In this document: piece by piece, positions 1 to 64,000 of the stretch
Layout: every line of letters begins with the position of its first letter
Numbering within the stretch: the first letter of the stretch is position 1
Assembly: GCA_004295245.1 (NCBI GenBank)
Contig: REAR01000059.1
Span: 1-64,000, forward strand
Direction: 5' to 3'
DNA from: Sphingobacteriales bacterium
GTDB taxonomy: Bacteria; Bacteroidota; Bacteroidia; Chitinophagales; Chitinophagaceae
Length of the DNA stretch: 64,000 nucleotides
Position numbers and translations under genes: made by a program
Notes under the pieces: model-generated
The model's input: the letters and a program-made list of their open reading frames with translations, nothing else
What the model was told of the DNA's origin: nothing
Databases searched by the model: none

Positions 1-306
1 TCAAAAATATCACCCAAAAAAACTTGGGAGGGAACTATTGGTGGTGCCATATTGTGTGTTGCAGTAATTGCTTTAATTGGCTGGTGGGCGCAACTGTACC
101 GCGTTATCGATTGGGTGGCTATTGCTGCTATTGCTGCTATTGCTGGTACTGCCGGCGATTTATTTGAAAGTAAATTAAAACGCATGGCCCGGGTAAAAGA
201 CAGTGGTTCTTTTATGCCCGGCCATGGTGGCTTTTTAGACCGATTTGATTCTTTATTACTGGCTACACCCTTTGTTTGGTTGTATGTAAAGTTGTTTATG
301 CCTTAG
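1..306 (+). CDS. cdsA: phosphatidate cytidylyltransferase, C-terminal part (5' end outside window)
   Basis: Frame is open from base 1 (SKISPKKTWEGTIGGAIL...); GDLFESKLKRMARVKDSGSFMPGHGGFLDRFDSLL is the CdsA signature. Confidence 0.93.
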   Translation, partial: SKISPKKTWEGTIGGAILCVAVIALIGWWAQLYRVIDWVAIAAIAAIAGTAGDLFESKLKRMARVKDSGSFMPGHGGFLDRFDSLLLATPFVWLYVKLFMP

Positions 307-1520
307 TTTTTTACAAACGATTTTATAATAGGCGCTTGTTCAGTAGTTATAATACGAACATAATATACTCCATTAGTAAGGTTGCTAATGTTTATACTGG
401 CGGTAACCAAACCGCTATTTAAATTAAATTGTTGTATGGCAACAACCGCACCGCCTGCATTTACCAATTCTATAGTTGCAGTAAGCCCAGTTTTATTTAG
501 AAGTTGCAGTTGTAATTGATTGCCTGCAGCTACAATTTTTTGCAAGCTTAATTTTTGTGTGGCAGCAAATACTTTAAATACTGGCGTATTTTTTTTGGTG
601 CCATCCTTATCTGTAGTTACAATTCTAAAATAATTCCAACCGTTCAATGGTTGGGCATCTGTAACGCTATAGCTGCTAACCCGATTGCTGTTTTTGGCGG
701 CTACTATTTGTAGTGTTTTAAAAACTACTCCATCGCTGCTTCTTTCTATAGTATAGTTAATAAGATTTTGCTCTTGTGTAGTCATCCATTTAACAATGGT
801 TTGCCCATTTTTAAACTGTGCTTCAAAGTTTAAAAATTGTGCAGGCAGGCCAATATTAAATACTTGTTTTTCCTGTACCCGCTGAAACAATAACTGATGA
901 CCAGCACCATTTAAATGGATATCATCTCCGGCTACCCGGTAGGCTGGTAATATAGAAAGATCAGTAGGATCCGTAAGTCCATCCCAAAAGTTTAAAGCAA
1001 AATAGCCAAAAGCATTCATTACACTATCTCTTACCACTTTTAAGCGGGCCCGGGCTGCTGCATTAAATTGAGTACGTGGTTGAGAGGTGGTTATATAACA
1101 AACCTTACCTGCAGCATTGGCTGTTTCTTTAATAGTGCGCAGGCAATACATAATACTATCATAAGGCAAAAACTCATAGGCATTTGAAGGGTAGTTAACC
1201 AATATTACATCTGGGTTATTTGACAGGGCATAGGTAATATTTGCAGCAGGATTGGGCTGAAAGTCGGCACCGCTATAGGGTGGAATATACCCTGTAGGCA
1301 TACCCCGGTAACAATTATAACCACTGGCTGCAATGGTGGTAACAGTGGTATCAAGCGGGGCAAACTGATTATAAAAAGCACTCAGGCGGCTTACATAACA
1401 ATCATTGATATTAATGGGCCCCACACAAGCAGAGGTAGACGACCCAATAATATAAATTTTTTTTTGGGCATAGCTGCTTTGCAGGCTGCATAGCAGCAGG
1501 ATAGCTAAAAAGGTGCGCAT
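303..1520 (-). CDS. secreted SGNH/GDSL-type hydrolase-like protein with C-terminal T9SS-type sorting domain
   Basis: Signal peptide, GSSTSACVG near N-terminus, DDIHLNGAGHQLL block; C-terminus NLTNGVYYVRI..KSFVKN resembles type A T9SS sorting domains. Confidence 0.75.
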   Translation of the reverse strand: MRTFLAILLLCSLQSSYAQKKIYIIGSSTSACVGPININDCYVSRLSAFYNQFAPLDTTVTTIAASGYNCYRGMPTGYIPPYSGADFQPNPAANITYALSNNPDVILVNYPSNAYEFLPYDSIMYCLRTIKETANAAGKVCYITTSQPRTQFNAAARARLKVVRDSVMNAFGYFALNFWDGLTDPTDLSILPAYRVAGDDIHLNGAGHQLLFQRVQEKQVFNIGLPAQFLNFEAQFKNGQTIVKWMTTQEQNLINYTIERSSDGVVFKTLQIVAAKNSNRVSSYSVTDAQPLNGWNYFRIVTTDKDGTKKNTPVFKVFAATQKLSLQKIVAAGNQLQLQLLNKTGLTATIELVNAGGAVVAIQQFNLNSGLVTASINISNLTNGVYYVRIITTEQAPIIKSFVKN

Positions 1521-1717
1521 TCACAGTTAGTTTAAAGGTGATAAGGTATAGCTGTACGGGTGCGGAAATTCTGGGGAAGAGGATTTAGAAGGACTATAAA
1601 TTTAGACTATTTAAAGCCACAGTTTGCCAGAACTGCTTAGTTTTTAAAAAAACAACACGTAAAACTTTTAAAAGAAGGAAAGAATGCATACATTTGATTA
1701 GTTGTTTAACTAACTAT

Positions 1718-2158
1718 ATGCCAAACAACCAATTTAAAAAAGGAGAACTCTACAGTTTTGTAACCGGCAAAGCGTCTACCGCTATTGCCCGAAGGCTGCA
1801 AAAAAAGTTTAATACCGCCACACTTAATTTAACCATTGAGCAGTGGAGTGTGCTGTATCATTTATGGAAAAAAGATGGTATTAGCCAGCAAGAGTTATGC
1901 AATGCCACTTTTAGAGATAAGCCCAGCATTACCCGTTTAGTAGATAATCTTGAAAAACTAAAGCTGGTAAAAAGGGTGCCTTCTAAAAGTGACCGCAGAA
2001 TGAATATGGTGTTTTTAACCCCCGAGGCATTAAAGTTGCAGGAACAAACCATGGAGTTAGCAGAAGAAACTTTGAATGAAGCACTATTAACTGTGCCGGC
2101 AGATAAGATTGAAGTATGTAAAGAAGTACTGCAGATAGTGTATGATAATTTAAAATAG
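1718..2158 (+). CDS. MarR-family transcriptional regulator
   Basis: wHTH with DKPSITRLVDNLEKLKLVKRVPSKSDRRMNMVFLT; start probably the internal Met at 1718. Confidence 0.88.
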   Translation: MPNNQFKKGELYSFVTGKASTAIARRLQKKFNTATLNLTIEQWSVLYHLWKKDGISQQELCNATFRDKPSITRLVDNLEKLKLVKRVPSKSDRRMNMVFLTPEALKLQEQTMELAEETLNEALLTVPADKIEVCKEVLQIVYDNLK

Positions 2159-2169
2159 CTGAACAATAA

Positions 2170-2226
2170 ACTGCAGTACAAGAGTGCGACGCAAGGATGC
2201 CGCCACTGTTGCAGCTGCTGGTACCA
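2170..2226 (+). repeat. dispersed palindromic repeat, right-type half
   Basis: GTGCGACGCAA (2184-2194) and GCTGGTACC (2217-2225). Confidence 0.8.
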
Positions 2227-2268
2227 TATTTATACTAAACACTTGCAAATTTTTAAACACTTACAATT

Positions 2269-4062
2269 ATGAGCACCACAACAAACAAACAGCAAGCCTT
2301 AAAAGGCGGCGAATGGCTGGTTAAAGAAAGCTCAGCTTTTGAAACATTTATACCGGAAGATTATAACGAGGAACAACAGATGGTGAAAGATATGTGCACC
2401 AGTTTTTTGGATGCTGAAGTATTGCCTGTTATTGAACGTGTAGATAAAATGGAACCGGGCCTGATGCCTGCTTTAATGGTAAAAGCCGGCGAGCAGGGAT
2501 TACTGGGTGTTTCAATACCAGAAGAGCAAGGTGGCCTGGGTAAAGATTTTATTACCTCTACTCTGGTGAACGAAGCTTTGGGGGGTGGTTTTTCTTTTTC
2601 AGTAGCAGTAGCAGCACATACTGGTATTGGCACATTACCTATTTTATATTTTGGTACAGAAGAGCAAAAGAAAAAATATATTCCTAAACTGGCTTCTGGC
2701 GAGTGGAAAGGTGCTTACGGTTTAACAGAGCCTAACAGCGGTAGCGATGCATTGAGTGCTAAAACAACAGCTAAACTAACAGAAGATGGCAAGCATTATA
2801 TTGTTAACGGCCAAAAATGCTGGATAACCAACGGTGGCTTTGCAGATGTTTATACAGTGTTTGCTAAAGTAGATGGAGATAAGTTTACCGGCTTTATAAT
2901 TGAACGCGGTTTTGAAGGCTTTACACAAGGGCCAGAAGAACATAAGATGGGTATTAAAGGCTCTTCTACCGTACAACTATTTTTTCAAGACTGTAAAGTG
3001 CCGGCAGAAAATATGCTGGGAGAAGTTGGTAAGGGCCATATTATAGCGTTTAATATTTTAAATATTGGCCGTTTAAAATTATGTGCTGCTGCATTGGGTG
3101 GTAGTAAAAGAGCTTTAAACACCACCATTGAATATGCCAATACAAGAGAACAATTTAAAACTCCCATAGGTAGTTTTGGGGCTATTAAAAATAAACTGGC
3201 CAATATGGCCATTGGTATTTGGGTGGCAGAAAGTGCTTTATACCGCACGTCTAAATGGATAGATGATAAAGAACATGAATTGATGGCTGCCGGTAAGCCT
3301 TTTAATGAGGCCTTATTGGGTGCTGCAGAAGAATACGCCATTGAGTGTGCTATGTTAAAAGTATATGGCAGCGAAGTATTAGATTTAGTAGTGGATGAAG
3401 GTGTGCAGATACATGGCGGCAATGGGTTTAGCGATGAGTATATTATTTCAAAAGCATACCGCGATAGCCGTATTAACCGCATTTACGAAGGCACCAATGA
3501 AATTAATCGTTTACTTACCGTAGACATGGTACTAAAACGTGCCATGAAAGGCAGATTAGATTTAATGGGCGCAGCCATGAATGTGCAGAAAGAACTAATG
3601 TCGATACCCGATTTTGGCAGCGGCGATGACGCACCTTTTGCAAAAGAATTAAAGGCTATTACCAATTTTAAGAAAGCTATTTTAATGGTAGCCGGTGCAG
3701 CCGTGCAAAAGCTAATGATGAAGATTGAACACGAGCAAGAAATATTAATGAATATAGCAGATATGGCAATTGAAACGTTTAATGCAGAAAGCGCCTTGCT
3801 GCGTGTAATTAAACTGGCAGATAAACGTGGTGAAACCGGCTGCCAGTTTGAATTGGATATCACCCATACTTATATTTATGATGCTGCAGACCGCATTAAT
3901 AAATTTGGTAAAGATGCATTAAATGCATTTGCAGATGGCGATGAACAGCGAATGATGTTGTTAGGGTTAAAGCGCTTTACTAAAGCAGAACCCTTTAACA
4001 GTAAAGATGCCAAGCGCCGTATTGCCAATAAATTACTGGGCGATAATAAATACCCGTTGTAA
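2269..4062 (+). CDS. acyl-CoA dehydrogenase family protein
   Basis: GAYGLTEPNSGSDA, IHGGNGFSDEYIISKAYRDSRINRIYEGTNEINR motifs. Confidence 0.95.
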   Translation: MSTTTNKQQALKGGEWLVKESSAFETFIPEDYNEEQQMVKDMCTSFLDAEVLPVIERVDKMEPGLMPALMVKAGEQGLLGVSIPEEQGGLGKDFITSTLVNEALGGGFSFSVAVAAHTGIGTLPILYFGTEEQKKKYIPKLASGEWKGAYGLTEPNSGSDALSAKTTAKLTEDGKHYIVNGQKCWITNGGFADVYTVFAKVDGDKFTGFIIERGFEGFTQGPEEHKMGIKGSSTVQLFFQDCKVPAENMLGEVGKGHIIAFNILNIGRLKLCAAALGGSKRALNTTIEYANTREQFKTPIGSFGAIKNKLANMAIGIWVAESALYRTSKWIDDKEHELMAAGKPFNEALLGAAEEYAIECAMLKVYGSEVLDLVVDEGVQIHGGNGFSDEYIISKAYRDSRINRIYEGTNEINRLLTVDMVLKRAMKGRLDLMGAAMNVQKELMSIPDFGSGDDAPFAKELKAITNFKKAILMVAGAAVQKLMMKIEHEQEILMNIADMAIETFNAESALLRVIKLADKRGETGCQFELDITHTYIYDAADRINKFGKDALNAFADGDEQRMMLLGLKRFTKAEPFNSKDAKRRIANKLLGDNKYPL

Positions 4063-4088
4063 TTACTGTATAAAGTTTAGTTATAAAG

Positions 4089-4113
4089 CCCTGCTGTTAA
4101 GCAGGGTTTTTTT
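4089..4113 (+). terminator. Rho-independent terminator of acyl-CoA dehydrogenase gene
   Basis: CCCTGC-loop-GCAGGG followed by T run. Confidence 0.85.
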
Positions 4114-4116
4114 TAT

Positions 4117-4190
4117 GTAACCAACTGTAGTATTACATAGCATCAACTGTTGCGTCGCACCTGTTAACGGTACGGCAGTGAGCAACAAAA
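4117..4190 (-). repeat. dispersed palindromic repeat, left-type half
   Basis: GTAACCAAC ... GTTGCGTCGCAC (4149-4160). Confidence 0.8.
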
Positions 4191-4298
4191 AACAAATAAC
4201 TATAACAAAGCGTAGTGCAGCAGGTCTAAATTTTTTTAAAGGTCATAATGAAAACTTGTACTTTCATAGCCCCTTTATAACAACATTTACAACCGCAT

Positions 4299-5528
4299 AT
4301 GATTAAGAAAGATTCAAACGCCGCAGTAGGTTTTATATTTATAACACTGCTATTAGATATTATAGGCTGGGGTATTATAATACCCGTAGTACCAAAATTA
4401 ATTGGGGGCATGATTAATGGAGATATCAGCGAAGCTTCTAAATATGGAGGTTGGCTAACTGCAGCATACGCCATTACACAGTTTTGTTTTGCACCTCTTA
4501 TAGGAAATTTAAGTGATAAATATGGCCGCAGGCCGGTTCTCTTATTCTCATTGTTTGGGTTTGGTATGGATTATTTATTAGTGGCTTTTGCACCCAATAT
4601 CTATTGGTTATTTGCGGGGCGTATTATTGCAGGTATAACGGGTGCCAGTTTTACAACAGCCACCGCATATATTGCAGACATTAGCACACCAGAAAACAGG
4701 GCGAAAAATTTTGGTATGATTGGGGCTGCTTTTGGTATGGGCTTTATTATTGGTCCTGTTATTGGCGGTTTATTAGGAAGCTTTGGCCCAAGAGTACCAT
4801 TTATAGCGGCAGCTATTTTGTGTTTATTAAATTGGCTGTATGGTTATTTTGTTTTGCCAGAATCTTTAAGCAAAGAAAACCGCAGGCCTTTTGATTGGAA
4901 AAGAGCCAACCCCGTGGGTTCGTTATTTATGCTAAAACGATATCCTGCATTAGGTGGTTTGGTGTTTTCGTTAGTATTGGTATATATAGCAGCACATGCT
5001 GTGCAAAGCAATTGGAGTTTTTTTACTATTTATAGATTTAACTGGACTGAGAAATTAGTAGGCATTTCTTTGGGAGTGGTTGGTTTATTAGTAGGTCTTG
5101 TGCAGGGTGGATTGATACGGTGGGTAAACCCAAAGTTGGGAAATGAGAAAAGTGTATATGTAGGTTTAGCTTTATATGGTATGGGGCTGCTGTTGTTTGC
5201 ATTTGCTAATGCCAGTTGGATGATGTTTGTTTTTTTAATTCCTTATTGCTTGGGCGGCATTGCGGGTCCGGCATTGCAATCAATTATATCTGGCCATGTG
5301 CCGCCAACAGAGCAAGGTGAGTTACAAGGAGCATTAACGAGTTTAATGAGTGCCACTTCTATTATAGGGCCGCCCATTATGACTAATTTGTTTTATTTCT
5401 TCACACATAAAAGTGCCCCTATTCATTTTCCGGGAGCTCCTTTTTTATTAGGCGCTGTATTAATGTTTGGAAGTGCTATTATTGCGTATTATGTATTAAG
5501 CCATGAAAAAAAGCCAGCCATTCAATAA
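4299..5528 (+). CDS. MFS transporter, TetA/TCR-like
   Basis: [31 protein letters not shown] motif and 12-TM pattern. Confidence 0.9.
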
Positions 5529-5535
5529 GTTTATT

Positions 5536-7065
5536 ATGAAGTATCTGTATTTTGTTTTAGGCGTTTTGTTTTTCAGTAGTTGTGCCACTACAAAGAAAAA
5601 TAGTTCTCAAACTAAAGACGATGGTATACTAGAAGTTGTATTGGTACAAGTTAATGATGTGTATGAAATAGCTGCTATAGAAAACGGTAAAACAGGAGGG
5701 GTGGCACGGATAGCCGCATTAAAAAAGAAATACCTGCAGCAAAACCCAAATACTTTACTGTTAATGGCGGGAGATTTTTTTAGTCCCAGCGTTTATAACA
5801 GTTTACAGTATGAAGGTAAAAGAATACGGGGCAAACAAATGGTGGCTGCCATGAATGCTGCGGGGTTTGATTGGGCCATTTTTGGCAATCACGAATTTGA
5901 TATTTCAGAAAAAGAAGCACAGGAAAGAATTGATGAGTCTGCTTTTAGTTGGGTAGCTTCTAATACTTTTCACAAAACAGCTGGTGGAGTATTGCCTTTT
6001 GCAAAGCAAAAGAAAAATGGTGCGGTTATTTTTCCGGAAAAGGCTATAATTACTTTAAAAGATGCAGATGGCACAGTTGCTAAATTGGGCTTGTTTGGTA
6101 TAACGCTGCCGTTTAATAAAGCAGATTATGTTAGTTATACAGATCCGCTTGAAGCATCAAAAAAAATGTATGCGGTCCTTAAAGATTCTTGTGATGCGGT
6201 TGTGGCTATTACCCACCAGGCCATTGCAGACGATATTGTGCTGGCAAAAGAAATACCGGGTCTTACTGCTATTGTGGGGGGCCATGAGCATGATATGAGA
6301 CGTGAAGAAGTTGGGCAGGTTACTATTACCAAAGCACATTCCAATGCAAAATCTGCATACATTATAAGAGTATTAATAAATAAAAAAACTAAGAAGACTG
6401 TAGTAACAGATAGCCTTTATTATATTAATGAAACAGTAGCGCCAGATAGTGCAACACAAGTAGTGGTTGATTACTGGACAGGTATTGCTAATGCAAACTA
6501 TGCCTCTATTGGGTTTAATGCTAAAGAGGTAATTATGGCAAGCGGCCCCGCATTAGATGGAAGAGATGATGTGGTAAGAAGCGAAGAAACAAATTTTACG
6601 CAATTGTTGGTTAAGGCATTAGAAAAGGCAAGCCCTGCTGCAGATATAATATTATTTAATGGAGGCTCTATGCGATTGGATGATTTTTTACAAGCACCCA
6701 TTACACAATATGATATAATACGAACACTGCCTTTTGGCGGGGCAATAAAAGAAGTAGCTATAAAGGGTAGCTTATTGATACAAGTTTTAAATGTTGGATT
6801 AAAAAATAAAGGAACCGGTGGATTTTTGCATAGTAGTAATACTAAGTTGGTAAATGGAGTGTGGTTTTTAAAAGGAATGCCAATTGATGAAAATGCCATT
6901 TATAGAGTTGCACTGACTGATTTTTTGTTTAGTGGAAAAGAAGCGAACCTGGGGTTTTTACAACCGGCTAACCCCGGAGTTATAAAGATATATGACGATT
7001 TCAAATCTCCTGATATAAGAAGCGATATACGATTAGCATTTATTAGTTACTTAAAAAGCCTTTAA
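5536..7065 (+). CDS. 5'-nucleotidase / metallophosphatase family lipoprotein
   Basis: VNDVYEI, AGDFFSPS, FGNHEFD, GGHEHD motifs plus C-terminal nucleotidase domain; lipobox SSC; likely start 5536. Confidence 0.88.
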   Translation: MKYLYFVLGVLFFSSCATTKKNSSQTKDDGILEVVLVQVNDVYEIAAIENGKTGGVARIAALKKKYLQQNPNTLLLMAGDFFSPSVYNSLQYEGKRIRGKQMVAAMNAAGFDWAIFGNHEFDISEKEAQERIDESAFSWVASNTFHKTAGGVLPFAKQKKNGAVIFPEKAIITLKDADGTVAKLGLFGITLPFNKADYVSYTDPLEASKKMYAVLKDSCDAVVAITHQAIADDIVLAKEIPGLTAIVGGHEHDMRREEVGQVTITKAHSNAKSAYIIRVLINKKTKKTVVTDSLYYINETVAPDSATQVVVDYWTGIANANYASIGFNAKEVIMASGPALDGRDDVVRSEETNFTQLLVKALEKASPAADIILFNGGSMRLDDFLQAPITQYDIIRTLPFGGAIKEVAIKGSLLIQVLNVGLKNKGTGGFLHSSNTKLVNGVWFLKGMPIDENAIYRVALTDFLFSGKEANLGFLQPANPGVIKIYDDFKSPDIRSDIRLAFISYLKSL

Positions 7066-7090
7066 TTAAGGCTGTTGCCATTAGCACTGC

Positions 7091-7139
7091 TTTTGAACGG
7101 AGCGTCGCAAGAATGTTGCGCTGTGAGTTACTGTTCACC
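7091..7139 (+). repeat. dispersed palindromic repeat, degenerate copy
   Basis: GAACGGAGCGTCGCAAGAATGTTGCGCTGTG, closely similar to the copy at 63500-63550. Confidence 0.65.
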
Positions 7140-7324
7140 CCCTTTTTACTATCTCTATTGAAGCGGCTGCAAAAATTACTAAATGGAAACACTCAATAAA
7201 AAATTAGGTAAGATATTAATTTTACTAAAATACTCCATTACTAAAACTTTTTTCTTCCTCATCTGGCGTTTGTAAAGATGCAGCCTTTGTTTAGTGGCTG
7301 TAATAATCCCGTAATATTGAAAAC

Positions 7325-7768
7325 ATGGATAAGAAGTTTACGCCCAAAATTTTTCTGGTAGATGATGATGTGTTTTGTTTGACGATGAATCAGCAATGTT
7401 TAAATAATCTTGGCTATAAAAATGTTCATACATTTTATCAAAGCGCTGAATGTTTAAACCAATTGACACAGCAACCTGATATTATTTTTTTAGATTACCA
7501 TATGGATAATCTGAATGGGATAGAGGTACTGAAAAAGATTAAGCGGTTCAATCCTAATACAATTATTGTTTTTATTTCAGGTCAGGAGGATATTGATATA
7601 GCTGTAAATGCACTGAAATATGGCGCTTTTGATTATATAATGAAGAGCCAGTTGAATGAAGAAAAAATGAGACAGGTGATGACTAAAGCCGGGCAGTTAA
7701 GAGAACTGCTGATACGGAAAAGCCGAAAGGGAATACTCAAAAGAGTTTTTTCTGGATTAGGACTTTAG
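7325..7768 (+). CDS. single-domain response regulator (receiver domain)
   Basis: FLVDDDVFC, IIFLDYHMDNLNGIEVLKKIK, K in YIMKSQ; no output domain. Confidence 0.88.
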   Translation: MDKKFTPKIFLVDDDVFCLTMNQQCLNNLGYKNVHTFYQSAECLNQLTQQPDIIFLDYHMDNLNGIEVLKKIKRFNPNTIIVFISGQEDIDIAVNALKYGAFDYIMKSQLNEEKMRQVMTKAGQLRELLIRKSRKGILKRVFSGLGL

Positions 7769-7804
7769 CCAGCCGACTCTGTGAAAAGATAAACCCAATA
7801 TTTT

Positions 7805-8575
7805 ATGCCCCGCCCCCCCAAAAAACTATGTGTACCCCTGTGGTATTGCCTTGTTGGCATTATACTGCTTTCGTCGTGCAAAACGCAAAACCTTTTTCAG
7901 ACAAAAAAGGCAGTAAAAAACACACCTATTACAGACAGCAGCTTCTTTGCTGTAACACCCGATTACCAATATAAAATACGGAAGGATGATAAAGTAAATA
8001 TCAGTGTGTGGGACCACGACGATTTAAGTGTGGGATCCTTATATGGTATTTATAACTCCAATGAAGTTTATGGCAAGTGGTTGCTGGTAAACGTTCGTGG
8101 AGAAATTAATGTGCCCCAAATTGGCCTTCTTAAAGTAAAAGGATTATCTGTAATTGAAGTGGAAGACACCTTGCGCAAGTTGTATGCGCAATGGATTAAA
8201 ACACCGATTGTAGATGTTAAAGTATTAAATAAAGAGATAACTGTAATTGGTGAAATGAAAAGCCCTGGTAAATTTTTAGTAGAAAAGGATAATAACACGC
8301 TTATTGAAATGTTGGCGAAAGCCGGTGATTTTGATTTTTACGCTAACAAAAAAACGGTAAAAGTAATACGGGTACAAAACGGTGCGGTAAAAGAAATAAC
8401 CATCGATCTTACCAAAATGGATAACTATCTGTACCGGAATATACAATTGATACCTGGTGATGTTGTATATGTACCTTCTAAGAAAGGAAAAGATTTTGAT
8501 AAACGCATTGCTGTTATTATTCCATTTGCCTCAATAGCCACCGCATTTGCTATTACTTACGGAACATTTTTTTAA
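7805..8575 (+). CDS. polysaccharide export lipoprotein (Wza-like)
   Basis: Lipobox LLSSC; YKIRKDDKVNISVWDHDDLSVGS; SLBB-like ITVIGEMKSPGKF. Confidence 0.9.
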   Translation: MPRPPKKLCVPLWYCLVGIILLSSCKTQNLFQTKKAVKNTPITDSSFFAVTPDYQYKIRKDDKVNISVWDHDDLSVGSLYGIYNSNEVYGKWLLVNVRGEINVPQIGLLKVKGLSVIEVEDTLRKLYAQWIKTPIVDVKVLNKEITVIGEMKSPGKFLVEKDNNTLIEMLAKAGDFDFYANKKTVKVIRVQNGAVKEITIDLTKMDNYLYRNIQLIPGDVVYVPSKKGKDFDKRIAVIIPFASIATAFAITYGTFF

Positions 8576-8583
8576 AATTTAGT

Positions 8584-10839
8584 ATGACTGAAGCAAATAA
8601 GAACATGAAGCTATTAAGGCCCTTATTGAGAGGGCTGCCTATAATAATTGCAGTTGTTATGGGGGCTGTTTCATTGGCAAAATGGTACTTAGATCATACT
8701 GTGCCGATGTTTGAGAGTATGGCTCGGGTTAAACTGGCTGACCCCAGTGACGGACCTGCCAGTGCAAATTTGTATAAGGACTTTGATGTTTTTAGTAATA
8801 AAAACAAAATTGGAACGGAAGTAGAGATTATGAAATCTAAAGCACTGGTAGAAAAGACGCTGGATAGTATTGATATGGAAACTGTTTTATACCGTATTGG
8901 TAAAATGGTTAAAAAAGAATTGTATCATGAAGCTCCTTTTAAGCCTGTAATAAAAATAAAGAATCATAAATGGAATGATAAGCCCTTTGTTATTAGGGTA
9001 ACTTCTTCAACCGAGTTTACCATTAACCTGCCAGATAAACCTGCTATGAAAGGCATTTTTGGACAACCTATTTTATCTGACGTAGCGGATATTATTTTAA
9101 TGAAGAATGAGCGGCTTTTGGCGGAGAAGCCCAATCTGTCTTTTATCGGATTATATGAAGTAATAGTAAACAGCAGAGAAAAAGCAATAGACCACATTAT
9201 TGGTAAGTTGGACATTACATCGGTAGATAAGGACATACCTATTTTAAGGATTATTTATACCAGCCCGGTGCCAGAAAAAGCAGCTGACTATGTTAATGTA
9301 TTAGCTAAAACATATATTGACGATTATGTGGAAAATAAATACAAAGCTGCAAATATTACAGTAAAATTTCTGGATAATCAGCTACAGCAGATTGGGAATA
9401 AGCTGAACAATTCTGAAACTGCAATTGAAGATTACAGGAATGATGGCAACATTATTAATATCCGGCAGGAGACGGAGACCGATTTACGGAAGATTGCACA
9501 AATGAAAATACAGCTGGCAAACCTTCACATGAACCTGGCAGCAATAGATACATTGAATAATTATATACAGCGCGGAAAAGAAAATTTTTTACTGGTAGCA
9601 CCCAATTTTGAGGCCTTTACAGACCTTCTCTCAACCGAAATGATTAAAAAGGTAAAACAACTTCAATCTGAAAAAAAGGATTTGCTATTGCGCTATACAG
9701 CGAATAATGATAAAGTGAAAGTAGTGGATGACAAGCTGGATGATGTGTTTACCTATTTTGTTGAAAGTATAAAAAATACAAAAAATAATTATGAAATAAA
9801 GTATAAAGAAATTGATACTGCTATAAAAGAAATGGAAAAGGTTTTTATTGGCTTGCCTACCAAAGAAAAGGAAATGACCATTTTGGAAAGGGATTTTGGT
9901 ATGAACCAAAAAACATACATGTTTTTGCACGAGAAAAAAACAGAAGCGGAAATTGCACGTGCCGCCACCATTTCTTTTCACCGGATTATTGCGTTTGGTG
10001 AAGTGCCTGCTAAGCCAGTATCTCCTAACCGTGTTTTAATTATTGCTGTTTCGGCAATATTGGCAATACTGGGCAGCACTTCTCTTATCTATACGGTGCA
10101 TGCTATGAAAGCGAAAGTGAATGACAGTTCAGTTATTGAAAAAAGCTCACTTACGCCATTGGTGGCAGAAATTTTAATGCAACGAAAAGAAAAAGACAGA
10201 ATTACGCACTTTAATAATGTTGCTATTCAATTAGAATTAAGAAACGTAATAAAATATCCTGCTGTTATTTCTTTTACTTCATTTGCTAAGAAAGAGGGTA
10301 AATCTTACATAGCTGCCAATCTGGCCCGCGGTATTGTTTCATTAAATAAAAAGGTGCTGCTGGTAGATGTGGGTGGCACAGTGCCAGATAAACAGGGTTG
10401 GTATTTGCAAAGTATTGAGGGTACATTAATCTGTAAAACACCAGTAAGTAATTTATTTTATTACAGGGCAAATGAAGAAAGTAAAGACCAGGTAGTGATA
10501 CAAGAAGAATTGCAGGATAAACTGAACGAATGGAAAAAAACGTACGATGCTATTTTTATAAGAAATAACCCGACGGGTGATTTTGGAAATACACTGGTTT
10601 TTATGGCAGTGGCGGATGTGAATATGTTTGTGTTGGATAGCCGGAAAACATCTGCAAAAAAAGTGTTAGAAGCGGATGTTTTAAAAGAAAAGTTTAATGT
10701 GCCTAACATGAAGTTTATATTGAATAAAGCATACTATAACCCAAGCTTATTTGTTGAGTTGTGGGAAATAGCAAAAAAATTTATGACATTTCCGCGTGGC
10801 ATAAAAAATACCATTGTTAAATATTTATCTAAAAAGTGA
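8584..10839 (+). CDS. Wzz/GumC-type chain-length determinant with C-terminal BY-kinase-like P-loop domain
   Basis: Two TM segments, coiled-coil, C-terminal ISFTSFAKKEGKSYIAANLARG and VLLVDVGG. Confidence 0.86.
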   Translation: MTEANKNMKLLRPLLRGLPIIIAVVMGAVSLAKWYLDHTVPMFESMARVKLADPSDGPASANLYKDFDVFSNKNKIGTEVEIMKSKALVEKTLDSIDMETVLYRIGKMVKKELYHEAPFKPVIKIKNHKWNDKPFVIRVTSSTEFTINLPDKPAMKGIFGQPILSDVADIILMKNERLLAEKPNLSFIGLYEVIVNSREKAIDHIIGKLDITSVDKDIPILRIIYTSPVPEKAADYVNVLAKTYIDDYVENKYKAANITVKFLDNQLQQIGNKLNNSETAIEDYRNDGNIINIRQETETDLRKIAQMKIQLANLHMNLAAIDTLNNYIQRGKENFLLVAPNFEAFTDLLSTEMIKKVKQLQSEKKDLLLRYTANNDKVKVVDDKLDDVFTYFVESIKNTKNNYEIKYKEIDTAIKEMEKVFIGLPTKEKEMTILERDFGMNQKTYMFLHEKKTEAEIARAATISFHRIIAFGEVPAKPVSPNRVLIIAVSAILAILGSTSLIYTVHAMKAKVNDSSVIEKSSLTPLVAEILMQRKEKDRITHFNNVAIQLELRNVIKYPAVISFTSFAKKEGKSYIAANLARGIVSLNKKVLLVDVGGTVPDKQGWYLQSIEGTLICKTPVSNLFYYRANEESKDQVVIQEELQDKLNEWKKTYDAIFIRNNPTGDFGNTLVFMAVADVNMFVLDSRKTSAKKVLEADVLKEKFNVPNMKFILNKAYYNPSLFVELWEIAKKFMTFPRGIKNTIVKYLSKK

Positions 10840-12143
10840 TTGCTGTTAAACACATAGTAAAATTTTATAAAAGCAATCAGTTTTGGGTGCTGGCAGATCA
10901 GCTTTTGGCCAGTGGTGCTGCTTTTTTAATTACTATTATTATTGCCCGCACCTTACCAGTTGCTGATTTTGGCTGGTACGCCTCTGTAGTATTGTTTCAG
11001 TTATTATTATTAGCAATACAAAATGCTGTGCTTACCAGCCCGTACCAGGTATTACAGGCATCTTATAATACTGAAGAAAAATACAATTACCTGAAAGCAC
11101 TATTTAAGGTTGAAAGCGTATTGTTATTATGTATTGGTTTGCTTGCTTTATTATTTTTTATAGTGGCACCGGTATGGTTACAACCTTTTATGGAAAGATT
11201 CTGGTGGGTGGCGGTATTAGTTTGTGGGTATTTATTACAAGACTTTTTAAGAAGGGTTTTAATAACAGAATCAAAACCGATAGCCTCTTTTCTTACCAAT
11301 ACAGTTTATTATGTTATTGGTGGCTGCAGCTTACTATATCTGCACGGTATTAATGCATTAACACTTACCAATATTATTTGTGTATTAGGTTTTAGCTATT
11401 TGCCCAGTGTTTTTGTAGCTGTTTATTTTATCAGTCAGTTTAATAGTAGCATAAAAGATGAACGGATTGCGACGCAACAATGCCAAACCGGAGCGAAGGA
11501 GCTGGTATCTTTTAAAAGTACAGTGCGCCTGCACATGCACCACGGTAAATGGTTATTGTTAACGGCTATTTTACAATGGTGGGCTGGCAATGTTTTTTTT
11601 GTGGCAGCAGGTGTGTTGCTGGGTGTGGAAGCTTTTGGTGCATTAAGATTGGCTCAAAATATTTTTGGATTATTGAATGTGTTGTTTCAGGCATTTGAAA
11701 ATTATATAGTACCGAATGCTGCAAGGGTGTATCAGCAATCTGCAACATTGCTGTCGGGGTATTTAAAAACTATCTCAAAAAAATCGGTGTTGCTTTTATT
11801 ACCCATTTTAGTAGTGTTGTTTGTATTGGCACAGCAAGTATTTACCCTTGCCGGTGGAGCACAATATGCCAGCTACTATAGTTTAATACAGGTAATGTGT
11901 GGTTTATATCTTTTAATATTTCTTGGCTACCCGGTGCGTATTGCAATACGTGTAATGCTTTTAAATAAAGCTTTTTTTATTGGCTATGTTACAAGCACAG
12001 TTTTTAGCATGTTAGCTGCAAGGCCCATGGTGGCTTGGCTGGGTATTAATGGTGTGGTGGCAGGGTTGTTAATTAACCAGGTATTACTAATTGGTTACTG
12101 GTTATATGTTTTAAAACAAAAAAATTTTGTGTTATGGAAATAA
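10836..12143 (+). CDS. oligosaccharide flippase (Wzx/MATE-like)
   Basis: Multi-TM; LLASGAAFLITIIIARTLPVADFGWYASVVLFQLL typical of flippases; GTG start overlapping the upstream stop. Confidence 0.82.
   Translation: MIAVKHIVKFYKSNQFWVLADQLLASGAAFLITIIIARTLPVADFGWYASVVLFQLLLLAIQNAVLTSPYQVLQASYNTEEKYNYLKALFKVESVLLLCIGLLALLFFIVAPVWLQPFMERFWWVAVLVCGYLLQDFLRRVLITESKPIASFLTNTVYYVIGGCSLLYLHGINALTLTNIICVLGFSYLPSVFVAVYFISQFNSSIKDERIATQQCQTGAKELVSFKSTVRLHMHHGKWLLLTAILQWWAGNVFFVAAGVLLGVEAFGALRLAQNIFGLLNVLFQAFENYIVPNAARVYQQSATLLSGYLKTISKKSVLLLLPILVVLFVLAQQVFTLAGGAQYASYYSLIQVMCGLYLLIFLGYPVRIAIRVMLLNKAFFIGYVTSTVFSMLAARPMVAWLGINGVVAGLLINQVLLIGYWLYVLKQKNFVLWK
11457..11510 (+). repeat. dispersed palindromic repeat inside a CDS (in frame)
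   Basis: GATGAACGGATTGCGACGCAAC identical over 22 nt to intergenic copy 43766-43787; ends GCTGGTAT. Confidence 0.9.
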
Positions 12144-13243
12144 TTCATGTTGTATTGGGCAAGGCTAACCCCGCTCGTATGAATGGCGTGAATAAAGTAG
12201 TGAATGAATTGGCTACCCAACAAGTAATGGCGGGTGAGGAAGTTTCGCTGTGGGGTATTGCACAAAATACAGAGCACGACTATCCACAGCGGCCTTACAA
12301 AACAAAATTGTTTCAGGCATATAAAAGTTTATTTAAACTGGATCCTGCTTTGGTGGCGGCTTTGGATGAGTATAAAGACAAAGCTATTTTTCATATTCAC
12401 GGAGGGTTTATACCCACATTTTATAAACTGGGTAAGGAACTGTATAAAAGAAAAATACCTTTTGTGTTTACCCCGCATGGTAGTTATAATGTTATTGCGT
12501 TGGAAAAAAGCAAGTGGCGCAAGAAGTTGTATATAGAATTATATGAAAAAAAATTGCTCAAATATGCTTATCGCATCCATTGCCTGGGTAAGAGTGAGAT
12601 GGATGGCTTGCAGCAATTGTATAAAAACGATAAGGCAGTATTAATACCTTATGGCTTTGAAAATGCTGCATTAAAAAAAGAAATGGTATTGCCCAAAGAT
12701 TTTGTTATTGGCTTTTGTGGCCGTATAGATATTTATACAAAGGGCTTGGATGTTTTGTTGAAAGCTTTTGCACTTTTTGTAAAGCAACATCCTCATGCCG
12801 AGCTTTGGGTTATTGGAGACAGTAATGAACGTACCGATTTACAAGATATGGCGGAAGACCTGGGTATTTTACGGCACATTACTTTTTTTGGAAGCAAGTT
12901 TGGCGAAGAAAAAAATAACCTCTTGCAACAAATGCAATTGTTTGCACACCCCAGCAGAAACGAAGGGTTACCTACCGCAGTGCTGGAAGCAGCTTCTTTT
13001 GGTATACCCTGCGTGGTAACAGAAGCTACAAACGTGGGCGATTTTATAAGAAAATATAATTGCGGTGAAGTAATTAGTCAGCCATCAGAAACGGAACTGT
13101 ATGAAGCTATTTTAAAAATTTACAAGAACATTACCAAAAACGGTATGGAGCAATTAAGTAGTAACGCCCAGCGTATGGTAACAGAAGGTTTTAACTGGAA
13201 AACAATTTTACAGCATTTTAATAAACTATATCGCAGAGCGTGA
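12134..13243 (+). CDS. glycosyltransferase family 4-like
   Basis: FCGRIDIYTKGLDVLLKAF, HPSRNEGLPTAVLEAASFGIPCVVT. Confidence 0.92.
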   Translation: MEIIHVVLGKANPARMNGVNKVVNELATQQVMAGEEVSLWGIAQNTEHDYPQRPYKTKLFQAYKSLFKLDPALVAALDEYKDKAIFHIHGGFIPTFYKLGKELYKRKIPFVFTPHGSYNVIALEKSKWRKKLYIELYEKKLLKYAYRIHCLGKSEMDGLQQLYKNDKAVLIPYGFENAALKKEMVLPKDFVIGFCGRIDIYTKGLDVLLKAFALFVKQHPHAELWVIGDSNERTDLQDMAEDLGILRHITFFGSKFGEEKNNLLQQMQLFAHPSRNEGLPTAVLEAASFGIPCVVTEATNVGDFIRKYNCGEVISQPSETELYEAILKIYKNITKNGMEQLSSNAQRMVTEGFNWKTILQHFNKLYRRA

Positions 13244-14562
13244 CAGCAACCCCGGTACATATTGACCATTCTAAGTTTCTTAAAAAAATCAACGGATTGT
13301 TGATACTGATTCTTTTTATAAAGATTTCGGGTTTTTTTACATGGATTGAAATGGTGGGGGTAATACGTATTTTTAAAATCATCAGCCGTATTTCAATGAC
13401 CTATGCTATTATAGTATTGCATAAGAAAATTGTTAACTACGGCACCAGTGGTGTAATGCGTTGGGAGAACAGCCTCTCGCCACTTTTATACATGGGTTAC
13501 CTCATACTTGGCTTTGCTTCTTTTATGTGGAGCACCAACCCGGGCTATTCGCTATTGCAATGGATAATGGATTTTGAAAGCCTTGTGTTTGCATATTATT
13601 TTATGCGATGTCTGGCGCAGATAGAATTATATTTTCCTGAAAGTAAAATACGCTTTTATAATGTTTTTGGTAACGCCACTTTCTATATCATATCCATATT
13701 TGTAGTGGGGGTAATAGTGGCACCCGATGTTTTTTACCGGCTTACACACGGTGGCGAAGAGGCAAGACTGGGAGGATGGATTATGAACCCTAACGAATTG
13801 GGTATGCTGTGTGTGGTAATTATTTCTTGTTTCATTTTTGATTTGTACCGAAAACACCAGCGAACATGGACGTTTATAAAACTTATTATAGTATTTATTG
13901 CATTGGTATTAACAGGCTCCCGCTCTTCAATGATTGGCTTTTTACTCATTATCTTTTTTCATATACGCCGCAGCGATAATGTAAAATTGAAATTAGCTAT
14001 TAATATAGGAGCAATACTTTCTGTACCCGTAATTGTGCAAACCATTTTTATTAAGCAAGGAGATTTAGAAGAAGTAATGAGTATGACAGGGCGGCTTCCG
14101 TTTTGGCAGGCATTATTGGGCGAAGCATTGCCCAAAGAACCTTTATTGGGTTATGGTTTTATGCGCATTTATTACCACGAAACATTTCAGGGTATACACA
14201 CTTACGCAGGGCATATGACGCACAATACTTTTATACAGGTAATGATGAACCTTGGTTTTATTGGTTTTACACTGGTTCTGTTTCAAATGATAACAACTAT
14301 AAAAGCATTTTTAATAACCAAACCAGAAGAAAAGAAACTGATGCTGATTGGTATATTAATTCCGGTTATTATTAACTCGTTTACAGAGTTTGGCATTTTT
14401 GGAGAAACCAATTATGGTATTTTGTTTTACCAGTTTTTAATTTTTGCAGTTAGCGTAAAGGCCGATGGGCGTTTATCGCTACCGCAACAAATACGATTGC
14501 GTAAGAAGCGACCCGATTTAATTGGTACCCCGCTGTTGCAACCCGCTTATGTGTGGAAGTAA
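13240..14562 (+). CDS. O-antigen polymerase/ligase-like (Wzy/WaaL) membrane protein
   Basis: Multi-TM; LTGSRSSMIGFLL and GHMTHNTFIQVMMNLGFIGF motifs. Confidence 0.83.
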   Translation: MTATPVHIDHSKFLKKINGLLILILFIKISGFFTWIEMVGVIRIFKIISRISMTYAIIVLHKKIVNYGTSGVMRWENSLSPLLYMGYLILGFASFMWSTNPGYSLLQWIMDFESLVFAYYFMRCLAQIELYFPESKIRFYNVFGNATFYIISIFVVGVIVAPDVFYRLTHGGEEARLGGWIMNPNELGMLCVVIISCFIFDLYRKHQRTWTFIKLIIVFIALVLTGSRSSMIGFLLIIFFHIRRSDNVKLKLAINIGAILSVPVIVQTIFIKQGDLEEVMSMTGRLPFWQALLGEALPKEPLLGYGFMRIYYHETFQGIHTYAGHMTHNTFIQVMMNLGFIGFTLVLFQMITTIKAFLITKPEEKKLMLIGILIPVIINSFTEFGIFGETNYGILFYQFLIFAVSVKADGRLSLPQQIRLRKKRPDLIGTPLLQPAYVWK

Positions 14563-14568
14563 TAGTAG

Positions 14569-14684
14569 GTAACCAGCCGGAGCATAAAATGCAACTGTGG
14601 TTGCGTCGCACACTTCGGCCATAGTAGTACTACTGTACACGTGTGCGACGCAACAAAAGCTGCATAGCAATATGCTGCTGATCC
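14569..14684. repeat. full-length inverted-repeat copy of the family
   Basis: GTAACCAGC ... GTTGCGTCGCACAC (14600-) and GTGTGCGACGCAAC (14641-14654). Confidence 0.88.
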
Positions 14685-14691
14685 AATAAAA

Positions 14692-17178
14692 ATGAATATG
14701 AAAAACCAGGACGATATACAAATATTATCAACCATCATCAGCAACGCTGGTTTTGATGTAAGTGCTGTGCAAACAGCCACATACTCACAGCCGTTGAAAA
14801 TGATGGGTTATAGTAATACAGATGGCAGCCTTCGCTGGGCATGGCCTACTGGCAGCAAACAACCCAATTGCCTGCGTTTTTATAATATTGCTTCTGTAAA
14901 AGCAACATTTTTTAGCCTTGTTTTTAAAATAGCATTTGCCACAAGGTTAACCGGCTTATTGGCCAAAACAAAATTTATATTATTTGCACAGCCGGGCACT
15001 GAAGGTGCCCTAAAAAATAAATGGGGAAATAATTTTGCAATTTTTACAGGCACGGTAGGGCCCAACCGTAAAGGTGTTATTTGGTATAAAAACAAAACAG
15101 AACAATGTTTTATAAAAGTAGCACTTAGCCAAAATGCTGCTGCTATTATTGGTAAAGAAGCTGGAGCCTTAACCATATTACAGGAATACAATTTTAAACA
15201 ACTACAACTGCCAGCAGTAAAAGAAGCGGCTGATACCTTTGTAACTTTATCTGACATTAATACCGGGAACACTAAAAGAGGACCACATTTTACAGTGCAA
15301 CACGCAAAAGCACTGGAAGAATTATATGGGGTAACCACTTGCCGTAAGATTTTAAAAAATTTAGACTGGTGGCAGCAAACTACCCAAAAGTTAGAAACAC
15401 TGGCAGCAACGAATGATGCACGCATACCAAAAGGCTTATTAAGAAAATTGCAGCTATTACATAGTGCGGTTGATGAAGAGCAGGTACTTGCTGTTGCCAC
15501 TGCGCACGGAGATTTTACGCCGTGGAATATGTACGTTACAACGCAACAATTAAAGGTGTATGATTGGGAGTTAATAATTACAGAGGCACCTTTGTGGTGG
15601 GATGCTTTTCACTTTATTTTTCAATCGGGTATTTTAATGCACCGGCAAAATGCCAAAACTATATTGGCAGTAATGGATGAGTTGCAGGAACAGCAAATAT
15701 TTACTACTACAACTGCTGCTACTTTACAAAATAACCTGCAGTTGTATTTGTTATACAATACCGTGTACTATTTAGATGTATATGCACACCAGCCTAACTG
15801 GCATATGCAGGTAAACTGGCTGCTGCAAACCTGGAACGAGGCTATAAGCGTGGCGCTTGTTCAAAACAACCTTGCTTGTCCAAGGGCTTTGTTTTGTATA
15901 GATCTGTTTGACTACCTCTCTGGTAAGAACTATGCTACACTAAAATGGCTAACGCATTTGCCAGAAGAATTACCAGAGACTTCAGATATTGATTTGTGCA
16001 TAGCAGAAAATGAAAAGGTAGGGTTGCATAATTTTTTACAAAATCATCCTTTTGCTGCTACAGTATCGGTAACACACAAATCTTTTATGAATAATTATGG
16101 GGTAGTGTTGAACGACGCTTCTCTGTTAAGTGTAGATGCTATCTGGAAAATTAAAAGAACCCATCTGGAGATATTAATGGCACAGGAAGTATTAAGTACC
16201 CGTCAGGTATTATCTACAGGCGTGCAAGTGCCTTCTGTTGCCAATAATTTTAATTATACCTGGCTTTTTTACCTGCTTAATAACGCACCGGTACCTGAAA
16301 AATATCAGGAACAATTTTTATTAAAACCGGAAGCAGAACGCCAGCAATTGAATCGGCATTTTACAGCGCAATGGTTGTGCACCGGCGTTACGCATTTTGG
16401 TTTTGTAATGGCAGCTAATAAAGAAATACGTGCAGCTGTATTACAACAAATAAAAGAACAACCTGCTAATAAAGGCTGGCAATTTATAAAAAATAAAATA
16501 GGTTATTATATGGATACTGCAACCAATCTGTTTTCATCAAAAGGTATGATAATAACTTTTAGTGGGGTGGATGGTGCCGGAAAATCTACTGTTATAGAAA
16601 ATACCCGCCAGCAAATAGAGAAAGTATTGCGCAAAAAAGTAGTGGTGCTGCGGCATCGTCCTTCTGTGTTACCCATACTAAGTGCCTGGAAACACGGCAA
16701 AGAAGCGGCAGAAAAAAAAGCAGCTACCACCCTGCCACGTATGGGTAAAAACAAGAGCAGCTTTTCTTCATTCATACGGTTTGCATATTATTATTCTGAT
16801 TATTTCTTTGGCCAGTTTTATATACAGGTTAAACATGTTTGGCGTGGTCATGTGGTGTTATACGATCGCTATTATTTTGACTTTATTAATGATAGTAAGC
16901 GTAGTAATATTCAGTTACCAGCAAAATTTACCAGTTGGTTTTACCGCTTTTTATTAAAGCCACAACTTAATTTTTTTCTGTATGCACAGCCAGAAGAAAT
17001 TTTAAAACGCAAGCAGGAATTAGATGCGGCAACCATTAAAGAGCTTACAGAAAAATATCTGGCTTTATTTACCAGTCTTTCAAAAAAATATCAGTCATCC
17101 AGTTATATACCCATACACAATCAGCACTTAGAAACTACTATCAATACCATTGTACAACATATTAAAACAAGGGCCTGA
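14692..17178 (+). CDS. multidomain protein: APH-like phosphotransferase, nucleotidyltransferase-like middle region, thymidylate-kinase-like C-terminal P-loop domain
   Basis: ATAHGDFTPWNMYV...VYDWELI (APH); LPETSDIDLCI (NTase-like); MIITFSGVDGAGKSTVIENTRQQ (TMK-like Walker A) and DRYYFDF. Confidence 0.8.
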   Translation: MNMKNQDDIQILSTIISNAGFDVSAVQTATYSQPLKMMGYSNTDGSLRWAWPTGSKQPNCLRFYNIASVKATFFSLVFKIAFATRLTGLLAKTKFILFAQPGTEGALKNKWGNNFAIFTGTVGPNRKGVIWYKNKTEQCFIKVALSQNAAAIIGKEAGALTILQEYNFKQLQLPAVKEAADTFVTLSDINTGNTKRGPHFTVQHAKALEELYGVTTCRKILKNLDWWQQTTQKLETLAATNDARIPKGLLRKLQLLHSAVDEEQVLAVATAHGDFTPWNMYVTTQQLKVYDWELIITEAPLWWDAFHFIFQSGILMHRQNAKTILAVMDELQEQQIFTTTTAATLQNNLQLYLLYNTVYYLDVYAHQPNWHMQVNWLLQTWNEAISVALVQNNLACPRALFCIDLFDYLSGKNYATLKWLTHLPEELPETSDIDLCIAENEKVGLHNFLQNHPFAATVSVTHKSFMNNYGVVLNDASLLSVDAIWKIKRTHLEILMAQEVLSTRQVLSTGVQVPSVANNFNYTWLFYLLNNAPVPEKYQEQFLLKPEAERQQLNRHFTAQWLCTGVTHFGFVMAANKEIRAAVLQQIKEQPANKGWQFIKNKIGYYMDTATNLFSSKGMIITFSGVDGAGKSTVIENTRQQIEKVLRKKVVVLRHRPSVLPILSAWKHGKEAAEKKAATTLPRMGKNKSSFSSFIRFAYYYSDYFFGQFYIQVKHVWRGHVVLYDRYYFDFINDSKRSNIQLPAKFTSWFYRFLLKPQLNFFLYAQPEEILKRKQELDAATIKELTEKYLALFTSLSKKYQSSSYIPIHNQHLETTINTIVQHIKTRA

Positions 17179-17906
17179 TGAAGCAACTATTTGAAAAAAT
17201 AATACGGCTGCGCAATCCGCTATTCAGGTTTGATGAAAACCTTAACACTACGGCGTTACTGCAATTTGTTTGGATGCAGGCATGGGCCATGTTGCGTGCC
17301 TGCAAACTGCTGCTATTATTGCGCAAACCAAAAGGAATGCTGTTGGGCAGGGGGGTGCGGTTTTTTAACCTGCCTAAAATAAAATGGGGGCAATTTTTAA
17401 AATTGGGCGACGGTGTTTACTTGAGTGGATTAGGTGTAAAGGGTATTGAACTTGGAAATAATGTGGGCATAGGTGCTTACAGCAGAATAATTGTTTCAAC
17501 CTCTTTAAATGATATAGGCAGTCATATACGTATTGGTAACAATGTAGGGCTGGGCGAGTTTGCTTACCTGGGTGGTGCGGGTGGTTTAGATATTGGAGAT
17601 GATTGTATTATTGGTCAATACCTGAGCTGCCATCCTGAAAATCATATTTATGATACAACAGAAGAATTAATAAGACAACAGGGCGTTACCCGCAGAGGCA
17701 TTAAGATTGGTAACAATTGCTGGATAGGCAGCAAGGTTACTCTATTAGATGGTGTTACCATTGGAGAAGGCTGCATAATTGCTGCCGGTGCCGTGGTTAC
17801 TAAAGCAATGCCAGCTTTTGCAGTAATAGGAGGCGTACCTGCCAAAGTGTTAAAGATGCGCAACGAAACGGCGTTACCATCATTACAAACCAAAAAAACC
17901 GCATAA
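17178..17906 (+). CDS. acyltransferase with left-handed beta-helix hexapeptide repeats
   Basis: IGNNCWIGSKVTLLDGVTIGEGCIIAAGAVVTKAMPAFAVIGGVPAKVLKMR. Confidence 0.93.
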   Translation: MKQLFEKIIRLRNPLFRFDENLNTTALLQFVWMQAWAMLRACKLLLLLRKPKGMLLGRGVRFFNLPKIKWGQFLKLGDGVYLSGLGVKGIELGNNVGIGAYSRIIVSTSLNDIGSHIRIGNNVGLGEFAYLGGAGGLDIGDDCIIGQYLSCHPENHIYDTTEELIRQQGVTRRGIKIGNNCWIGSKVTLLDGVTIGEGCIIAAGAVVTKAMPAFAVIGGVPAKVLKMRNETALPSLQTKKTA

Positions 17907-17908
17907 CT

Positions 17909-19198
17909 ATGAAAACAATATTAGTTACTGCTTATGCTGTTAACCCTTACAAAGGCTCAGAAGATGGAATGGGTTGGAATTTTATTATGCAGATAGCCCG
18001 CTATCAAAAAGTAATTGCAATAACACGCATTAATAACGGACCACATATTGAAAAGTACAAGGCTGCTAATCCTGAGTATCAAAAGCAATATGATAATATT
18101 CGATTTGTATATTTTGATTGGCCTTATATTTTTCGTTTTTGGAAAAAAGGGCCATTACTTTCTATGATCTATTTCTATGGCTGGCAGTTTACATTGGCTA
18201 TTTGGTTATTGTTTAAACGCTTTCAGTTTGATATAGCTCATAATTTAAATTTTCACAACGATTGGACGCCCTCTTTTTTATGGATGCTGGGAAAACCTTT
18301 TGTATGGGGCCCTATCGGTCATCACCCTCAAATACCAAAGCAGTTTATACAACCTATTTACGGCAATAAAGAATATAAAAAAGACCAGCGCTTATGGAAA
18401 CTGAAAAATGCGTTTTGGAAATTTGACCCCTTCTTAAAAATAACAGCGGCAAGGGCAGCGCATGTGTTGTGTATGAATTCTCAGCCACCCCATAAACTAC
18501 ATTTAAATGAAAACCGCTACTCAATAGTGCCCTCTGTTTCTTCTGAAGACATAATAAGTAATTCAACCGTTAAGCCGGCTGGCTTTACCGTTTTATCTGC
18601 CGGCAGGTTTGTGCCTTTAAAAGGGTTTGATCTTACCATTCGCTCTTTTGCAAAATTCTATCACCAACTAGATGTTACGGCACAGCAAAATAGTAAACTA
18701 ATATTGGTAGGTACAGGTCCTGCATTGCCATTGCTAAAATCAATGGCAGAAGAGGAAAAAATTACAGATGTATTACAGATAATAGAATGGATACCCCGTG
18801 ACCAGTTGAAGATACTTTACGAAACAGCGCATTTGTTTTTATTTCCCTCTCATGAAGGCGCGGGCATGGTGGTGGCCGAAGCAATGAGTTATGGCGTACC
18901 TGTTTTGTGCATTGATAATGCAGGCCCGGGAGAGTTTCAGCACCCTTTATCTGTTTTAAAAGTTCCTTACTTAAGTTATAACGATACCGTAATTGGTCTT
19001 GCAGATAAAATGGCGGCATTGCATGCCAATAAAGATTTATATAACAGGGAAAGAAAATTAGCTTTTGAGCGATTTGATACCTATTTCCGCTGGCAGGTTA
19101 AAGGCGAAGCATTAAAGAGAGTGTATGATGGTGTTGCCAGCAATGAAGTAAGTAATTCTGCCAAAGCAGTATTAACCAACCTGCAAAAAATATCGTAA
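17909..19198 (+). CDS. glycosyltransferase family 4-like
   Basis: SAGRFVPLKGFDLTIRSFAKF, FPSHEGAGMVVAEAMSYGVPVL. Confidence 0.92.
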   Translation: MKTILVTAYAVNPYKGSEDGMGWNFIMQIARYQKVIAITRINNGPHIEKYKAANPEYQKQYDNIRFVYFDWPYIFRFWKKGPLLSMIYFYGWQFTLAIWLLFKRFQFDIAHNLNFHNDWTPSFLWMLGKPFVWGPIGHHPQIPKQFIQPIYGNKEYKKDQRLWKLKNAFWKFDPFLKITAARAAHVLCMNSQPPHKLHLNENRYSIVPSVSSEDIISNSTVKPAGFTVLSAGRFVPLKGFDLTIRSFAKFYHQLDVTAQQNSKLILVGTGPALPLLKSMAEEEKITDVLQIIEWIPRDQLKILYETAHLFLFPSHEGAGMVVAEAMSYGVPVLCIDNAGPGEFQHPLSVLKVPYLSYNDTVIGLADKMAALHANKDLYNRERKLAFERFDTYFRWQVKGEALKRVYDGVASNEVSNSAKAVLTNLQKIS

Positions 19199-19207
19199 CG
19201 TAAAAAA

Positions 19208-20347
19208 ATGCAAATGAAAAACCAACGAATTGTGGCCGTACACCTGCTAAATGATTTTAGCGGCAGCCCCTTTGTATTTAGTCAGGCATTACAAGCTTTG
19301 CAGCAAAATGGTAGTGATGTGCATTTGTTTACAGCCACACCAAGCGGCAACGGATTTTTAAATAATATAACAGGTATTAAAAAACACACTATTCTATATA
19401 GGTGGAGCAAAATAAAACTGGTAACACTTTTTTTATACCTGTATAGCCAACTCAGTTTATTTATTAAGTTATTAATTTTTACCAAATCAACAGATATCGT
19501 TTACATCAATTCTATACTGCCCTTTGGTGCAGCATGGGCTGGCCGTTGCAAAGGGTGTAAAGTAATTTATCATATACACGAGGTATCTATAAAACCAGCA
19601 CTATTAAAAAAATGGTTGTTATATGTAATTAATAAAACAGCACACCGTTGTATTTATGTATCTAAATATGTGCAGCAGTTTACGCCAGTTCATAAAGAAG
19701 GGGTGGTAATTTACAATGCACTGCCGCAATCTTTTATTGATACTGCTGCAACTACGCAGGGCAATACTGCTAATACATTTACAGTTTTAATGTTATGCTC
19801 TCTAAAAAAATATAAGGGGGTAGATGAATTTGTTGCTGTAGCACGTTTGCTGCCAGCACTTCATTTTGAACTGGTGCTGAATGCCAACCAGCCAGCAGTA
19901 ACAGAATATTTTCATAACCAAATTTTGCCTGCAAATATTACGGTACACGCAGCACAAAGCAATGTGCACCCCTTTTATGCTAAAGCCTCAGTGGTGGTTA
20001 ATCTTTCGTTACCGCACCAATGGGTAGAAACCTTTGGCATGACGGTTTTAGAAGCAATGTATTATCGTAAACCGGTTATTGTGCCACCGGTTGGTGGTGT
20101 ATCAGAACTGGTATTGCACGGGGTAACCGGTTTTTGTGAAGATAGCCGAGATGTAAACAGCATTGTATTACAGCTACAAAAATTATATAAGGATAAAACT
20201 TTGTATGCAGCTATGAGTACTTCGGCATACCAACAGGCTTTGCAGTTTAACACGCAACAATTTAATAAGGCCATAACGCAAACAATTGCACAATGTGCCA
20301 GACCAATAAGCAAACAACTGCCCGTTCAACGGTTAGATGCTGCTTAG
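19208..20347 (+). CDS. glycosyltransferase family 4-like
   Basis: LCSLKKYKGVDEFVAVARLL, ETFGMTVLEAMYYRKPVIVPPVGGVSELV. Confidence 0.9.
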   Translation: MQMKNQRIVAVHLLNDFSGSPFVFSQALQALQQNGSDVHLFTATPSGNGFLNNITGIKKHTILYRWSKIKLVTLFLYLYSQLSLFIKLLIFTKSTDIVYINSILPFGAAWAGRCKGCKVIYHIHEVSIKPALLKKWLLYVINKTAHRCIYVSKYVQQFTPVHKEGVVIYNALPQSFIDTAATTQGNTANTFTVLMLCSLKKYKGVDEFVAVARLLPALHFELVLNANQPAVTEYFHNQILPANITVHAAQSNVHPFYAKASVVVNLSLPHQWVETFGMTVLEAMYYRKPVIVPPVGGVSELVLHGVTGFCEDSRDVNSIVLQLQKLYKDKTLYAAMSTSAYQQALQFNTQQFNKAITQTIAQCARPISKQLPVQRLDAA

Positions 20348-20356
20348 TAAAAATAC

Positions 20357-20436
20357 ACCTCATCCCGGGGCGCTGTGCCTTAAAAACACAGCTTATCTCT
20401 TTCCGGGGGGATGGAGATAGGGATGAGGTTTTTAAA
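20357..20436 (+). terminator. structured 3' region, predicted three-way junction with T run
   Basis: Outer stem ACCTCATCCC/GGGATGAGGT (20357-20366 with 20420-20429) encloses hairpins GCTGTG/CACAGC and TATCTC/GAGATA, followed by TTTTT. Confidence 0.65.
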
Positions 20437-20475
20437 CAAGAACAACTTTAAAATAGAAGCTCTTTTTTTTGATTA

Positions 20476-20630
20476 GTGTACCAGCAATAGTAATACTATT
20501 CGGCATTGGTTGCGTCGCACACTTCAGCTGCAGTAATGCTATTTTGAAATTTCAGAATAGCACAATTAATGCATAACTGTAGAAGTGTGCGACGCAACCA
20601 ATGCTGCTACCTGTACCACTGCTGGTAACA
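20476..20630. repeat. full-length inverted-repeat copy of the family
   Basis: 23-bp perfect inverted repeat 20503-20525 / 20582-20604, flanked by ACCAGCA and TGCTGGTAAC. Confidence 0.92.
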
Positions 20631-20663
20631 AAAAATGTATTTGAAGAATTTAATATCCGTTTT

Positions 20664-21875
20664 ATGAAAAAGAAAAAAATTGCCATTATTGGTACCGTGG
20701 GTATACCTGCCAAATACGGTGGGTTTGAAACCCTGGCTGAACACCTGGTAAGGCATATGGGTGAGGAGTTTGATATGTATGTGTATTGCACCAAAAAAAA
20801 GTACCGAAAGGAAGAACGGGTTAAAGAATACCTGGGTGCCAAATTAATTTACCTGCCTTTTGATGCCAATGGTATTTGGAGTATTGTGTATGATTGTTTC
20901 TCAATATTGCATGCCATGCTATTTGCAGATGTGCTAATGGTGCTGGGCGTTAGTGGTGGCTTTATGTTGCCATTTGTAAAACGCTTTACCAATAAAAAAA
21001 TAATTGTATCTATTGACGGTATTGAGTGGAAGCGGGATAAATGGAGCCGACCCGCTAAATGGTATTTGTGGTGGGCAGAAAAAACAGCCGTTAAATATTC
21101 TCATGCAGATATTGCAGATAATGAATCGATACAGGATTACACGGCCTTTAGATATAAAACGCTGAGCAATATTATTGAGTATGGCGCCGACCATACCATG
21201 AAAATAAAACCTACCGAAGAACATATTAAAACTTACCCGTTTTTATCCGCACCCTATGCTTTTAAAGTTTGCCGCATTGAGCCAGAAAATAATATTCATG
21301 TGGTATTAAAGGCGTTTACGCAAATTGAAAAAATGCCATTGGTGCTAATTGGTAATTGGAACAACAGTGAGTATGGCAGGCGTATGAAACAAGAGTTTGG
21401 CGGCCACCGCAATATTATTTTATTAGATCCTATTTACGATCAGGGTAAACTGGATATAATACGTGGTAATTGCAAAGTATATGTGCACGGGCACAGTGCA
21501 GGTGGCACCAACCCTTCTTTGGTGGAAGCTATGTATTTACAATTACCTGTAGTGGCGTTTAAGGTGGCGTATAACAAAACCACTACAGAAAAGAAAGCTT
21601 GGTATTTTACCAATGCAGAAGATATCATATCTATTATTAATACTGCCAGCGAAGAAGATTTTGCTGCTAAAGCAACAGCCATGAAAGAAATTGCCAACCG
21701 GCGGTATACCTGGAAAGTGATTGCTGATAAATATGCTTATCTGGTAAGAACCGTATTGGTATCAAAAGATAAAATTAATGTATCATCAAATATTACAGAC
21801 CTGCACGTAAACGATCTTATAGATATGGAAGCCGGCCACCTTGCGTATCCTGCATACTTTTATGAAAAACGATAA
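20664..21875 (+). CDS. DUF1972-type glycosyltransferase (rhamnosyltransferase-like)
   Basis: IAIIGTVGIPAKYGGFETLAEHLV N-terminal signature; start at 20664 preferred because the ORF-track start at 20601 lies in a repeat arm. Confidence 0.9.
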   Translation: MKKKKIAIIGTVGIPAKYGGFETLAEHLVRHMGEEFDMYVYCTKKKYRKEERVKEYLGAKLIYLPFDANGIWSIVYDCFSILHAMLFADVLMVLGVSGGFMLPFVKRFTNKKIIVSIDGIEWKRDKWSRPAKWYLWWAEKTAVKYSHADIADNESIQDYTAFRYKTLSNIIEYGADHTMKIKPTEEHIKTYPFLSAPYAFKVCRIEPENNIHVVLKAFTQIEKMPLVLIGNWNNSEYGRRMKQEFGGHRNIILLDPIYDQGKLDIIRGNCKVYVHGHSAGGTNPSLVEAMYLQLPVVAFKVAYNKTTTEKKAWYFTNAEDIISIINTASEEDFAAKATAMKEIANRRYTWKVIADKYAYLVRTVLVSKDKINVSSNITDLHVNDLIDMEAGHLAYPAYFYEKR

Positions 21876-21878
21876 ACT

Positions 21879-22973
21879 ATGACAAACATTCTTGTACAAA
21901 TACTACTAACTTTTGTTGCTGCTTTAACTTGCAGCCTCATTCTTATACCCATTATTATTAAGCTAAGTATAAAACTAAATCTGGTAGATAAACCCAATGA
22001 ACGAAAAGTACACAAAACACCCATACCCCGGCTGGGTGGGGTAGCCATTTTTTTAAGTGCAGTACTGGCCATTATTTTAAGTAATAGTGGTCTTAAGGCC
22101 ATCAGTAATTGGCCGGTGATGTTTACCAGTGTGGGGGTTTTGTTTATGGTGGGCATTTGGGATGATTTAAAAGATATTAGTGCCAAGCTTAGATTTGCCT
22201 TGCAAATTTGTTGCGCTATTGCTGTAGCATCTACGGGTATCAGGCTAACTTCTTTACATGGTATTTTGGGCATTAATGAATTGAATGTGGTTTGGCAATA
22301 CATTATTACCGTTTTAATAATTGTTGGCGTTACCAACTCTTTTAATCTTATAGATGGAGTGGATGGGCTTGCAGGTGGCCTTGCTTTTATTGGAATTTGT
22401 GTGTTGACAGGCTTATCATACCAATTAAAAGTTTACCCGTTAATGATTGTATTGCTGGCTTTTGCCGGTGCACTTATTGGGTTTTTAAAAAATAATCTCA
22501 ATCCGGCTAAAATTTTTATGGGCGATGGTGGCTCATTGGTTTTAGGTTACCTGTTGAGTACTACAGGTATTTTATTAATAGAGCGTTCAGCTGCTAACCC
22601 TGCATTAATGCATCCTTCAAGAGTAGCCGTTTTAATAACTGCCATTTTAATAATTCCCGTTTTTGATACGGTACGTGTTTTTACATCAAGAATGAAAAGA
22701 GGTATCTCTCCTTTTCAGGCAGATAAAACGCATATTCACCATTTGTTTTTAGTGGCTGGTTTAGACCATCGCAAAACCAGTAGCATGATTCATTTATTTG
22801 AATTGGTTTTGGTGGCTATTGCGTTGTTTATACCGGGCACTACCAGCATATCTATAGCAATTGTTACCATGGTAATGTTATTTCATATTATAACAGTAAT
22901 ACTAAACATAAACCAGCAAATGGAACACTGGCTGGCCTTTGTTAAAAAAATGGAGAAGGAGGGGATTGCATAA
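21879..22973 (+). CDS. undecaprenyl-phosphate GlcNAc-1-phosphate transferase (WecA/MraY family)
   Basis: DKPNERKVHKTPIPRLGGVAIF, NSFNLIDGVDGLAGG, FMGDGGSLVLGYLL, DKTHIHHLF. Confidence 0.94.
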   Translation: MTNILVQILLTFVAALTCSLILIPIIIKLSIKLNLVDKPNERKVHKTPIPRLGGVAIFLSAVLAIILSNSGLKAISNWPVMFTSVGVLFMVGIWDDLKDISAKLRFALQICCAIAVASTGIRLTSLHGILGINELNVVWQYIITVLIIVGVTNSFNLIDGVDGLAGGLAFIGICVLTGLSYQLKVYPLMIVLLAFAGALIGFLKNNLNPAKIFMGDGGSLVLGYLLSTTGILLIERSAANPALMHPSRVAVLITAILIIPVFDTVRVFTSRMKRGISPFQADKTHIHHLFLVAGLDHRKTSSMIHLFELVLVAIALFIPGTTSISIAIVTMVMLFHIITVILNINQQMEHWLAFVKKMEKEGIA

Positions 22974-23050
22974 CAAGGCATTCTCAAAAGAGTTTTTACA
23001 ACCAATACACTAGGTAAAGAAAAGTGGGTTTGCAATAATTTGTGACAGCT

Positions 23051-23509
23051 TTATAATTCTTTTTTCATTACTGCAGCGCTGGATGGACATAAGCCACTAA
23101 ACTCTTTTGTTTGTTGAATGCTTTGCGGCACACTAAATCTATCTGTTAAAATATATCCCTTCTTTTTAAAATATTCGCTGGCTGTGGTTGTAAGCAGGTA
23201 TATGGTTGTAATTTTTTTTGATGCAGCATAACTTTCTAATGCAGTTATCAAATTGCCGGCAATGCCTTTACTACGGTGGTTGTCAGCAGTGGCCATACTG
23301 CGTAACAAACCCACATCATTAAAGCATTCTAAACCTATAACAGCAATGATTGTTGCTGCTTGTTTAACAACAAAAAAGTGAGGCAGGGTTTTTTCTATAT
23401 CTGCCGTTGGCAATTGGTTACTTTGCAGTAAAGCCACCACTGCATTATAATCTGCAGGGGTGGCGGGTATTACAGTTGTTGTCATATCTCGTTTTTCTTT
23501 TAGCAGCAT
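23051..23509 (-). CDS. arsN2: GNAT acetyltransferase, ArsN2-like
   Basis: GLLRSMATADNHRSKGIAGNLI, LTTTASEYFKKKGY, FSGLCPSSAAVM; adjacent to arsM and arsR. Confidence 0.8.
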   Translation of the reverse strand: MLLKEKRDMTTTVIPATPADYNAVVALLQSNQLPTADIEKTLPHFFVVKQAATIIAVIGLECFNDVGLLRSMATADNHRSKGIAGNLITALESYAASKKITTIYLLTTTASEYFKKKGYILTDRFSVPQSIQQTKEFSGLCPSSAAVMKKEL

Positions 23510-24351
23510 CCGCTACCAGGTTCACAACAATTGCGGCTGTCTTTTGCCGGCTTTTGTGCAAACACTGTAATGCTGGTTATTTTTGTTTTAGAGGCTTTGT
23601 AAGCGGCAATCTCTTCAGCAGCTAAATATTCAGCCAGTATAGCATCAGGTAGCATTATAGCCTTTTCTTTTTGCAGTGTAATATTGTTAAAGCCAGCTTC
23701 TTCAATAATAGCAAGGTAATCTGTTTTTTGAATGGCACCTGCCACACAGCCTGCATACAATTCAGCTATTTGTTTCCAACGCTCTGGCAACTCGCCTTCT
23801 AATACAATATCAGAAATTGAAAAATGCGCACCTGGTTTTAACACCCTAAAAATTTCACTAAAAACTTTATGCTTGTTTGGCACCAGGTTTAATACACAAT
23901 TGCTTACTACTACATCTGCTACATTAGCAGTTACCGGCATGCTTTCAATATCGCCCTGCCTGAAGAATACATTGTCAAACCCCAGCTTCGCTGCATTTTG
24001 TTTGGCACGTTCAATCATTGCCTCTGTAAAATCAATACCAATTACTTTGCCGGTGGCACCAACAATACTACGTGCAATAAATGCATCGTTACCGGCACCA
24101 CTGCCTAAGTCTATTACCACATTGCCTTCTTTAATTTGGGCAAAGGCAGTAGGCAATCCACAGCCAAGCCCTAAATCGGCATCAGCTATATAGCCTTCCA
24201 GTTGTGTGTAATCATCGGCCATAATTGCATATACATCATTACCACAACCGGTAGCACCGCAGCAAGAGGCCGCATTTTGTTGTTTCGGCTGACTGGCAAT
24301 AGCGCTGTACTTTTCTTTTACCAGTTCTTTAATTTGTGTTTCGTTTTTCAT
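23500..24351 (-). CDS. arsM: arsenite S-adenosylmethyltransferase
   Basis: CCG...GLGCGLPTAFAQIKEGNVVIDLGSGAGNDAFIA; SNCVLNLVPNKHKVFSEIFRVLKPG; C-terminal CCEPGSGCC. Confidence 0.93.
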   Translation of the reverse strand: MKNETQIKELVKEKYSAIASQPKQQNAASCCGATGCGNDVYAIMADDYTQLEGYIADADLGLGCGLPTAFAQIKEGNVVIDLGSGAGNDAFIARSIVGATGKVIGIDFTEAMIERAKQNAAKLGFDNVFFRQGDIESMPVTANVADVVVSNCVLNLVPNKHKVFSEIFRVLKPGAHFSISDIVLEGELPERWKQIAELYAGCVAGAIQKTDYLAIIEEAGFNNITLQKEKAIMLPDAILAEYLAAEEIAAYKASKTKITSITVFAQKPAKDSRNCCEPGSGCC

Positions 24352-24384
24352 GACTATACTTTTAAATGAGAAAATAATTTTGTT

Positions 24385-24460
24385 TCCAGCTTTTCATTTT
24401 CAATGCAGCATCCTTGCGTCGCACACTTCAGCGGCAGTGCTTTATTGAACGGATGATTGT
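24385..24460 (-). repeat. dispersed palindromic repeat, left-type half
   Basis: CCAGC ... CTTGCGTCGCACACTTCAGC (24413-24432). Confidence 0.82.
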
Positions 24461-24470
24461 TTTGCTACAC

Positions 24471-24803
24471 TCAACAGCATTTGGCATTGGCTTCTTTTAG
24501 TTTTGTAAATAAAGAACTGAAATCGTTGTAAAATTTTTCAAAGGCCTTCCAGTTAATGCAATAACAACTGCGGGGCCCATCAATAGTACCATCTATTAAA
24601 CCGGCGGTTTTTAATTCTTTTAAATGCTGGCTTACGGTGCTTTGCGCCAGTGGTAATACGTCTACCAGCTCTCCGCAAATGCATTCGTTTCTTTTAGCCA
24701 GCTGGCTTAAAATGGCAATGCGGGCCGGATGGCTTATTGCTTTGGCAAAGGTGGCCAGGTTTTGTTCTTTAGGGCCAAATGCTTCTTTTTTATGTTGTGC
24801 CAT
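24471..24803 (-). CDS. arsR: ArsR-family metalloregulator
   Basis: [48 protein letters not shown]; likely start at 24803. Confidence 0.9.
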
Positions 24804-25029
24804 TTGCTTAATCGTTTTTATACGATGAATATAAGTAAAATAAAAGACGATTTTAGTGTCGCCTGTAATCTTATATCGCAAATATACGATTTAGTAAAAC
24901 AAATAACCAAATCTTTTTTTTACTGTAATAAGCTACCTGCAAGTAGCTTAAGTAAGTGTAAAACTTGGTGGCCATTGTTTATTGCGGCCCCTGACGGGGT
25001 GGAGCGCTACTATTACACGTTTCTTGCAG

Positions 25030-25086
25030 CGTTGCAGTTGAAGTGTGCGACGCAACGATGTTGACCTATGTACAAAGGCTGGTAAC
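25030..25086 (+). repeat. dispersed palindromic repeat, right-type half
   Basis: GAAGTGTGCGACGCAAC (25040-25056) ... GCTGGTAAC (25078-25086). Confidence 0.88.
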
Positions 25087-25088
25087 AA

Positions 25089-25121
25089 AAAAACAGCCCG
25101 TTGTTATTAACGGGCTGTTTC
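25089..25121 (-). terminator. terminator of msrB
   Basis: AAACAGCCCGTT/AACGGGCTGTTT hairpin with T run on minus strand. Confidence 0.8.
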
Positions 25122-25152
25122 TTCCTCATAAATCTCAATCCTAACGGCTCCT

Positions 25153-25722
25153 CTAATTATTTTTTTTCTCGTTATATTTTTTTTCGGCTTCGGCGGCTTT
25201 TTCAAAATCTAATACTACGCCATTAATACAATAACGTAAGCCGGTTGGGGGCGGCCCATCTTCAAAAACATGCCCTAAATGACCCTTGCAACGACCGCAT
25301 TGTACTTCGGTACGTTCCATACCATGTGTATTATCCGGGGTATAAATAATAGAAGTTTTGCTGATGGGCTGGTAAAAGCTGGGCCAACCGCAACCGCTTT
25401 CAAACTTGGTATCGCTTTTAAAAAGAGCATTGCCACAAGCGGCACAATAGTAGGTTCCTTTTTCTTTAAAGTCTTCAAACTTGCTGGTGCCCGGTCTTTC
25501 AGTACCTTTTTGGCGGGCAATATAATATACTTCAGCTGGCAGTATTTTTTTCCATTCGTCTTCTGTAAGGTTTACGGTATCGGCAGTGTTGCGGTTGTAA
25601 ACCGGGTTTTTATCCATGGTTTTTTCTTTTTTTGCAATGGTTGTTTGAGAGTAACTGCAGTGGCTAAATGCCACAGGCAACAAAAATAAAACAACCAGCT
25701 TAGTAATACTTTTCATGATCAA
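25153..25722 (-). CDS. msrB: peptide-methionine (R)-S-oxide reductase, exported
   Basis: Signal/lipobox-like N-terminus; [58 protein letters not shown]. Confidence 0.95.
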
Positions 25723-25905
25723 TATATAATTGTTATAACAAATTTACGGTGTAAAGGTTGTTGCAGATTGTCTGCTCTTTGACAATAAACACCCTTTAAC
25801 AAAGCTAAAACATTGAAAATTATTTAATAAAGAGGGCAAAAATGTTAAAGGTATTTTAATTGGCATCCTTTATATTTGTCTTTCTTCAAAAGGGTAGCAA
25901 GCAAC

Positions 25906-26487
25906 ATGTTTAATTTAATACTTTTTGGCCCTCCCGGAAGTGGTAAGGGCACACAATCAGAAAAGCTGATTAACAAATTTGGCCTAAAGCATTTAAGCAC
26001 CGGCGATTTGTTGCGCAGCGAAATTGCCAACCAAACCAAGTTAGGGCTGGAAGCAAAAAGTTTAATGGATAAGGGCCAGTTGGTACCAGATGCTGTTGTA
26101 GTGGGTATGATCAGCTCTGCCTTAGACAATAACCCCTATGCAAAAGGTTTTTTGTTTGATGGTTTTCCGCGAACCACGGCACAGGCTGAGGCGTTGGATA
26201 ATCTGTTATCTCAGCGGGGTGCTGCCATTAATATTCTTTTGGCTTTAAATGTAACAGAAGAAGAATTGGTAAAACGCCTTTTAAACCGTGGTCTTACCAG
26301 TGGCCGCAGCGATGATACTAATGAGGAAGTGGTAAGAGCCCGGATTGTTGAGTACAACAAAAAAACATCGGCTGTGGCAGATTATTACCGCCAGTTTGAT
26401 AAAGTGGTTATGATTAAAGGAGAAGGAACAGTAGATGAAATTTTTGATGCGCTTTGCCAAGCCATTATGGCCAAACAAACCGCTTAG
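25906..26487 (+). CDS. adk: adenylate kinase
   Basis: MFNLILFGPPGSGKGTQSEKL...LSTGDLLRSEIA...FDGFPRTTAQAEAL; start 25906. Confidence 0.95.
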   Translation: MFNLILFGPPGSGKGTQSEKLINKFGLKHLSTGDLLRSEIANQTKLGLEAKSLMDKGQLVPDAVVVGMISSALDNNPYAKGFLFDGFPRTTAQAEALDNLLSQRGAAINILLALNVTEEELVKRLLNRGLTSGRSDDTNEEVVRARIVEYNKKTSAVADYYRQFDKVVMIKGEGTVDEIFDALCQAIMAKQTA

Positions 26488-26509
26488 TATTTGTTAAAAT
26501 AATAGGTAA

Positions 26510-26534
26510 GCAGGGGTTATCCCCTGCTTTTTTT
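26510..26534 (+). terminator. terminator of adk
   Basis: GCAGGGG-TTAT-CCCCTGC followed by TTTTTTT. Confidence 0.9.
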
Positions 26535-26634
26535 ATGGCTTTACATTAAGTGGTCAATTTGCGGCATTAAAATAGCCTTTAGGATAGCACCATTTTTAAT
26601 TAAATTAGCAGATCAATTATAACCCCATATCTAT

Positions 26635-28077
26635 ATGAAGAAAGTGGTATGTTTTCTTTTTTTCTTTATTAGTTTTTTTGCCCAGGCACAAACTACAGGA
26701 TACAATATCAGCGTAACCATCAAGCCGTATAAAAACCAGTATCTGTACCTTGGTTATTATTATGGCAAAGTAAAGGCGCTGGCAGATTCTGCATTGTCTA
26801 ATAGCCAGGGTGTGGCTGTTTTTAAAGGGGCTAAAAAATTAAGCGGGGGCATTTATTTTGTAGTGTCGCCGGGCAAAGAAAGAATTTTGTTTGAGCTGTT
26901 GCTGGATAAACAACAACAGTTTGCTATTGTAGCAGATACCACTAATCTGCCAGCTAGCGTAAATTATATAAACTCGCCAGAAAATAAATTGTTTCAGAAC
27001 TATTCAAAGTTTGCTACAGAAAACGGACAGCAAGTAGCAAGGCTGGCAAGTATGCTGTCAACTGCCAACGCCACTGATACGGCTATTATTAACGGCGAAA
27101 TTCGCAGCCTTACTAAAAAAATGCAGCTATACCGGGATAGTGTTACTACCAGCAACGCCAACAGTATGCTGGCTGCATTATTACAGTCGTTAAAAGAGCC
27201 AATTATTCCTGCAACAGATAAGCACCCCGGCGGAAAATACGATTCAAGTTTTGCTTATAACTATTTTAAAAGCCATTATTGGGATGGTGTAAAATTTACC
27301 GATGAGCGACTCATACGCACTCCTATTTTTGAGCAAAAGCTGGATAAGTATTATAAAGACCTGGTAGTACCAGACCCGGATAGTCTACAAAAGGAAGCAG
27401 ATGCCATGCTTGCTAAAGCAAAGCCCAACAAAGAAATGTTTAAATACCTGCTCACCTATTTTGTGCAGAAGTATATTAACCCGGAGTATATGGGGCAGGA
27501 TGCGGTATTTGTGCACCTCTTTGAAAAATACATTAACAATAATGCACAGGTAGATTGGTTTACGGAGAAGTATAAAAAATACATGAGTGATCGTGCCTAC
27601 AGTATTATGGGCAACCTCATTGGCTACACCGCACAAAACCTTAACCTGGTAGATACCGCCGGCACCCCCACACCCCTTTATAAAGTAAACGCTGCCTACA
27701 CCGTTATAATTTTTTGGGATGCTACCTGCGGCCATTGTAAAGAAGTAGTGCCAAAAATAGATTCACTGTTTCAAACTAAATGGAAGCAACAGGGCGTGGC
27801 CATTTATGGGGTAATGACGGATGGCGGTAAAGCGGCATGGTTGCAATACATACAGCAAAACAATTTAAAAGATTGGATACACGTTTACCAAACTGAAGCG
27901 CAGCGAGATACAGAAACCAATGCAGGCAAACCCAATTACAGACAGTTGTTTGATGTATACCAAACCCCCGTACTTTATTTATTAGATGCTAATAAAAAAA
28001 TATTGGCAAAAAAATTAACGTGGGAGCAAATTAATGAGCTGCTGGCCGCAAAGGTAAAAGCCGCTACGGGTAAGTAA
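26635..28077 (+). CDS. TlpA-like thioredoxin-fold protein with N-terminal DUF4369-like domain
   Basis: Signal peptide; VIIFWDATCGHCKEVVPKIDSLF thioredoxin CxxC. Confidence 0.88.
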   Translation: MKKVVCFLFFFISFFAQAQTTGYNISVTIKPYKNQYLYLGYYYGKVKALADSALSNSQGVAVFKGAKKLSGGIYFVVSPGKERILFELLLDKQQQFAIVADTTNLPASVNYINSPENKLFQNYSKFATENGQQVARLASMLSTANATDTAIINGEIRSLTKKMQLYRDSVTTSNANSMLAALLQSLKEPIIPATDKHPGGKYDSSFAYNYFKSHYWDGVKFTDERLIRTPIFEQKLDKYYKDLVVPDPDSLQKEADAMLAKAKPNKEMFKYLLTYFVQKYINPEYMGQDAVFVHLFEKYINNNAQVDWFTEKYKKYMSDRAYSIMGNLIGYTAQNLNLVDTAGTPTPLYKVNAAYTVIIFWDATCGHCKEVVPKIDSLFQTKWKQQGVAIYGVMTDGGKAAWLQYIQQNNLKDWIHVYQTEAQRDTETNAGKPNYRQLFDVYQTPVLYLLDANKKILAKKLTWEQINELLAAKVKAATGK

Positions 28078-28086
28078 TTTTTTTTG

Positions 28087-28155
28087 AAACCAGCATCAAC
28101 ACAATAACCAGCAGTCGTTGCGTCGCACACTTCAGCTGTAGCAAATACTGCAGCA
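28087..28155 (-). repeat. dispersed palindromic repeat, left-type half
   Basis: AACCAGC ... GTTGCGTCGCACACTTCAGC (28117-28136). Confidence 0.88.
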
Positions 28156-28186
28156 ATAAAAAATACAAACCAATACAACACACTCC

Positions 28187-30109
28187 ATGAAAAAAATATT
28201 GTTACTAATTTTTTGCGTTCAAAGTATGTGGGTACAAGCACAAACTTTGTTTACCTATGGTAAAACAGCAGTAACCAAAGAAGAATTTTTAAGAGCTTAT
28301 AATAAGAACAATACCACACAAACTAATACAGCAACTGCCTATAAAGATTATCTTGAATTGTACATTCGTTTTAAACTTAAAGTACAGGCTGCACTAGAAG
28401 CAAAATTAGACACTTTACCCAATCAGCAGTTAGAGTTGTATAATTTTCGTAGTCAGGTAATAGATAATTATATGAACGACGAGACTGCTTTAAACGCTTT
28501 AGTAAACGAAGCGTTTGAACGCAGCCAGAAAGACCTGCATATTGCATATATCAATGTACCCTTTACAGGTACAGATACTATTACTGCGTTTAAAAAAGTA
28601 ACAGAAGCTCAAACTAAATTAAAGCAAGGCGCACCCTTTGCAACTATTGCAGGGCAGTATTCAGCAGATCCGGATGCAAAAGAAAATGGTGGCGATATTG
28701 GTTTTATAACAGTATTCAGTTTACCCTATGTACTTGAAACAGTTTGTTATCAAACAAAGGCAGGTGCAATTTCAGATCTTGTAAAAACAAAAACAGGGTA
28801 TTATATTTTTAAAAATATAGAACAGCGGCCAGCTGTTGGTAAATTAAAAGCAGCACAAATATTAGTAGCTTTTCCACCCGATATTACAGAAGCCGGTAAA
28901 CTAAAAAGAAAGCAACTGGCAGATTCATTATACACTGCGTTGCAGCAAGGGGCTTCTTTTAGTGAGTTGGCTGCCAAATATAGTAACGATAATATTGGCT
29001 ATTTATCTGGAGGCACCATGCCAGATTTTGGTGTAGGTAAATATGAAACCGCATTTGAGAGTGCGGCATTTTCATTAGAGAAAGATGGGGCTATCAGTAA
29101 ACCGGTGGCTACTTCGTTTGGGTATCACATCATTCAGCGACAGCAAAAAATTCCGGTTAATACAGATAGCAAAAATGAAACTGCTATGGCTTTATTAAAG
29201 CAGTTGGTGCAGTCAGACAAGCGCATAGAAATAGTAAAACAAGTTTTGGCTACCCGTATTTTAAAAGAAACTAATTTTAAAAAAGGAACTATCAATACAC
29301 ATACGTTGAGGGCTGTAACAGATAGCCTGCAACAAAATAAATTAATAAAAAATATTCCTGCAATAGCATCAAACGGAGTGTTATTTAGTTTTCCGGGCCA
29401 AAAAGTAACCACCACAGATTTTGCAAAATACCTGGAAAGTATTCAGCCAGCCCCCGATTTATGGCAAAACAAAACTGTTAACCAGTTAATAGAGCAATAC
29501 CAGCAAGCCGTGGCCATGGAGTATTACAGAAAAAATCTGGAACAATACAATAGCGAATTTGCTTACCAAATAAATGAGTTTAAAGAAGGCAACCTGCTTT
29601 TTGAGATAATGCAAAAAGAAGTTTGGGAAAAAGCAGCAGCCGATTCTAACGGACTTAAAAAATTCTTTACAGAAAATAAAAACAAATACTGGTGGGAAAA
29701 AAGTGCCGACGCTATTTTTTTTACGGCCACTGATTCTATTATGGCTACAGAAACAAGAAATGCTTTTATAAAAGAAAAAAAAGATTGGCGATTGTTAGCT
29801 CAAAATTCTGATGGCAGGGTACAAGCAGACTCTGGCCGGTTTGAATTAACACAAATACCTGTTACAGATATTAATGCAATAATAAATGGCTATTGCTCCA
29901 TGCCACAGGTTTCTGTAACAGATAATATTGCCACTTTTATATACATTATAAAAGTATACACACAAAAGGAGCCACGCAATTACGAAGATGCACGCGGTTT
30001 TGTAATTAACGATTATCAGGCTTATTTAGAAGAGCAATGGATCACTGCTTTAAAGAAAAAATTTCCTATAAAGGTTAATGAAGCTGTTTTAGCGTCCTGT
30101 TGGAAATAA
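28187..30109 (+). CDS. periplasmic peptidyl-prolyl cis-trans isomerase (parvulin/SurA-like)
   Basis: Two parvulin blocks: GAPFATIAGQYSADPDAKENGGDIGFI and GASFSELAAKYSNDNIGYLSGGTMPDFGVG; signal peptide. Confidence 0.88.
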   Translation: MKKILLLIFCVQSMWVQAQTLFTYGKTAVTKEEFLRAYNKNNTTQTNTATAYKDYLELYIRFKLKVQAALEAKLDTLPNQQLELYNFRSQVIDNYMNDETALNALVNEAFERSQKDLHIAYINVPFTGTDTITAFKKVTEAQTKLKQGAPFATIAGQYSADPDAKENGGDIGFITVFSLPYVLETVCYQTKAGAISDLVKTKTGYYIFKNIEQRPAVGKLKAAQILVAFPPDITEAGKLKRKQLADSLYTALQQGASFSELAAKYSNDNIGYLSGGTMPDFGVGKYETAFESAAFSLEKDGAISKPVATSFGYHIIQRQQKIPVNTDSKNETAMALLKQLVQSDKRIEIVKQVLATRILKETNFKKGTINTHTLRAVTDSLQQNKLIKNIPAIASNGVLFSFPGQKVTTTDFAKYLESIQPAPDLWQNKTVNQLIEQYQQAVAMEYYRKNLEQYNSEFAYQINEFKEGNLLFEIMQKEVWEKAAADSNGLKKFFTENKNKYWWEKSADAIFFTATDSIMATETRNAFIKEKKDWRLLAQNSDGRVQADSGRFELTQIPVTDINAIINGYCSMPQVSVTDNIATFIYIIKVYTQKEPRNYEDARGFVINDYQAYLEEQWITALKKKFPIKVNEAVLASCWK

Positions 30110-30139
30110 TGTAATAGCTTACAACTTTAAATTTCAGGC

Positions 30140-31006
30140 ATGAAGATTTGTGGATTTACCATTATTAAAAATGCTGTAATCAATCAATATCCGGTTATTG
30201 AAGCAATCAAATCGCTATTGCCGATTGTTGATGAAATGTTGGTATTGGCTGGAGACAGTGATGATGCAACTAACCAGTTGATAACAGAAATAGGGTCTGA
30301 TAAAATAAAACTCCATCATTCTGTTTGGGATAAATCAATTACTATCGGGGGCTCTGTATTAGCAGTAGAAACTAATAAGGCTTTTGATTTAATTAGTGAT
30401 TCTTATGATTGGGTGTTTTATATACAGGCAGATGAAGTTGTGCATCAGCAAGATTACACTGCAATACTTGCGGCTGCTGAAAAGTATAAGAACGATCATT
30501 CAATAGATGGGCTACTTTTTAAGTTTATGCAGTTTTATGCCACCTACGATTATATAGGAGATAGCCGAAGATGGTATCACCACGAAGTAAGGATACTAAA
30601 GAACAATAAGAAGATCCGTTCTTATCGCGATGCGCAGGGTTTCAGAAAAAACAATGGAGAGAAATTATTGGTAAAACCGGTAGATGCCTACATCTATCAT
30701 TATGGCTGGGTAAAAAGTCCCCAGCAAATTATTACCAAGCAAAGAAACATCAGCCAATACTGGGCAGATGCTACAGATAACCGCTCTTTTGATTCAGAAG
30801 AGTTTGACTTTAGTGAAATTGATTCGCTGGAATTGTTTAAAGGAACTCATCCAGAAGTAATGAAAGAACGTATTGCTGCAATGAATTGGAATATTAAACT
30901 GGATATCAGTAAAAAGAAGTTTACAATTAAAGACAAGCTACTTTACTGGGTAGAAAAAATTACCGGTAAACGACTGTTTTCTTTTAAGAACTATAAGCTG
31001 GTATAA
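30140..31006 (+). CDS. family 2-like glycosyltransferase
   Basis: MKICGFTIIKNAV...DEMLVLAGDSDDAT...WVFYIQADEVVH. Confidence 0.75.
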   Translation: MKICGFTIIKNAVINQYPVIEAIKSLLPIVDEMLVLAGDSDDATNQLITEIGSDKIKLHHSVWDKSITIGGSVLAVETNKAFDLISDSYDWVFYIQADEVVHQQDYTAILAAAEKYKNDHSIDGLLFKFMQFYATYDYIGDSRRWYHHEVRILKNNKKIRSYRDAQGFRKNNGEKLLVKPVDAYIYHYGWVKSPQQIITKQRNISQYWADATDNRSFDSEEFDFSEIDSLELFKGTHPEVMKERIAAMNWNIKLDISKKKFTIKDKLLYWVEKITGKRLFSFKNYKLV

Positions 31007-31073
31007 AAGAAAAACACAAACCGGGCAGTTACTCACCACCCGGTCGTACAGAACCTGTAACAGTATTTTTAAC

Positions 31074-31643
31074 CTAGCTAGCCCAGGCTTTATCTCCTTT
31101 CTTATAATCAACACAACCATCATAGCGACCCGGTACAGCCACATAGCGCAATGCTTGGGTTGCTCCTTCTTTAGAAGTAAAAAAGCCCATTAGCGTAAGT
31201 TGCTTCATCATGGTAAAATAATGCGCTGGCTCTTCTGGCTTTTTCTTACCTGCATACTCTTTTGCTTCTTTGTCTAAGGCAGTTAAGAAGGTGGTGCGTT
31301 GTTCAGGCGTGGCTTTCATAAATCCAACACCCTGCACTTTGTTGCAAGCTTCATCCAGTTTAGTCATGCCTTCTTTAAATACTTTTTGATCTTTCTCCTC
31401 GTAACAGTCATTTACCATAACCGTCATAAACTGGCCAACTTTTGCAGCTTTGGCGCCCGGAGAACCGGTAGCTGGTAAAATAGTTTCTGCCACTTCATCC
31501 AGGAAGGCAATGTGTTCAGGTGTAAAGGCAGCTCCCACTGTATCTGCGGCGCTGTTACAGCCACCACTCATAAACAGCTCAGCTCCTACAAACGCACCAC
31601 CTGTTAATAAGGCAATACGCTTTATGAGTTCTCTTCTTTCCAT
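31074..31643 (-). CDS. gluconate 2-dehydrogenase subunit 3-like protein, Tat/lipoprotein signal
   Basis: MERRELIKRIALLTGGAFVGAELFMSGGC (RR plus lipobox-like Cys); FLDEVAETILPATGSPGAKAAKVGQFM. Confidence 0.88.
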   Translation of the reverse strand: MERRELIKRIALLTGGAFVGAELFMSGGCNSAADTVGAAFTPEHIAFLDEVAETILPATGSPGAKAAKVGQFMTVMVNDCYEEKDQKVFKEGMTKLDEACNKVQGVGFMKATPEQRTTFLTALDKEAKEYAGKKKPEEPAHYFTMMKQLTLMGFFTSKEGATQALRYVAVPGRYDGCVDYKKGDKAWAS

Positions 31644-31667
31644 ATGTTGTGATTTATGTTTTTAAAA

Positions 31668-33395
31668 TTATAAATTCTGTTTCTTTAATTCACTTACAGC
31701 AAAATTAGCAGCACGGGCTGTTAAAGCCATATAGGTAAGCGATGGGTTTTGATTTCCAGTGCTAACCATTCCTGCACCATCAGTAACAAACACATTTTTA
31801 CAAAGGTGCATTTGGCTATTGCCATTCAGCAAAGAAGTTTTAGCATCTTTACCCATGCGCACACCGCCCATTTCATGTATATCGTTACCCGGTACCCGCC
31901 CATTATCATAGGGGTTAATATTTTTGCACCCTGCTTTTTCAAGCATGGCACTACCCTGCTCCCAAAAATCTTTCATTTTCTTATTATCATTCTCAGCATA
32001 ATCAACAGCAGTAATTAGTAAAGGCATTCCCCACTGGTCTTTTTGGTCTTTACTCAGCCGCACATGGTTTTTTTCTTGCGGAATTGTTTCTGCCTGTATC
32101 ATCATATAAATACTCCAATCTGCACCTGGTTCCGTTAAATTATTTTTATAAGAAGCTCCCACGCCGTCCATACTAAAACCTCTTTGCCAACTAATGGGGC
32201 TGGCTGTATAATGCATCATATAGCCCCCGTAAAAATCCATCTCGTGTTTATACACATTTCTAAAATTGGGTATCATTGCAGCAGTGGGTCTTCTTCCATA
32301 TTCTGTTTTATCTGCAAACCCTTCTAGCGTTGCACCAATATTAGCACGGTAATCATGAAAGGCAATATATTTTCCTAACAACCCGCTATCGTTACCCAAA
32401 CCATTTTGAAAACGATTTGAAACAGAGTTTAATAAAATTAAATTAGTATTAAGGCAGGCCGCGTTTACAAAAATAATTTTTGCAAAATATTCTGTGGCCA
32501 ATCCAGTGTTGGTATCAATTACTCTTACCCCAGTTGCTTTTTCTTTTTGCTCATCATAAATAATTGAATGCACCACAGAAAAAGGACGCAATGTTAAGTT
32601 GCCTGTTTTTTCTGCCCAAGGCAGGGTAGATGAGTTAGAACTGAAGTAGCCACCAAAAGGGCAACCTCTGTAACAAATATTTCTTGCCTGGCATTTGCCA
32701 CGGCCCTGATCTAAGTGCACCTGCTGCGGACTGGTTAAATGTGCGCAACGCCCTTGTATTACATTTCTGTCTTTATAATTAGTATGAATAGCCTGCTGAA
32801 TATGTTTTTCTGGGCAGTTCATTTGCCAGGGTTCTAAAAACTCTCCATCGGGCAAAGTTTCTAAACCATCTTTATTACCACTAATGCCAACAAATTTTTC
32901 TACATGGCTGTACCACGGGGCTAAATCTTTATAGCCAATGGGCCACGCTGCATAACCATCTCTTGCAGGGTTCTCAAATTCAAAACGGCTCCAGCGTTGT
33001 GTTTGCCGGGCCCATATTAAACTTTTACCACCCACCTGGTAGCCACGTATCCAATCAAACGGCTTCTCTTGTATGTATGGGTGTTCTTTATCTTTTACAA
33101 AAAAATGCTGTGTTGCTTCATCAAAAGCATAGCAACGGTTGGCAATGGGGTTTTCTTTTGCCAGTGTGGTTGTTAACTGCCCACGGTGTGCCAGCTCCCA
33201 CGGATTCATGCTGGTGGTGGGGTAGTCTTTAATATGTTTTACATCCCGGCCTCTTTCTAACACCAATGTTTTTAAACCTTTTTCACAAAGCTCTTTGGCA
33301 GCCCAGCCGCCACTAATGCCGCTGCCTATTACAATGGCGTCAAACGTATTGCGTTCAACTCCTTTTGTATTTATATGTAATGAATCTGCAGGCAT
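31668..33395 (-). CDS. GMC-family oxidoreductase (paralog 1)
   Basis: FDAIVIGSGISGGWAAKEL; CQARNICYRGCPFGGYFSSNSSTLPWA; IHEMGGVRMG; NPSLTYMALTARAA. Confidence 0.93.
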   Translation of the reverse strand: MPADSLHINTKGVERNTFDAIVIGSGISGGWAAKELCEKGLKTLVLERGRDVKHIKDYPTTSMNPWELAHRGQLTTTLAKENPIANRCYAFDEATQHFFVKDKEHPYIQEKPFDWIRGYQVGGKSLIWARQTQRWSRFEFENPARDGYAAWPIGYKDLAPWYSHVEKFVGISGNKDGLETLPDGEFLEPWQMNCPEKHIQQAIHTNYKDRNVIQGRCAHLTSPQQVHLDQGRGKCQARNICYRGCPFGGYFSSNSSTLPWAEKTGNLTLRPFSVVHSIIYDEQKEKATGVRVIDTNTGLATEYFAKIIFVNAACLNTNLILLNSVSNRFQNGLGNDSGLLGKYIAFHDYRANIGATLEGFADKTEYGRRPTAAMIPNFRNVYKHEMDFYGGYMMHYTASPISWQRGFSMDGVGASYKNNLTEPGADWSIYMMIQAETIPQEKNHVRLSKDQKDQWGMPLLITAVDYAENDNKKMKDFWEQGSAMLEKAGCKNINPYDNGRVPGNDIHEMGGVRMGKDAKTSLLNGNSQMHLCKNVFVTDGAGMVSTGNQNPSLTYMALTARAANFAVSELKKQNL

Positions 33396-33415
33396 TTGTT
33401 TTTATTGTATTGGCA

Positions 33416-33537
33416 TTTGTTCTTTAGTCAACATTGTTGTGTCACTCACTTGTACTGTTGGTGCTTTGCGCAGCATTGCGTTGCTGTTAACTGGTGCGAC
33501 GCAACGGCTGCTGCCTTGCATTGCTACAGCTGGTTTA
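33416..33537. repeat. heterotypic repeat pair (variant left core, canonical right core)
   Basis: GTTGTGTCACTCACTT (33436-33451) and GGTGCGACGCAAC (33493-33505) ... GCTGGTTTA. Confidence 0.85.
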
Positions 33538-35250
33538 CAAATTACCTTTCTTCAATTCGCTTACGGCGTAATCTGCAGCTCTTGCAGTTAGTGCCATGTA
33601 GGTAAGCGATGGGTTTTGACAGGCACTGCTGGTCATGCAGGCGCCATCTGTTACAAAAACATTCTGTGCATCCCAAACCTGGTTGTGTGCGTTTAATACA
33701 GATGTTTTGGGGTCTTTGCCCATACGTGCTGTTCCCATTTCGTGTATGCCGTGGCCAATGGCATGGCCATTGTCCCAGGTGCGTACATCTTTAACACCCG
33801 CTGCTTCTAACATGGCTTTCATTTCTGTAACAATGTCTTTACGCATTTTTAATTCGTTTTCTTTCAGTTCGGCATCCATTGAAAGAACAGGCAACCCCCA
33901 TTTATCTTTTACATTTTTATCCAGCGAAATTTTGTTTTCGTGATAAGGCAGTATTTCTCCAAAACCTGTAGCACCTACTCTCCAGGCACCGGGTTCGGTT
34001 AATGCTTCTTTAAAACCAGCACCAATAGAAAGTTCGGCCACATCTCGGCCCCAATCGCCACGGCTGGCGGCACCCTGGTAGCCAAAGCCACGCAGGTAAT
34101 CTCTTTTATCGGTTCCTACATTTGCAAACCGCGGAATATAAAAACCATTGGCACGGCGACCATAATAATACTTGTCTTCGTAGCCTTCAATATTGCCAGA
34201 AGCTCCCAAATTATAATGATGGTCCATTACATTATGCCCTAACTCACCACTGCTGCTTCCCAGGCCTTCTGGCCAAATATCGGTGGCACTATTAAATAAA
34301 ACCCAGGTGCTGTTTAATGCAGAGGCGCAAACAAAAACTATTTTACTGTTGAAAGTATAGGTTTTATTAGTAACAGCGTCTAATACTTCAACGCCGTTGG
34401 CTTTTTTTGTGTCTTTATTATAATTAATCTTAGTAACAATAGAATCGGGCCTTACTGTTAGGTTACCGGTTGCCATGGCTGCAGGTAATGTAGAAGATTG
34501 TGTGCTGAAATAGCCACCAAAAGGGCAACCTTCCCAGCAACGGTTACGATATTGACATTGCGTGCGACCGGGTAATGGTGCTGTTAAATTAGCAATGCGG
34601 CCAATAAATAAATGTCTGTCTCCTTTAAAATGTTGTTTAATACGTGCAGCTACATCTTTCTCTACACAGTTTAAATCCATTGCGGGTAAAAAATGCCCAT
34701 CTGGTAGCTGGGCTAATCCTTCTTTACTGCCGCTAATGCCTGCAAATTTTTCTGCATATTCGTACCAAGGTGCAAGGTCATTGTAGCGAATGGGCCAATC
34801 AACACCCACACCTTCTTTACCATTGGCTGCAAAGTCCATCTCGCTCCAACGATAGCTTTGGCGGCCCCACATAATACTGCGGCCACCCATGCGGTAACTG
34901 CGCCACCATGTAAAAGGTTTTACTTCTGTATACGGACAATCTTTTTCATTTACCCATCCGCCCATTACAGCTTCTTGTGCGGCCCAACCCCGGTGTACTA
35001 CCGGATAATCTTTTTTTTGCTGTTGAGTAGTTTTGCCGCGGTGTTCAAAATCCCAAAGATCTTTACCGGCGGTTGTATAATCTGTTTTATGTTCAAAAGC
35101 GGCACCTCTTTCCAGCATTAAAACTTTTAAACCTTTTTCTGTAAGTTCTTTAGCGGCCCAGCCACCACTAATACCACTGCCAATAACAATAGCATCGTAG
35201 GTATTTTGAGCAGCAGCTTTGTTGTTTATGTTAAGCGTATCGCCGGGCAT
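33535..35250 (-). CDS. GMC-family oxidoreductase (paralog 2)
   Basis: Same motif set: IGSGISGGWAAKELTEKGL, CQYRNRCWEGCPFGGYFSTQSSTLPAA, IHEMGTARMG. Confidence 0.93.
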   Translation of the reverse strand: MPGDTLNINNKAAAQNTYDAIVIGSGISGGWAAKELTEKGLKVLMLERGAAFEHKTDYTTAGKDLWDFEHRGKTTQQQKKDYPVVHRGWAAQEAVMGGWVNEKDCPYTEVKPFTWWRSYRMGGRSIMWGRQSYRWSEMDFAANGKEGVGVDWPIRYNDLAPWYEYAEKFAGISGSKEGLAQLPDGHFLPAMDLNCVEKDVAARIKQHFKGDRHLFIGRIANLTAPLPGRTQCQYRNRCWEGCPFGGYFSTQSSTLPAAMATGNLTVRPDSIVTKINYNKDTKKANGVEVLDAVTNKTYTFNSKIVFVCASALNSTWVLFNSATDIWPEGLGSSSGELGHNVMDHHYNLGASGNIEGYEDKYYYGRRANGFYIPRFANVGTDKRDYLRGFGYQGAASRGDWGRDVAELSIGAGFKEALTEPGAWRVGATGFGEILPYHENKISLDKNVKDKWGLPVLSMDAELKENELKMRKDIVTEMKAMLEAAGVKDVRTWDNGHAIGHGIHEMGTARMGKDPKTSVLNAHNQVWDAQNVFVTDGACMTSSACQNPSLTYMALTARAADYAVSELKKGNL

Positions 35251-35280
35251 ATTTTATATTGGTTTATGAAATGATAAAGA

Positions 35281-37002
35281 TTACAGGTTTCCTTTTTTTA
35301 ATTCATTTACTGCAAATTCTGCAGCTCTTGCTGTTAATGCCATGTAAGTAAGCGATGGGTTAACACAAGAAGCTGAGGTCATACAAGCACCATCTGTTAC
35401 AAAAACATTTTTGGCATCCCATACCTGGTTGTTTCCGTTTAATACAGATGATTTTGGATCTCTTCCCATACGGGCAGTTCCCATTTCATGTATGCCCATA
35501 CCCATTGCATAGTCTCCTTCGTATCCTTTTACGTCTTTTACACCGGCATTGGTCAACATTTCAACAGCATCTGCCACCATATCTTTCCGCATTTTCTTTT
35601 CATTTTCTTTTATTTCAGCAGATATGTCTAAAACAGGCAGCCCCCATTTGTCTTTTACCGTCTTACTCAAAGAAATTTTATTATCGTGATAAGGCAGTGT
35701 TTCGCCAAAAGCGGTAATAGATATTCTCCAATCGCCGGGTTCGCTTAACAGGTCTTTATAGGCGCCACCAATATTCATTTCTGCCACCATACGATTATAG
35801 CCATCGCGGCTGGCGCCACCCTGATAACCAAAGCCACGCAGGTAATCTCTTTTATCGTTTCCTATATTTCTAAAGCGGGGTATATAAATACCAGATGGTC
35901 TGCGGCCGTAATAATATTTATCATCAAAACCTTCTACACGGCCACCAGCACCCAGTCTGAAATGATGGTCCATTACGTTATGACCTAACTCTCCGCTGGT
36001 GCTGCCCAGCCCTTCTGGCCAAATGTCTGTAGCGGTATTCATTAAAACCCAGGTAGAGTTAAATGCTGATGCATTTAAGAATACTACTTTGGAAAAGTAC
36101 TCATAAGTTTTGTTGGTAATAGCGTCTATTACTTCAACCCCACGGGCTTTCTTGCTATCCTTATCATAAATAAGCTTAGTAACTATTTTATCTGTAACCA
36201 GTGTTAGGTTACCTGTTTTAACAGCAGCGGGTAAGGTGGTTGATTGTGTGCTGAAATAAGCACCAAACGGACAGCCTCTCCAACAACGGTTGCGATACTG
36301 GCAACTGCTGCGGTTTTGTTCAGGTCTTGCTTCTGTTATATTAGCACTGCGCCCCATAACCATATGGCGGTTGCCTTTATAATGCGACTTTAATTTAGCG
36401 GCTATATCTTTTTCAACACAGTTCAATTCTATGGCTGGCAGAAATTCTCCGTCGGGCAATTGTTCTAAACCTTCTTTACTGCCTTGTATGCCGGCAAAGC
36501 GTTCTACATAGCTGTACCATGGTGCTATTTCATCGTAACGTATGGGCCAATCAATAGCAATGCCTTCTTTTCCGTTGGCTTCAAAATCCATTTTACTATG
36601 GCGATAGCTTTGGCGGCCCCACATTATAGAACGGCCTCCTAACTGGTAGCCGCGATACCAATCAAAACGTTTTGTTTCAACATATGGCGCATCTTGCTCA
36701 TTTGCCCAAAGGCCGTTGGTTTCTTCGTTTAACGGATAATCTCTTTTAAGTACGGGGTGGTCTTTTTTCATTTGCACCGTGGGGCGGTTGCGGTGCGGAA
36801 AATCCCAAGGGTCTGTATTGGCGGTTTTGTAATCTTTAATATGCTCAAACATGCGGCCGCGTTCTATCATCAGCACTTTTAAGCCTTTTTCTGTTAACTC
36901 TTTGGCGGCCCAACCACCACTGATACCGCTGCCTACCACAATGGCATCGTAGGTGTTTTGTGCGGTTGCTTTGTTGTTTACATTTAAAGAATCGCCTGGC
37001 AT
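35281..37002 (-). CDS. GMC-family oxidoreductase (paralog 3)
   Basis: Same motif set; CQYRNRCWRGCPFGAYFSTQSTTLPAA. Confidence 0.93.
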   Translation of the reverse strand: MPGDSLNVNNKATAQNTYDAIVVGSGISGGWAAKELTEKGLKVLMIERGRMFEHIKDYKTANTDPWDFPHRNRPTVQMKKDHPVLKRDYPLNEETNGLWANEQDAPYVETKRFDWYRGYQLGGRSIMWGRQSYRHSKMDFEANGKEGIAIDWPIRYDEIAPWYSYVERFAGIQGSKEGLEQLPDGEFLPAIELNCVEKDIAAKLKSHYKGNRHMVMGRSANITEARPEQNRSSCQYRNRCWRGCPFGAYFSTQSTTLPAAVKTGNLTLVTDKIVTKLIYDKDSKKARGVEVIDAITNKTYEYFSKVVFLNASAFNSTWVLMNTATDIWPEGLGSTSGELGHNVMDHHFRLGAGGRVEGFDDKYYYGRRPSGIYIPRFRNIGNDKRDYLRGFGYQGGASRDGYNRMVAEMNIGGAYKDLLSEPGDWRISITAFGETLPYHDNKISLSKTVKDKWGLPVLDISAEIKENEKKMRKDMVADAVEMLTNAGVKDVKGYEGDYAMGMGIHEMGTARMGRDPKSSVLNGNNQVWDAKNVFVTDGACMTSASCVNPSLTYMALTARAAEFAVNELKKGNL

Positions 37003-37039
37003 AGTTTCGTTAGTTTATTATTTGTAAAACCGGTTTGCT

Positions 37040-37111
37040 GTGCAGCCACTGATACTGAAGTACAGGTGTGCGACGCAACAAATGATGAATAGCGTTACAA
37101 CTGCTGGTTTA
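37040..37111 (+). repeat. dispersed palindromic repeat, right-type half
   Basis: GTGTGCGACGCAAC (37066-37079) ... GCTGGTTTA (37103-37111). Confidence 0.87.
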
Positions 37112-38785
37112 TAAATTACCTTTCTTTAATTCTTCTACAGCATGGTTTACGGCACGGGCAGTAAAGGCCATATAGGTCAAAGAAGGGTTTTGACATGCGC
37201 CACTGGTCATAAATGAACCATCGGTTACAAATACGTTGGGTGCATCCCAAACCTGGTTCCATTTATTTAATACAGATGTTTTCGCATCGTGCCCCATACG
37301 TGCTGTACCCATTTCATGAATGCCGCGGCCTGGGTAGGGTTCATTATCGCCTGCATACACATTTTTAACACCTAATGCTTCCAGCATTTCTTTGGCATCT
37401 TCTTTCATGTCTTTACGCATGTTCAGCTCATTTTCTTTCAACTCACAATCGATGCTTAAAACATTCAATCCCCATTTATCCTTCTTGGTTTTATCCAGGG
37501 TTACTTTATTCTCATGGTAAGGTAAAATTTCTCCAAAGCCACCCATACCAAAGGTCCAGCCACCGGGTTCTGTTAATGCATCTTTAAACTGCCCGCCAAT
37601 GCTGTATTCTGCTACATCTCGGCTCCAGCCTTGGCGGCTAGCGCCTCCCTGGTAACCAAAGCCACGCAGGTAACTACGTTTATCTCCAAAAAAATTACGA
37701 TAGCGGGGTATATAAATACCATTGGCGCGGCGGCCAAATGTGTATTTATCATCAAAACCATCTACGGTACCACCAGCCCAAACACCCAGGTGATGATCCA
37801 TTAAATTATGCCCTAACTGATTGCTGCTGCTGCCTAAACCACCAGGCCATATATCTGTTGCAGAGTTTAATAAAATCCAGGTAGAGTTTAAAGTAGAAGC
37901 GTTTAAGAAAACAATTTTTGCTTTGTACTCGTAGGTTTGATTGGTTTCAGCATCTAATACTTCAACACCTGTGGCTTTTTTGGTGTCTTTATTGTATAAA
38001 ATTTTTGTAACAATCTGGTTGGCTTTAAGTGTAAGGTTACCGGTTGCTACTGCTGCAGGTAATGTAGCAGACTGTGTGCTGAAATAACCGCCGTATGGGC
38101 AACCATACCAGCATTTATCTCTGTATTGGCACTGACGGCCATTAATGGGCACTGTTGCATGTGCGCAACGGCCAATAATCATTTTACGATTGCCACTGTA
38201 TAGCCCTTTAATTTTCTGGCTCATGTCTTTTTCAACACAAGTCATATCCATTGGCGGCAAAAACTCACTATCTGGTAATTCTGGCAAACCTTCTTTGCTG
38301 CCGCTGATGCCGGCAAACTTTTCTACATAGCTGTACCACTGCTCCAGTTCTTTATAACGTACCGGCCAATCTACACCAATGCCATCTTTTGCATTTTCTT
38401 CAAAGTACATATCGCTCCAGCGATAGCTTTGGCGGCCCCATAATAAAGAACGTCCTCCTACATGATAACCACGAAACCAGTCGAAACGCTTTACCTCAGT
38501 ATAGGGGCTATCCTTATCGCTGGCCCACATGCTTAAGTTGCGCTCATTTAACGGGTAATCTCTTTTTAATACAGGGTAGTTCTGTATCATTTCCTGGGTG
38601 CGCTGGCCACGGTGAGGATAGTCCCAAGGCTCTTTGTTGGCATCTACATAATCTTTTATGTGCTCAATGTTGCGGCCTCTCTCTAACATTAAAGTTTTTA
38701 ACCCTTTTTCTGTTAACTCTTTGGCGGCCCAGCCACCACTAATACCACTGCCAATAACAATGGCATCAAATACGTTTTCTGGCAT
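37109..38785 (-). CDS. GMC-family oxidoreductase (paralog 4)
   Basis: Same motif set; CQYRDKCWYGCPYGGYFSTQSATLPAA; shorter N-terminus. Confidence 0.93.
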   Translation of the reverse strand: MPENVFDAIVIGSGISGGWAAKELTEKGLKTLMLERGRNIEHIKDYVDANKEPWDYPHRGQRTQEMIQNYPVLKRDYPLNERNLSMWASDKDSPYTEVKRFDWFRGYHVGGRSLLWGRQSYRWSDMYFEENAKDGIGVDWPVRYKELEQWYSYVEKFAGISGSKEGLPELPDSEFLPPMDMTCVEKDMSQKIKGLYSGNRKMIIGRCAHATVPINGRQCQYRDKCWYGCPYGGYFSTQSATLPAAVATGNLTLKANQIVTKILYNKDTKKATGVEVLDAETNQTYEYKAKIVFLNASTLNSTWILLNSATDIWPGGLGSSSNQLGHNLMDHHLGVWAGGTVDGFDDKYTFGRRANGIYIPRYRNFFGDKRSYLRGFGYQGGASRQGWSRDVAEYSIGGQFKDALTEPGGWTFGMGGFGEILPYHENKVTLDKTKKDKWGLNVLSIDCELKENELNMRKDMKEDAKEMLEALGVKNVYAGDNEPYPGRGIHEMGTARMGHDAKTSVLNKWNQVWDAPNVFVTDGSFMTSGACQNPSLTYMAFTARAVNHAVEELKKGNL

Positions 38786-38811
38786 ACGTTAGTTATATGT
38801 TTATTATTATG

Positions 38812-38870
38812 TAATCAACTTTGGTAGCTATGCGCAGCAATGGTTGCGTCGCACCCTTCAGCTATAGTAA
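38812..38870 (-). repeat. dispersed palindromic repeat, left-type half
   Basis: GGTTGCGTCGCACCCTTCAGC (38842-38862). Confidence 0.85.
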
Positions 38871-38921
38871 CTTTTATCAACAACTTTTTAAAACAAGCAC
38901 TCAACTTTACACCGGTTACAA

Positions 38922-39821
38922 CTATACATCGCAAATTTGAATGGCTTTTTTTAAGGCAGCAACTTTGTCTTTTGGCTCTTTAGCAGTAGGAATAAATTCT
39001 TGCGCCACATACCCTTTGTAACCAGTTGCTACAATGGCATTCATTATAGCCGGGTAATACAGCTCCTGTGTTTCATTTATTTCATTTCTGCCCGGCACAC
39101 CAGCCGTATGATAATGGCCAAAATACTGGTGATTATCGCGAATGGTTCTTATAACATCTCCCTCGTTTACCTGCATATGGTAAATATCGTACAGTATTTT
39201 AAAGTTTTCAGATCCTATTCTTTTACAAAGCTCAACAGCCCACGCACTTTTATCGGCCATATAATCTTTGTGGTTAATCTTGCTGTTGAAAATTTCTATT
39301 TGAATGATAACGCCATGTTTTTCTGCCAGGCCCATTATTTTTTTTAAACCTTCTGTGCAATTTTTTAAACCGGTTTCGTCATCCATGCCATTGCGGTTGC
39401 CGCTAAAGCAAATAAGGTTTTTATAACCAGCCTGCTGTACCAGCGGAATGGCTTCAGTAAACTGCTGTATTAATTTAGCATGGTTAGAAGGCTTGTTCCA
39501 TCCTTCTGTAAGGCTAATATCACCTGCCGTATAACACATAGAGCAATGAATACCGTGTTTTTGAAGGGTAGGCCAATCTTTGGGGGCAATTAAATCAATG
39601 GCACCCAAGCCTAATTTTTTTACCGTCACACATAGTTCTTCCAATGGCAAAAAGCCATAGGTCCATTGGCAAACAGAATGGTTAATATTACCTTTTAGTT
39701 TCAAAGCTTCAGTTGAATGATCAGAATTGGCAAAAGAAGATAACATTGCGGCATTACCTACTGCAGCAGTGCCCGCAATAATATTTTTTAAAACCTGCCG
39801 CCTGTTTGGCTGATTAGACAT
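38922..39821 (-). CDS. TIM-barrel sugar isomerase / hydroxypyruvate isomerase-like, Tat-type N-terminus
   Basis: NRRQVLKNIIAGTAAVGNAAML; NFKILYDIYHMQVNEGDVIRTIRDN, FGHYHTAGVPGRNEI. Confidence 0.87.
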   Translation of the reverse strand: MSNQPNRRQVLKNIIAGTAAVGNAAMLSSFANSDHSTEALKLKGNINHSVCQWTYGFLPLEELCVTVKKLGLGAIDLIAPKDWPTLQKHGIHCSMCYTAGDISLTEGWNKPSNHAKLIQQFTEAIPLVQQAGYKNLICFSGNRNGMDDETGLKNCTEGLKKIMGLAEKHGVIIQIEIFNSKINHKDYMADKSAWAVELCKRIGSENFKILYDIYHMQVNEGDVIRTIRDNHQYFGHYHTAGVPGRNEINETQELYYPAIMNAIVATGYKGYVAQEFIPTAKEPKDKVAALKKAIQICDV

Positions 39822-39882
39822 AGCATGTAATTTAAATAAAGCAGATGAGAAGTATTGGCCGTTTGTAAAATCTTATCATATA

Positions 39883-41154
39883 TCAAATGGCTGCAGCAGG
39901 TTTTCTTTTAGATCTCATGTAAAAGAATAAACCGGCAAATGCCACAATAAGTATTATTGGAATAATAAGTGTGGCATTTAATACTTCAGGCCCTGCTGCT
40001 TTATTAGCCGCATCAAGAGCAGTTTTCATTTCAGCAGAGGCATCCGGAGAATTATAAAGTTTTAAATCTGCACCCGACGGAAGTTTATTAGCAATTAACT
40101 TATCATAATAACCACCCATTATAATGGTGTATAGAGATACTGCAAACATACCTGCTCCGCCCATTAAGTTAATGCCTACTGCTCCGGTTTTGGGTAAGTT
40201 TTCTGAAACAAAACCCAACATGGTTGGCCAGAAATAACAAACACCCACACCAAAAACCAGCGCACCAACAAATAACATATTACCAGTGCTGTGCCCAAGC
40301 ATGTATAAACCTAAGGTGGCAAATACGGTAGAGGCTAATAATACGCCTTGTGGAGAAAGCTTGTGAACTACAGGTTCTGCTAAGCCTCGGCCAACAACCA
40401 TTACGCCGGTAGTTATAGTTAGTAATAATATAGGGTTACTGGTAACATTGCTTAACAGCAGGTTTATCCACTGACCGGTAAACAATTCTGTTATAGCAGT
40501 TCCAAACATGCAAATTATCATAAACCAAAAAAGCGGTGTTAGTAATGATTTGTACATTTCAGCAGTAGAAACGCCGCTGGCCACTCTTTCAGTAACGGGA
40601 AAATCGAGTTTGAAGAAAAGAAAACCATACAATGCAGTAGGAATTAACATTACCGCCATTTGTATTTGCCAACCCAAACCTATTTTATCAAAAAGAAAAA
40701 CAAGCAGGGTGCCTAAAAAAATACCACCAGGAAACCACAAATGGAAGTGGTTTAGCTTTGTTGTTTTGTTGTCTGAATAGATAGCTGTTACCAAAGGGTT
40801 ACAAGCAGCTTCAACGGTACCATTGGCAATGCCTATTAAAAGGGTTGATAAAAACAAGGTCCAGTAACCACCGGCAAAAATGGTTAATAAGATGCCTGCT
40901 AAATGAAAGAAAAAAGCCAGCATCAGTAAACGTTTCATACCAATAGCATCAACTACTATACCGCCAATTATTACCGCCAAAGGAAAGCCCCAAAAAGCAG
41001 TAGCAGCAATTGTACCTAATTCTTCTTTACTAAGATTGAATTGAACTCCTAATCTGCCCAATATACCTGCTCTGATACCAAAAGATAATGAGGTTACTAA
41101 TAAGGATAAGCAGCTGGCAACAAATAGCTGCTTACGATTAATTGTAGTTGGCAT
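39883..41154 (-). CDS. MFS transporter
   Basis: 12-TM pattern; FWGFPLAVIIGGIVVDAIGMKRLLMLAFFFHLAGI. Confidence 0.87.
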   Translation of the reverse strand: MPTTINRKQLFVASCLSLLVTSLSFGIRAGILGRLGVQFNLSKEELGTIAATAFWGFPLAVIIGGIVVDAIGMKRLLMLAFFFHLAGILLTIFAGGYWTLFLSTLLIGIANGTVEAACNPLVTAIYSDNKTTKLNHFHLWFPGGIFLGTLLVFLFDKIGLGWQIQMAVMLIPTALYGFLFFKLDFPVTERVASGVSTAEMYKSLLTPLFWFMIICMFGTAITELFTGQWINLLLSNVTSNPILLLTITTGVMVVGRGLAEPVVHKLSPQGVLLASTVFATLGLYMLGHSTGNMLFVGALVFGVGVCYFWPTMLGFVSENLPKTGAVGINLMGGAGMFAVSLYTIIMGGYYDKLIANKLPSGADLKLYNSPDASAEMKTALDAANKAAGPEVLNATLIIPIILIVAFAGLFFYMRSKRKPAAAI

Positions 41155-41323
41155 GAATCGTTAGTTTTATTTTTAAGAAACTAAATGTAAGAAAATATTC
41201 TGCTAACAATTGTTGTTCAATAAAAAAGTATTGGCTTTTGATAAAATAGTTATATCGCTGTTTATCTTTATTGCTTAAAATTGTAATCCCCTATTTTTTT
41301 AACATTAACTAATTGCTTTGCAT

Positions 41324-42490
41324 ATGAACAGAAAATTAAGAATGGGCATGGTAGGTGGTGGTAAAGACGCTTTCATCGGTGCCATTCATCGTCACGCTGC
41401 ATTTATGGATGGTATGGTTGAATTGGTTTGCGGTGCCTTAAGTATCAATCCAGATATTGCTGTAGATTCTGCCCGCTCTCTATTTATTGCAGAAGATCGC
41501 ACCTATCTCAATTTTGAAGAAATGATTAAGAAGGAAGCGGCACTTCCTGCAGATAAAAGAATGGATTTTGTTACCATTGTTACACCCAACTTTGCACACT
41601 TTGCGCCTGCTATGATGGCTTTAGACCATGGCTTTCATGTTGTAATAGAAAAACCTATTACGTTTACAATTGATGAAGCCAAACAACTAAAACAAAAACT
41701 GGATGAAACCGGTTTGTTGCTATGTCTAACGCATACTTATTCTGGCTACCCTATGGTTAAACAGGCAAAAGCCATGGTAAAAGATGGGGTGCTGGGCAAA
41801 ATAAGAAAAGTATATGTAGAGTACCCGCAGGGATGGTTAAGCAAACTCTCAGAAAGAGAAGGAAATGCACAAGCGGCATGGAGAACCGACCCTAAGAAAA
41901 GTGGCAAAAGCGGTTGCATGGGCGATATTGGTACACATGCCGCACACCTTGCGGAATATATTACCGGTTTAAAAATTACCAAGCTTTGTGCCGACTTAAA
42001 TGTTATGGTGGAAGGCCGCATGCTGGATGATGATGGCAACGTATTGCTAAAATTTGAAAACGGTGCTGCAGGTGTTTTAATGGCATCTCAGGTGGCCGCC
42101 GGAGAAGAAAATGCTTTAAAGATTAGAGTTTACGGAGAGAAAGGCGGTGTTGAATGGGCGCAGCACGAACCCAATACACTCTTGTTAAAATGGTTAGACC
42201 AGCCAACACAAATATTAAGAGCCGGTGGTAACTACGGAGATCGTCTCAGCAGTTTTGCCACACATAACTGCCGCACTCCGGGTGGCCATCCAGAAGGGTA
42301 CTTAGAAGCCTTTGGTAATATATACCGCAATTTCTCTTTAACATTAGCTGCCCGTATTGATGGTAAAGAACCTTCTAAAGAAATGCTCGACTTTCCAAGA
42401 GTGGAAGAAGGCATTCGCGGTATGGCTTTTATAGATAATGTAGTTGCTTCTTCTCAGTCTGATAAAAAATGGACTGACTATACCGTATAA
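41324..42490 (+). CDS. Gfo/Idh/MocA-family oxidoreductase
   Basis: RMGMVGGGKDAFIGAIHRHAA, VIEKPITFTIDEAKQL, GDIGTHAAHLAEYITG. Confidence 0.93.
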   Translation: MNRKLRMGMVGGGKDAFIGAIHRHAAFMDGMVELVCGALSINPDIAVDSARSLFIAEDRTYLNFEEMIKKEAALPADKRMDFVTIVTPNFAHFAPAMMALDHGFHVVIEKPITFTIDEAKQLKQKLDETGLLLCLTHTYSGYPMVKQAKAMVKDGVLGKIRKVYVEYPQGWLSKLSEREGNAQAAWRTDPKKSGKSGCMGDIGTHAAHLAEYITGLKITKLCADLNVMVEGRMLDDDGNVLLKFENGAAGVLMASQVAAGEENALKIRVYGEKGGVEWAQHEPNTLLLKWLDQPTQILRAGGNYGDRLSSFATHNCRTPGGHPEGYLEAFGNIYRNFSLTLAARIDGKEPSKEMLDFPRVEEGIRGMAFIDNVVASSQSDKKWTDYTV

Positions 42491-42565
42491 ACAACACTTG
42501 CTATTAATTAATTTAACTAAACGCTGCACATACAGTACCCACTGTATGAAAACAAAACACAACGC

Positions 42566-43621
42566 ATGACAACCATTAAAGGTCCCGGAATATTTTTAGC
42601 CCAGTTTATGGGAGATAAGCCGCCATTTAATAGCCTCAAAGCAATTTGCCTGTGGGCAGAAAGTTTGGGCTTTAAAGGGGTACAAATTCCCACATGGGAT
42701 GCCCGTTGTATAGATTTACAAAAAGCGGCAGAAAGTAAAACCTATGCCGATGAAATAAAAGGAACCGTTGAAGAGTGTGGGTTACAAATAACAGAACTCT
42801 CTACGCACCTGCAAGGCCAACTGGTAGCGGTGCATCCTGCTTACGATGCCATGTTTGATGGCTTTGCCCCAGCCGCTGTGCACGGTAATAGTAAGGCTAG
42901 AACAGAGTGGGCGGTGCAACAATTAAAGTATGCGGCCAAAGCTTCTCAAAATTTAGGCTTAAATGCACACGCCACTTTTAGCGGTGCTTTGTTATGGCAT
43001 ACGGTTTATCCGTGGCCACAACGCCCAGCCGGATTGGTAGAAACCGGTTTTACAGAATTAGCCAACCGCTGGTTGCCTATATTAAATGCTTTTGATGCAT
43101 GTGGTGTGGATGTTTGCTATGAAATACACCCCGGAGAAGATTTGCATGATGGCATTACATATGAACTATTTTTAGAAAAAGTAAACAACCACGCACGTGC
43201 CTGTTTGTTATACGATCCCTCTCATTTTGTATTACAGTGTCTCGATTATCTTGCATATATAGATCATTACCACGAACGCATCCGCATGTTTCATGTAAAA
43301 GATGCAGAGTTTAATGCCAGCGGCAAACAAGGCGTTTATGGAGGCTATCAAAGCTGGTTAAACCGTGCCGGCCGTTTCCGCAGCCTGGGCGATGGGCAGG
43401 TAGACTTCAAATCTGTATTTAGCAAACTGGCAGCATATGATTATAAAGGCTGGGCAGTTATGGAGTGGGAGTGTGCCATTAAACACCCCGAAGATGGCGC
43501 CAAAGAAGGTGCTGTGTTTATAAAAGATCATATTATACGGGTAACCGATAAAACGTTTGACGATTTTGCCGCCACCGGCAGCAACGAAAAATTTAACCGC
43601 ACTGTGTTGGGTTTAGAATAA
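42566..43621 (+). CDS. sugar phosphate isomerase/epimerase (xylose isomerase-like TIM barrel)
   Basis: FKGVQIPTWDARCIDL, VCYEIHPGEDLHDG, LLYDPSHFVLQ, MFHVKDAEF. Confidence 0.9.
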   Translation: MTTIKGPGIFLAQFMGDKPPFNSLKAICLWAESLGFKGVQIPTWDARCIDLQKAAESKTYADEIKGTVEECGLQITELSTHLQGQLVAVHPAYDAMFDGFAPAAVHGNSKARTEWAVQQLKYAAKASQNLGLNAHATFSGALLWHTVYPWPQRPAGLVETGFTELANRWLPILNAFDACGVDVCYEIHPGEDLHDGITYELFLEKVNNHARACLLYDPSHFVLQCLDYLAYIDHYHERIRMFHVKDAEFNASGKQGVYGGYQSWLNRAGRFRSLGDGQVDFKSVFSKLAAYDYKGWAVMEWECAIKHPEDGAKEGAVFIKDHIIRVTDKTFDDFAATGSNEKFNRTVLGLE

Positions 43622-43627
43622 TTTTGT

Positions 43628-43818
43628 AAACCAGCAATAGTGCTGCTATTAAACATTGTTGTGTCACTCACTTGTGCCACAAAATATAATTGAGCTTTTT
43701 TAGGTAACTTTTAACCGGAGTTACGCATAACTTTAAGCAACAAAATGTTTTATAGTACTACCAACGATGAACGGATTGCGACGCAACGATGCTACACCGG
43801 AGTTGCTATGCTGGTATT
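43628..43818. repeat. long heterotypic repeat pair
   Basis: AAACCAGC ... GTTGTGTCACTCACTT (43658-43673) and GATGAACGGATTGCGACGCAAC (43766-43787) ... GCTGGTATT. Confidence 0.83.
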
Positions 43819-43854
43819 GATTATTAATAACAACTAACTTATAAATTAAGCACT

Positions 43855-44256
43855 ATGATTAAGAAATTTCTGGTACTCTCTTGTATGGCAGCAGCCATTT
43901 ATTCTTGTGGCAGCAGCGAACCAAAACCTACTACGACAGAACCACAACCTGCAGCAACTACCGCAGCAGCAGATGATTTATCAAAAAACCCCGACTATCA
44001 AAAAGGGTTGGAGCTGATTGCAAAATCTGATTGCTTAACCTGCCATAAGGTAGATGAAACATCAACCGGCCCCTCTTACCGCGATGTGGCAAATAAATAT
44101 GCCAACAACGATGCAGTAGTAGATTCTTTGTCTCAAAAAATTATAAAAGGGGGTAGCGGTAACTGGGGTACCATACCTATGACGCCACATGCAACACTTT
44201 CTACCGAGGATGCCAGGCAAATGTTGAAATACATTATGCTGCTTAAAACCAATTAA
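43855..44256 (+). CDS. c-type cytochrome lipoprotein
   Basis: Lipobox YSCGSS; SDCLTCHKVDETSTGPSYRDVANKY; distal Met in TIPMTPH. Confidence 0.93.
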   Translation: MIKKFLVLSCMAAAIYSCGSSEPKPTTTEPQPAATTAAADDLSKNPDYQKGLELIAKSDCLTCHKVDETSTGPSYRDVANKYANNDAVVDSLSQKIIKGGSGNWGTIPMTPHATLSTEDARQMLKYIMLLKTN

Positions 44257-44266
44257 TACACGCCGC

Positions 44267-44995
44267 ATGAAATTTTTTTTAACAGCTGTAGCTATTACAG
44301 CAGCAATGTTTGCCTGCAATAATAATACAGCACAAACAGCAGTTAAAATGCCTGCAAGCAATAATGATGGTTTTGTTAAACTGTTTGATGGAAAAACATT
44401 TAACGGCTGGCATACTTTTAAAAGAGATACGGTAGGCAGCGCCTGGAAAGTAGTGGATGGAATGATTTACTTAGATACATCTAAAAAAGAAGGCTGGCAG
44501 GTTAAAGACGGGGGCGATATTGTTACTGATGAAGCTTTTGAAAACTATCATTTAAAACTGGAGTGGCGCTTGGCCCCCGGTGGCAATAGCGGTATTATAT
44601 TTAATGTGCAGGAAGACGGGAATAAGTTTGAACATACCTGGCATACCGGACCAGAGATGCAAGTGTTGGATAATGACGGCCACAGTGATGCTAAAATATA
44701 CAAACACAAATCGGGCGACCTGTATGATTTAATAGCCAGTTCAAAAGACGCATCAAAACCTGCCGGAGAATGGAACCTGGCAGAAATTATTTGCAATAAC
44801 GGAAAACTAGATCTTTTCTTAAACGGCGTAAACGTAGTATCTACCACCATGTGGGACGATAATTGGAAACAGTTGATTGCAGGTAGTAAGTTTAAGGGCC
44901 GTGCCGATTTTGGAGCATATAAAAAAGGCCGCATTGCCTTACAAGATCATGGTAATGCTGTTTGGTACCGTAACATTATCATTAAAAAACTATAA
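44267..44995 (+). CDS. DUF1080 (3-keto-disaccharide hydrolase-like) lipoprotein
   Basis: FVKLFDGKTFNGWHTF, LEWRLAPGGNSGIIFNVQED, GPEMQVLDNDGH. Confidence 0.92.
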   Translation: MKFFLTAVAITAAMFACNNNTAQTAVKMPASNNDGFVKLFDGKTFNGWHTFKRDTVGSAWKVVDGMIYLDTSKKEGWQVKDGGDIVTDEAFENYHLKLEWRLAPGGNSGIIFNVQEDGNKFEHTWHTGPEMQVLDNDGHSDAKIYKHKSGDLYDLIASSKDASKPAGEWNLAEIICNNGKLDLFLNGVNVVSTTMWDDNWKQLIAGSKFKGRADFGAYKKGRIALQDHGNAVWYRNIIIKKL

Positions 44996-44997
44996 CA

Positions 44998-45750
44998 ATG
45001 CTTGCAAAATGTATTTTTCGCTATTTGTTTTTGTTGCTTACACTTGTTGTTAGCGTATCGTTTAGTGGAAATAATTTTTTGCAACCACTGAAAAGAGAAA
45101 ACCGGGTGTTGGTGTTTTCTAAAACCAATGCATTTAGGCATGCCAGTATAGCCGATGGTATAGAAGCGATACGAAAAATTGGAGAAGCTAATAATTTTGA
45201 TGTGGATGCCACAGAAGATTCTTTAGCTTTTACACCAGAAAACTTACAACAGTACAAGGCGGTTATTTTTTTGCATACTACCGGTAATATCTTAGGCGAA
45301 GCGCAGCAACTGGCGTTTGAAGATTATATACATAAGGGCGGTGGCTTTGCAGGTATACACGGTGCCAGCGATTGCGAATACCAATGGCCCTGGTATGTAA
45401 AAATGGTAGGCGCTAGTTTTGATAGCCACCCCAAACAGCAAGATGCCGTTTTAAGAGTGGTAAATAAAAAGCATGTAGCTACCAAAGGCTTGCCACAAGA
45501 ATGGAAACGCTTTGACGAGTGGTATAATTTTAAAAATCTGAACAAGAAAGTAAAAGTGCTTATTAAATTAGATGAGCAATCTTATCAGGGTGGTAAGCAT
45601 GGAAAGAATCACCCGATTGCGTGGTACCATGCTTATGAAGGAGGCCGTGCATTTTATACGGCACTGGGTCATACAAAAGAAGCTTATACTGAGCCTTTGT
45701 TTTTACAACATATTACTGGCGGCATAAAATATGCCATGAACGTACAATAG
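44998..45750 (+). CDS. ThuA-domain protein
   Basis: VLVFSKTNAFRHASIADGIEAI, GGGFAGIHGASDCEYQWPWY, HPIAWYHAYEGGRAFYTALGHTKEAY. Confidence 0.92.
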   Translation: MLAKCIFRYLFLLLTLVVSVSFSGNNFLQPLKRENRVLVFSKTNAFRHASIADGIEAIRKIGEANNFDVDATEDSLAFTPENLQQYKAVIFLHTTGNILGEAQQLAFEDYIHKGGGFAGIHGASDCEYQWPWYVKMVGASFDSHPKQQDAVLRVVNKKHVATKGLPQEWKRFDEWYNFKNLNKKVKVLIKLDEQSYQGGKHGKNHPIAWYHAYEGGRAFYTALGHTKEAYTEPLFLQHITGGIKYAMNVQ

Positions 45751-45767
45751 CAGAACGCTATATAAAT

Positions 45768-45796
45768 AAAAGGCCGCTTTAAATAAGCGGCCTTTT
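45768..45796. terminator. bidirectional terminator between convergent genes
   Basis: AAAAGGCCGCTT-loop-AAGCGGCCTTTT. Confidence 0.9.
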
Positions 45797-45799
45797 ATT

Positions 45800-46543
45800 T
45801 TATTGTAATGCTCTTACCCAAATATTTCTATAACTAACGGCATCGCCGTGGTCTTGTAATATAAAAGGTAATTTATCAGCATGCTTTGTGTATCCTGGTG
45901 TGCCAATATATTCTGTTGCGCCCCATATTTCAATATTGTTTTGTACTAAAACACCGTTGTGTAAAACCGTGATGCGGGCGGCAGCTTTAACAGTACCGTC
46001 TTCATTAAAACGTGGTGCAGTAAACACCACATCATACGTTTGCCACTCACCGGGTTTGCGGCTGGCATTTACCAAGGGCATACGTTGCTTATAAATACTA
46101 CCAGCCTGCCCGTTGCTGTAAGTAACATTATTATAATTATCTAATACCTGCAGCTCGTATAAACCCATAAAAAAGATACCGCTATTACCGCGTCCCTGTC
46201 CTTCGCCTTTTACAATAGCAGGTGTTCTCCATTCTATATGCAACTGGCAATCGCTAAAGCCTTGTTTAGATTTTATATTGCCGGTGCCGCCTGCAACAGT
46301 CATTGCGTTGTCTTCTACTTTCCATTTAACAGCACCGCCGTTTACACCTTCCCAGGCACTGGCATCTGTGCCGCCAAATAATACTACTGCATCTGATGGT
46401 GCGTTGTGTGCAGTAACACCTGGTGTTATTACTTTAGGAGCCGGGCTCCATACTTCAGTCAGCTTGGGGTCGCCCTGACGTTGTGCAACAGTTACAGTAG
46501 TAAACGAGGCCAGCAAGCAAAACGATAGCAAATATTTTTTCAT
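45800..46543 (-). CDS. DUF1080 secreted protein (second copy)
   Basis: [57 protein letters not shown]. Confidence 0.92.
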
Positions 46544-46636
46544 TTAAAATTTGTTTTAATGACTATAAAAATAACTTTTTTGCACTACCCGGTAAAAGCT
46601 TTTTAAAAGTAAACTGTGTATTGTTGCTAATACTTT

Positions 46637-47371
46637 TTACTTGTGTACAATTAATTTACCCTCTTCATAAAAGGGTAAAACATTGGCAACGTCCGGTGTA
46701 AGGCAATACTGCATATCTTTTTCAAGACCATAGCCACTCAAGCGCAGGTAGTGAGAGGCTTCTTTGGCTTTCATAAACTCAAACAAATCTTTTTTGGCTT
46801 TTGTGTACATGGTTTCTGCAATTTGAGAGGAATCGCAGTTGATGCTAAAATTTTTCTTAATACGATTTATAACAGCACCGGCAAATAACATGTCTTCTAT
46901 GTTTACCCGATCTTTCCAGGCGGCGCAGCCTAAGAGTACATTTTTATTTTGTGCCAGTAGATAATTACATACAGCTGAAAGATTGGGAAAGGAACCGGTA
47001 ATAATCTGCGGGGCTCCTCTTTCTAACGCCATGTGCAAAAGCTTGGTACCATTGGTGGTGGTTAAAACCAATGTTTTGTTTTCTATAAACGCTCTTGGGT
47101 ATTCAAAAGGCGAGTTGCCATATTCTAAGCCTTCGGCTACTTTGCCATCTCTTTCTCCTGCAGTTATTGCATCAATCTTACGTCCCAGTTCTATACACTT
47201 GGCCACACTGTCTACTGGTATAATACATTTAGCGCCGTTATATAAAGCAGTGGCAATAGTAGAGGTGGCTCTTAATACATCAATAATTACCACAACGGTA
47301 TTAGAAAGGTCGTATAAGTTTAATAGGGCGGGAGATAGAGAAGTATGAAGCGTTGGTTTTGCGTTTGTCAT
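46637..47371 (-). CDS. comB: 2-phosphosulfolactate phosphatase
   Basis: VVIIDVLRATSTIATALYNGAKCIIPV, GERDGKVAEGLEYGNSPFEY, LTTTNGTKLL. Confidence 0.92.
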   Translation of the reverse strand: MTNAKPTLHTSLSPALLNLYDLSNTVVVIIDVLRATSTIATALYNGAKCIIPVDSVAKCIELGRKIDAITAGERDGKVAEGLEYGNSPFEYPRAFIENKTLVLTTTNGTKLLHMALERGAPQIITGSFPNLSAVCNYLLAQNKNVLLGCAAWKDRVNIEDMLFAGAVINRIKKNFSINCDSSQIAETMYTKAKKDLFEFMKAKEASHYLRLSGYGLEKDMQYCLTPDVANVLPFYEEGKLIVHK

Positions 47372-47437
47372 AATTAAACTAAAAACACAAATGTAAAGTA
47401 ATGCCTGTTAAAATGATGCAATACTAAGGGGCAAATA

Positions 47438-47911
47438 TTAGCGCAGTAGTTGTTTCCATTTTTCTGTTTCTGCGTATTGTTTAATTACTGTATTGCGTTG
47501 CTCTAATAGCTTTTGCAAATAGCGGGTTAAATACAGTTTATTAAACATGCTGCCTAGCCCACCATAAGGAGATTCAAAAGAAAGCAGGTCAATCATTAAA
47601 GTGCCGTTATCAGTGGGTTTAAAATAATGCTCGTGTTTCATGGTTTTAAAATCTCCGCTAACCATTTCATCTGTAAAACTGTTGTAGGGTTGTAATTGGC
47701 TTATTTTAACTTTTAGAATGCGTTGCTTGGCCAGGTGTTTTGCTTTCCATGTTACTGTTTCATTTAAACCAATTAAACCAGTGGTGGTGCCTGCAACCGC
47801 TTCTTCTTTTGTATGTGCCATTGCTTTTTTGTGCAGGTCAATACTTCTGCTAAGATCAAAAACCCGTTGTGGCGGTGCAGCTATAAATGTGGTGAGGTGT
47901 ATTAATGGCAT
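47438..47911 (-). CDS. SRPBCC-family protein
   Basis: IHLTTFIAAPPQRVFDLSRSIDLHKKAMAHTKEEAVAG...GLIGLNETVTWKAKHL. Confidence 0.82.
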   Translation of the reverse strand: MPLIHLTTFIAAPPQRVFDLSRSIDLHKKAMAHTKEEAVAGTTTGLIGLNETVTWKAKHLAKQRILKVKISQLQPYNSFTDEMVSGDFKTMKHEHYFKPTDNGTLMIDLLSFESPYGGLGSMFNKLYLTRYLQKLLEQRNTVIKQYAETEKWKQLLR

Positions 47912-47986
47912 AGCATTAAGCTTATTGGATGGTGGTGATAGTTGTTTTGCAAAAACCTTTCCAAAAAAGTAACACTGCTTTATTTT

Positions 47987-48058
47987 ATTGCCAATGCGGT
48001 TGCTGCCGTTGAAGTGAGTGACACAACGATGCTGACCGGAGTTACCATGCTGGCTACC
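47987..48058 (+). repeat. variant-subfamily repeat
   Basis: GAAGTGAGTGACACAACGATGCTGACCGGAGTTACCATGCTGGCTACC. Confidence 0.85.
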
Positions 48059-48064
48059 CTATTA

Positions 48065-49150
48065 TTATGAAAAGGGAAACTTAACCACTTTGGCTTTTAG
48101 CTGCTTATCTCTTACGGCAATAAAAACTTCTGTATCTAACGCAGCGTGTGCACTGTTTACATAACCCATGCCTATAGCTTTTTGCAAGCTGGGCGCCTGC
48201 GTGCCCGATGTTACAAAACCAATGTCATTGCCAGCTGCATCTTTAATTTGATAATGATGGCGGGGTATGCCTTTGTCTACCATTTCAAAACCTACCAGCT
48301 TACGGCTTATACCGTTTGCTTTTTGTGTTTCTAAAATGGTGCGTGCCGTAAAGTCTTTGGTAAACTTGGTTATCCAACCCAAGCCTGCTTCTAGCGGAGA
48401 GGTGGCATCATCAATATCGTTACCATATAAACAAAAACCCATTTCTAAACGTAAGGTATCTCTTGCACCCAAGCCAATGGGTTTAATGCCTTGTGCAGCA
48501 CCAGCTGCAAAAATAGCGTCCCAAATTTTTTCAGCATCGTTGTCTTTATCTTCAAAATAAATTTCAACGCCTCCGGCACCTGTATAACCGGTGGCACTTA
48601 CTAAAACATTTTCAACACCAGCAAACACACCTTTTGTAAATGTGTAATATTTCAGGTTTAAAATATCCATACTGGTTAAGGATTGCAAAATTTTTGTGGC
48701 ATTAGGCCCTTGTATGGCCAGCAGGCAGGTTTTATCAGAAATATTATGCATTTCCACACCCTTGGTATTGTGCTGGCTAATCCAGTTCCAATCCTTTTCA
48801 ATATTAGAAGCATTTACCACTATCATATACACCTTGTTGGCCTCTACACAATAAATTAAAAGATCATCAATAATACCCCCTTCGTTATTGGGCATACAAC
48901 TGTATTGTGCTTTGCCATCTGTAAGTTTTGATGCATCGTTAGTGGTAACACGCTGTATCAGGTCTAATGCGTCAGCGCCTTTCAGAATAAACTCACCCAT
49001 ATGGCTTACATCAAAAACGCCTGCATTTGAACGCACTGCAGCATGCTCATCATTAATACCGGTGTAACTAATGGGCATATTGTAACCAGCAAAGGGGGCC
49101 ATTTTTGCGCCCAATGCAATGTGTTTTTGTGTAAACGGAGTGTTCTTCAT
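48065..49150 (-). CDS. gcvT: glycine cleavage system aminomethyltransferase
   Basis: [67 protein letters not shown]. Confidence 0.97.
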
Positions 49151-49249
49151 TTGGTCTTTTTAGGCTGCAAAAATAAAGGTTGCCATTGAGGCAACCAATT
49201 ATACATTTCAAAGGAGGTGTTTAATTTTTTGTTTCCGGCATTTGTAAGC

Positions 49250-49328
49250 TTAGCAGCAGTTGTTGCGTCGCACACGTGTACGGTTGTGCAGGCCGCAACG
49301 GTATTTTATAAAAACCAGTGGCTGGCAG
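49250..49328 (-). repeat. dispersed palindromic repeat
   Basis: GTTGCGTCGCACACGTGTAC (from 49262). Confidence 0.8.
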
Positions 49329-49399
49329 CATACAAAGAAGCCAGAAAAGAAAGAATTAATAGTAGCGGTTTCATTTTTTTTAATTTGATAAGGTTTTAA

Positions 49400-49427
49400 A
49401 AAAAGGCCCCATGTGAACAAGGGGCCC
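49400..49427 (-). terminator. terminator of padR-pspC operon
   Basis: Minus strand: GGCCCC-loop-GGGGCC followed by TTTTTTT. Confidence 0.8.
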
Positions 49428-49487
49428 TGTGTTCCAACTTCAACCCCGCTTGCCAACTGTAGTTGATGCAGCGGCATGCAGGCGCTA

Positions 49488-51752
49488 TTAAAATTTTGAT
49501 ACAAATGTTACCGGAGAAAAAATACTACTGGCAGCTATTGGTTCGTCAATATTTTCTGCTTCCTGATTATTGCTATTTTGTGTAACCTGTTTAATTTTCT
49601 TCTCTCTTTCAACACTGTCTTTCACCCGCATTTCCTCACGCAGCTTTTCTTTTACTTTATCTTTAATAGAGTCTTCCAGTTGTTTATACCGGTACTGGTA
49701 TTGCACATCTTTGTCTTTAAATTCACCTTCGGCTTCAATGTCCACTCCCTCATCATTAATCTTTAATTTAAACTTGCCGTTTTTCAGTTCATTTAAATCC
49801 AATTTGTCCATTCTTTGTAAACCTTCGGGTGTCATTATATATTCAATACCTGCATCCCAACGGTAACTATTATCCCAACTGTCATCCCACTGCATATTCC
49901 AGCCACGGCGATTATTTACATTTATTGAAAACCACTCGTAATCTTCCACTGCTTTTGTAATTTCTATTTTCTTACCTACGGGTACTTCCACCACAATCAA
50001 AACCTGCTGGTTTCTGAATTTTTCATTTCGTGTAATGGCAAAGCCTTTAGGCAAGGTTAAAACAGAGTCTTTAATAACCGGGGTAAAGTTTATTTTTTCA
50101 GCCAGTGCCTTTGCTTCTTCGGGGTTATTGCCACGGCTAAAGCGCATCTGGTAAACATGGTAATCATTGTCTTTACTTTTTATGATGTTTACTCTAACGG
50201 TATTCAGCATAAGAGTATCTTCATTTATTCCGTAGAAAGGCATGTTTTTGTGGTCCCAGTCAATACCATACCAGTCGCTTCCATAGTAGCGTACATTGCT
50301 TGGCGTCACATCTACCACCATTTTTTCTTTAATAGGCTGGTTAATGGTAATGGTACTTTCAATACCAGATCTTGTTTTAAAGTTTCTGGAGATACCTGCA
50401 ACTAAACAAATAACACTTACCCATCCAAGGGTCCATAAGGTGCCAAACACATAACCCAGGTAGTGCGTTTTGCTTCTTATGCCCATAATTCTTCTTACCA
50501 ACCAAACCAGCAATGCTATAATAGGTACTGCTAAGAATAATATTAAAGTGCCCCATAAGAAAAGGTTTTGCCAAAAGCCATCCAGTAAGTAACCTTTAAA
50601 AGGAATAATGCTCACCCCGCCTGCAATCCCTCCAAACAATACTCCCATTAAGGCCATTAACAATGCAAAAGCAATAATACCGGCAATAAATAAGAAGAAT
50701 GCTTTAAACAACACGCCAATGGCATGTCCAAACCCGGTGCCTGTTTTTCTGGCAACAGGCGCAGCTTCTGCAGCAAACGACTGTGTTCTTTCTTTAGCAA
50801 CTGTACCCAGCTCTTGCGCTTTATCTTTAACCTCGCTGCCAAATTTTTCAGCACGTGCTTTTAAATGTTCCAGATCTTCTTTTACGGTTTTAGAAATACT
50901 TTCAAGGTCTACTTTCTCACCACGCATTTCCAATTTTTCTGTAGCTGTAACTGCTTCAGGTAATACTATCCATAAAACGATATAGGTAATAAACAACGTG
51001 CCACCAAAACCACCCGTAATAAATACAGGCCCGGGGTTAAAGTCAAACCATGCGTTGTTAAAAATGCTGGTAATGCCACCAAAAATAATGGGTAAGGCAA
51101 ATATTAAACGGGGTATCCAGGTGTCAATATTAAAGTAAGCAGCCACACCGCTGGCTACGCCACCAATTACTTTATCATCGGGGTTACGGTATAAACGCTT
51201 GCGGCTGGTAGAGGCTAAAGATCTTGAAGGCAAAACAATCCAGAAAATAATATAGAGTAAGATGCCGGTGCCAAAACCACCTAAGGTTATAATGGCAAAT
51301 AAAATTCTTACAACTGCAGGGTCAATTTTTAAGTAGTTTGCCAAACCTCCACAAACGCCCCCCAGTACTTTATCATTTTCACTTCTATACCAGCGGCGTG
51401 GCTCATCTGCCGTGGTATAAGATTGTTGTTGCTGGCCACTATTTGTATTATTAGTAGCACTTGCGTTTGCAGCAGCTAAGTCATTTTCTGCTTGCTCTAA
51501 ATCTGCAGGCCTACCAATACTGTCAATAACAGCATTCACATCAGCATCCGTAATACAGGCACTGCCTTTTTTTAACCGGCCATCAAACAATTCTGCAATG
51601 CGGCTCTCAATGTCATTAATAATTTCATCTCTGCCTTCTTCATTAGCAAAATAAATACGCAAACTTTCTACGTATTGTTTCAGTGTATCATAAGCAGGCT
51701 CCTCAATGGGTATCACCCTGCCCTGAAAGTTTATATTAATTATCTTTTTCAT
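49488..51752 (-). CDS. PspC-domain membrane protein
   Basis: Two PspC blocks (KVLGGVCGGLANYLKIDPAVVRILFAI; KVIGGVASGVAAYFNIDTWIPRLIFAL), TM segments. Confidence 0.93.
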   Translation of the reverse strand: MKKIININFQGRVIPIEEPAYDTLKQYVESLRIYFANEEGRDEIINDIESRIAELFDGRLKKGSACITDADVNAVIDSIGRPADLEQAENDLAAANASATNNTNSGQQQQSYTTADEPRRWYRSENDKVLGGVCGGLANYLKIDPAVVRILFAIITLGGFGTGILLYIIFWIVLPSRSLASTSRKRLYRNPDDKVIGGVASGVAAYFNIDTWIPRLIFALPIIFGGITSIFNNAWFDFNPGPVFITGGFGGTLFITYIVLWIVLPEAVTATEKLEMRGEKVDLESISKTVKEDLEHLKARAEKFGSEVKDKAQELGTVAKERTQSFAAEAAPVARKTGTGFGHAIGVLFKAFFLFIAGIIAFALLMALMGVLFGGIAGGVSIIPFKGYLLDGFWQNLFLWGTLILFLAVPIIALLVWLVRRIMGIRSKTHYLGYVFGTLWTLGWVSVICLVAGISRNFKTRSGIESTITINQPIKEKMVVDVTPSNVRYYGSDWYGIDWDHKNMPFYGINEDTLMLNTVRVNIIKSKDNDYHVYQMRFSRGNNPEEAKALAEKINFTPVIKDSVLTLPKGFAITRNEKFRNQQVLIVVEVPVGKKIEITKAVEDYEWFSINVNNRRGWNMQWDDSWDNSYRWDAGIEYIMTPEGLQRMDKLDLNELKNGKFKLKINDEGVDIEAEGEFKDKDVQYQYRYKQLEDSIKDKVKEKLREEMRVKDSVEREKKIKQVTQNSNNQEAENIDEPIAASSIFSPVTFVSKF

Positions 51753-51765
51753 TGTTGCCTGGTAT

Positions 51766-52149
51766 TTATTGGTTGATGGTTGGTTGGTTATCTGATGTTC
51801 CGCCGCTGCCAGAAAGTTGTTCTTTTTTACTGGCCAGCGTGTTTACAGCATTGGCCAGTTCGTTCCAGGTGGCCTCCAGTTCTCTGTAAAAGGCCAACCC
51901 TTTTTCAGTCAGCGAGAAATATTTTCGTGGGGGGCCAGAGTTACTTTCTACCCAGCGATAGGTTAACATGTCTGCATTTTTCAGCCTGGTTAGTAAGGGG
52001 TACAAAGTACCTTCCAGTATATTCAGGTTGGCGGCCTTCATTTCTTCTACAATATCACTGGGGTAAGCCTCGCCACGCCTGATGATGGAAAGAATACAAA
52101 ACTCCAGTATTCCCTTGCGCATCTGGCTTTGTGTGTTTTCTATATTCAT
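51766..52149 (-). CDS. PadR-family transcriptional regulator
   Basis: MRKGILEFCILSIIRRGEAYPSDIVEEMKAANLNILEGTLYPLLTRLKNADML. Confidence 0.93.
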   Translation of the reverse strand: MNIENTQSQMRKGILEFCILSIIRRGEAYPSDIVEEMKAANLNILEGTLYPLLTRLKNADMLTYRWVESNSGPPRKYFSLTEKGLAFYRELEATWNELANAVNTLASKKEQLSGSGGTSDNQPTINQ

Positions 52150-52230
52150 ATCATTCTTTTTTTAGGCTGGCAAAAATTGCAAAGATCCGGATAAGGTTTT
52201 TTACAAGCAGCATATCGCTTTTCGTCTTTT

Positions 52231-52250
52231 GTTGTGTCACTCACTTGTAC
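52231..52250 (-). repeat. variant-subfamily repeat core
   Basis: GTTGTGTCACTCACTTGTAC, identical to the core at 33436-33455. Confidence 0.78.
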
Positions 52251-52582
52251 AGCATACCCGCTATCGGCATATTTAATGTTCTTTATGGCTATGCTTAAAT
52301 GCCTGCAAATAAGCTTTAGTGCATCATTAATGGTGTAATTACTGCTTGCAAGTAAAGAGCTTAACAAAGTTTACCAGCCCGATTAATCACTTTGATAAAA
52401 CAAAACTAAGGTAAAATTTAGTACTATGCAACACAAAGTACCAGCTTTTTTAAAGTAATGTACATGGCGTAATAATGGGTTTTAAGCAAAACCCTTTACA
52501 GTAAAGGCTTTCAGCCTTAATTTGTCTAGTGGCAGGGTAAATGGCTTTGTGCTAAATGGCAAAATAGTTTTATGAGTGGGCA

Positions 52583-52611
52583 AAAAAATGCCGACGATTG
52601 AAATCGCCGGC
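52583..52611 (-). terminator. intrinsic terminator on minus strand
   Basis: Minus strand GCCGGCGAT-TTCA-ATCGTCGGC then A TTTTTTT; one G-U pair. Confidence 0.65.
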
Positions 52612-52990
52612 CTGTGCTTACCTCTGAAACCACAAAAAGAAAGAGGTTTATAAAATAACTTTTATATAAAATACAATTAAGCTAATAAGTATAAAATAGA
52701 AGAGAGGGTATCAGTTCAAAACAGAAGTATGTTTTCCGGGATATTGAGAAACCATTCTAAAGGATAATGTATAAGCTGGAAATTGGAATAAGTACTACCG
52801 GAAATTGGATGGTAAGAAGATAGAAATTGGATTGATACTTTTCTTAACAAATACTATAGGTAGCGCTTGTAAGTGCGGCTAAATTAAACGTTGTTCTTTT
52901 AAATACCAATATTTTCCACTCTTTTTTTTCTTTAGCTGTCTGCTTGGTATATTGTTATCTTTAATAAGGTTGATTTATAAAAACTTAGGC

Positions 52991-53929
52991 TCAGTTTAAC
53001 TGTAATTCTTTTTTTGCGGAATTAAATGCTTTCACTTTTTTGCTCGTATACCACCATTCCGGAAAAGTCTTTTTCATAAGTGTATCTATATTACGCATAC
53101 CAAACAGGTTCCATACGCCTTTTAGTTTCCCACCCATAGAACTTTGTAAGGCTCTTAAACTCATAGCAAAGCCACTATCAATATATTCCATATGGTGCCA
53201 ATAGCCGGCAGGCATAAACAATGTGTCACCATGTTCTAATATTACTTCATAACCGCTTGCTTTTTCAATGGCCGGAAACTGGTTAAGGTCTAGTTTGCTG
53301 GTATGGCTATCATAATAGTTTTCAAAATTAGCAAAGCTTAATACTTCATACGGTTTACGGTAAAGCTTATGCTGTTCTTCATAAGGAAATAGCAATACCC
53401 TTTTTCTGCCAATAAATTGTGTGTGTAGAATATGCGATAAGTCAATATCAAAATGCATATGTGTAACAGAACTGGCGCCTCCTACAAAGAGCATGGGGTA
53501 TCTTTTAACAAAGCCCCGCATCAAATCTTCTGGCCATGTAAAATCGTTTACAATTTGCGGTGCATACTGAAAAATATTAAATAAAAAAATTCGTAGCCCC
53601 ACAGGGCCCTTCTTTACCATATCCAGATAGTTGCCAAATTTCATATAATCGTCTGCTGTATTAATGGGTGTGTATGCATCGCTTTTAATATTGTTATATA
53701 CACCCACTTCTGTATTGCCTACTATTTCTTTAAAATACTCCCAGTTCCATTTATTATAGGCGGGCCATTGTTTTGCCAAATCTGTAATAACAACCGGCTT
53801 CATGGGTAAATAATAAGCTTGTTTAAATTTGTTGCAAGCTATGCTGCTTAGTTTTTCAACTGGCTTCAATTGCATGGCAAATTTTTTTTGTAAATGTAAT
53901 AGGAAATTAATGTTATCAAAAAAAGACAA
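52991..53929 (-). CDS. cupin-like/JmjC-domain protein
   Basis: THMHFDIDLSHILHTQFIGRKRVLLFPYEE, HGDTLFMPAGYWHHMEYID. Confidence 0.87.
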   Translation of the reverse strand: MSFFDNINFLLHLQKKFAMQLKPVEKLSSIACNKFKQAYYLPMKPVVITDLAKQWPAYNKWNWEYFKEIVGNTEVGVYNNIKSDAYTPINTADDYMKFGNYLDMVKKGPVGLRIFLFNIFQYAPQIVNDFTWPEDLMRGFVKRYPMLFVGGASSVTHMHFDIDLSHILHTQFIGRKRVLLFPYEEQHKLYRKPYEVLSFANFENYYDSHTSKLDLNQFPAIEKASGYEVILEHGDTLFMPAGYWHHMEYIDSGFAMSLRALQSSMGGKLKGVWNLFGMRNIDTLMKKTFPEWWYTSKKVKAFNSAKKELQLN

Positions 53930-54194
53930 CCGTTTATAATTTCAAAAAAAAATGGTTGCCTGCAAGCTAAATACTACATCTTTGTAAAATCAATACTACG
54001 ATTTATGAAATACGAATGAACACAGTATTTACTGTATTTTAGTAACCTGTGTATACCTCTTTCTTGCTTTAATACTGCAATTGCGGCCCAATACATATTG
54101 CCTATTTTAAAATAATATAACCCGGCTGCAGATGCTTTTTAAAAAATGCTTCAGCACCGTTTTAAAAATTGCATATACTGCTTACTTATGTTTT

Positions 54195-54249
54195 GCCGTA
54201 CAAGTGTGCGACGCAACGGTTGCTGAGCATAGATAAATGGCTGGTAAAC
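54195..54249 (+). repeat. dispersed palindromic repeat, right-type half
   Basis: CAAGTGTGCGACGCAAC ... GCTGGTAAAC. Confidence 0.87.
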
Positions 54250-54309
54250 AAAAATAAAAACATATTGAGGCTGGCCACTAATTAGTTTATAATTCTTTAA
54301 TTTTTTTTC

Positions 54310-55722
54310 ATGACAACAAAATCAAATTCTTCAATACAATCAATAGTTGCTTTAATAAAACAGGCTATAAAAGGAGAAACTGCTGATTATACCACGGGCA
54401 GTTTACGCAGGGCCGTTTTGTTATTGGCTATACCCATGATGCTGGAAATGTGTATGGAAAGTGTTTTTGCTGTGGTAGATATTTTTTTTGTTAGCCATTT
54501 AGGCAAACATGCAACTTCTACAGTGGGCTTAACAGAGTCTGTTATTACAATTGTGTACTCATTGGCTATTGGTGTTAGCATGGCAGCTACGGCAATGGTG
54601 GCGCGGCGTATTGGCGAAAAGAATACAGAAGAAGCCACAAAAGCGGGCATGCAGGCTATTATTGTGGCTGTGTTTATAACAGTATTGGTAAGTGTGCCTG
54701 GTTTTATTTGGGCGCATAAAATTTTAGAACTTATGGGTGCAGAACCTGAAACAATAAAAATTGGCACAACATATACCAGAATAGTTATGGGAGGTAGCCT
54801 TGTTATTATGTTACTGTTTTTAATTAATGGTGTTTTTAGAGGAGCTGGTGACGCAATGATGGCTATGAAAAGTTTGTGGGTGGCTAATATTTGTAATATT
54901 ATTTTATGTCCGTTACTAATACGGGGTTTAGGCCCAATACCTGCATTAGGTTTAACGGGTGCTGCATTGGCAACTACTATTGGCCGGGGTGTTGGTGTAC
55001 TATACCAATTGTATCATTTGTTTAATGGTAAGAACCTGTTGAAATTTAAATTGCATCATTTAAAACCGGTAAGCAGTATTATAAAATCTTTAGTAACAAT
55101 TGCATGGCCCGGCACGTTGCAATTTTTAATTGGTAGTGGTAGTTGGATTGTTTTAGCCAGCCTGGTGGTGCAAACAGGGCAGAGTGATGCTTCGGCCGGA
55201 TATCAGATTGCCATTAGAATTGTGTTGTTTTTTTTATTACCGGCATGGGGTATGAGTAATGCTGCGGCTACGTTGGTGGGGCAAAACTTAGGAGCCAAAC
55301 AACCCGAACGAGCGGCTGCTTCTGTACTGCAAACAGCTAAGTATAATGCTGTGTTTATGGGTGTGGTTTCGCTTATTTTTTTGTTGTTTACAAACCCAAT
55401 TATTTCTTTTTTTACTAATGAACCCATGGTAAAGCATTATGCTGTTTTAGCTATTAGAGTGGTAAGCCTAGGGTATGTTTTCTATGGAGTGGGAATGGTA
55501 ATGACGAATGCTTTTAATGGTGCGGGAGATACCCGCACACCTACTGTTATTAATATTTTTGGTTTTTGGTGCATACAAATTCCGTTGGCATATATTCTGG
55601 CAAAAATTGTTGGCTTGGGGCCGTTGGGTGTTTTTATAGCTATACCGGTATCAGAAACTATAATAACTATAACCGCATATATATTATTTAAAAAAGGAAA
55701 ATGGAAAACAGTGGTGGTATAA
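54310..55722 (+). CDS. MATE-family efflux transporter
   Basis: AIPMMLEMCMESVFAVVDIFFVSHLGKHATSTVGL, NGVFRGAGDAMMAMK, NAFNGAGDTRTP. Confidence 0.94.
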   Translation: MTTKSNSSIQSIVALIKQAIKGETADYTTGSLRRAVLLLAIPMMLEMCMESVFAVVDIFFVSHLGKHATSTVGLTESVITIVYSLAIGVSMAATAMVARRIGEKNTEEATKAGMQAIIVAVFITVLVSVPGFIWAHKILELMGAEPETIKIGTTYTRIVMGGSLVIMLLFLINGVFRGAGDAMMAMKSLWVANICNIILCPLLIRGLGPIPALGLTGAALATTIGRGVGVLYQLYHLFNGKNLLKFKLHHLKPVSSIIKSLVTIAWPGTLQFLIGSGSWIVLASLVVQTGQSDASAGYQIAIRIVLFFLLPAWGMSNAAATLVGQNLGAKQPERAAASVLQTAKYNAVFMGVVSLIFLLFTNPIISFFTNEPMVKHYAVLAIRVVSLGYVFYGVGMVMTNAFNGAGDTRTPTVINIFGFWCIQIPLAYILAKIVGLGPLGVFIAIPVSETIITITAYILFKKGKWKTVVV

Positions 55723-55834
55723 CATCGTAAAAGGTATTGACAACCGCCAATGCCTTTTTTATATCTTTAATAAACCAGTAGAGTTATATAAACATTGTTA
55801 TTTGCAAAACAATATCAATTAATTTATTTGAACA

Positions 55835-56866
55835 ATGAGTACCATTAATAACAATACTATAAGACAAGTAATTTTAATAGCCATTATATTACTGATTGGG
55901 GGTGTTTTATTTTGGCAATTAAGATTTTTTTTACCAGCTTTTTTGGGGGCTTACACGCTTTATATACTTTGCCGTAAACCAATGTTTATTTTAACAGGCC
56001 GGTATAAATGGAAGAAAGGGCTGGCGGCCGGTCTACTAATGTTTTTTACTTTTTTAATAATACTGCTGCCTGTTTTTTTGCTTGTAAACATGTTGGGCAG
56101 TAAAATAAATTTTGCCATAGAGCATTCGGCACAAGTAAGCACAACGTTACAAAACTACCTATCTCAGCTGCAGCAGCAATATGGGTTTGATTTAATAAGC
56201 AAAGAAAATATTGCCAAGCTAAGCACATTAGGCGCACAAACCTTACCCAAAATTATAGGCGCTACGTTTGATACTATTACTACAATTGTGGTAATGTATT
56301 TTATTTTATTCTTTATGCTGGCAGAAGGCAGAAGAATGGAAACGGCTTTATACAAATGGCTGCCGTTAAAAGAAGAAAATGTACTGGTTATTAAAAAAGA
56401 TATGAATGCCCTTGTGTATAGTAATGCTGTTGGCATACCGTTAATTGCAATAGCACAAGGTATAGTTGGTTTAATTGGTTATTTTATTTTAGGGGTTAAA
56501 GAACCCTGGTTTTGGTTTGTGTTAACCTGCATAACCGCAATGCTGCCAATAGTTGGGGCTGCGTTGGCTTATGTACCTGTTGCTTTATTGTTTTTTGCAG
56601 AAGGGGCCAGCACAAAAGGTATTATAATGACGCTTTATGGCTTCCTGTTAATTGGTAGTGTAGATAATATTTTCAGGTTTTGGCTGCAGAAACGAATTGG
56701 CGATACACACCCGCTGGTTACTGTGTTTGGTGTAATTGTGGGGTTAAACCTGTTTGGCTTTATTGGTTTAATATTTGGCCCCATTTTAATTGCACTCTTT
56801 TTAATATTGGTTAAAGTGTACGCTGCTGAGTATGCAGACGGTGATGATATTAAACCCAGTACATAG
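55835..56866 (+). CDS. AI-2E-family transporter (UPF0118)
   Basis: IAIAQGIVGLIGYFILGVKEPWFWFVLTCITAMLPIVGAALAYVP. Confidence 0.9.
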   Translation: MSTINNNTIRQVILIAIILLIGGVLFWQLRFFLPAFLGAYTLYILCRKPMFILTGRYKWKKGLAAGLLMFFTFLIILLPVFLLVNMLGSKINFAIEHSAQVSTTLQNYLSQLQQQYGFDLISKENIAKLSTLGAQTLPKIIGATFDTITTIVVMYFILFFMLAEGRRMETALYKWLPLKEENVLVIKKDMNALVYSNAVGIPLIAIAQGIVGLIGYFILGVKEPWFWFVLTCITAMLPIVGAALAYVPVALLFFAEGASTKGIIMTLYGFLLIGSVDNIFRFWLQKRIGDTHPLVTVFGVIVGLNLFGFIGLIFGPILIALFLILVKVYAAEYADGDDIKPST

Positions 56867-56904
56867 CAATTTTACCTACTAAAAATGCCGGGCTTTTTAC
56901 AAAA

Positions 56905-56956
56905 GTTGCAGTGTGCGACGCAACCACAGCCAATGCCTTTACTGCTGCTGGCTATA
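56905..56956 (+). repeat. dispersed palindromic repeat, right-type half
   Basis: GTGTGCGACGCAAC (56911-56924) ... GCTGGCTATA. Confidence 0.85.
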
Positions 56957-57082
56957 CATTATTATTAGCCCTAAAACTGTTGCCTGTGGCCATTTTATGA
57001 TGGGTATAAAAATTATTGGTCAAAATTTTTATTGTAAATCAATTTGTTATAGAGGTGCTTGTAAAAATAGTTGTCATATTTT

Positions 57083-57114
57083 TTGGTTGTACACATTTCT
57101 TCCCCCTACCTTTG
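57083..57114 (+). promoter_or_regulatory. putative Bacteroidota-type promoter for the rplM operon
   Basis: TACCTTTG (TAnnTTTG -7 box) at 57107-57114 with TTG about 17 nt upstream. Confidence 0.5.
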
Positions 57115-57174
57115 CCATCCTTTAAAAATTCAGTGTTGCTGGGATAGCGGCAACCTAACTTAAAAAAGAAAACA

Positions 57175-57618
57175 ATGAGTAAATTACATTTCACTACCAA
57201 ACATGCTAACGAGGCTACCGTTCAACGTAACTGGCACGTGGTTGACGGTACTAATCAAACCGTAGGTCGCATGTGTGCTAAAATTGCCGCGGTGCTACGT
57301 GGTAAAACAAAAGCCTACTATACACCACACGTAGATTGTGGAGACTTTGTGATTGTTATTAATGCCGAAAAAGTTGTGTTCAGCGGTAATAAGCTAGAGC
57401 AAAAAGTGTATCAGAATTTTAGTGGATACCCGGGCGGTTTAAGAGAAGAAACAGCAAAAGATTTATTGCGCCGTAAACCACAAGATGTGGTAGAAAGAGC
57501 TGTAAAAGGTATGCTACCTAAAAACAGACTTGGGCGCAAGATGTATAAAAAACTGTTTGTGTATGTTGGTGCTGAGCATCCACATACAGCTCAGAAACCT
57601 GCTGAATTAAAATTCTAA
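57175..57618 (+). CDS. rplM: 50S ribosomal protein L13
   Basis: WHVVDGTNQTVGRMCAKIAAVLRGK; AVKGMLPKNRLGRKMYKKL. Confidence 0.97.
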   Translation: MSKLHFTTKHANEATVQRNWHVVDGTNQTVGRMCAKIAAVLRGKTKAYYTPHVDCGDFVIVINAEKVVFSGNKLEQKVYQNFSGYPGGLREETAKDLLRRKPQDVVERAVKGMLPKNRLGRKMYKKLFVYVGAEHPHTAQKPAELKF

Positions 57619-57643
57619 TTAACAACTTATAAATTCCCGATAA

Positions 57644-58033
57644 ATGGAGAAGCAAAAAAATGCAGTTGGTCGTCGTAAAGAAGCGGTAACCCGTGTTTTT
57701 CTTAGCAAAGGAAGCGGTAAGATTACTGTAAACGACAAAGATTATAAAGTGTATTTTCCACTGGTTTACCTGCAAAATCAGGTAGAGCTGCCATTAAAAA
57801 CTATTGAAGCTACTGATAAGTTTGATGTGGTAATTAATGCTGCCGGTGGTGGTGTTAAAGGCCAGGCAGAAGCTGCTAAACTAGGTATTGCCCGTGCGTT
57901 ACTTGAGGTAAATCCTGAATTACGCCCCGCATTAAAAGCAGCCGGTTTATTACGTCGTGATCCTCGTGGTGTTGAACGTAAAAAACCAGGTCGTAAAAAA
58001 GCTAGAAGAAGCTACCAGTTCAGCAAACGTTAA
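57644..58033 (+). CDS. rpsI: 30S ribosomal protein S9
   Basis: AVGRRKEAVTRVFLSKGSGKITVND; KKPGRKKARRSYQFSKR C-terminus. Confidence 0.97.
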   Translation: MEKQKNAVGRRKEAVTRVFLSKGSGKITVNDKDYKVYFPLVYLQNQVELPLKTIEATDKFDVVINAAGGGVKGQAEAAKLGIARALLEVNPELRPALKAAGLLRRDPRGVERKKPGRKKARRSYQFSKR

Positions 58034-58078
58034 TCTTATTTGGCAATAACTAATTATAAATTTCAAATTTTAGATATA

Positions 58079-58975
58079 ATGGAAAACAACACTTCATTGC
58101 AACAGCAATTACTCGAAGCCGGTGTACATTTTGGCCACCTGCGTAAGAAGTGGAACCCCAAGATGCTGCCGTACATCTTTGCAGAAAAAAAAGGCATCCA
58201 CATTATTGATTTAAATAAAACCACAGAAAGCCTGCAAGAAACTGCAGCTGCGTTAAAGCAAATTGCACGCAGTGGTAAAAAAATTATGTTTGTGGGTACA
58301 AAAAAACAAGCCAAAGAAATTGTAACGGATTGTGCACGTAAAGTAAACATGCCGTACGTTACAGAACGTTGGCTGGGTGGTATGCTTACCAATTTTAACA
58401 CCGTACGCAAAAGCGTTAAAAAAATGCAGAGCATAGAAAAAATGCTGGCAGACGGTTCTTTAGAAAGCATCACCAAAAAAGAACGTTTAACCTTAACCCG
58501 CGATAAGGATAAGATGGAAAAAGTATTAGGTGGTATTGCCCAATTAGGCCGTGTACCTGCTGCTTTATTCATTATCGATATTGGCCACGAGCATATCGCT
58601 TTGGCAGAAGCAAAACGTTTAGGTATTACCACTTTTGGTATGGTAGATACTAACTGCGATCCTAATAAAGTAGATTTTGCCGTTCCTTCAAACGACGATG
58701 CTACCAAATCAATCGCAATTATTACAGAATATATTACTGCTGCAATTGCAGAAGGCCTTGCTGAAAGACAAGCTGCTAAAGACGAAGAGTCTGATGAAAT
58801 GACCGATGATGAAAAAGAAAGAAAAGCAGCTAAACTATTAGCAGAAGCAGAAGCAGAAGGTGGCCGTGGCGGTCGCGGTGGTAACCGTGGTGGCGGTGGC
58901 GCCGGCGGCGGCGGTGGTCAGCAAAAGCGACGTGTACCCGGTGGTGCAAGCCGCAGACCCGGTGGTGGCCGCTAA
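58079..58975 (+). CDS. rpsB: 30S ribosomal protein S2 with Gly/Arg-rich C-terminal extension
   Basis: LLEAGVHFGHLRKKWNPKMLPYIFAEKKGIHIIDLNKT; extension GGRGGRGGNRGGGGAGGGGG; start 58079. Confidence 0.97.
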   Translation: MENNTSLQQQLLEAGVHFGHLRKKWNPKMLPYIFAEKKGIHIIDLNKTTESLQETAAALKQIARSGKKIMFVGTKKQAKEIVTDCARKVNMPYVTERWLGGMLTNFNTVRKSVKKMQSIEKMLADGSLESITKKERLTLTRDKDKMEKVLGGIAQLGRVPAALFIIDIGHEHIALAEAKRLGITTFGMVDTNCDPNKVDFAVPSNDDATKSIAIITEYITAAIAEGLAERQAAKDEESDEMTDDEKERKAAKLLAEAEAEGGRGGRGGNRGGGGAGGGGGQQKRRVPGGASRRPGGGR

Positions 58976-59011
58976 TTAAAATGCAAAGCGTAAGAAGCAA
59001 TTATTGTTTTT

Positions 59012-59075
59012 GGTAACCAACATTTGGTTTCAACATCAACATCGTTGCGTCGCACCCTTCAGCATTTAGCACAAT
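59012..59075 (-). repeat. dispersed palindromic repeat, left-type half, in rpsB-tsf gap
   Basis: GGTAACCAAC ... GTTGCGTCGCACCCTTCAGC (from 59044). Confidence 0.85.
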
Positions 59076-59110
59076 ACCCGGCTATAAGAACAACTAGTTT
59101 ATTAATTATG

Positions 59111-59156
59111 AATTTAACCGCTGTTACTGCAAACCAGCAGTAACAGCCGTTAAATT
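59111..59156 (+). promoter_or_regulatory. long near-perfect hairpin in rpsB-tsf intergenic leader
   Basis: AATTTAAC-C-GCTGTTACTGC / GCAGTAACAGC-C-GTTAAATT, 19 bp with one C/C mismatch, 6-nt loop. Confidence 0.7.
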
Positions 59157-59177
59157 TGCAGATAAAAAAGGAATAAC

Positions 59178-60014
59178 ATGTCAACAGTAACAATCACTGC
59201 ACAAGACATTAACAAACTGCGCCAGGCAACTGGCGCCGGTATGATGGATTGCCGAAAAGCACTAACAGAAACAAACGGAGATTTTGAAGCAGCAATCGAC
59301 TGGTTGCGTAAACAAGGTCAGAAAGTAGCTGCAAAACGTAGCGATCGTGAAGCAAAAGAAGGTGTGATTTTAGCTAAAACAACAGCCGATAACAAAACAG
59401 GTATCGTTGTTTGTATCAGCTGCGAAACTGACTTCGTTTCAAAAAACGCCGATTTTGTTGCCTTTGCACAAAGCATTGCAGATGCAGCCATAAGCAACAA
59501 CGTTAAAAGCGCAGAAGAATTAAATGAAGTAATGATAGGCGAGGCAAAAGTAGCCGATCTTATTAATGACAAGCTGGCTTCTATTGGCGAGAAAATTGGT
59601 GTAAGTAAGTTTGAAAGAATAGATGCTGCATACGTGGCTTCATATATACACGGTGCTAACCGCATGGGTGTACTGGTTGGTTTAGATAAAGAAGCAGTAG
59701 AAGCAGGTAAAGACATTGCAATGCAAATTGCAGCCATGAACCCTGTAGCTGTAGATGCAGCAAGTGTACCTGCTGATGTAGTTGCCCGTGAAAAAGATAT
59801 TGTAATTGAATTGATGAAGCAAGATCCTAAAATGGCAGGCAAACCTGAGGAAATGTTGTCTAAAATTGCCGAAGGTAAAATGAATGCATTCTTTAAAGAG
59901 CAAACACTAACAGCACAAGCTTTTGTAAAAGATGGTGCTAAGAGTGTAGGCGATTACCTGAAAGAAGCAGGCAATGTAACCGTTAAAGAATTTAAGAGAG
60001 TAGCTTTAGGTTAA
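59178..60014 (+). CDS. tsf: elongation factor Ts
   Basis: INKLRQATGAGMMDCRKALTETNGDFEAAIDWLRKQG. Confidence 0.97.
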   Translation: MSTVTITAQDINKLRQATGAGMMDCRKALTETNGDFEAAIDWLRKQGQKVAAKRSDREAKEGVILAKTTADNKTGIVVCISCETDFVSKNADFVAFAQSIADAAISNNVKSAEELNEVMIGEAKVADLINDKLASIGEKIGVSKFERIDAAYVASYIHGANRMGVLVGLDKEAVEAGKDIAMQIAAMNPVAVDAASVPADVVAREKDIVIELMKQDPKMAGKPEEMLSKIAEGKMNAFFKEQTLTAQAFVKDGAKSVGDYLKEAGNVTVKEFKRVALG

Positions 60015-60037
60015 TACGCAAAAAAGCTTAATTTATA

Positions 60038-60069
60038 AAAAGGGAACCCGTTTACAGGTTCCCTTTTGT
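60038..60069 (+). terminator. terminator of rplM-rpsI-rpsB-tsf operon
   Basis: AAAAGGGAACC-loop-GGTTCCCTTTT. Confidence 0.85.
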
Positions 60070-60297
60070 TTTAAGACAAGGTTAATGGCCACAAAAAGTT
60101 TAATAACTACATTGATAAAGTCTATGAGAAAAAGATACTGCTGACAGATTAAAAAAGAAGGTATTTAAAATATAAATTTCATAAGGGCATACCCGTGCAG
60201 TGTAAAACTGTTGACTTAATTTAGTAAGCACAATACTCCATATGGATAGGTTTTAAATAAAACAACCTAACCTACTTTTGCAAACAGTGTATTTACT

Positions 60298-62259
60298 ATG
60301 ATGCTATTAAAAAAAAGAATACTGTTATTGTTATTAGCTTTTTTAACTACTAAAGTTGTAAAAAGCCAGTTTCCTGCCATGGATAGTATTAAAAAGGAAA
60401 TTAGTAGCGCCACAAACAGCCAACAAAAACTGCAGGCAATACAAGCCCTGTTGAAATTTAGAAATTCTTTACAGGGCGATACCATTCTTTTTTACAGTAA
60501 AATTGCTACAAACCTGGCAGAAAAACTGAACGACAAAAAACAGTTGCGATGGGCTATCTATTACCAGCTTACCGGCAGTCTGGCAAAAGGCATTACTGAT
60601 AGCATTATTAGTGCTATTAATAATACAACACTGCTTACGTTTAACAAAAAAGAAGATGCAACACTCTATTATAAAATTCAATTGCTGCACGCAAATGTAT
60701 TAAACCGGATAAATGAAAGAGTAAAAGCATTGGAGCTGCAATTAAAAATTTTGGATGAAGCAGAAAGAGATAATGATGTAGTGGCACAAGCTTATATATC
60801 TAATTATACCGGGGCCACTTATTATAATTTAGGCCAGTTAAATACAGCAAGAAGCTTTTGGTTTAAGGCTTTGCAACTGGCACAACAACAAACACACACT
60901 GAGCTTATCGAAATTGAAGCGGTAATTTATTCAAACCTTTGTTTGTACTATGGGGCTTTTGCCAATACGAAGCCGCCTAAAGAAATGAAGGATAGCTTGT
61001 TGATGTTTATTAATAAATCTGTTGCTTATAGCCGGCAACATAATATTTACTGGATACTTGCAGGTAGTTTATCAATCAGAGGGTCTTATAATGGCTATAA
61101 AGGCAATATTGAATTGGCAGAAAATGATTTTAAAGAAGCCCTGGAAATAAGAAGTAAAATTGGCGATCCGCTCTATGTTTCAAACGACCTGATAAACCTT
61201 GCTCAGTTTTATTATACAACCAAGCAATATAGCAAATGCATTGAGGTGTTGCAACGGGTGCTGCATATAAATGCTACAAATCATATTATAGAATCTAATA
61301 ACCATTCATTATCGTTATTATCAGCTGCATATAAGGCAACTGGAGATTACAAAAGCTACAGCCAAACATTAGAACAATTTATTACTGCTGCAGATAGTGC
61401 AGGCCGTATTAATGCAGCAGAAAAAATTGCCGAAATACAGACCCGTTATGAAGTACAAAAGAAAGAAGTGCTGATAGCGAAACAACAACTAGATTTATTT
61501 AAGCAAAATGTAATACTTATTGGAGGAACATTTGTTTTGTTTTTAGCTACTATTATTGGAATATATTCTTTCAGGCGATATAAAAAGAAACAAAAAATAA
61601 AACTAGAAACTGTTTTACTGGAAGAAAAAAGGCAAAGCGAAGCTGCTGTAAAAGAAGCACAGGAAACGGAACGGAAGCGAATTGCTGCAGAGCTGCATGA
61701 TAACCTGGGCGTGCAGGCAACCGCTATCCTGCACAATACTACATTGGTTCAACCTACAGATGACATTAATATAGCTGCGGTTAATAATCTTAAAAAAACA
61801 GCAAAAGAAATGCTCATAAATTTAAGAGAAACCTTATGGGCAATGAAGAATACAGATGTAACTGCAATAGAGCTTTGGCTGCGCATTATTAATTTTATGA
61901 AACAGATGGGGCGCCACTATACTACTATTGATTTTAAAATTGAGGGCGACCCCCCTGCAGATTTTATATTGTCTTCTAATAAAGCATTGAATACTGTGCT
62001 AATAATTCAGGAGGCTGTTAATAATGCTGTAAAGCATGCTTTTACAGCTGATATAATAGCAACAAGTAAAATAAATGCCAATAGTTGGAATATTACAATA
62101 ACAGATAACGGAAGGGGGTTTAATTTCAAGGCTACTCAAAAAAAAGCGTATGATAGTTATGGGTTGGGTAATATGCAAGAAAGAGCTGCTGCCTCAGGCA
62201 TTACCCTTTCAATAACAAGTGAAGCTGAAAAAGGCACTGTTGTTACATTACTTTTGTAA
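60298..62259 (+). CDS. TPR-containing sensor histidine kinase (HisKA_3/NarX-type)
   Basis: ETERKRIAAELHDNLGVQATAILHN; HATPase EAVNNAVKHAF, DNGRGFNF, YGLGNMQERA. Confidence 0.93.
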   Translation: MMLLKKRILLLLLAFLTTKVVKSQFPAMDSIKKEISSATNSQQKLQAIQALLKFRNSLQGDTILFYSKIATNLAEKLNDKKQLRWAIYYQLTGSLAKGITDSIISAINNTTLLTFNKKEDATLYYKIQLLHANVLNRINERVKALELQLKILDEAERDNDVVAQAYISNYTGATYYNLGQLNTARSFWFKALQLAQQQTHTELIEIEAVIYSNLCLYYGAFANTKPPKEMKDSLLMFINKSVAYSRQHNIYWILAGSLSIRGSYNGYKGNIELAENDFKEALEIRSKIGDPLYVSNDLINLAQFYYTTKQYSKCIEVLQRVLHINATNHIIESNNHSLSLLSAAYKATGDYKSYSQTLEQFITAADSAGRINAAEKIAEIQTRYEVQKKEVLIAKQQLDLFKQNVILIGGTFVLFLATIIGIYSFRRYKKKQKIKLETVLLEEKRQSEAAVKEAQETERKRIAAELHDNLGVQATAILHNTTLVQPTDDINIAAVNNLKKTAKEMLINLRETLWAMKNTDVTAIELWLRIINFMKQMGRHYTTIDFKIEGDPPADFILSSNKALNTVLIIQEAVNNAVKHAFTADIIATSKINANSWNITITDNGRGFNFKATQKKAYDSYGLGNMQERAAASGITLSITSEAEKGTVVTLLL

Positions 62260-62264
62260 GATTA

Positions 62265-62636
62265 TTACTGTAATAATTCTGCATACGTTTTACCGGCAAG
62301 GTATTCTGTATTTCTATAAATATAAGTGGTACAGGCTGCATTTACCGGTTGTTGGGCAACACAAACTATGGCGGTATAAATTTTTCTTTTGCCTGCAGGA
62401 ATATCTGTTCTGGTAACTGCGGTTTTTGCTTTTACATCAATATCCAGTACTTTATTAGAAAATGGGAAGACAGTATCTGCCGTACCGGTTAAAATCAGTC
62501 GTTGATCAAATAATTGGTTGTTGGTGAATGTAACGGTGGCGGTATTGCCAGAAGCGCTATTACCAGAACTGTCAGATTTTTTGCAAGCGATTACGAATAG
62601 TACGATTGCTAAAGTAAGTACGCATGTTTTTTTCAT
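62265..62636 (-). CDS. small putative lipoprotein
   Basis: MKKTCVLTLAIVLFVIACKKSDSSG lipoprotein signal. Confidence 0.75.
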   Translation of the reverse strand: MKKTCVLTLAIVLFVIACKKSDSSGNSASGNTATVTFTNNQLFDQRLILTGTADTVFPFSNKVLDIDVKAKTAVTRTDIPAGKRKIYTAIVCVAQQPVNAACTTYIYRNTEYLAGKTYAELLQ

Positions 62637-62767
62637 TTTATAAAGTTTATGGGTGCAATTTCATTTGTAATGCCATTAGTTAATATAACCCTTTTGGATA
62701 GTTTTTAAAGAGTATCCAAATGGAGTATCTTTTTATGATTAATTTTATACAACCTTCGAAAGAAAAT

Positions 62768-63430
62768 ATGATACGTGTAGCTATAGCAGATGATAAAATA
62801 AACAACCGGAAAGTTATTGCAGACAAACTTTCTTGTAATAGCCTTATTAAACTGGTATTTGAAGCTGTTAATGGGGAAGATTTTTTAACACAACTGCGTG
62901 CACTGCCAGAAAACAAACGGCCTCATATTGTTTTAATGGATCTTGAAATGCCGGAAATTGATGGTGTTGCTACTATTGGTACCGCTTCTTCTTTATACCC
63001 TGATATTAAGTTTGTGGTACTTACTATTTTTGATGATGATGATAAAATATTAAAGGCTATTAAAGCCGGTGCTTGTGGTTACCTGCTTAAAGAAGAAAGC
63101 GGGCCTACTATAACAGCAATGTTACTGAACCTTTGGGAAGGCGGCGCCGGCCCCATATCGCCCAGCATTGCATACAAAATTTTACAACTGGTGCAAAAAC
63201 CATTGGTTGATGCAAGCAATGATGCAGCCGCTAGTTTATTTATGCTTACAGATAGGGAAAAGGAAATACTGCAGTTATTGAGTCAGGGTTTGGAGTATAA
63301 AGAAATAGGACAAAAAATATTTATTAGCCCTAATACGGTAAAGAAACACTGCATTAATATTTACCAAAAGCTGCATGTTAATAGTAAGGCACAGGCCTTG
63401 TGCATTGCTTATAAAAAAGGGTTGCTATAG
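62768..63430 (+). CDS. NarL/LuxR-type response regulator
   Basis: VAIADDKINNRKVIADKL, HIVLMDLEMPEIDGVATI, LTDREKEILQLLSQGLEYKEIGQKIFISPNTVKKHCINIYQKL; start 62768. Confidence 0.94.
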   Translation: MIRVAIADDKINNRKVIADKLSCNSLIKLVFEAVNGEDFLTQLRALPENKRPHIVLMDLEMPEIDGVATIGTASSLYPDIKFVVLTIFDDDDKILKAIKAGACGYLLKEESGPTITAMLLNLWEGGAGPISPSIAYKILQLVQKPLVDASNDAAASLFMLTDREKEILQLLSQGLEYKEIGQKIFISPNTVKKHCINIYQKLHVNSKAQALCIAYKKGLL

Positions 63431-63436
63431 ACTCAT

Positions 63437-63468
63437 AAAAAAACCGCCAAAGTGAAGGCGGTTTTTTT
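63437..63468. terminator. bidirectional terminator
   Basis: AAAAAACCGCC-loop-GGCGGTTTTTTT. Confidence 0.88.
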
Positions 63469-63489
63469 ATGAGTGTTTTTTGTTTGTTA

Positions 63490-63550
63490 CTGTACTGCTG
63501 TTAACTGGTGCGACGCAACGATGTTGCGCTGTGCGTTGCAGCTGGTTACC
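63490..63550 (+). repeat. dispersed palindromic repeat, right-type half
   Basis: GGTGCGACGCAAC ... GCTGGTTACC. Confidence 0.87.
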
Positions 63551-63556
63551 AAAATG

Positions 63557-64000
63557 CTATTGGTAAATTAAGTGAGTTAATAAACCATCACGCAGTTTGG
63601 GTTCAAACCAGGTGCTTTTGGGTGGCATAACGTTGCCACTGTCTGCTATATTAAACAACTGCTCAAGGCTTACGGGGTATAAACTAAATGCCACCTGCAT
63701 TTCTCCGCTGTTTACTCTTTTTTCTAACTCTTGCAAACCGCGAATGCCGCCTACAAAATCAATTCTTTTGTCGGTGCGCTGGTCTTTAATTGCCAATAAT
63801 GGATCTAAAATATTGTTTGAAAGAATGGTTACATCTAAAACACCAATGGGGTCTGTGGTATAAGTGCCTGCTTTAGCAGAAAGTTTATACCAGTTACCAT
63901 TTAAGTACATACCAAAACTATGTAACTGTTTGGGTTGATAAACGGTTTTACCTACCAGCTCAACATCAAAATTTTGTTGCAGCGCGGTTATTAAACTTGC
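63557..64000 (-). CDS. DUF1015-like protein, C-terminal part (continues past window end)
   Basis: No in-frame stop between 63910 and 64000 (ASLITALQQNFDVELVGKTVYQPKQLHSFGMYLNGNWYKL); PIGVLDVTILSNNILDPLLAIKD, IDFVGGIRGLQELEKRV. Confidence 0.8.
   Translation of the reverse strand, partial: ASLITALQQNFDVELVGKTVYQPKQLHSFGMYLNGNWYKLSAKAGTYTTDPIGVLDVTILSNNILDPLLAIKDQRTDKRIDFVGGIRGLQELEKRVNSGEMQVAFSLYPVSLEQLFNIADSGNVMPPKSTWFEPKLRDGLLTHLIYQ

Follow-up and report, generated by a model that had tools for sequence, protein, structure and literature searches.

What kind of element is the short palindromic sequence that recurs, together with a distal box, throughout the 64-kb window (the whole stretch of DNA analysed here)? 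The sequence-only reading had counted about 24 copies at about 20 loci, almost all of them intergenic, and the counts agree with this. A search for the core GTGTGCGACGCAAC with up to two mismatches gave 19 matches in the window, compared to a mean of 0.14 and a maximum of 2 in shuffled sequences, and TGCGACGCA is contained in all 19. A GCTGGT-like box, which had been proposed as the common distal part of all copies, follows the 9-mer at +21 to +25 in each of the 19 (12 exact, five with one mismatch and two with two). Five additional copies carry variant cores within the same arms, four with GAGTGACACAA (type B) and one with GAGCGTCGCAA, which brings the total to 24 copies at 20 loci. Two copies that seemed to be solo, 33495 and 43777, are in fact head-to-head partners of the variant-core copies 33437 and 43659. 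None of the 19 copies is located inside a gene predicted by our own caller, which is a simple ORF and hexamer model and not an annotation. The copy at 11468 falls within the longest ORF 10836-12143, the predicted start of this gene being downstream of the copy when the model is trained on more sequence. The units of the window are:

2152..2232, plus strand: solo unit, core 2185-2193, box GCTGGTACC
4112..4192, minus strand: solo unit, core 4151-4159, box GTTGGTTAC; adjoins a bidirectional terminator-like hairpin
7100..7110, plus strand: variant core C (GAACGGAGCGTCGCAAG), arms of the same kind
11435..11515, plus strand: solo unit, GAACGGAT ahead of the core, box GCTGGTATC
14563..14643, minus strand: left member of a head-to-head pair, core 14602-14610, partner 42 bp away
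14611..14691, plus strand: right member of this pair (partner of 14563..14643), core 14644-14652
20472..20552, minus strand: left member of a head-to-head pair, core 20511-20519, partner 77 bp away, TGCTATTTTGAAATTTCAGAATAGCA in the spacer
20555..20635, plus strand: right member of this pair (partner of 20472..20552), core 20588-20596, box GCTGGTAAC then AAAAAA
24376..24456, minus strand: solo unit, core 24415-24423
25013..25093, plus strand: solo unit, core 25046-25054, box GCTGGTAAC, A-run then a terminator-like hairpin
28080..28160, minus strand: unit that occupies the larger part of the gap 28077-28187, whose orthologous counterpart in genome G002 is about 20 bp long
33437..33447, minus strand: variant core B (GAGTGACACAA), head-to-head partner of 33495
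33462..33542, plus strand: unit, core 33495-33503, box GCTGGTTTA abuts the stop codon of an opposite-strand gene
37036..37116, plus strand: unit, core 37069-37077, box abuts the stop codon of an opposite-strand gene
38806..38886, minus strand: solo unit, core 38845-38853, degenerate box GTTGATTAC
43659..43669, minus strand: variant core B, head-to-head partner of 43777
43744..43824, plus strand: unit, core 43777-43785, box GCTGGTATT
48016..48026, plus strand: variant core B, typical arms (GTTGAAGTGAGTGACACAACGATGCTG ... GCTGGCTAC)
49225..49305, minus strand: solo unit, core 49264-49272, degenerate box GCCGGAAAC
52232..52242, minus strand: variant core B
54174..54254, plus strand: solo unit, core 54207-54215, box GCTGGTAAA
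56881..56961, plus strand: solo unit, core 56914-56922, box GCTGCTGGC
59007..59087, minus strand: solo unit, core 59046-59054, box GTTGGTTAC
63476..63556, plus strand: solo unit, core 63509-63517, box GCTGGTTAC; the upstream terminator hairpin ends in TTTTTTT

The window also contains four adjacent same-strand ORFs of 558-575 amino acids (31668-38785) with repeat copies in several of the surrounding gaps, and a segment at 45688-45849 with weak, sub-threshold Rfam matches on both strands (Thr_leader, STnc250), probably a strong hairpin between convergent genes.

The unit has a length of about 80 bp and is asymmetric. A left arm with the consensus ..TGAATAG..GTACAAGTG or ..CTGCnGTTGAAGTG is followed by the palindromic core TGCGACGCA(AC), a variable spacer of about 22 nt, the box GCTGGTnAC and an A-run. 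The consensus over four genera consists of a TGAATAG-type word with GTACAAGnG (or GTTGAAG, GCTGAAG), then TGCGACGCAAC, a variable spacer that often repeats the left word (AATAG.., ATGAAAAAC.., CCGGAGTTAC..), and GCTGGTnAC or GCCGGGCCC followed by CATAAAAA; in genome G005 the left arm is longer and occurs in two subfamilies. The description of the unit as palindromic applies to the core, a small odd-centred palindrome, but not to the unit as a whole, which has its box on one side only, and a larger palindrome is formed where two units stand head-to-head with their boxes outward and nowhere else. In the window's own genome (G000, 3.37 Mb), close pairs of less than 300 bp are 36 times oriented with the boxes outward (-,+), three times inward (+,-) and never on the same strand, and this excess of 36 out of 39 has a binomial p of 4e-8. 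The centres of the dimers are variable, with 25 to 166 bp from core to core, and often hold other palindromes, TTTCTGATTTGAAATTTCAAATCAGAAA-like in G000 and CGGCTCCGTAGGAGCCG-like in G007. In several G000 copies the palindrome TCCCGAAACTTCGGGA directly adjoins the core (L062 13780, L158 10744, L160 6427).

Inverted terminal repeats were seen in dimers only. One could assume that the dimer is the full element, a MITE of a DDE transposon, with the 50-bp halves as terminal inverted repeats and the solo units as deletion remnants. The outward ends of the dimers (T-run/GTTACCAGC ... GCTGGTAAC/A-run) and the inverted ends of the mosaic repeats in genome G086 (see below) would suit this explanation. 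However, solo copies form the majority, 96 of them in the G000 sample, and have a conserved left arm of their own, and neither a target duplication nor, with the search covering the Y1 class, a parental transposase was seen, so that we regard it as unlikely.

The core itself exists in variants that occupy the same place as the main core. In 528 kb of G000, type B (GAGTGACACAA) was found 12 times and type C (GAACxGAGCGTx'GCAAC) 15 times; the former replaces C:G by T:A across the small palindrome, and in the latter x and x' are T/A, C/G or G/C. Rare copies have unrelated palindromes at the core position. The compensatory changes in types B and C would fit a palindrome that matters as such, be it in double-stranded or in single-stranded form. 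A separate family with the alternative core TCCGCCTCAGGCGGA was considered and rejected, because a single copy was found in 19 genomes. A coding peptide was also considered, as the cores A, B and C keep their length in one frame; it was set aside because other variants shift the frame and copies lie on both strands.

Genome-wide, G000 contains 781 exact copies of GTGCGACGCAAC and none of the reversed control. Neither of the two outcomes that would have spoken against a family, a chance-level frequency of the core or copies lacking the shared distal box, was observed. The density of exact cores reaches one in every 4.3 kb. In 528 kb of this genome, all 182 cores are located outside predicted genes, which make up 82.5% of the bases, and 39-55% of the gaps above 100 bp contain a copy. 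Uptake sequences of naturally transformable bacteria have a similar copy density and a similarly invariant short core, and the close inverted pairs would also be compatible with an uptake sequence that accumulated via biased transformation. However, such sequences are expected to be frequent in coding sequence too (here 0 of 182), and the conserved anatomy of about 80 bp with box and A-run speaks further against this idea, which we consider very improbable.

Within the gaps, the location of the copies is clearly biased. Per kb, convergent gaps contain 3.63 cores, co-directional gaps 2.11 and divergent gaps 0.87 (528 kb of G000), and the units mostly follow stop codons or lie beside U-tracts. 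The A-run end points toward the 3' end of the gene on the opposite strand, and in this arrangement the core centre is most often 40-49 nt away from the opposing stop codon (G000: 24 of 57 copies; G027: seven of 14). Terminator-like hairpins face the A-run end in 29 of 169, 8 of 56, 3 of 26 and 9 of 81 copies from four genomes (11-17%), compared to 2.4-3.3% in the control windows. The repeat also bears on the annotation of 3' UTRs and of spurious small ORFs in Chitinophagaceae.

This bias to 3' ends and convergent gaps, together with the compensatory core variants, might also be explained by selection instead of mobility: a host protein could bind core and box, or a hairpin formed by the dimer in the 3' UTR could protect the mRNA or act as an insulator between converging transcripts. 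We regard such a host-maintained site as a serious alternative of clearly lower probability, and the distribution and the orthologous gaps discussed below bear on it. For a structured RNA (sRNA, riboswitch or leader) there is less to be said. It is possible to draw short hairpins, GNRA-like or of the form GTAC-AAGA-GTGC, in copies from G005, but the copies have no Rfam match, alifold yields a 3-bp core hairpin only, and mutual information over 204 copies reveals local correlations, including the core pair, and no long-range covariation. In addition, regions of one copy are no more complementary to each other than regions from shuffled copies in four genomes, and copies occur in both gene orientations. 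The RNA-level structural element that the sequence-only reading had offered as one possibility is accordingly hardly credible.

The repeat family is confined to Chitinophagaceae. Of 81 genomes searched, 30 had a match, every one from this family, and none of the 32 genomes from other families of the order had one. In a scan of 84,980 named genomes, the matches listed belong to Chitinophagaceae wherever family or genus is given; they comprise Segetibacter, Pinibacter, Foetidibacter, Limnovirga, Niastella, Flavisolibacter, Hydrotalea and MAGs. Among the matches listed, a few records are titled only Bacteroidetes or Bacteroidota. The motif is also present in fourteen viral contigs. A search of 5.39 million open-access papers for the core sequence gave no relevant match. 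The repeat is an unrecorded, family-specific intergenic family that resembles the REP elements of other bacteria.

Copy number is patchy across the genomes of the family (0-781) and even within a single genus. Among 19 species of the genus of G007 it ranges from 0 to 147, with no copy in four species whose genomes are at least 95% complete. Such a range is difficult to reconcile with an uptake sequence, and the lack of copies in several near-complete congeners also argues against a site that the host needs, as do the 0-1 copies in two incomplete same-genus genomes. The range within one genus makes the question of multiplication testable by comparative genomics.

Some lineages possess recent, near-identical copies and in others the copies undergo slow vertical decay. 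The former is seen in G086, where the arms of L220 and L230 are 97% identical inside a 231-bp stretch with 92% identity, and where a non-coding mosaic of about 220-360 bp or more recurs at about ten loci with 80-90% identity. This mosaic (L221, L232, L223, L217, L218, L228) contains several different hairpins including the repeat unit and has the appearance of a separate, composite repeat. Most of the sampled G086 copies are not orthologous to the G007 copies compared, which again is not what one would expect of a host-maintained site. In G000, the arms of the sampled copies have a mean identity of 56% (nearest-neighbour median 68%, flanks 48%), and no sampled pair exceeds 80% arm identity; there is therefore no sign of recent transposition in the window's genome.

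The comparison of the sister species G089 and G091 shows both retention and rearrangement. Of 33 G089 cores, 20 have a G091 core in the orthologous gap. Some of these orthologues are nearly identical and some have a replaced arm beside flanks of 95% identity. In three further gaps that were tested, the sequences are unrelated. The core is kept in orthologous gaps while the arms diverge to about 50-65% in some pairs, which could mean selection on a host function. However, since the search pattern consisted of exact cores, the cores of matched pairs are to some extent identical by design, and whole gaps are replaced between close species. Three orthologous segments, each comprising a copy and its terminator, are inverted between G091 and G089 (L251/L244, L298/L248, L295/L270). 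The inverted repeats GGGGGAACTTAGGTC / GACCTAAGTTCCCCC flank several inverted segments of this species pair. L252 (G089) and L321 (G091) share arms and place but have two different palindromes as core, GTGCGACGCAAC and GTCCGCCTCAGGCGGAAC, the latter being unique in 19 congeners. In the pairs L300/L254 and L249/L242, the segment separating core and box has been exchanged for another, with flanks of about 95% identity. It is conceivable, though rather unlikely, that arms, palindromic core and core-box spacer are exchangeable cassettes in orthologous copies of sister species; if true, hundreds of intergenic sites would be the targets of an active recombination system guided by sequence. No target-site duplication was found, and no empty site was close enough to define the joins; reading the G001 and G002 gaps as empty sites was given up, since the divergence is too high for exact boundaries.

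A RAYT-like Y1 transposase with matching ends had been suggested as the mobilizing partner, along with a full-length parent element. The former is not supported and the latter was not found, the transposase search covering class Y1. The only Y1 gene of G000 (L031) is flanked on one side by a copy and on the other, at the contig end, by the start of a second copy. This position, as well as the dimers and the 3' bias common to REP/RAYT families, could be taken to indicate a REP mobilised by a RAYT or another (IS200-like) Y1 transposase. However, the gene has its own, different palindromes. Its motif YIxNQxxHH resembles subclass 1.2 of PMC6006769. A palindrome cluster of the CCCACGGTTTTAACCGTGGG type is located at this gene (L031 1290-1420). 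G027, a 100% complete genome with 253 copies, has no PF01797 hit, and among the sampled Y1 loci of relatives the core is nearby in only two of 29, most having other palindromes of their own. For these reasons the RAYT reading is not supported as a general explanation. The GTAG tag is absent from all 19 window copies and precedes the core in a subset of G005 copies, and the copies in G007 lie on both strands; replichore polarity had been considered there and was rejected, as the full list alternates. Altogether, mobilization by such an enzyme appears improbable. One further Y1 transposase gene, at L104 of G005, begins within a type B copy when its ORF is extended.

The best reading, to which we assign a probability of roughly 55%, is a non-autonomous extragenic repeat family of the REP/BIME type. 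As for REP/BIME elements in the broad sense, this is a high-copy, extragenic, palindromic short repeat (781 cores; 182 of 182 outside predicted genes) that forms inverted dimers with variable centre (36:3) and is enriched at 3' ends. The class proposed from the sequence alone, MITE or REP/BIME-like, is supported by the high copy number, extragenic location, dimers, 3' bias, patchiness within a genus and near-identical unlinked copies in one relative; the RAYT partner is not supported. A trans-acting DNA-processing or recombination enzyme might recognize core and box, in units that are single or arranged as head-to-head dimers around a variable centre. This enzyme would not be of the Y1/RAYT class or would now be gone. 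New copies would arise in bursts within larger non-coding mosaics, and copies would be retained in places where they do no harm, behind stop codons and beside terminator U-tracts, and be lost or changed elsewhere. In other lineages, old copies would decay vertically with the core remaining, and the repeat would presumably have no function for the host. Against this reading stand the lack of a transposase (Y1 class searched), parent element or target-site duplication, and the diverged arms around a conserved core, which could mean selection for a host function instead.

Compared to known systems, the repeat is about as dense as REPs are in enteric bacteria. Like the GTAG-tagged REP/BIME elements of E. 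coli and Pseudomonas, which are linked to RAYT/TnpA-REP, it is present between genes in hundreds of palindromic copies, forms head-to-head dimers around variable centres, is biased to 3' ends and convergent gaps and has a lineage-specific copy number. However, its palindrome is tiny (3+3+3), it has a separate distal box and A-run, and it lacks GTAG in the window copies (the G005 subset has it) as well as a linked Y1 transposase. MITEs are likewise non-coding and dispersed, with inverted-repeat dimers and, as in G086, larger mosaic units, but the present repeat consists mostly of solo halves and neither a target duplication nor a parental transposon was found. The MIRU repeats of mycobacteria are short units set against stop codons in intergenic gaps and occur as directional tandem or interspersed units; the likeness lies in the stop-codon placement, and the difference in the palindromic core and the occurrence on both strands. 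A further comparison is that with the CGTC-tagged REPs, which are reported from five phyla including Bacteroidetes, have no dedicated transposase and are defined by a terminal CGTC tag, a stem of 8-9 bp, a loop of 4-5 nt and a CCA-like tail (PMC3733652). Common to both are the location downstream of genes, frequent head-to-head dimers, heterodimers and the absence of an associated transposase; in the Chitinophagaceae repeat, however, CGTC lies inside the palindrome and the stem has 3 bp. The repeat therefore falls outside both the GTAG-REPs with RAYT and the CGTC-REPs in the definition of PMC3733652, and like the latter it raises the question by what means palindromic repeats multiply when no transposase is dedicated to them.
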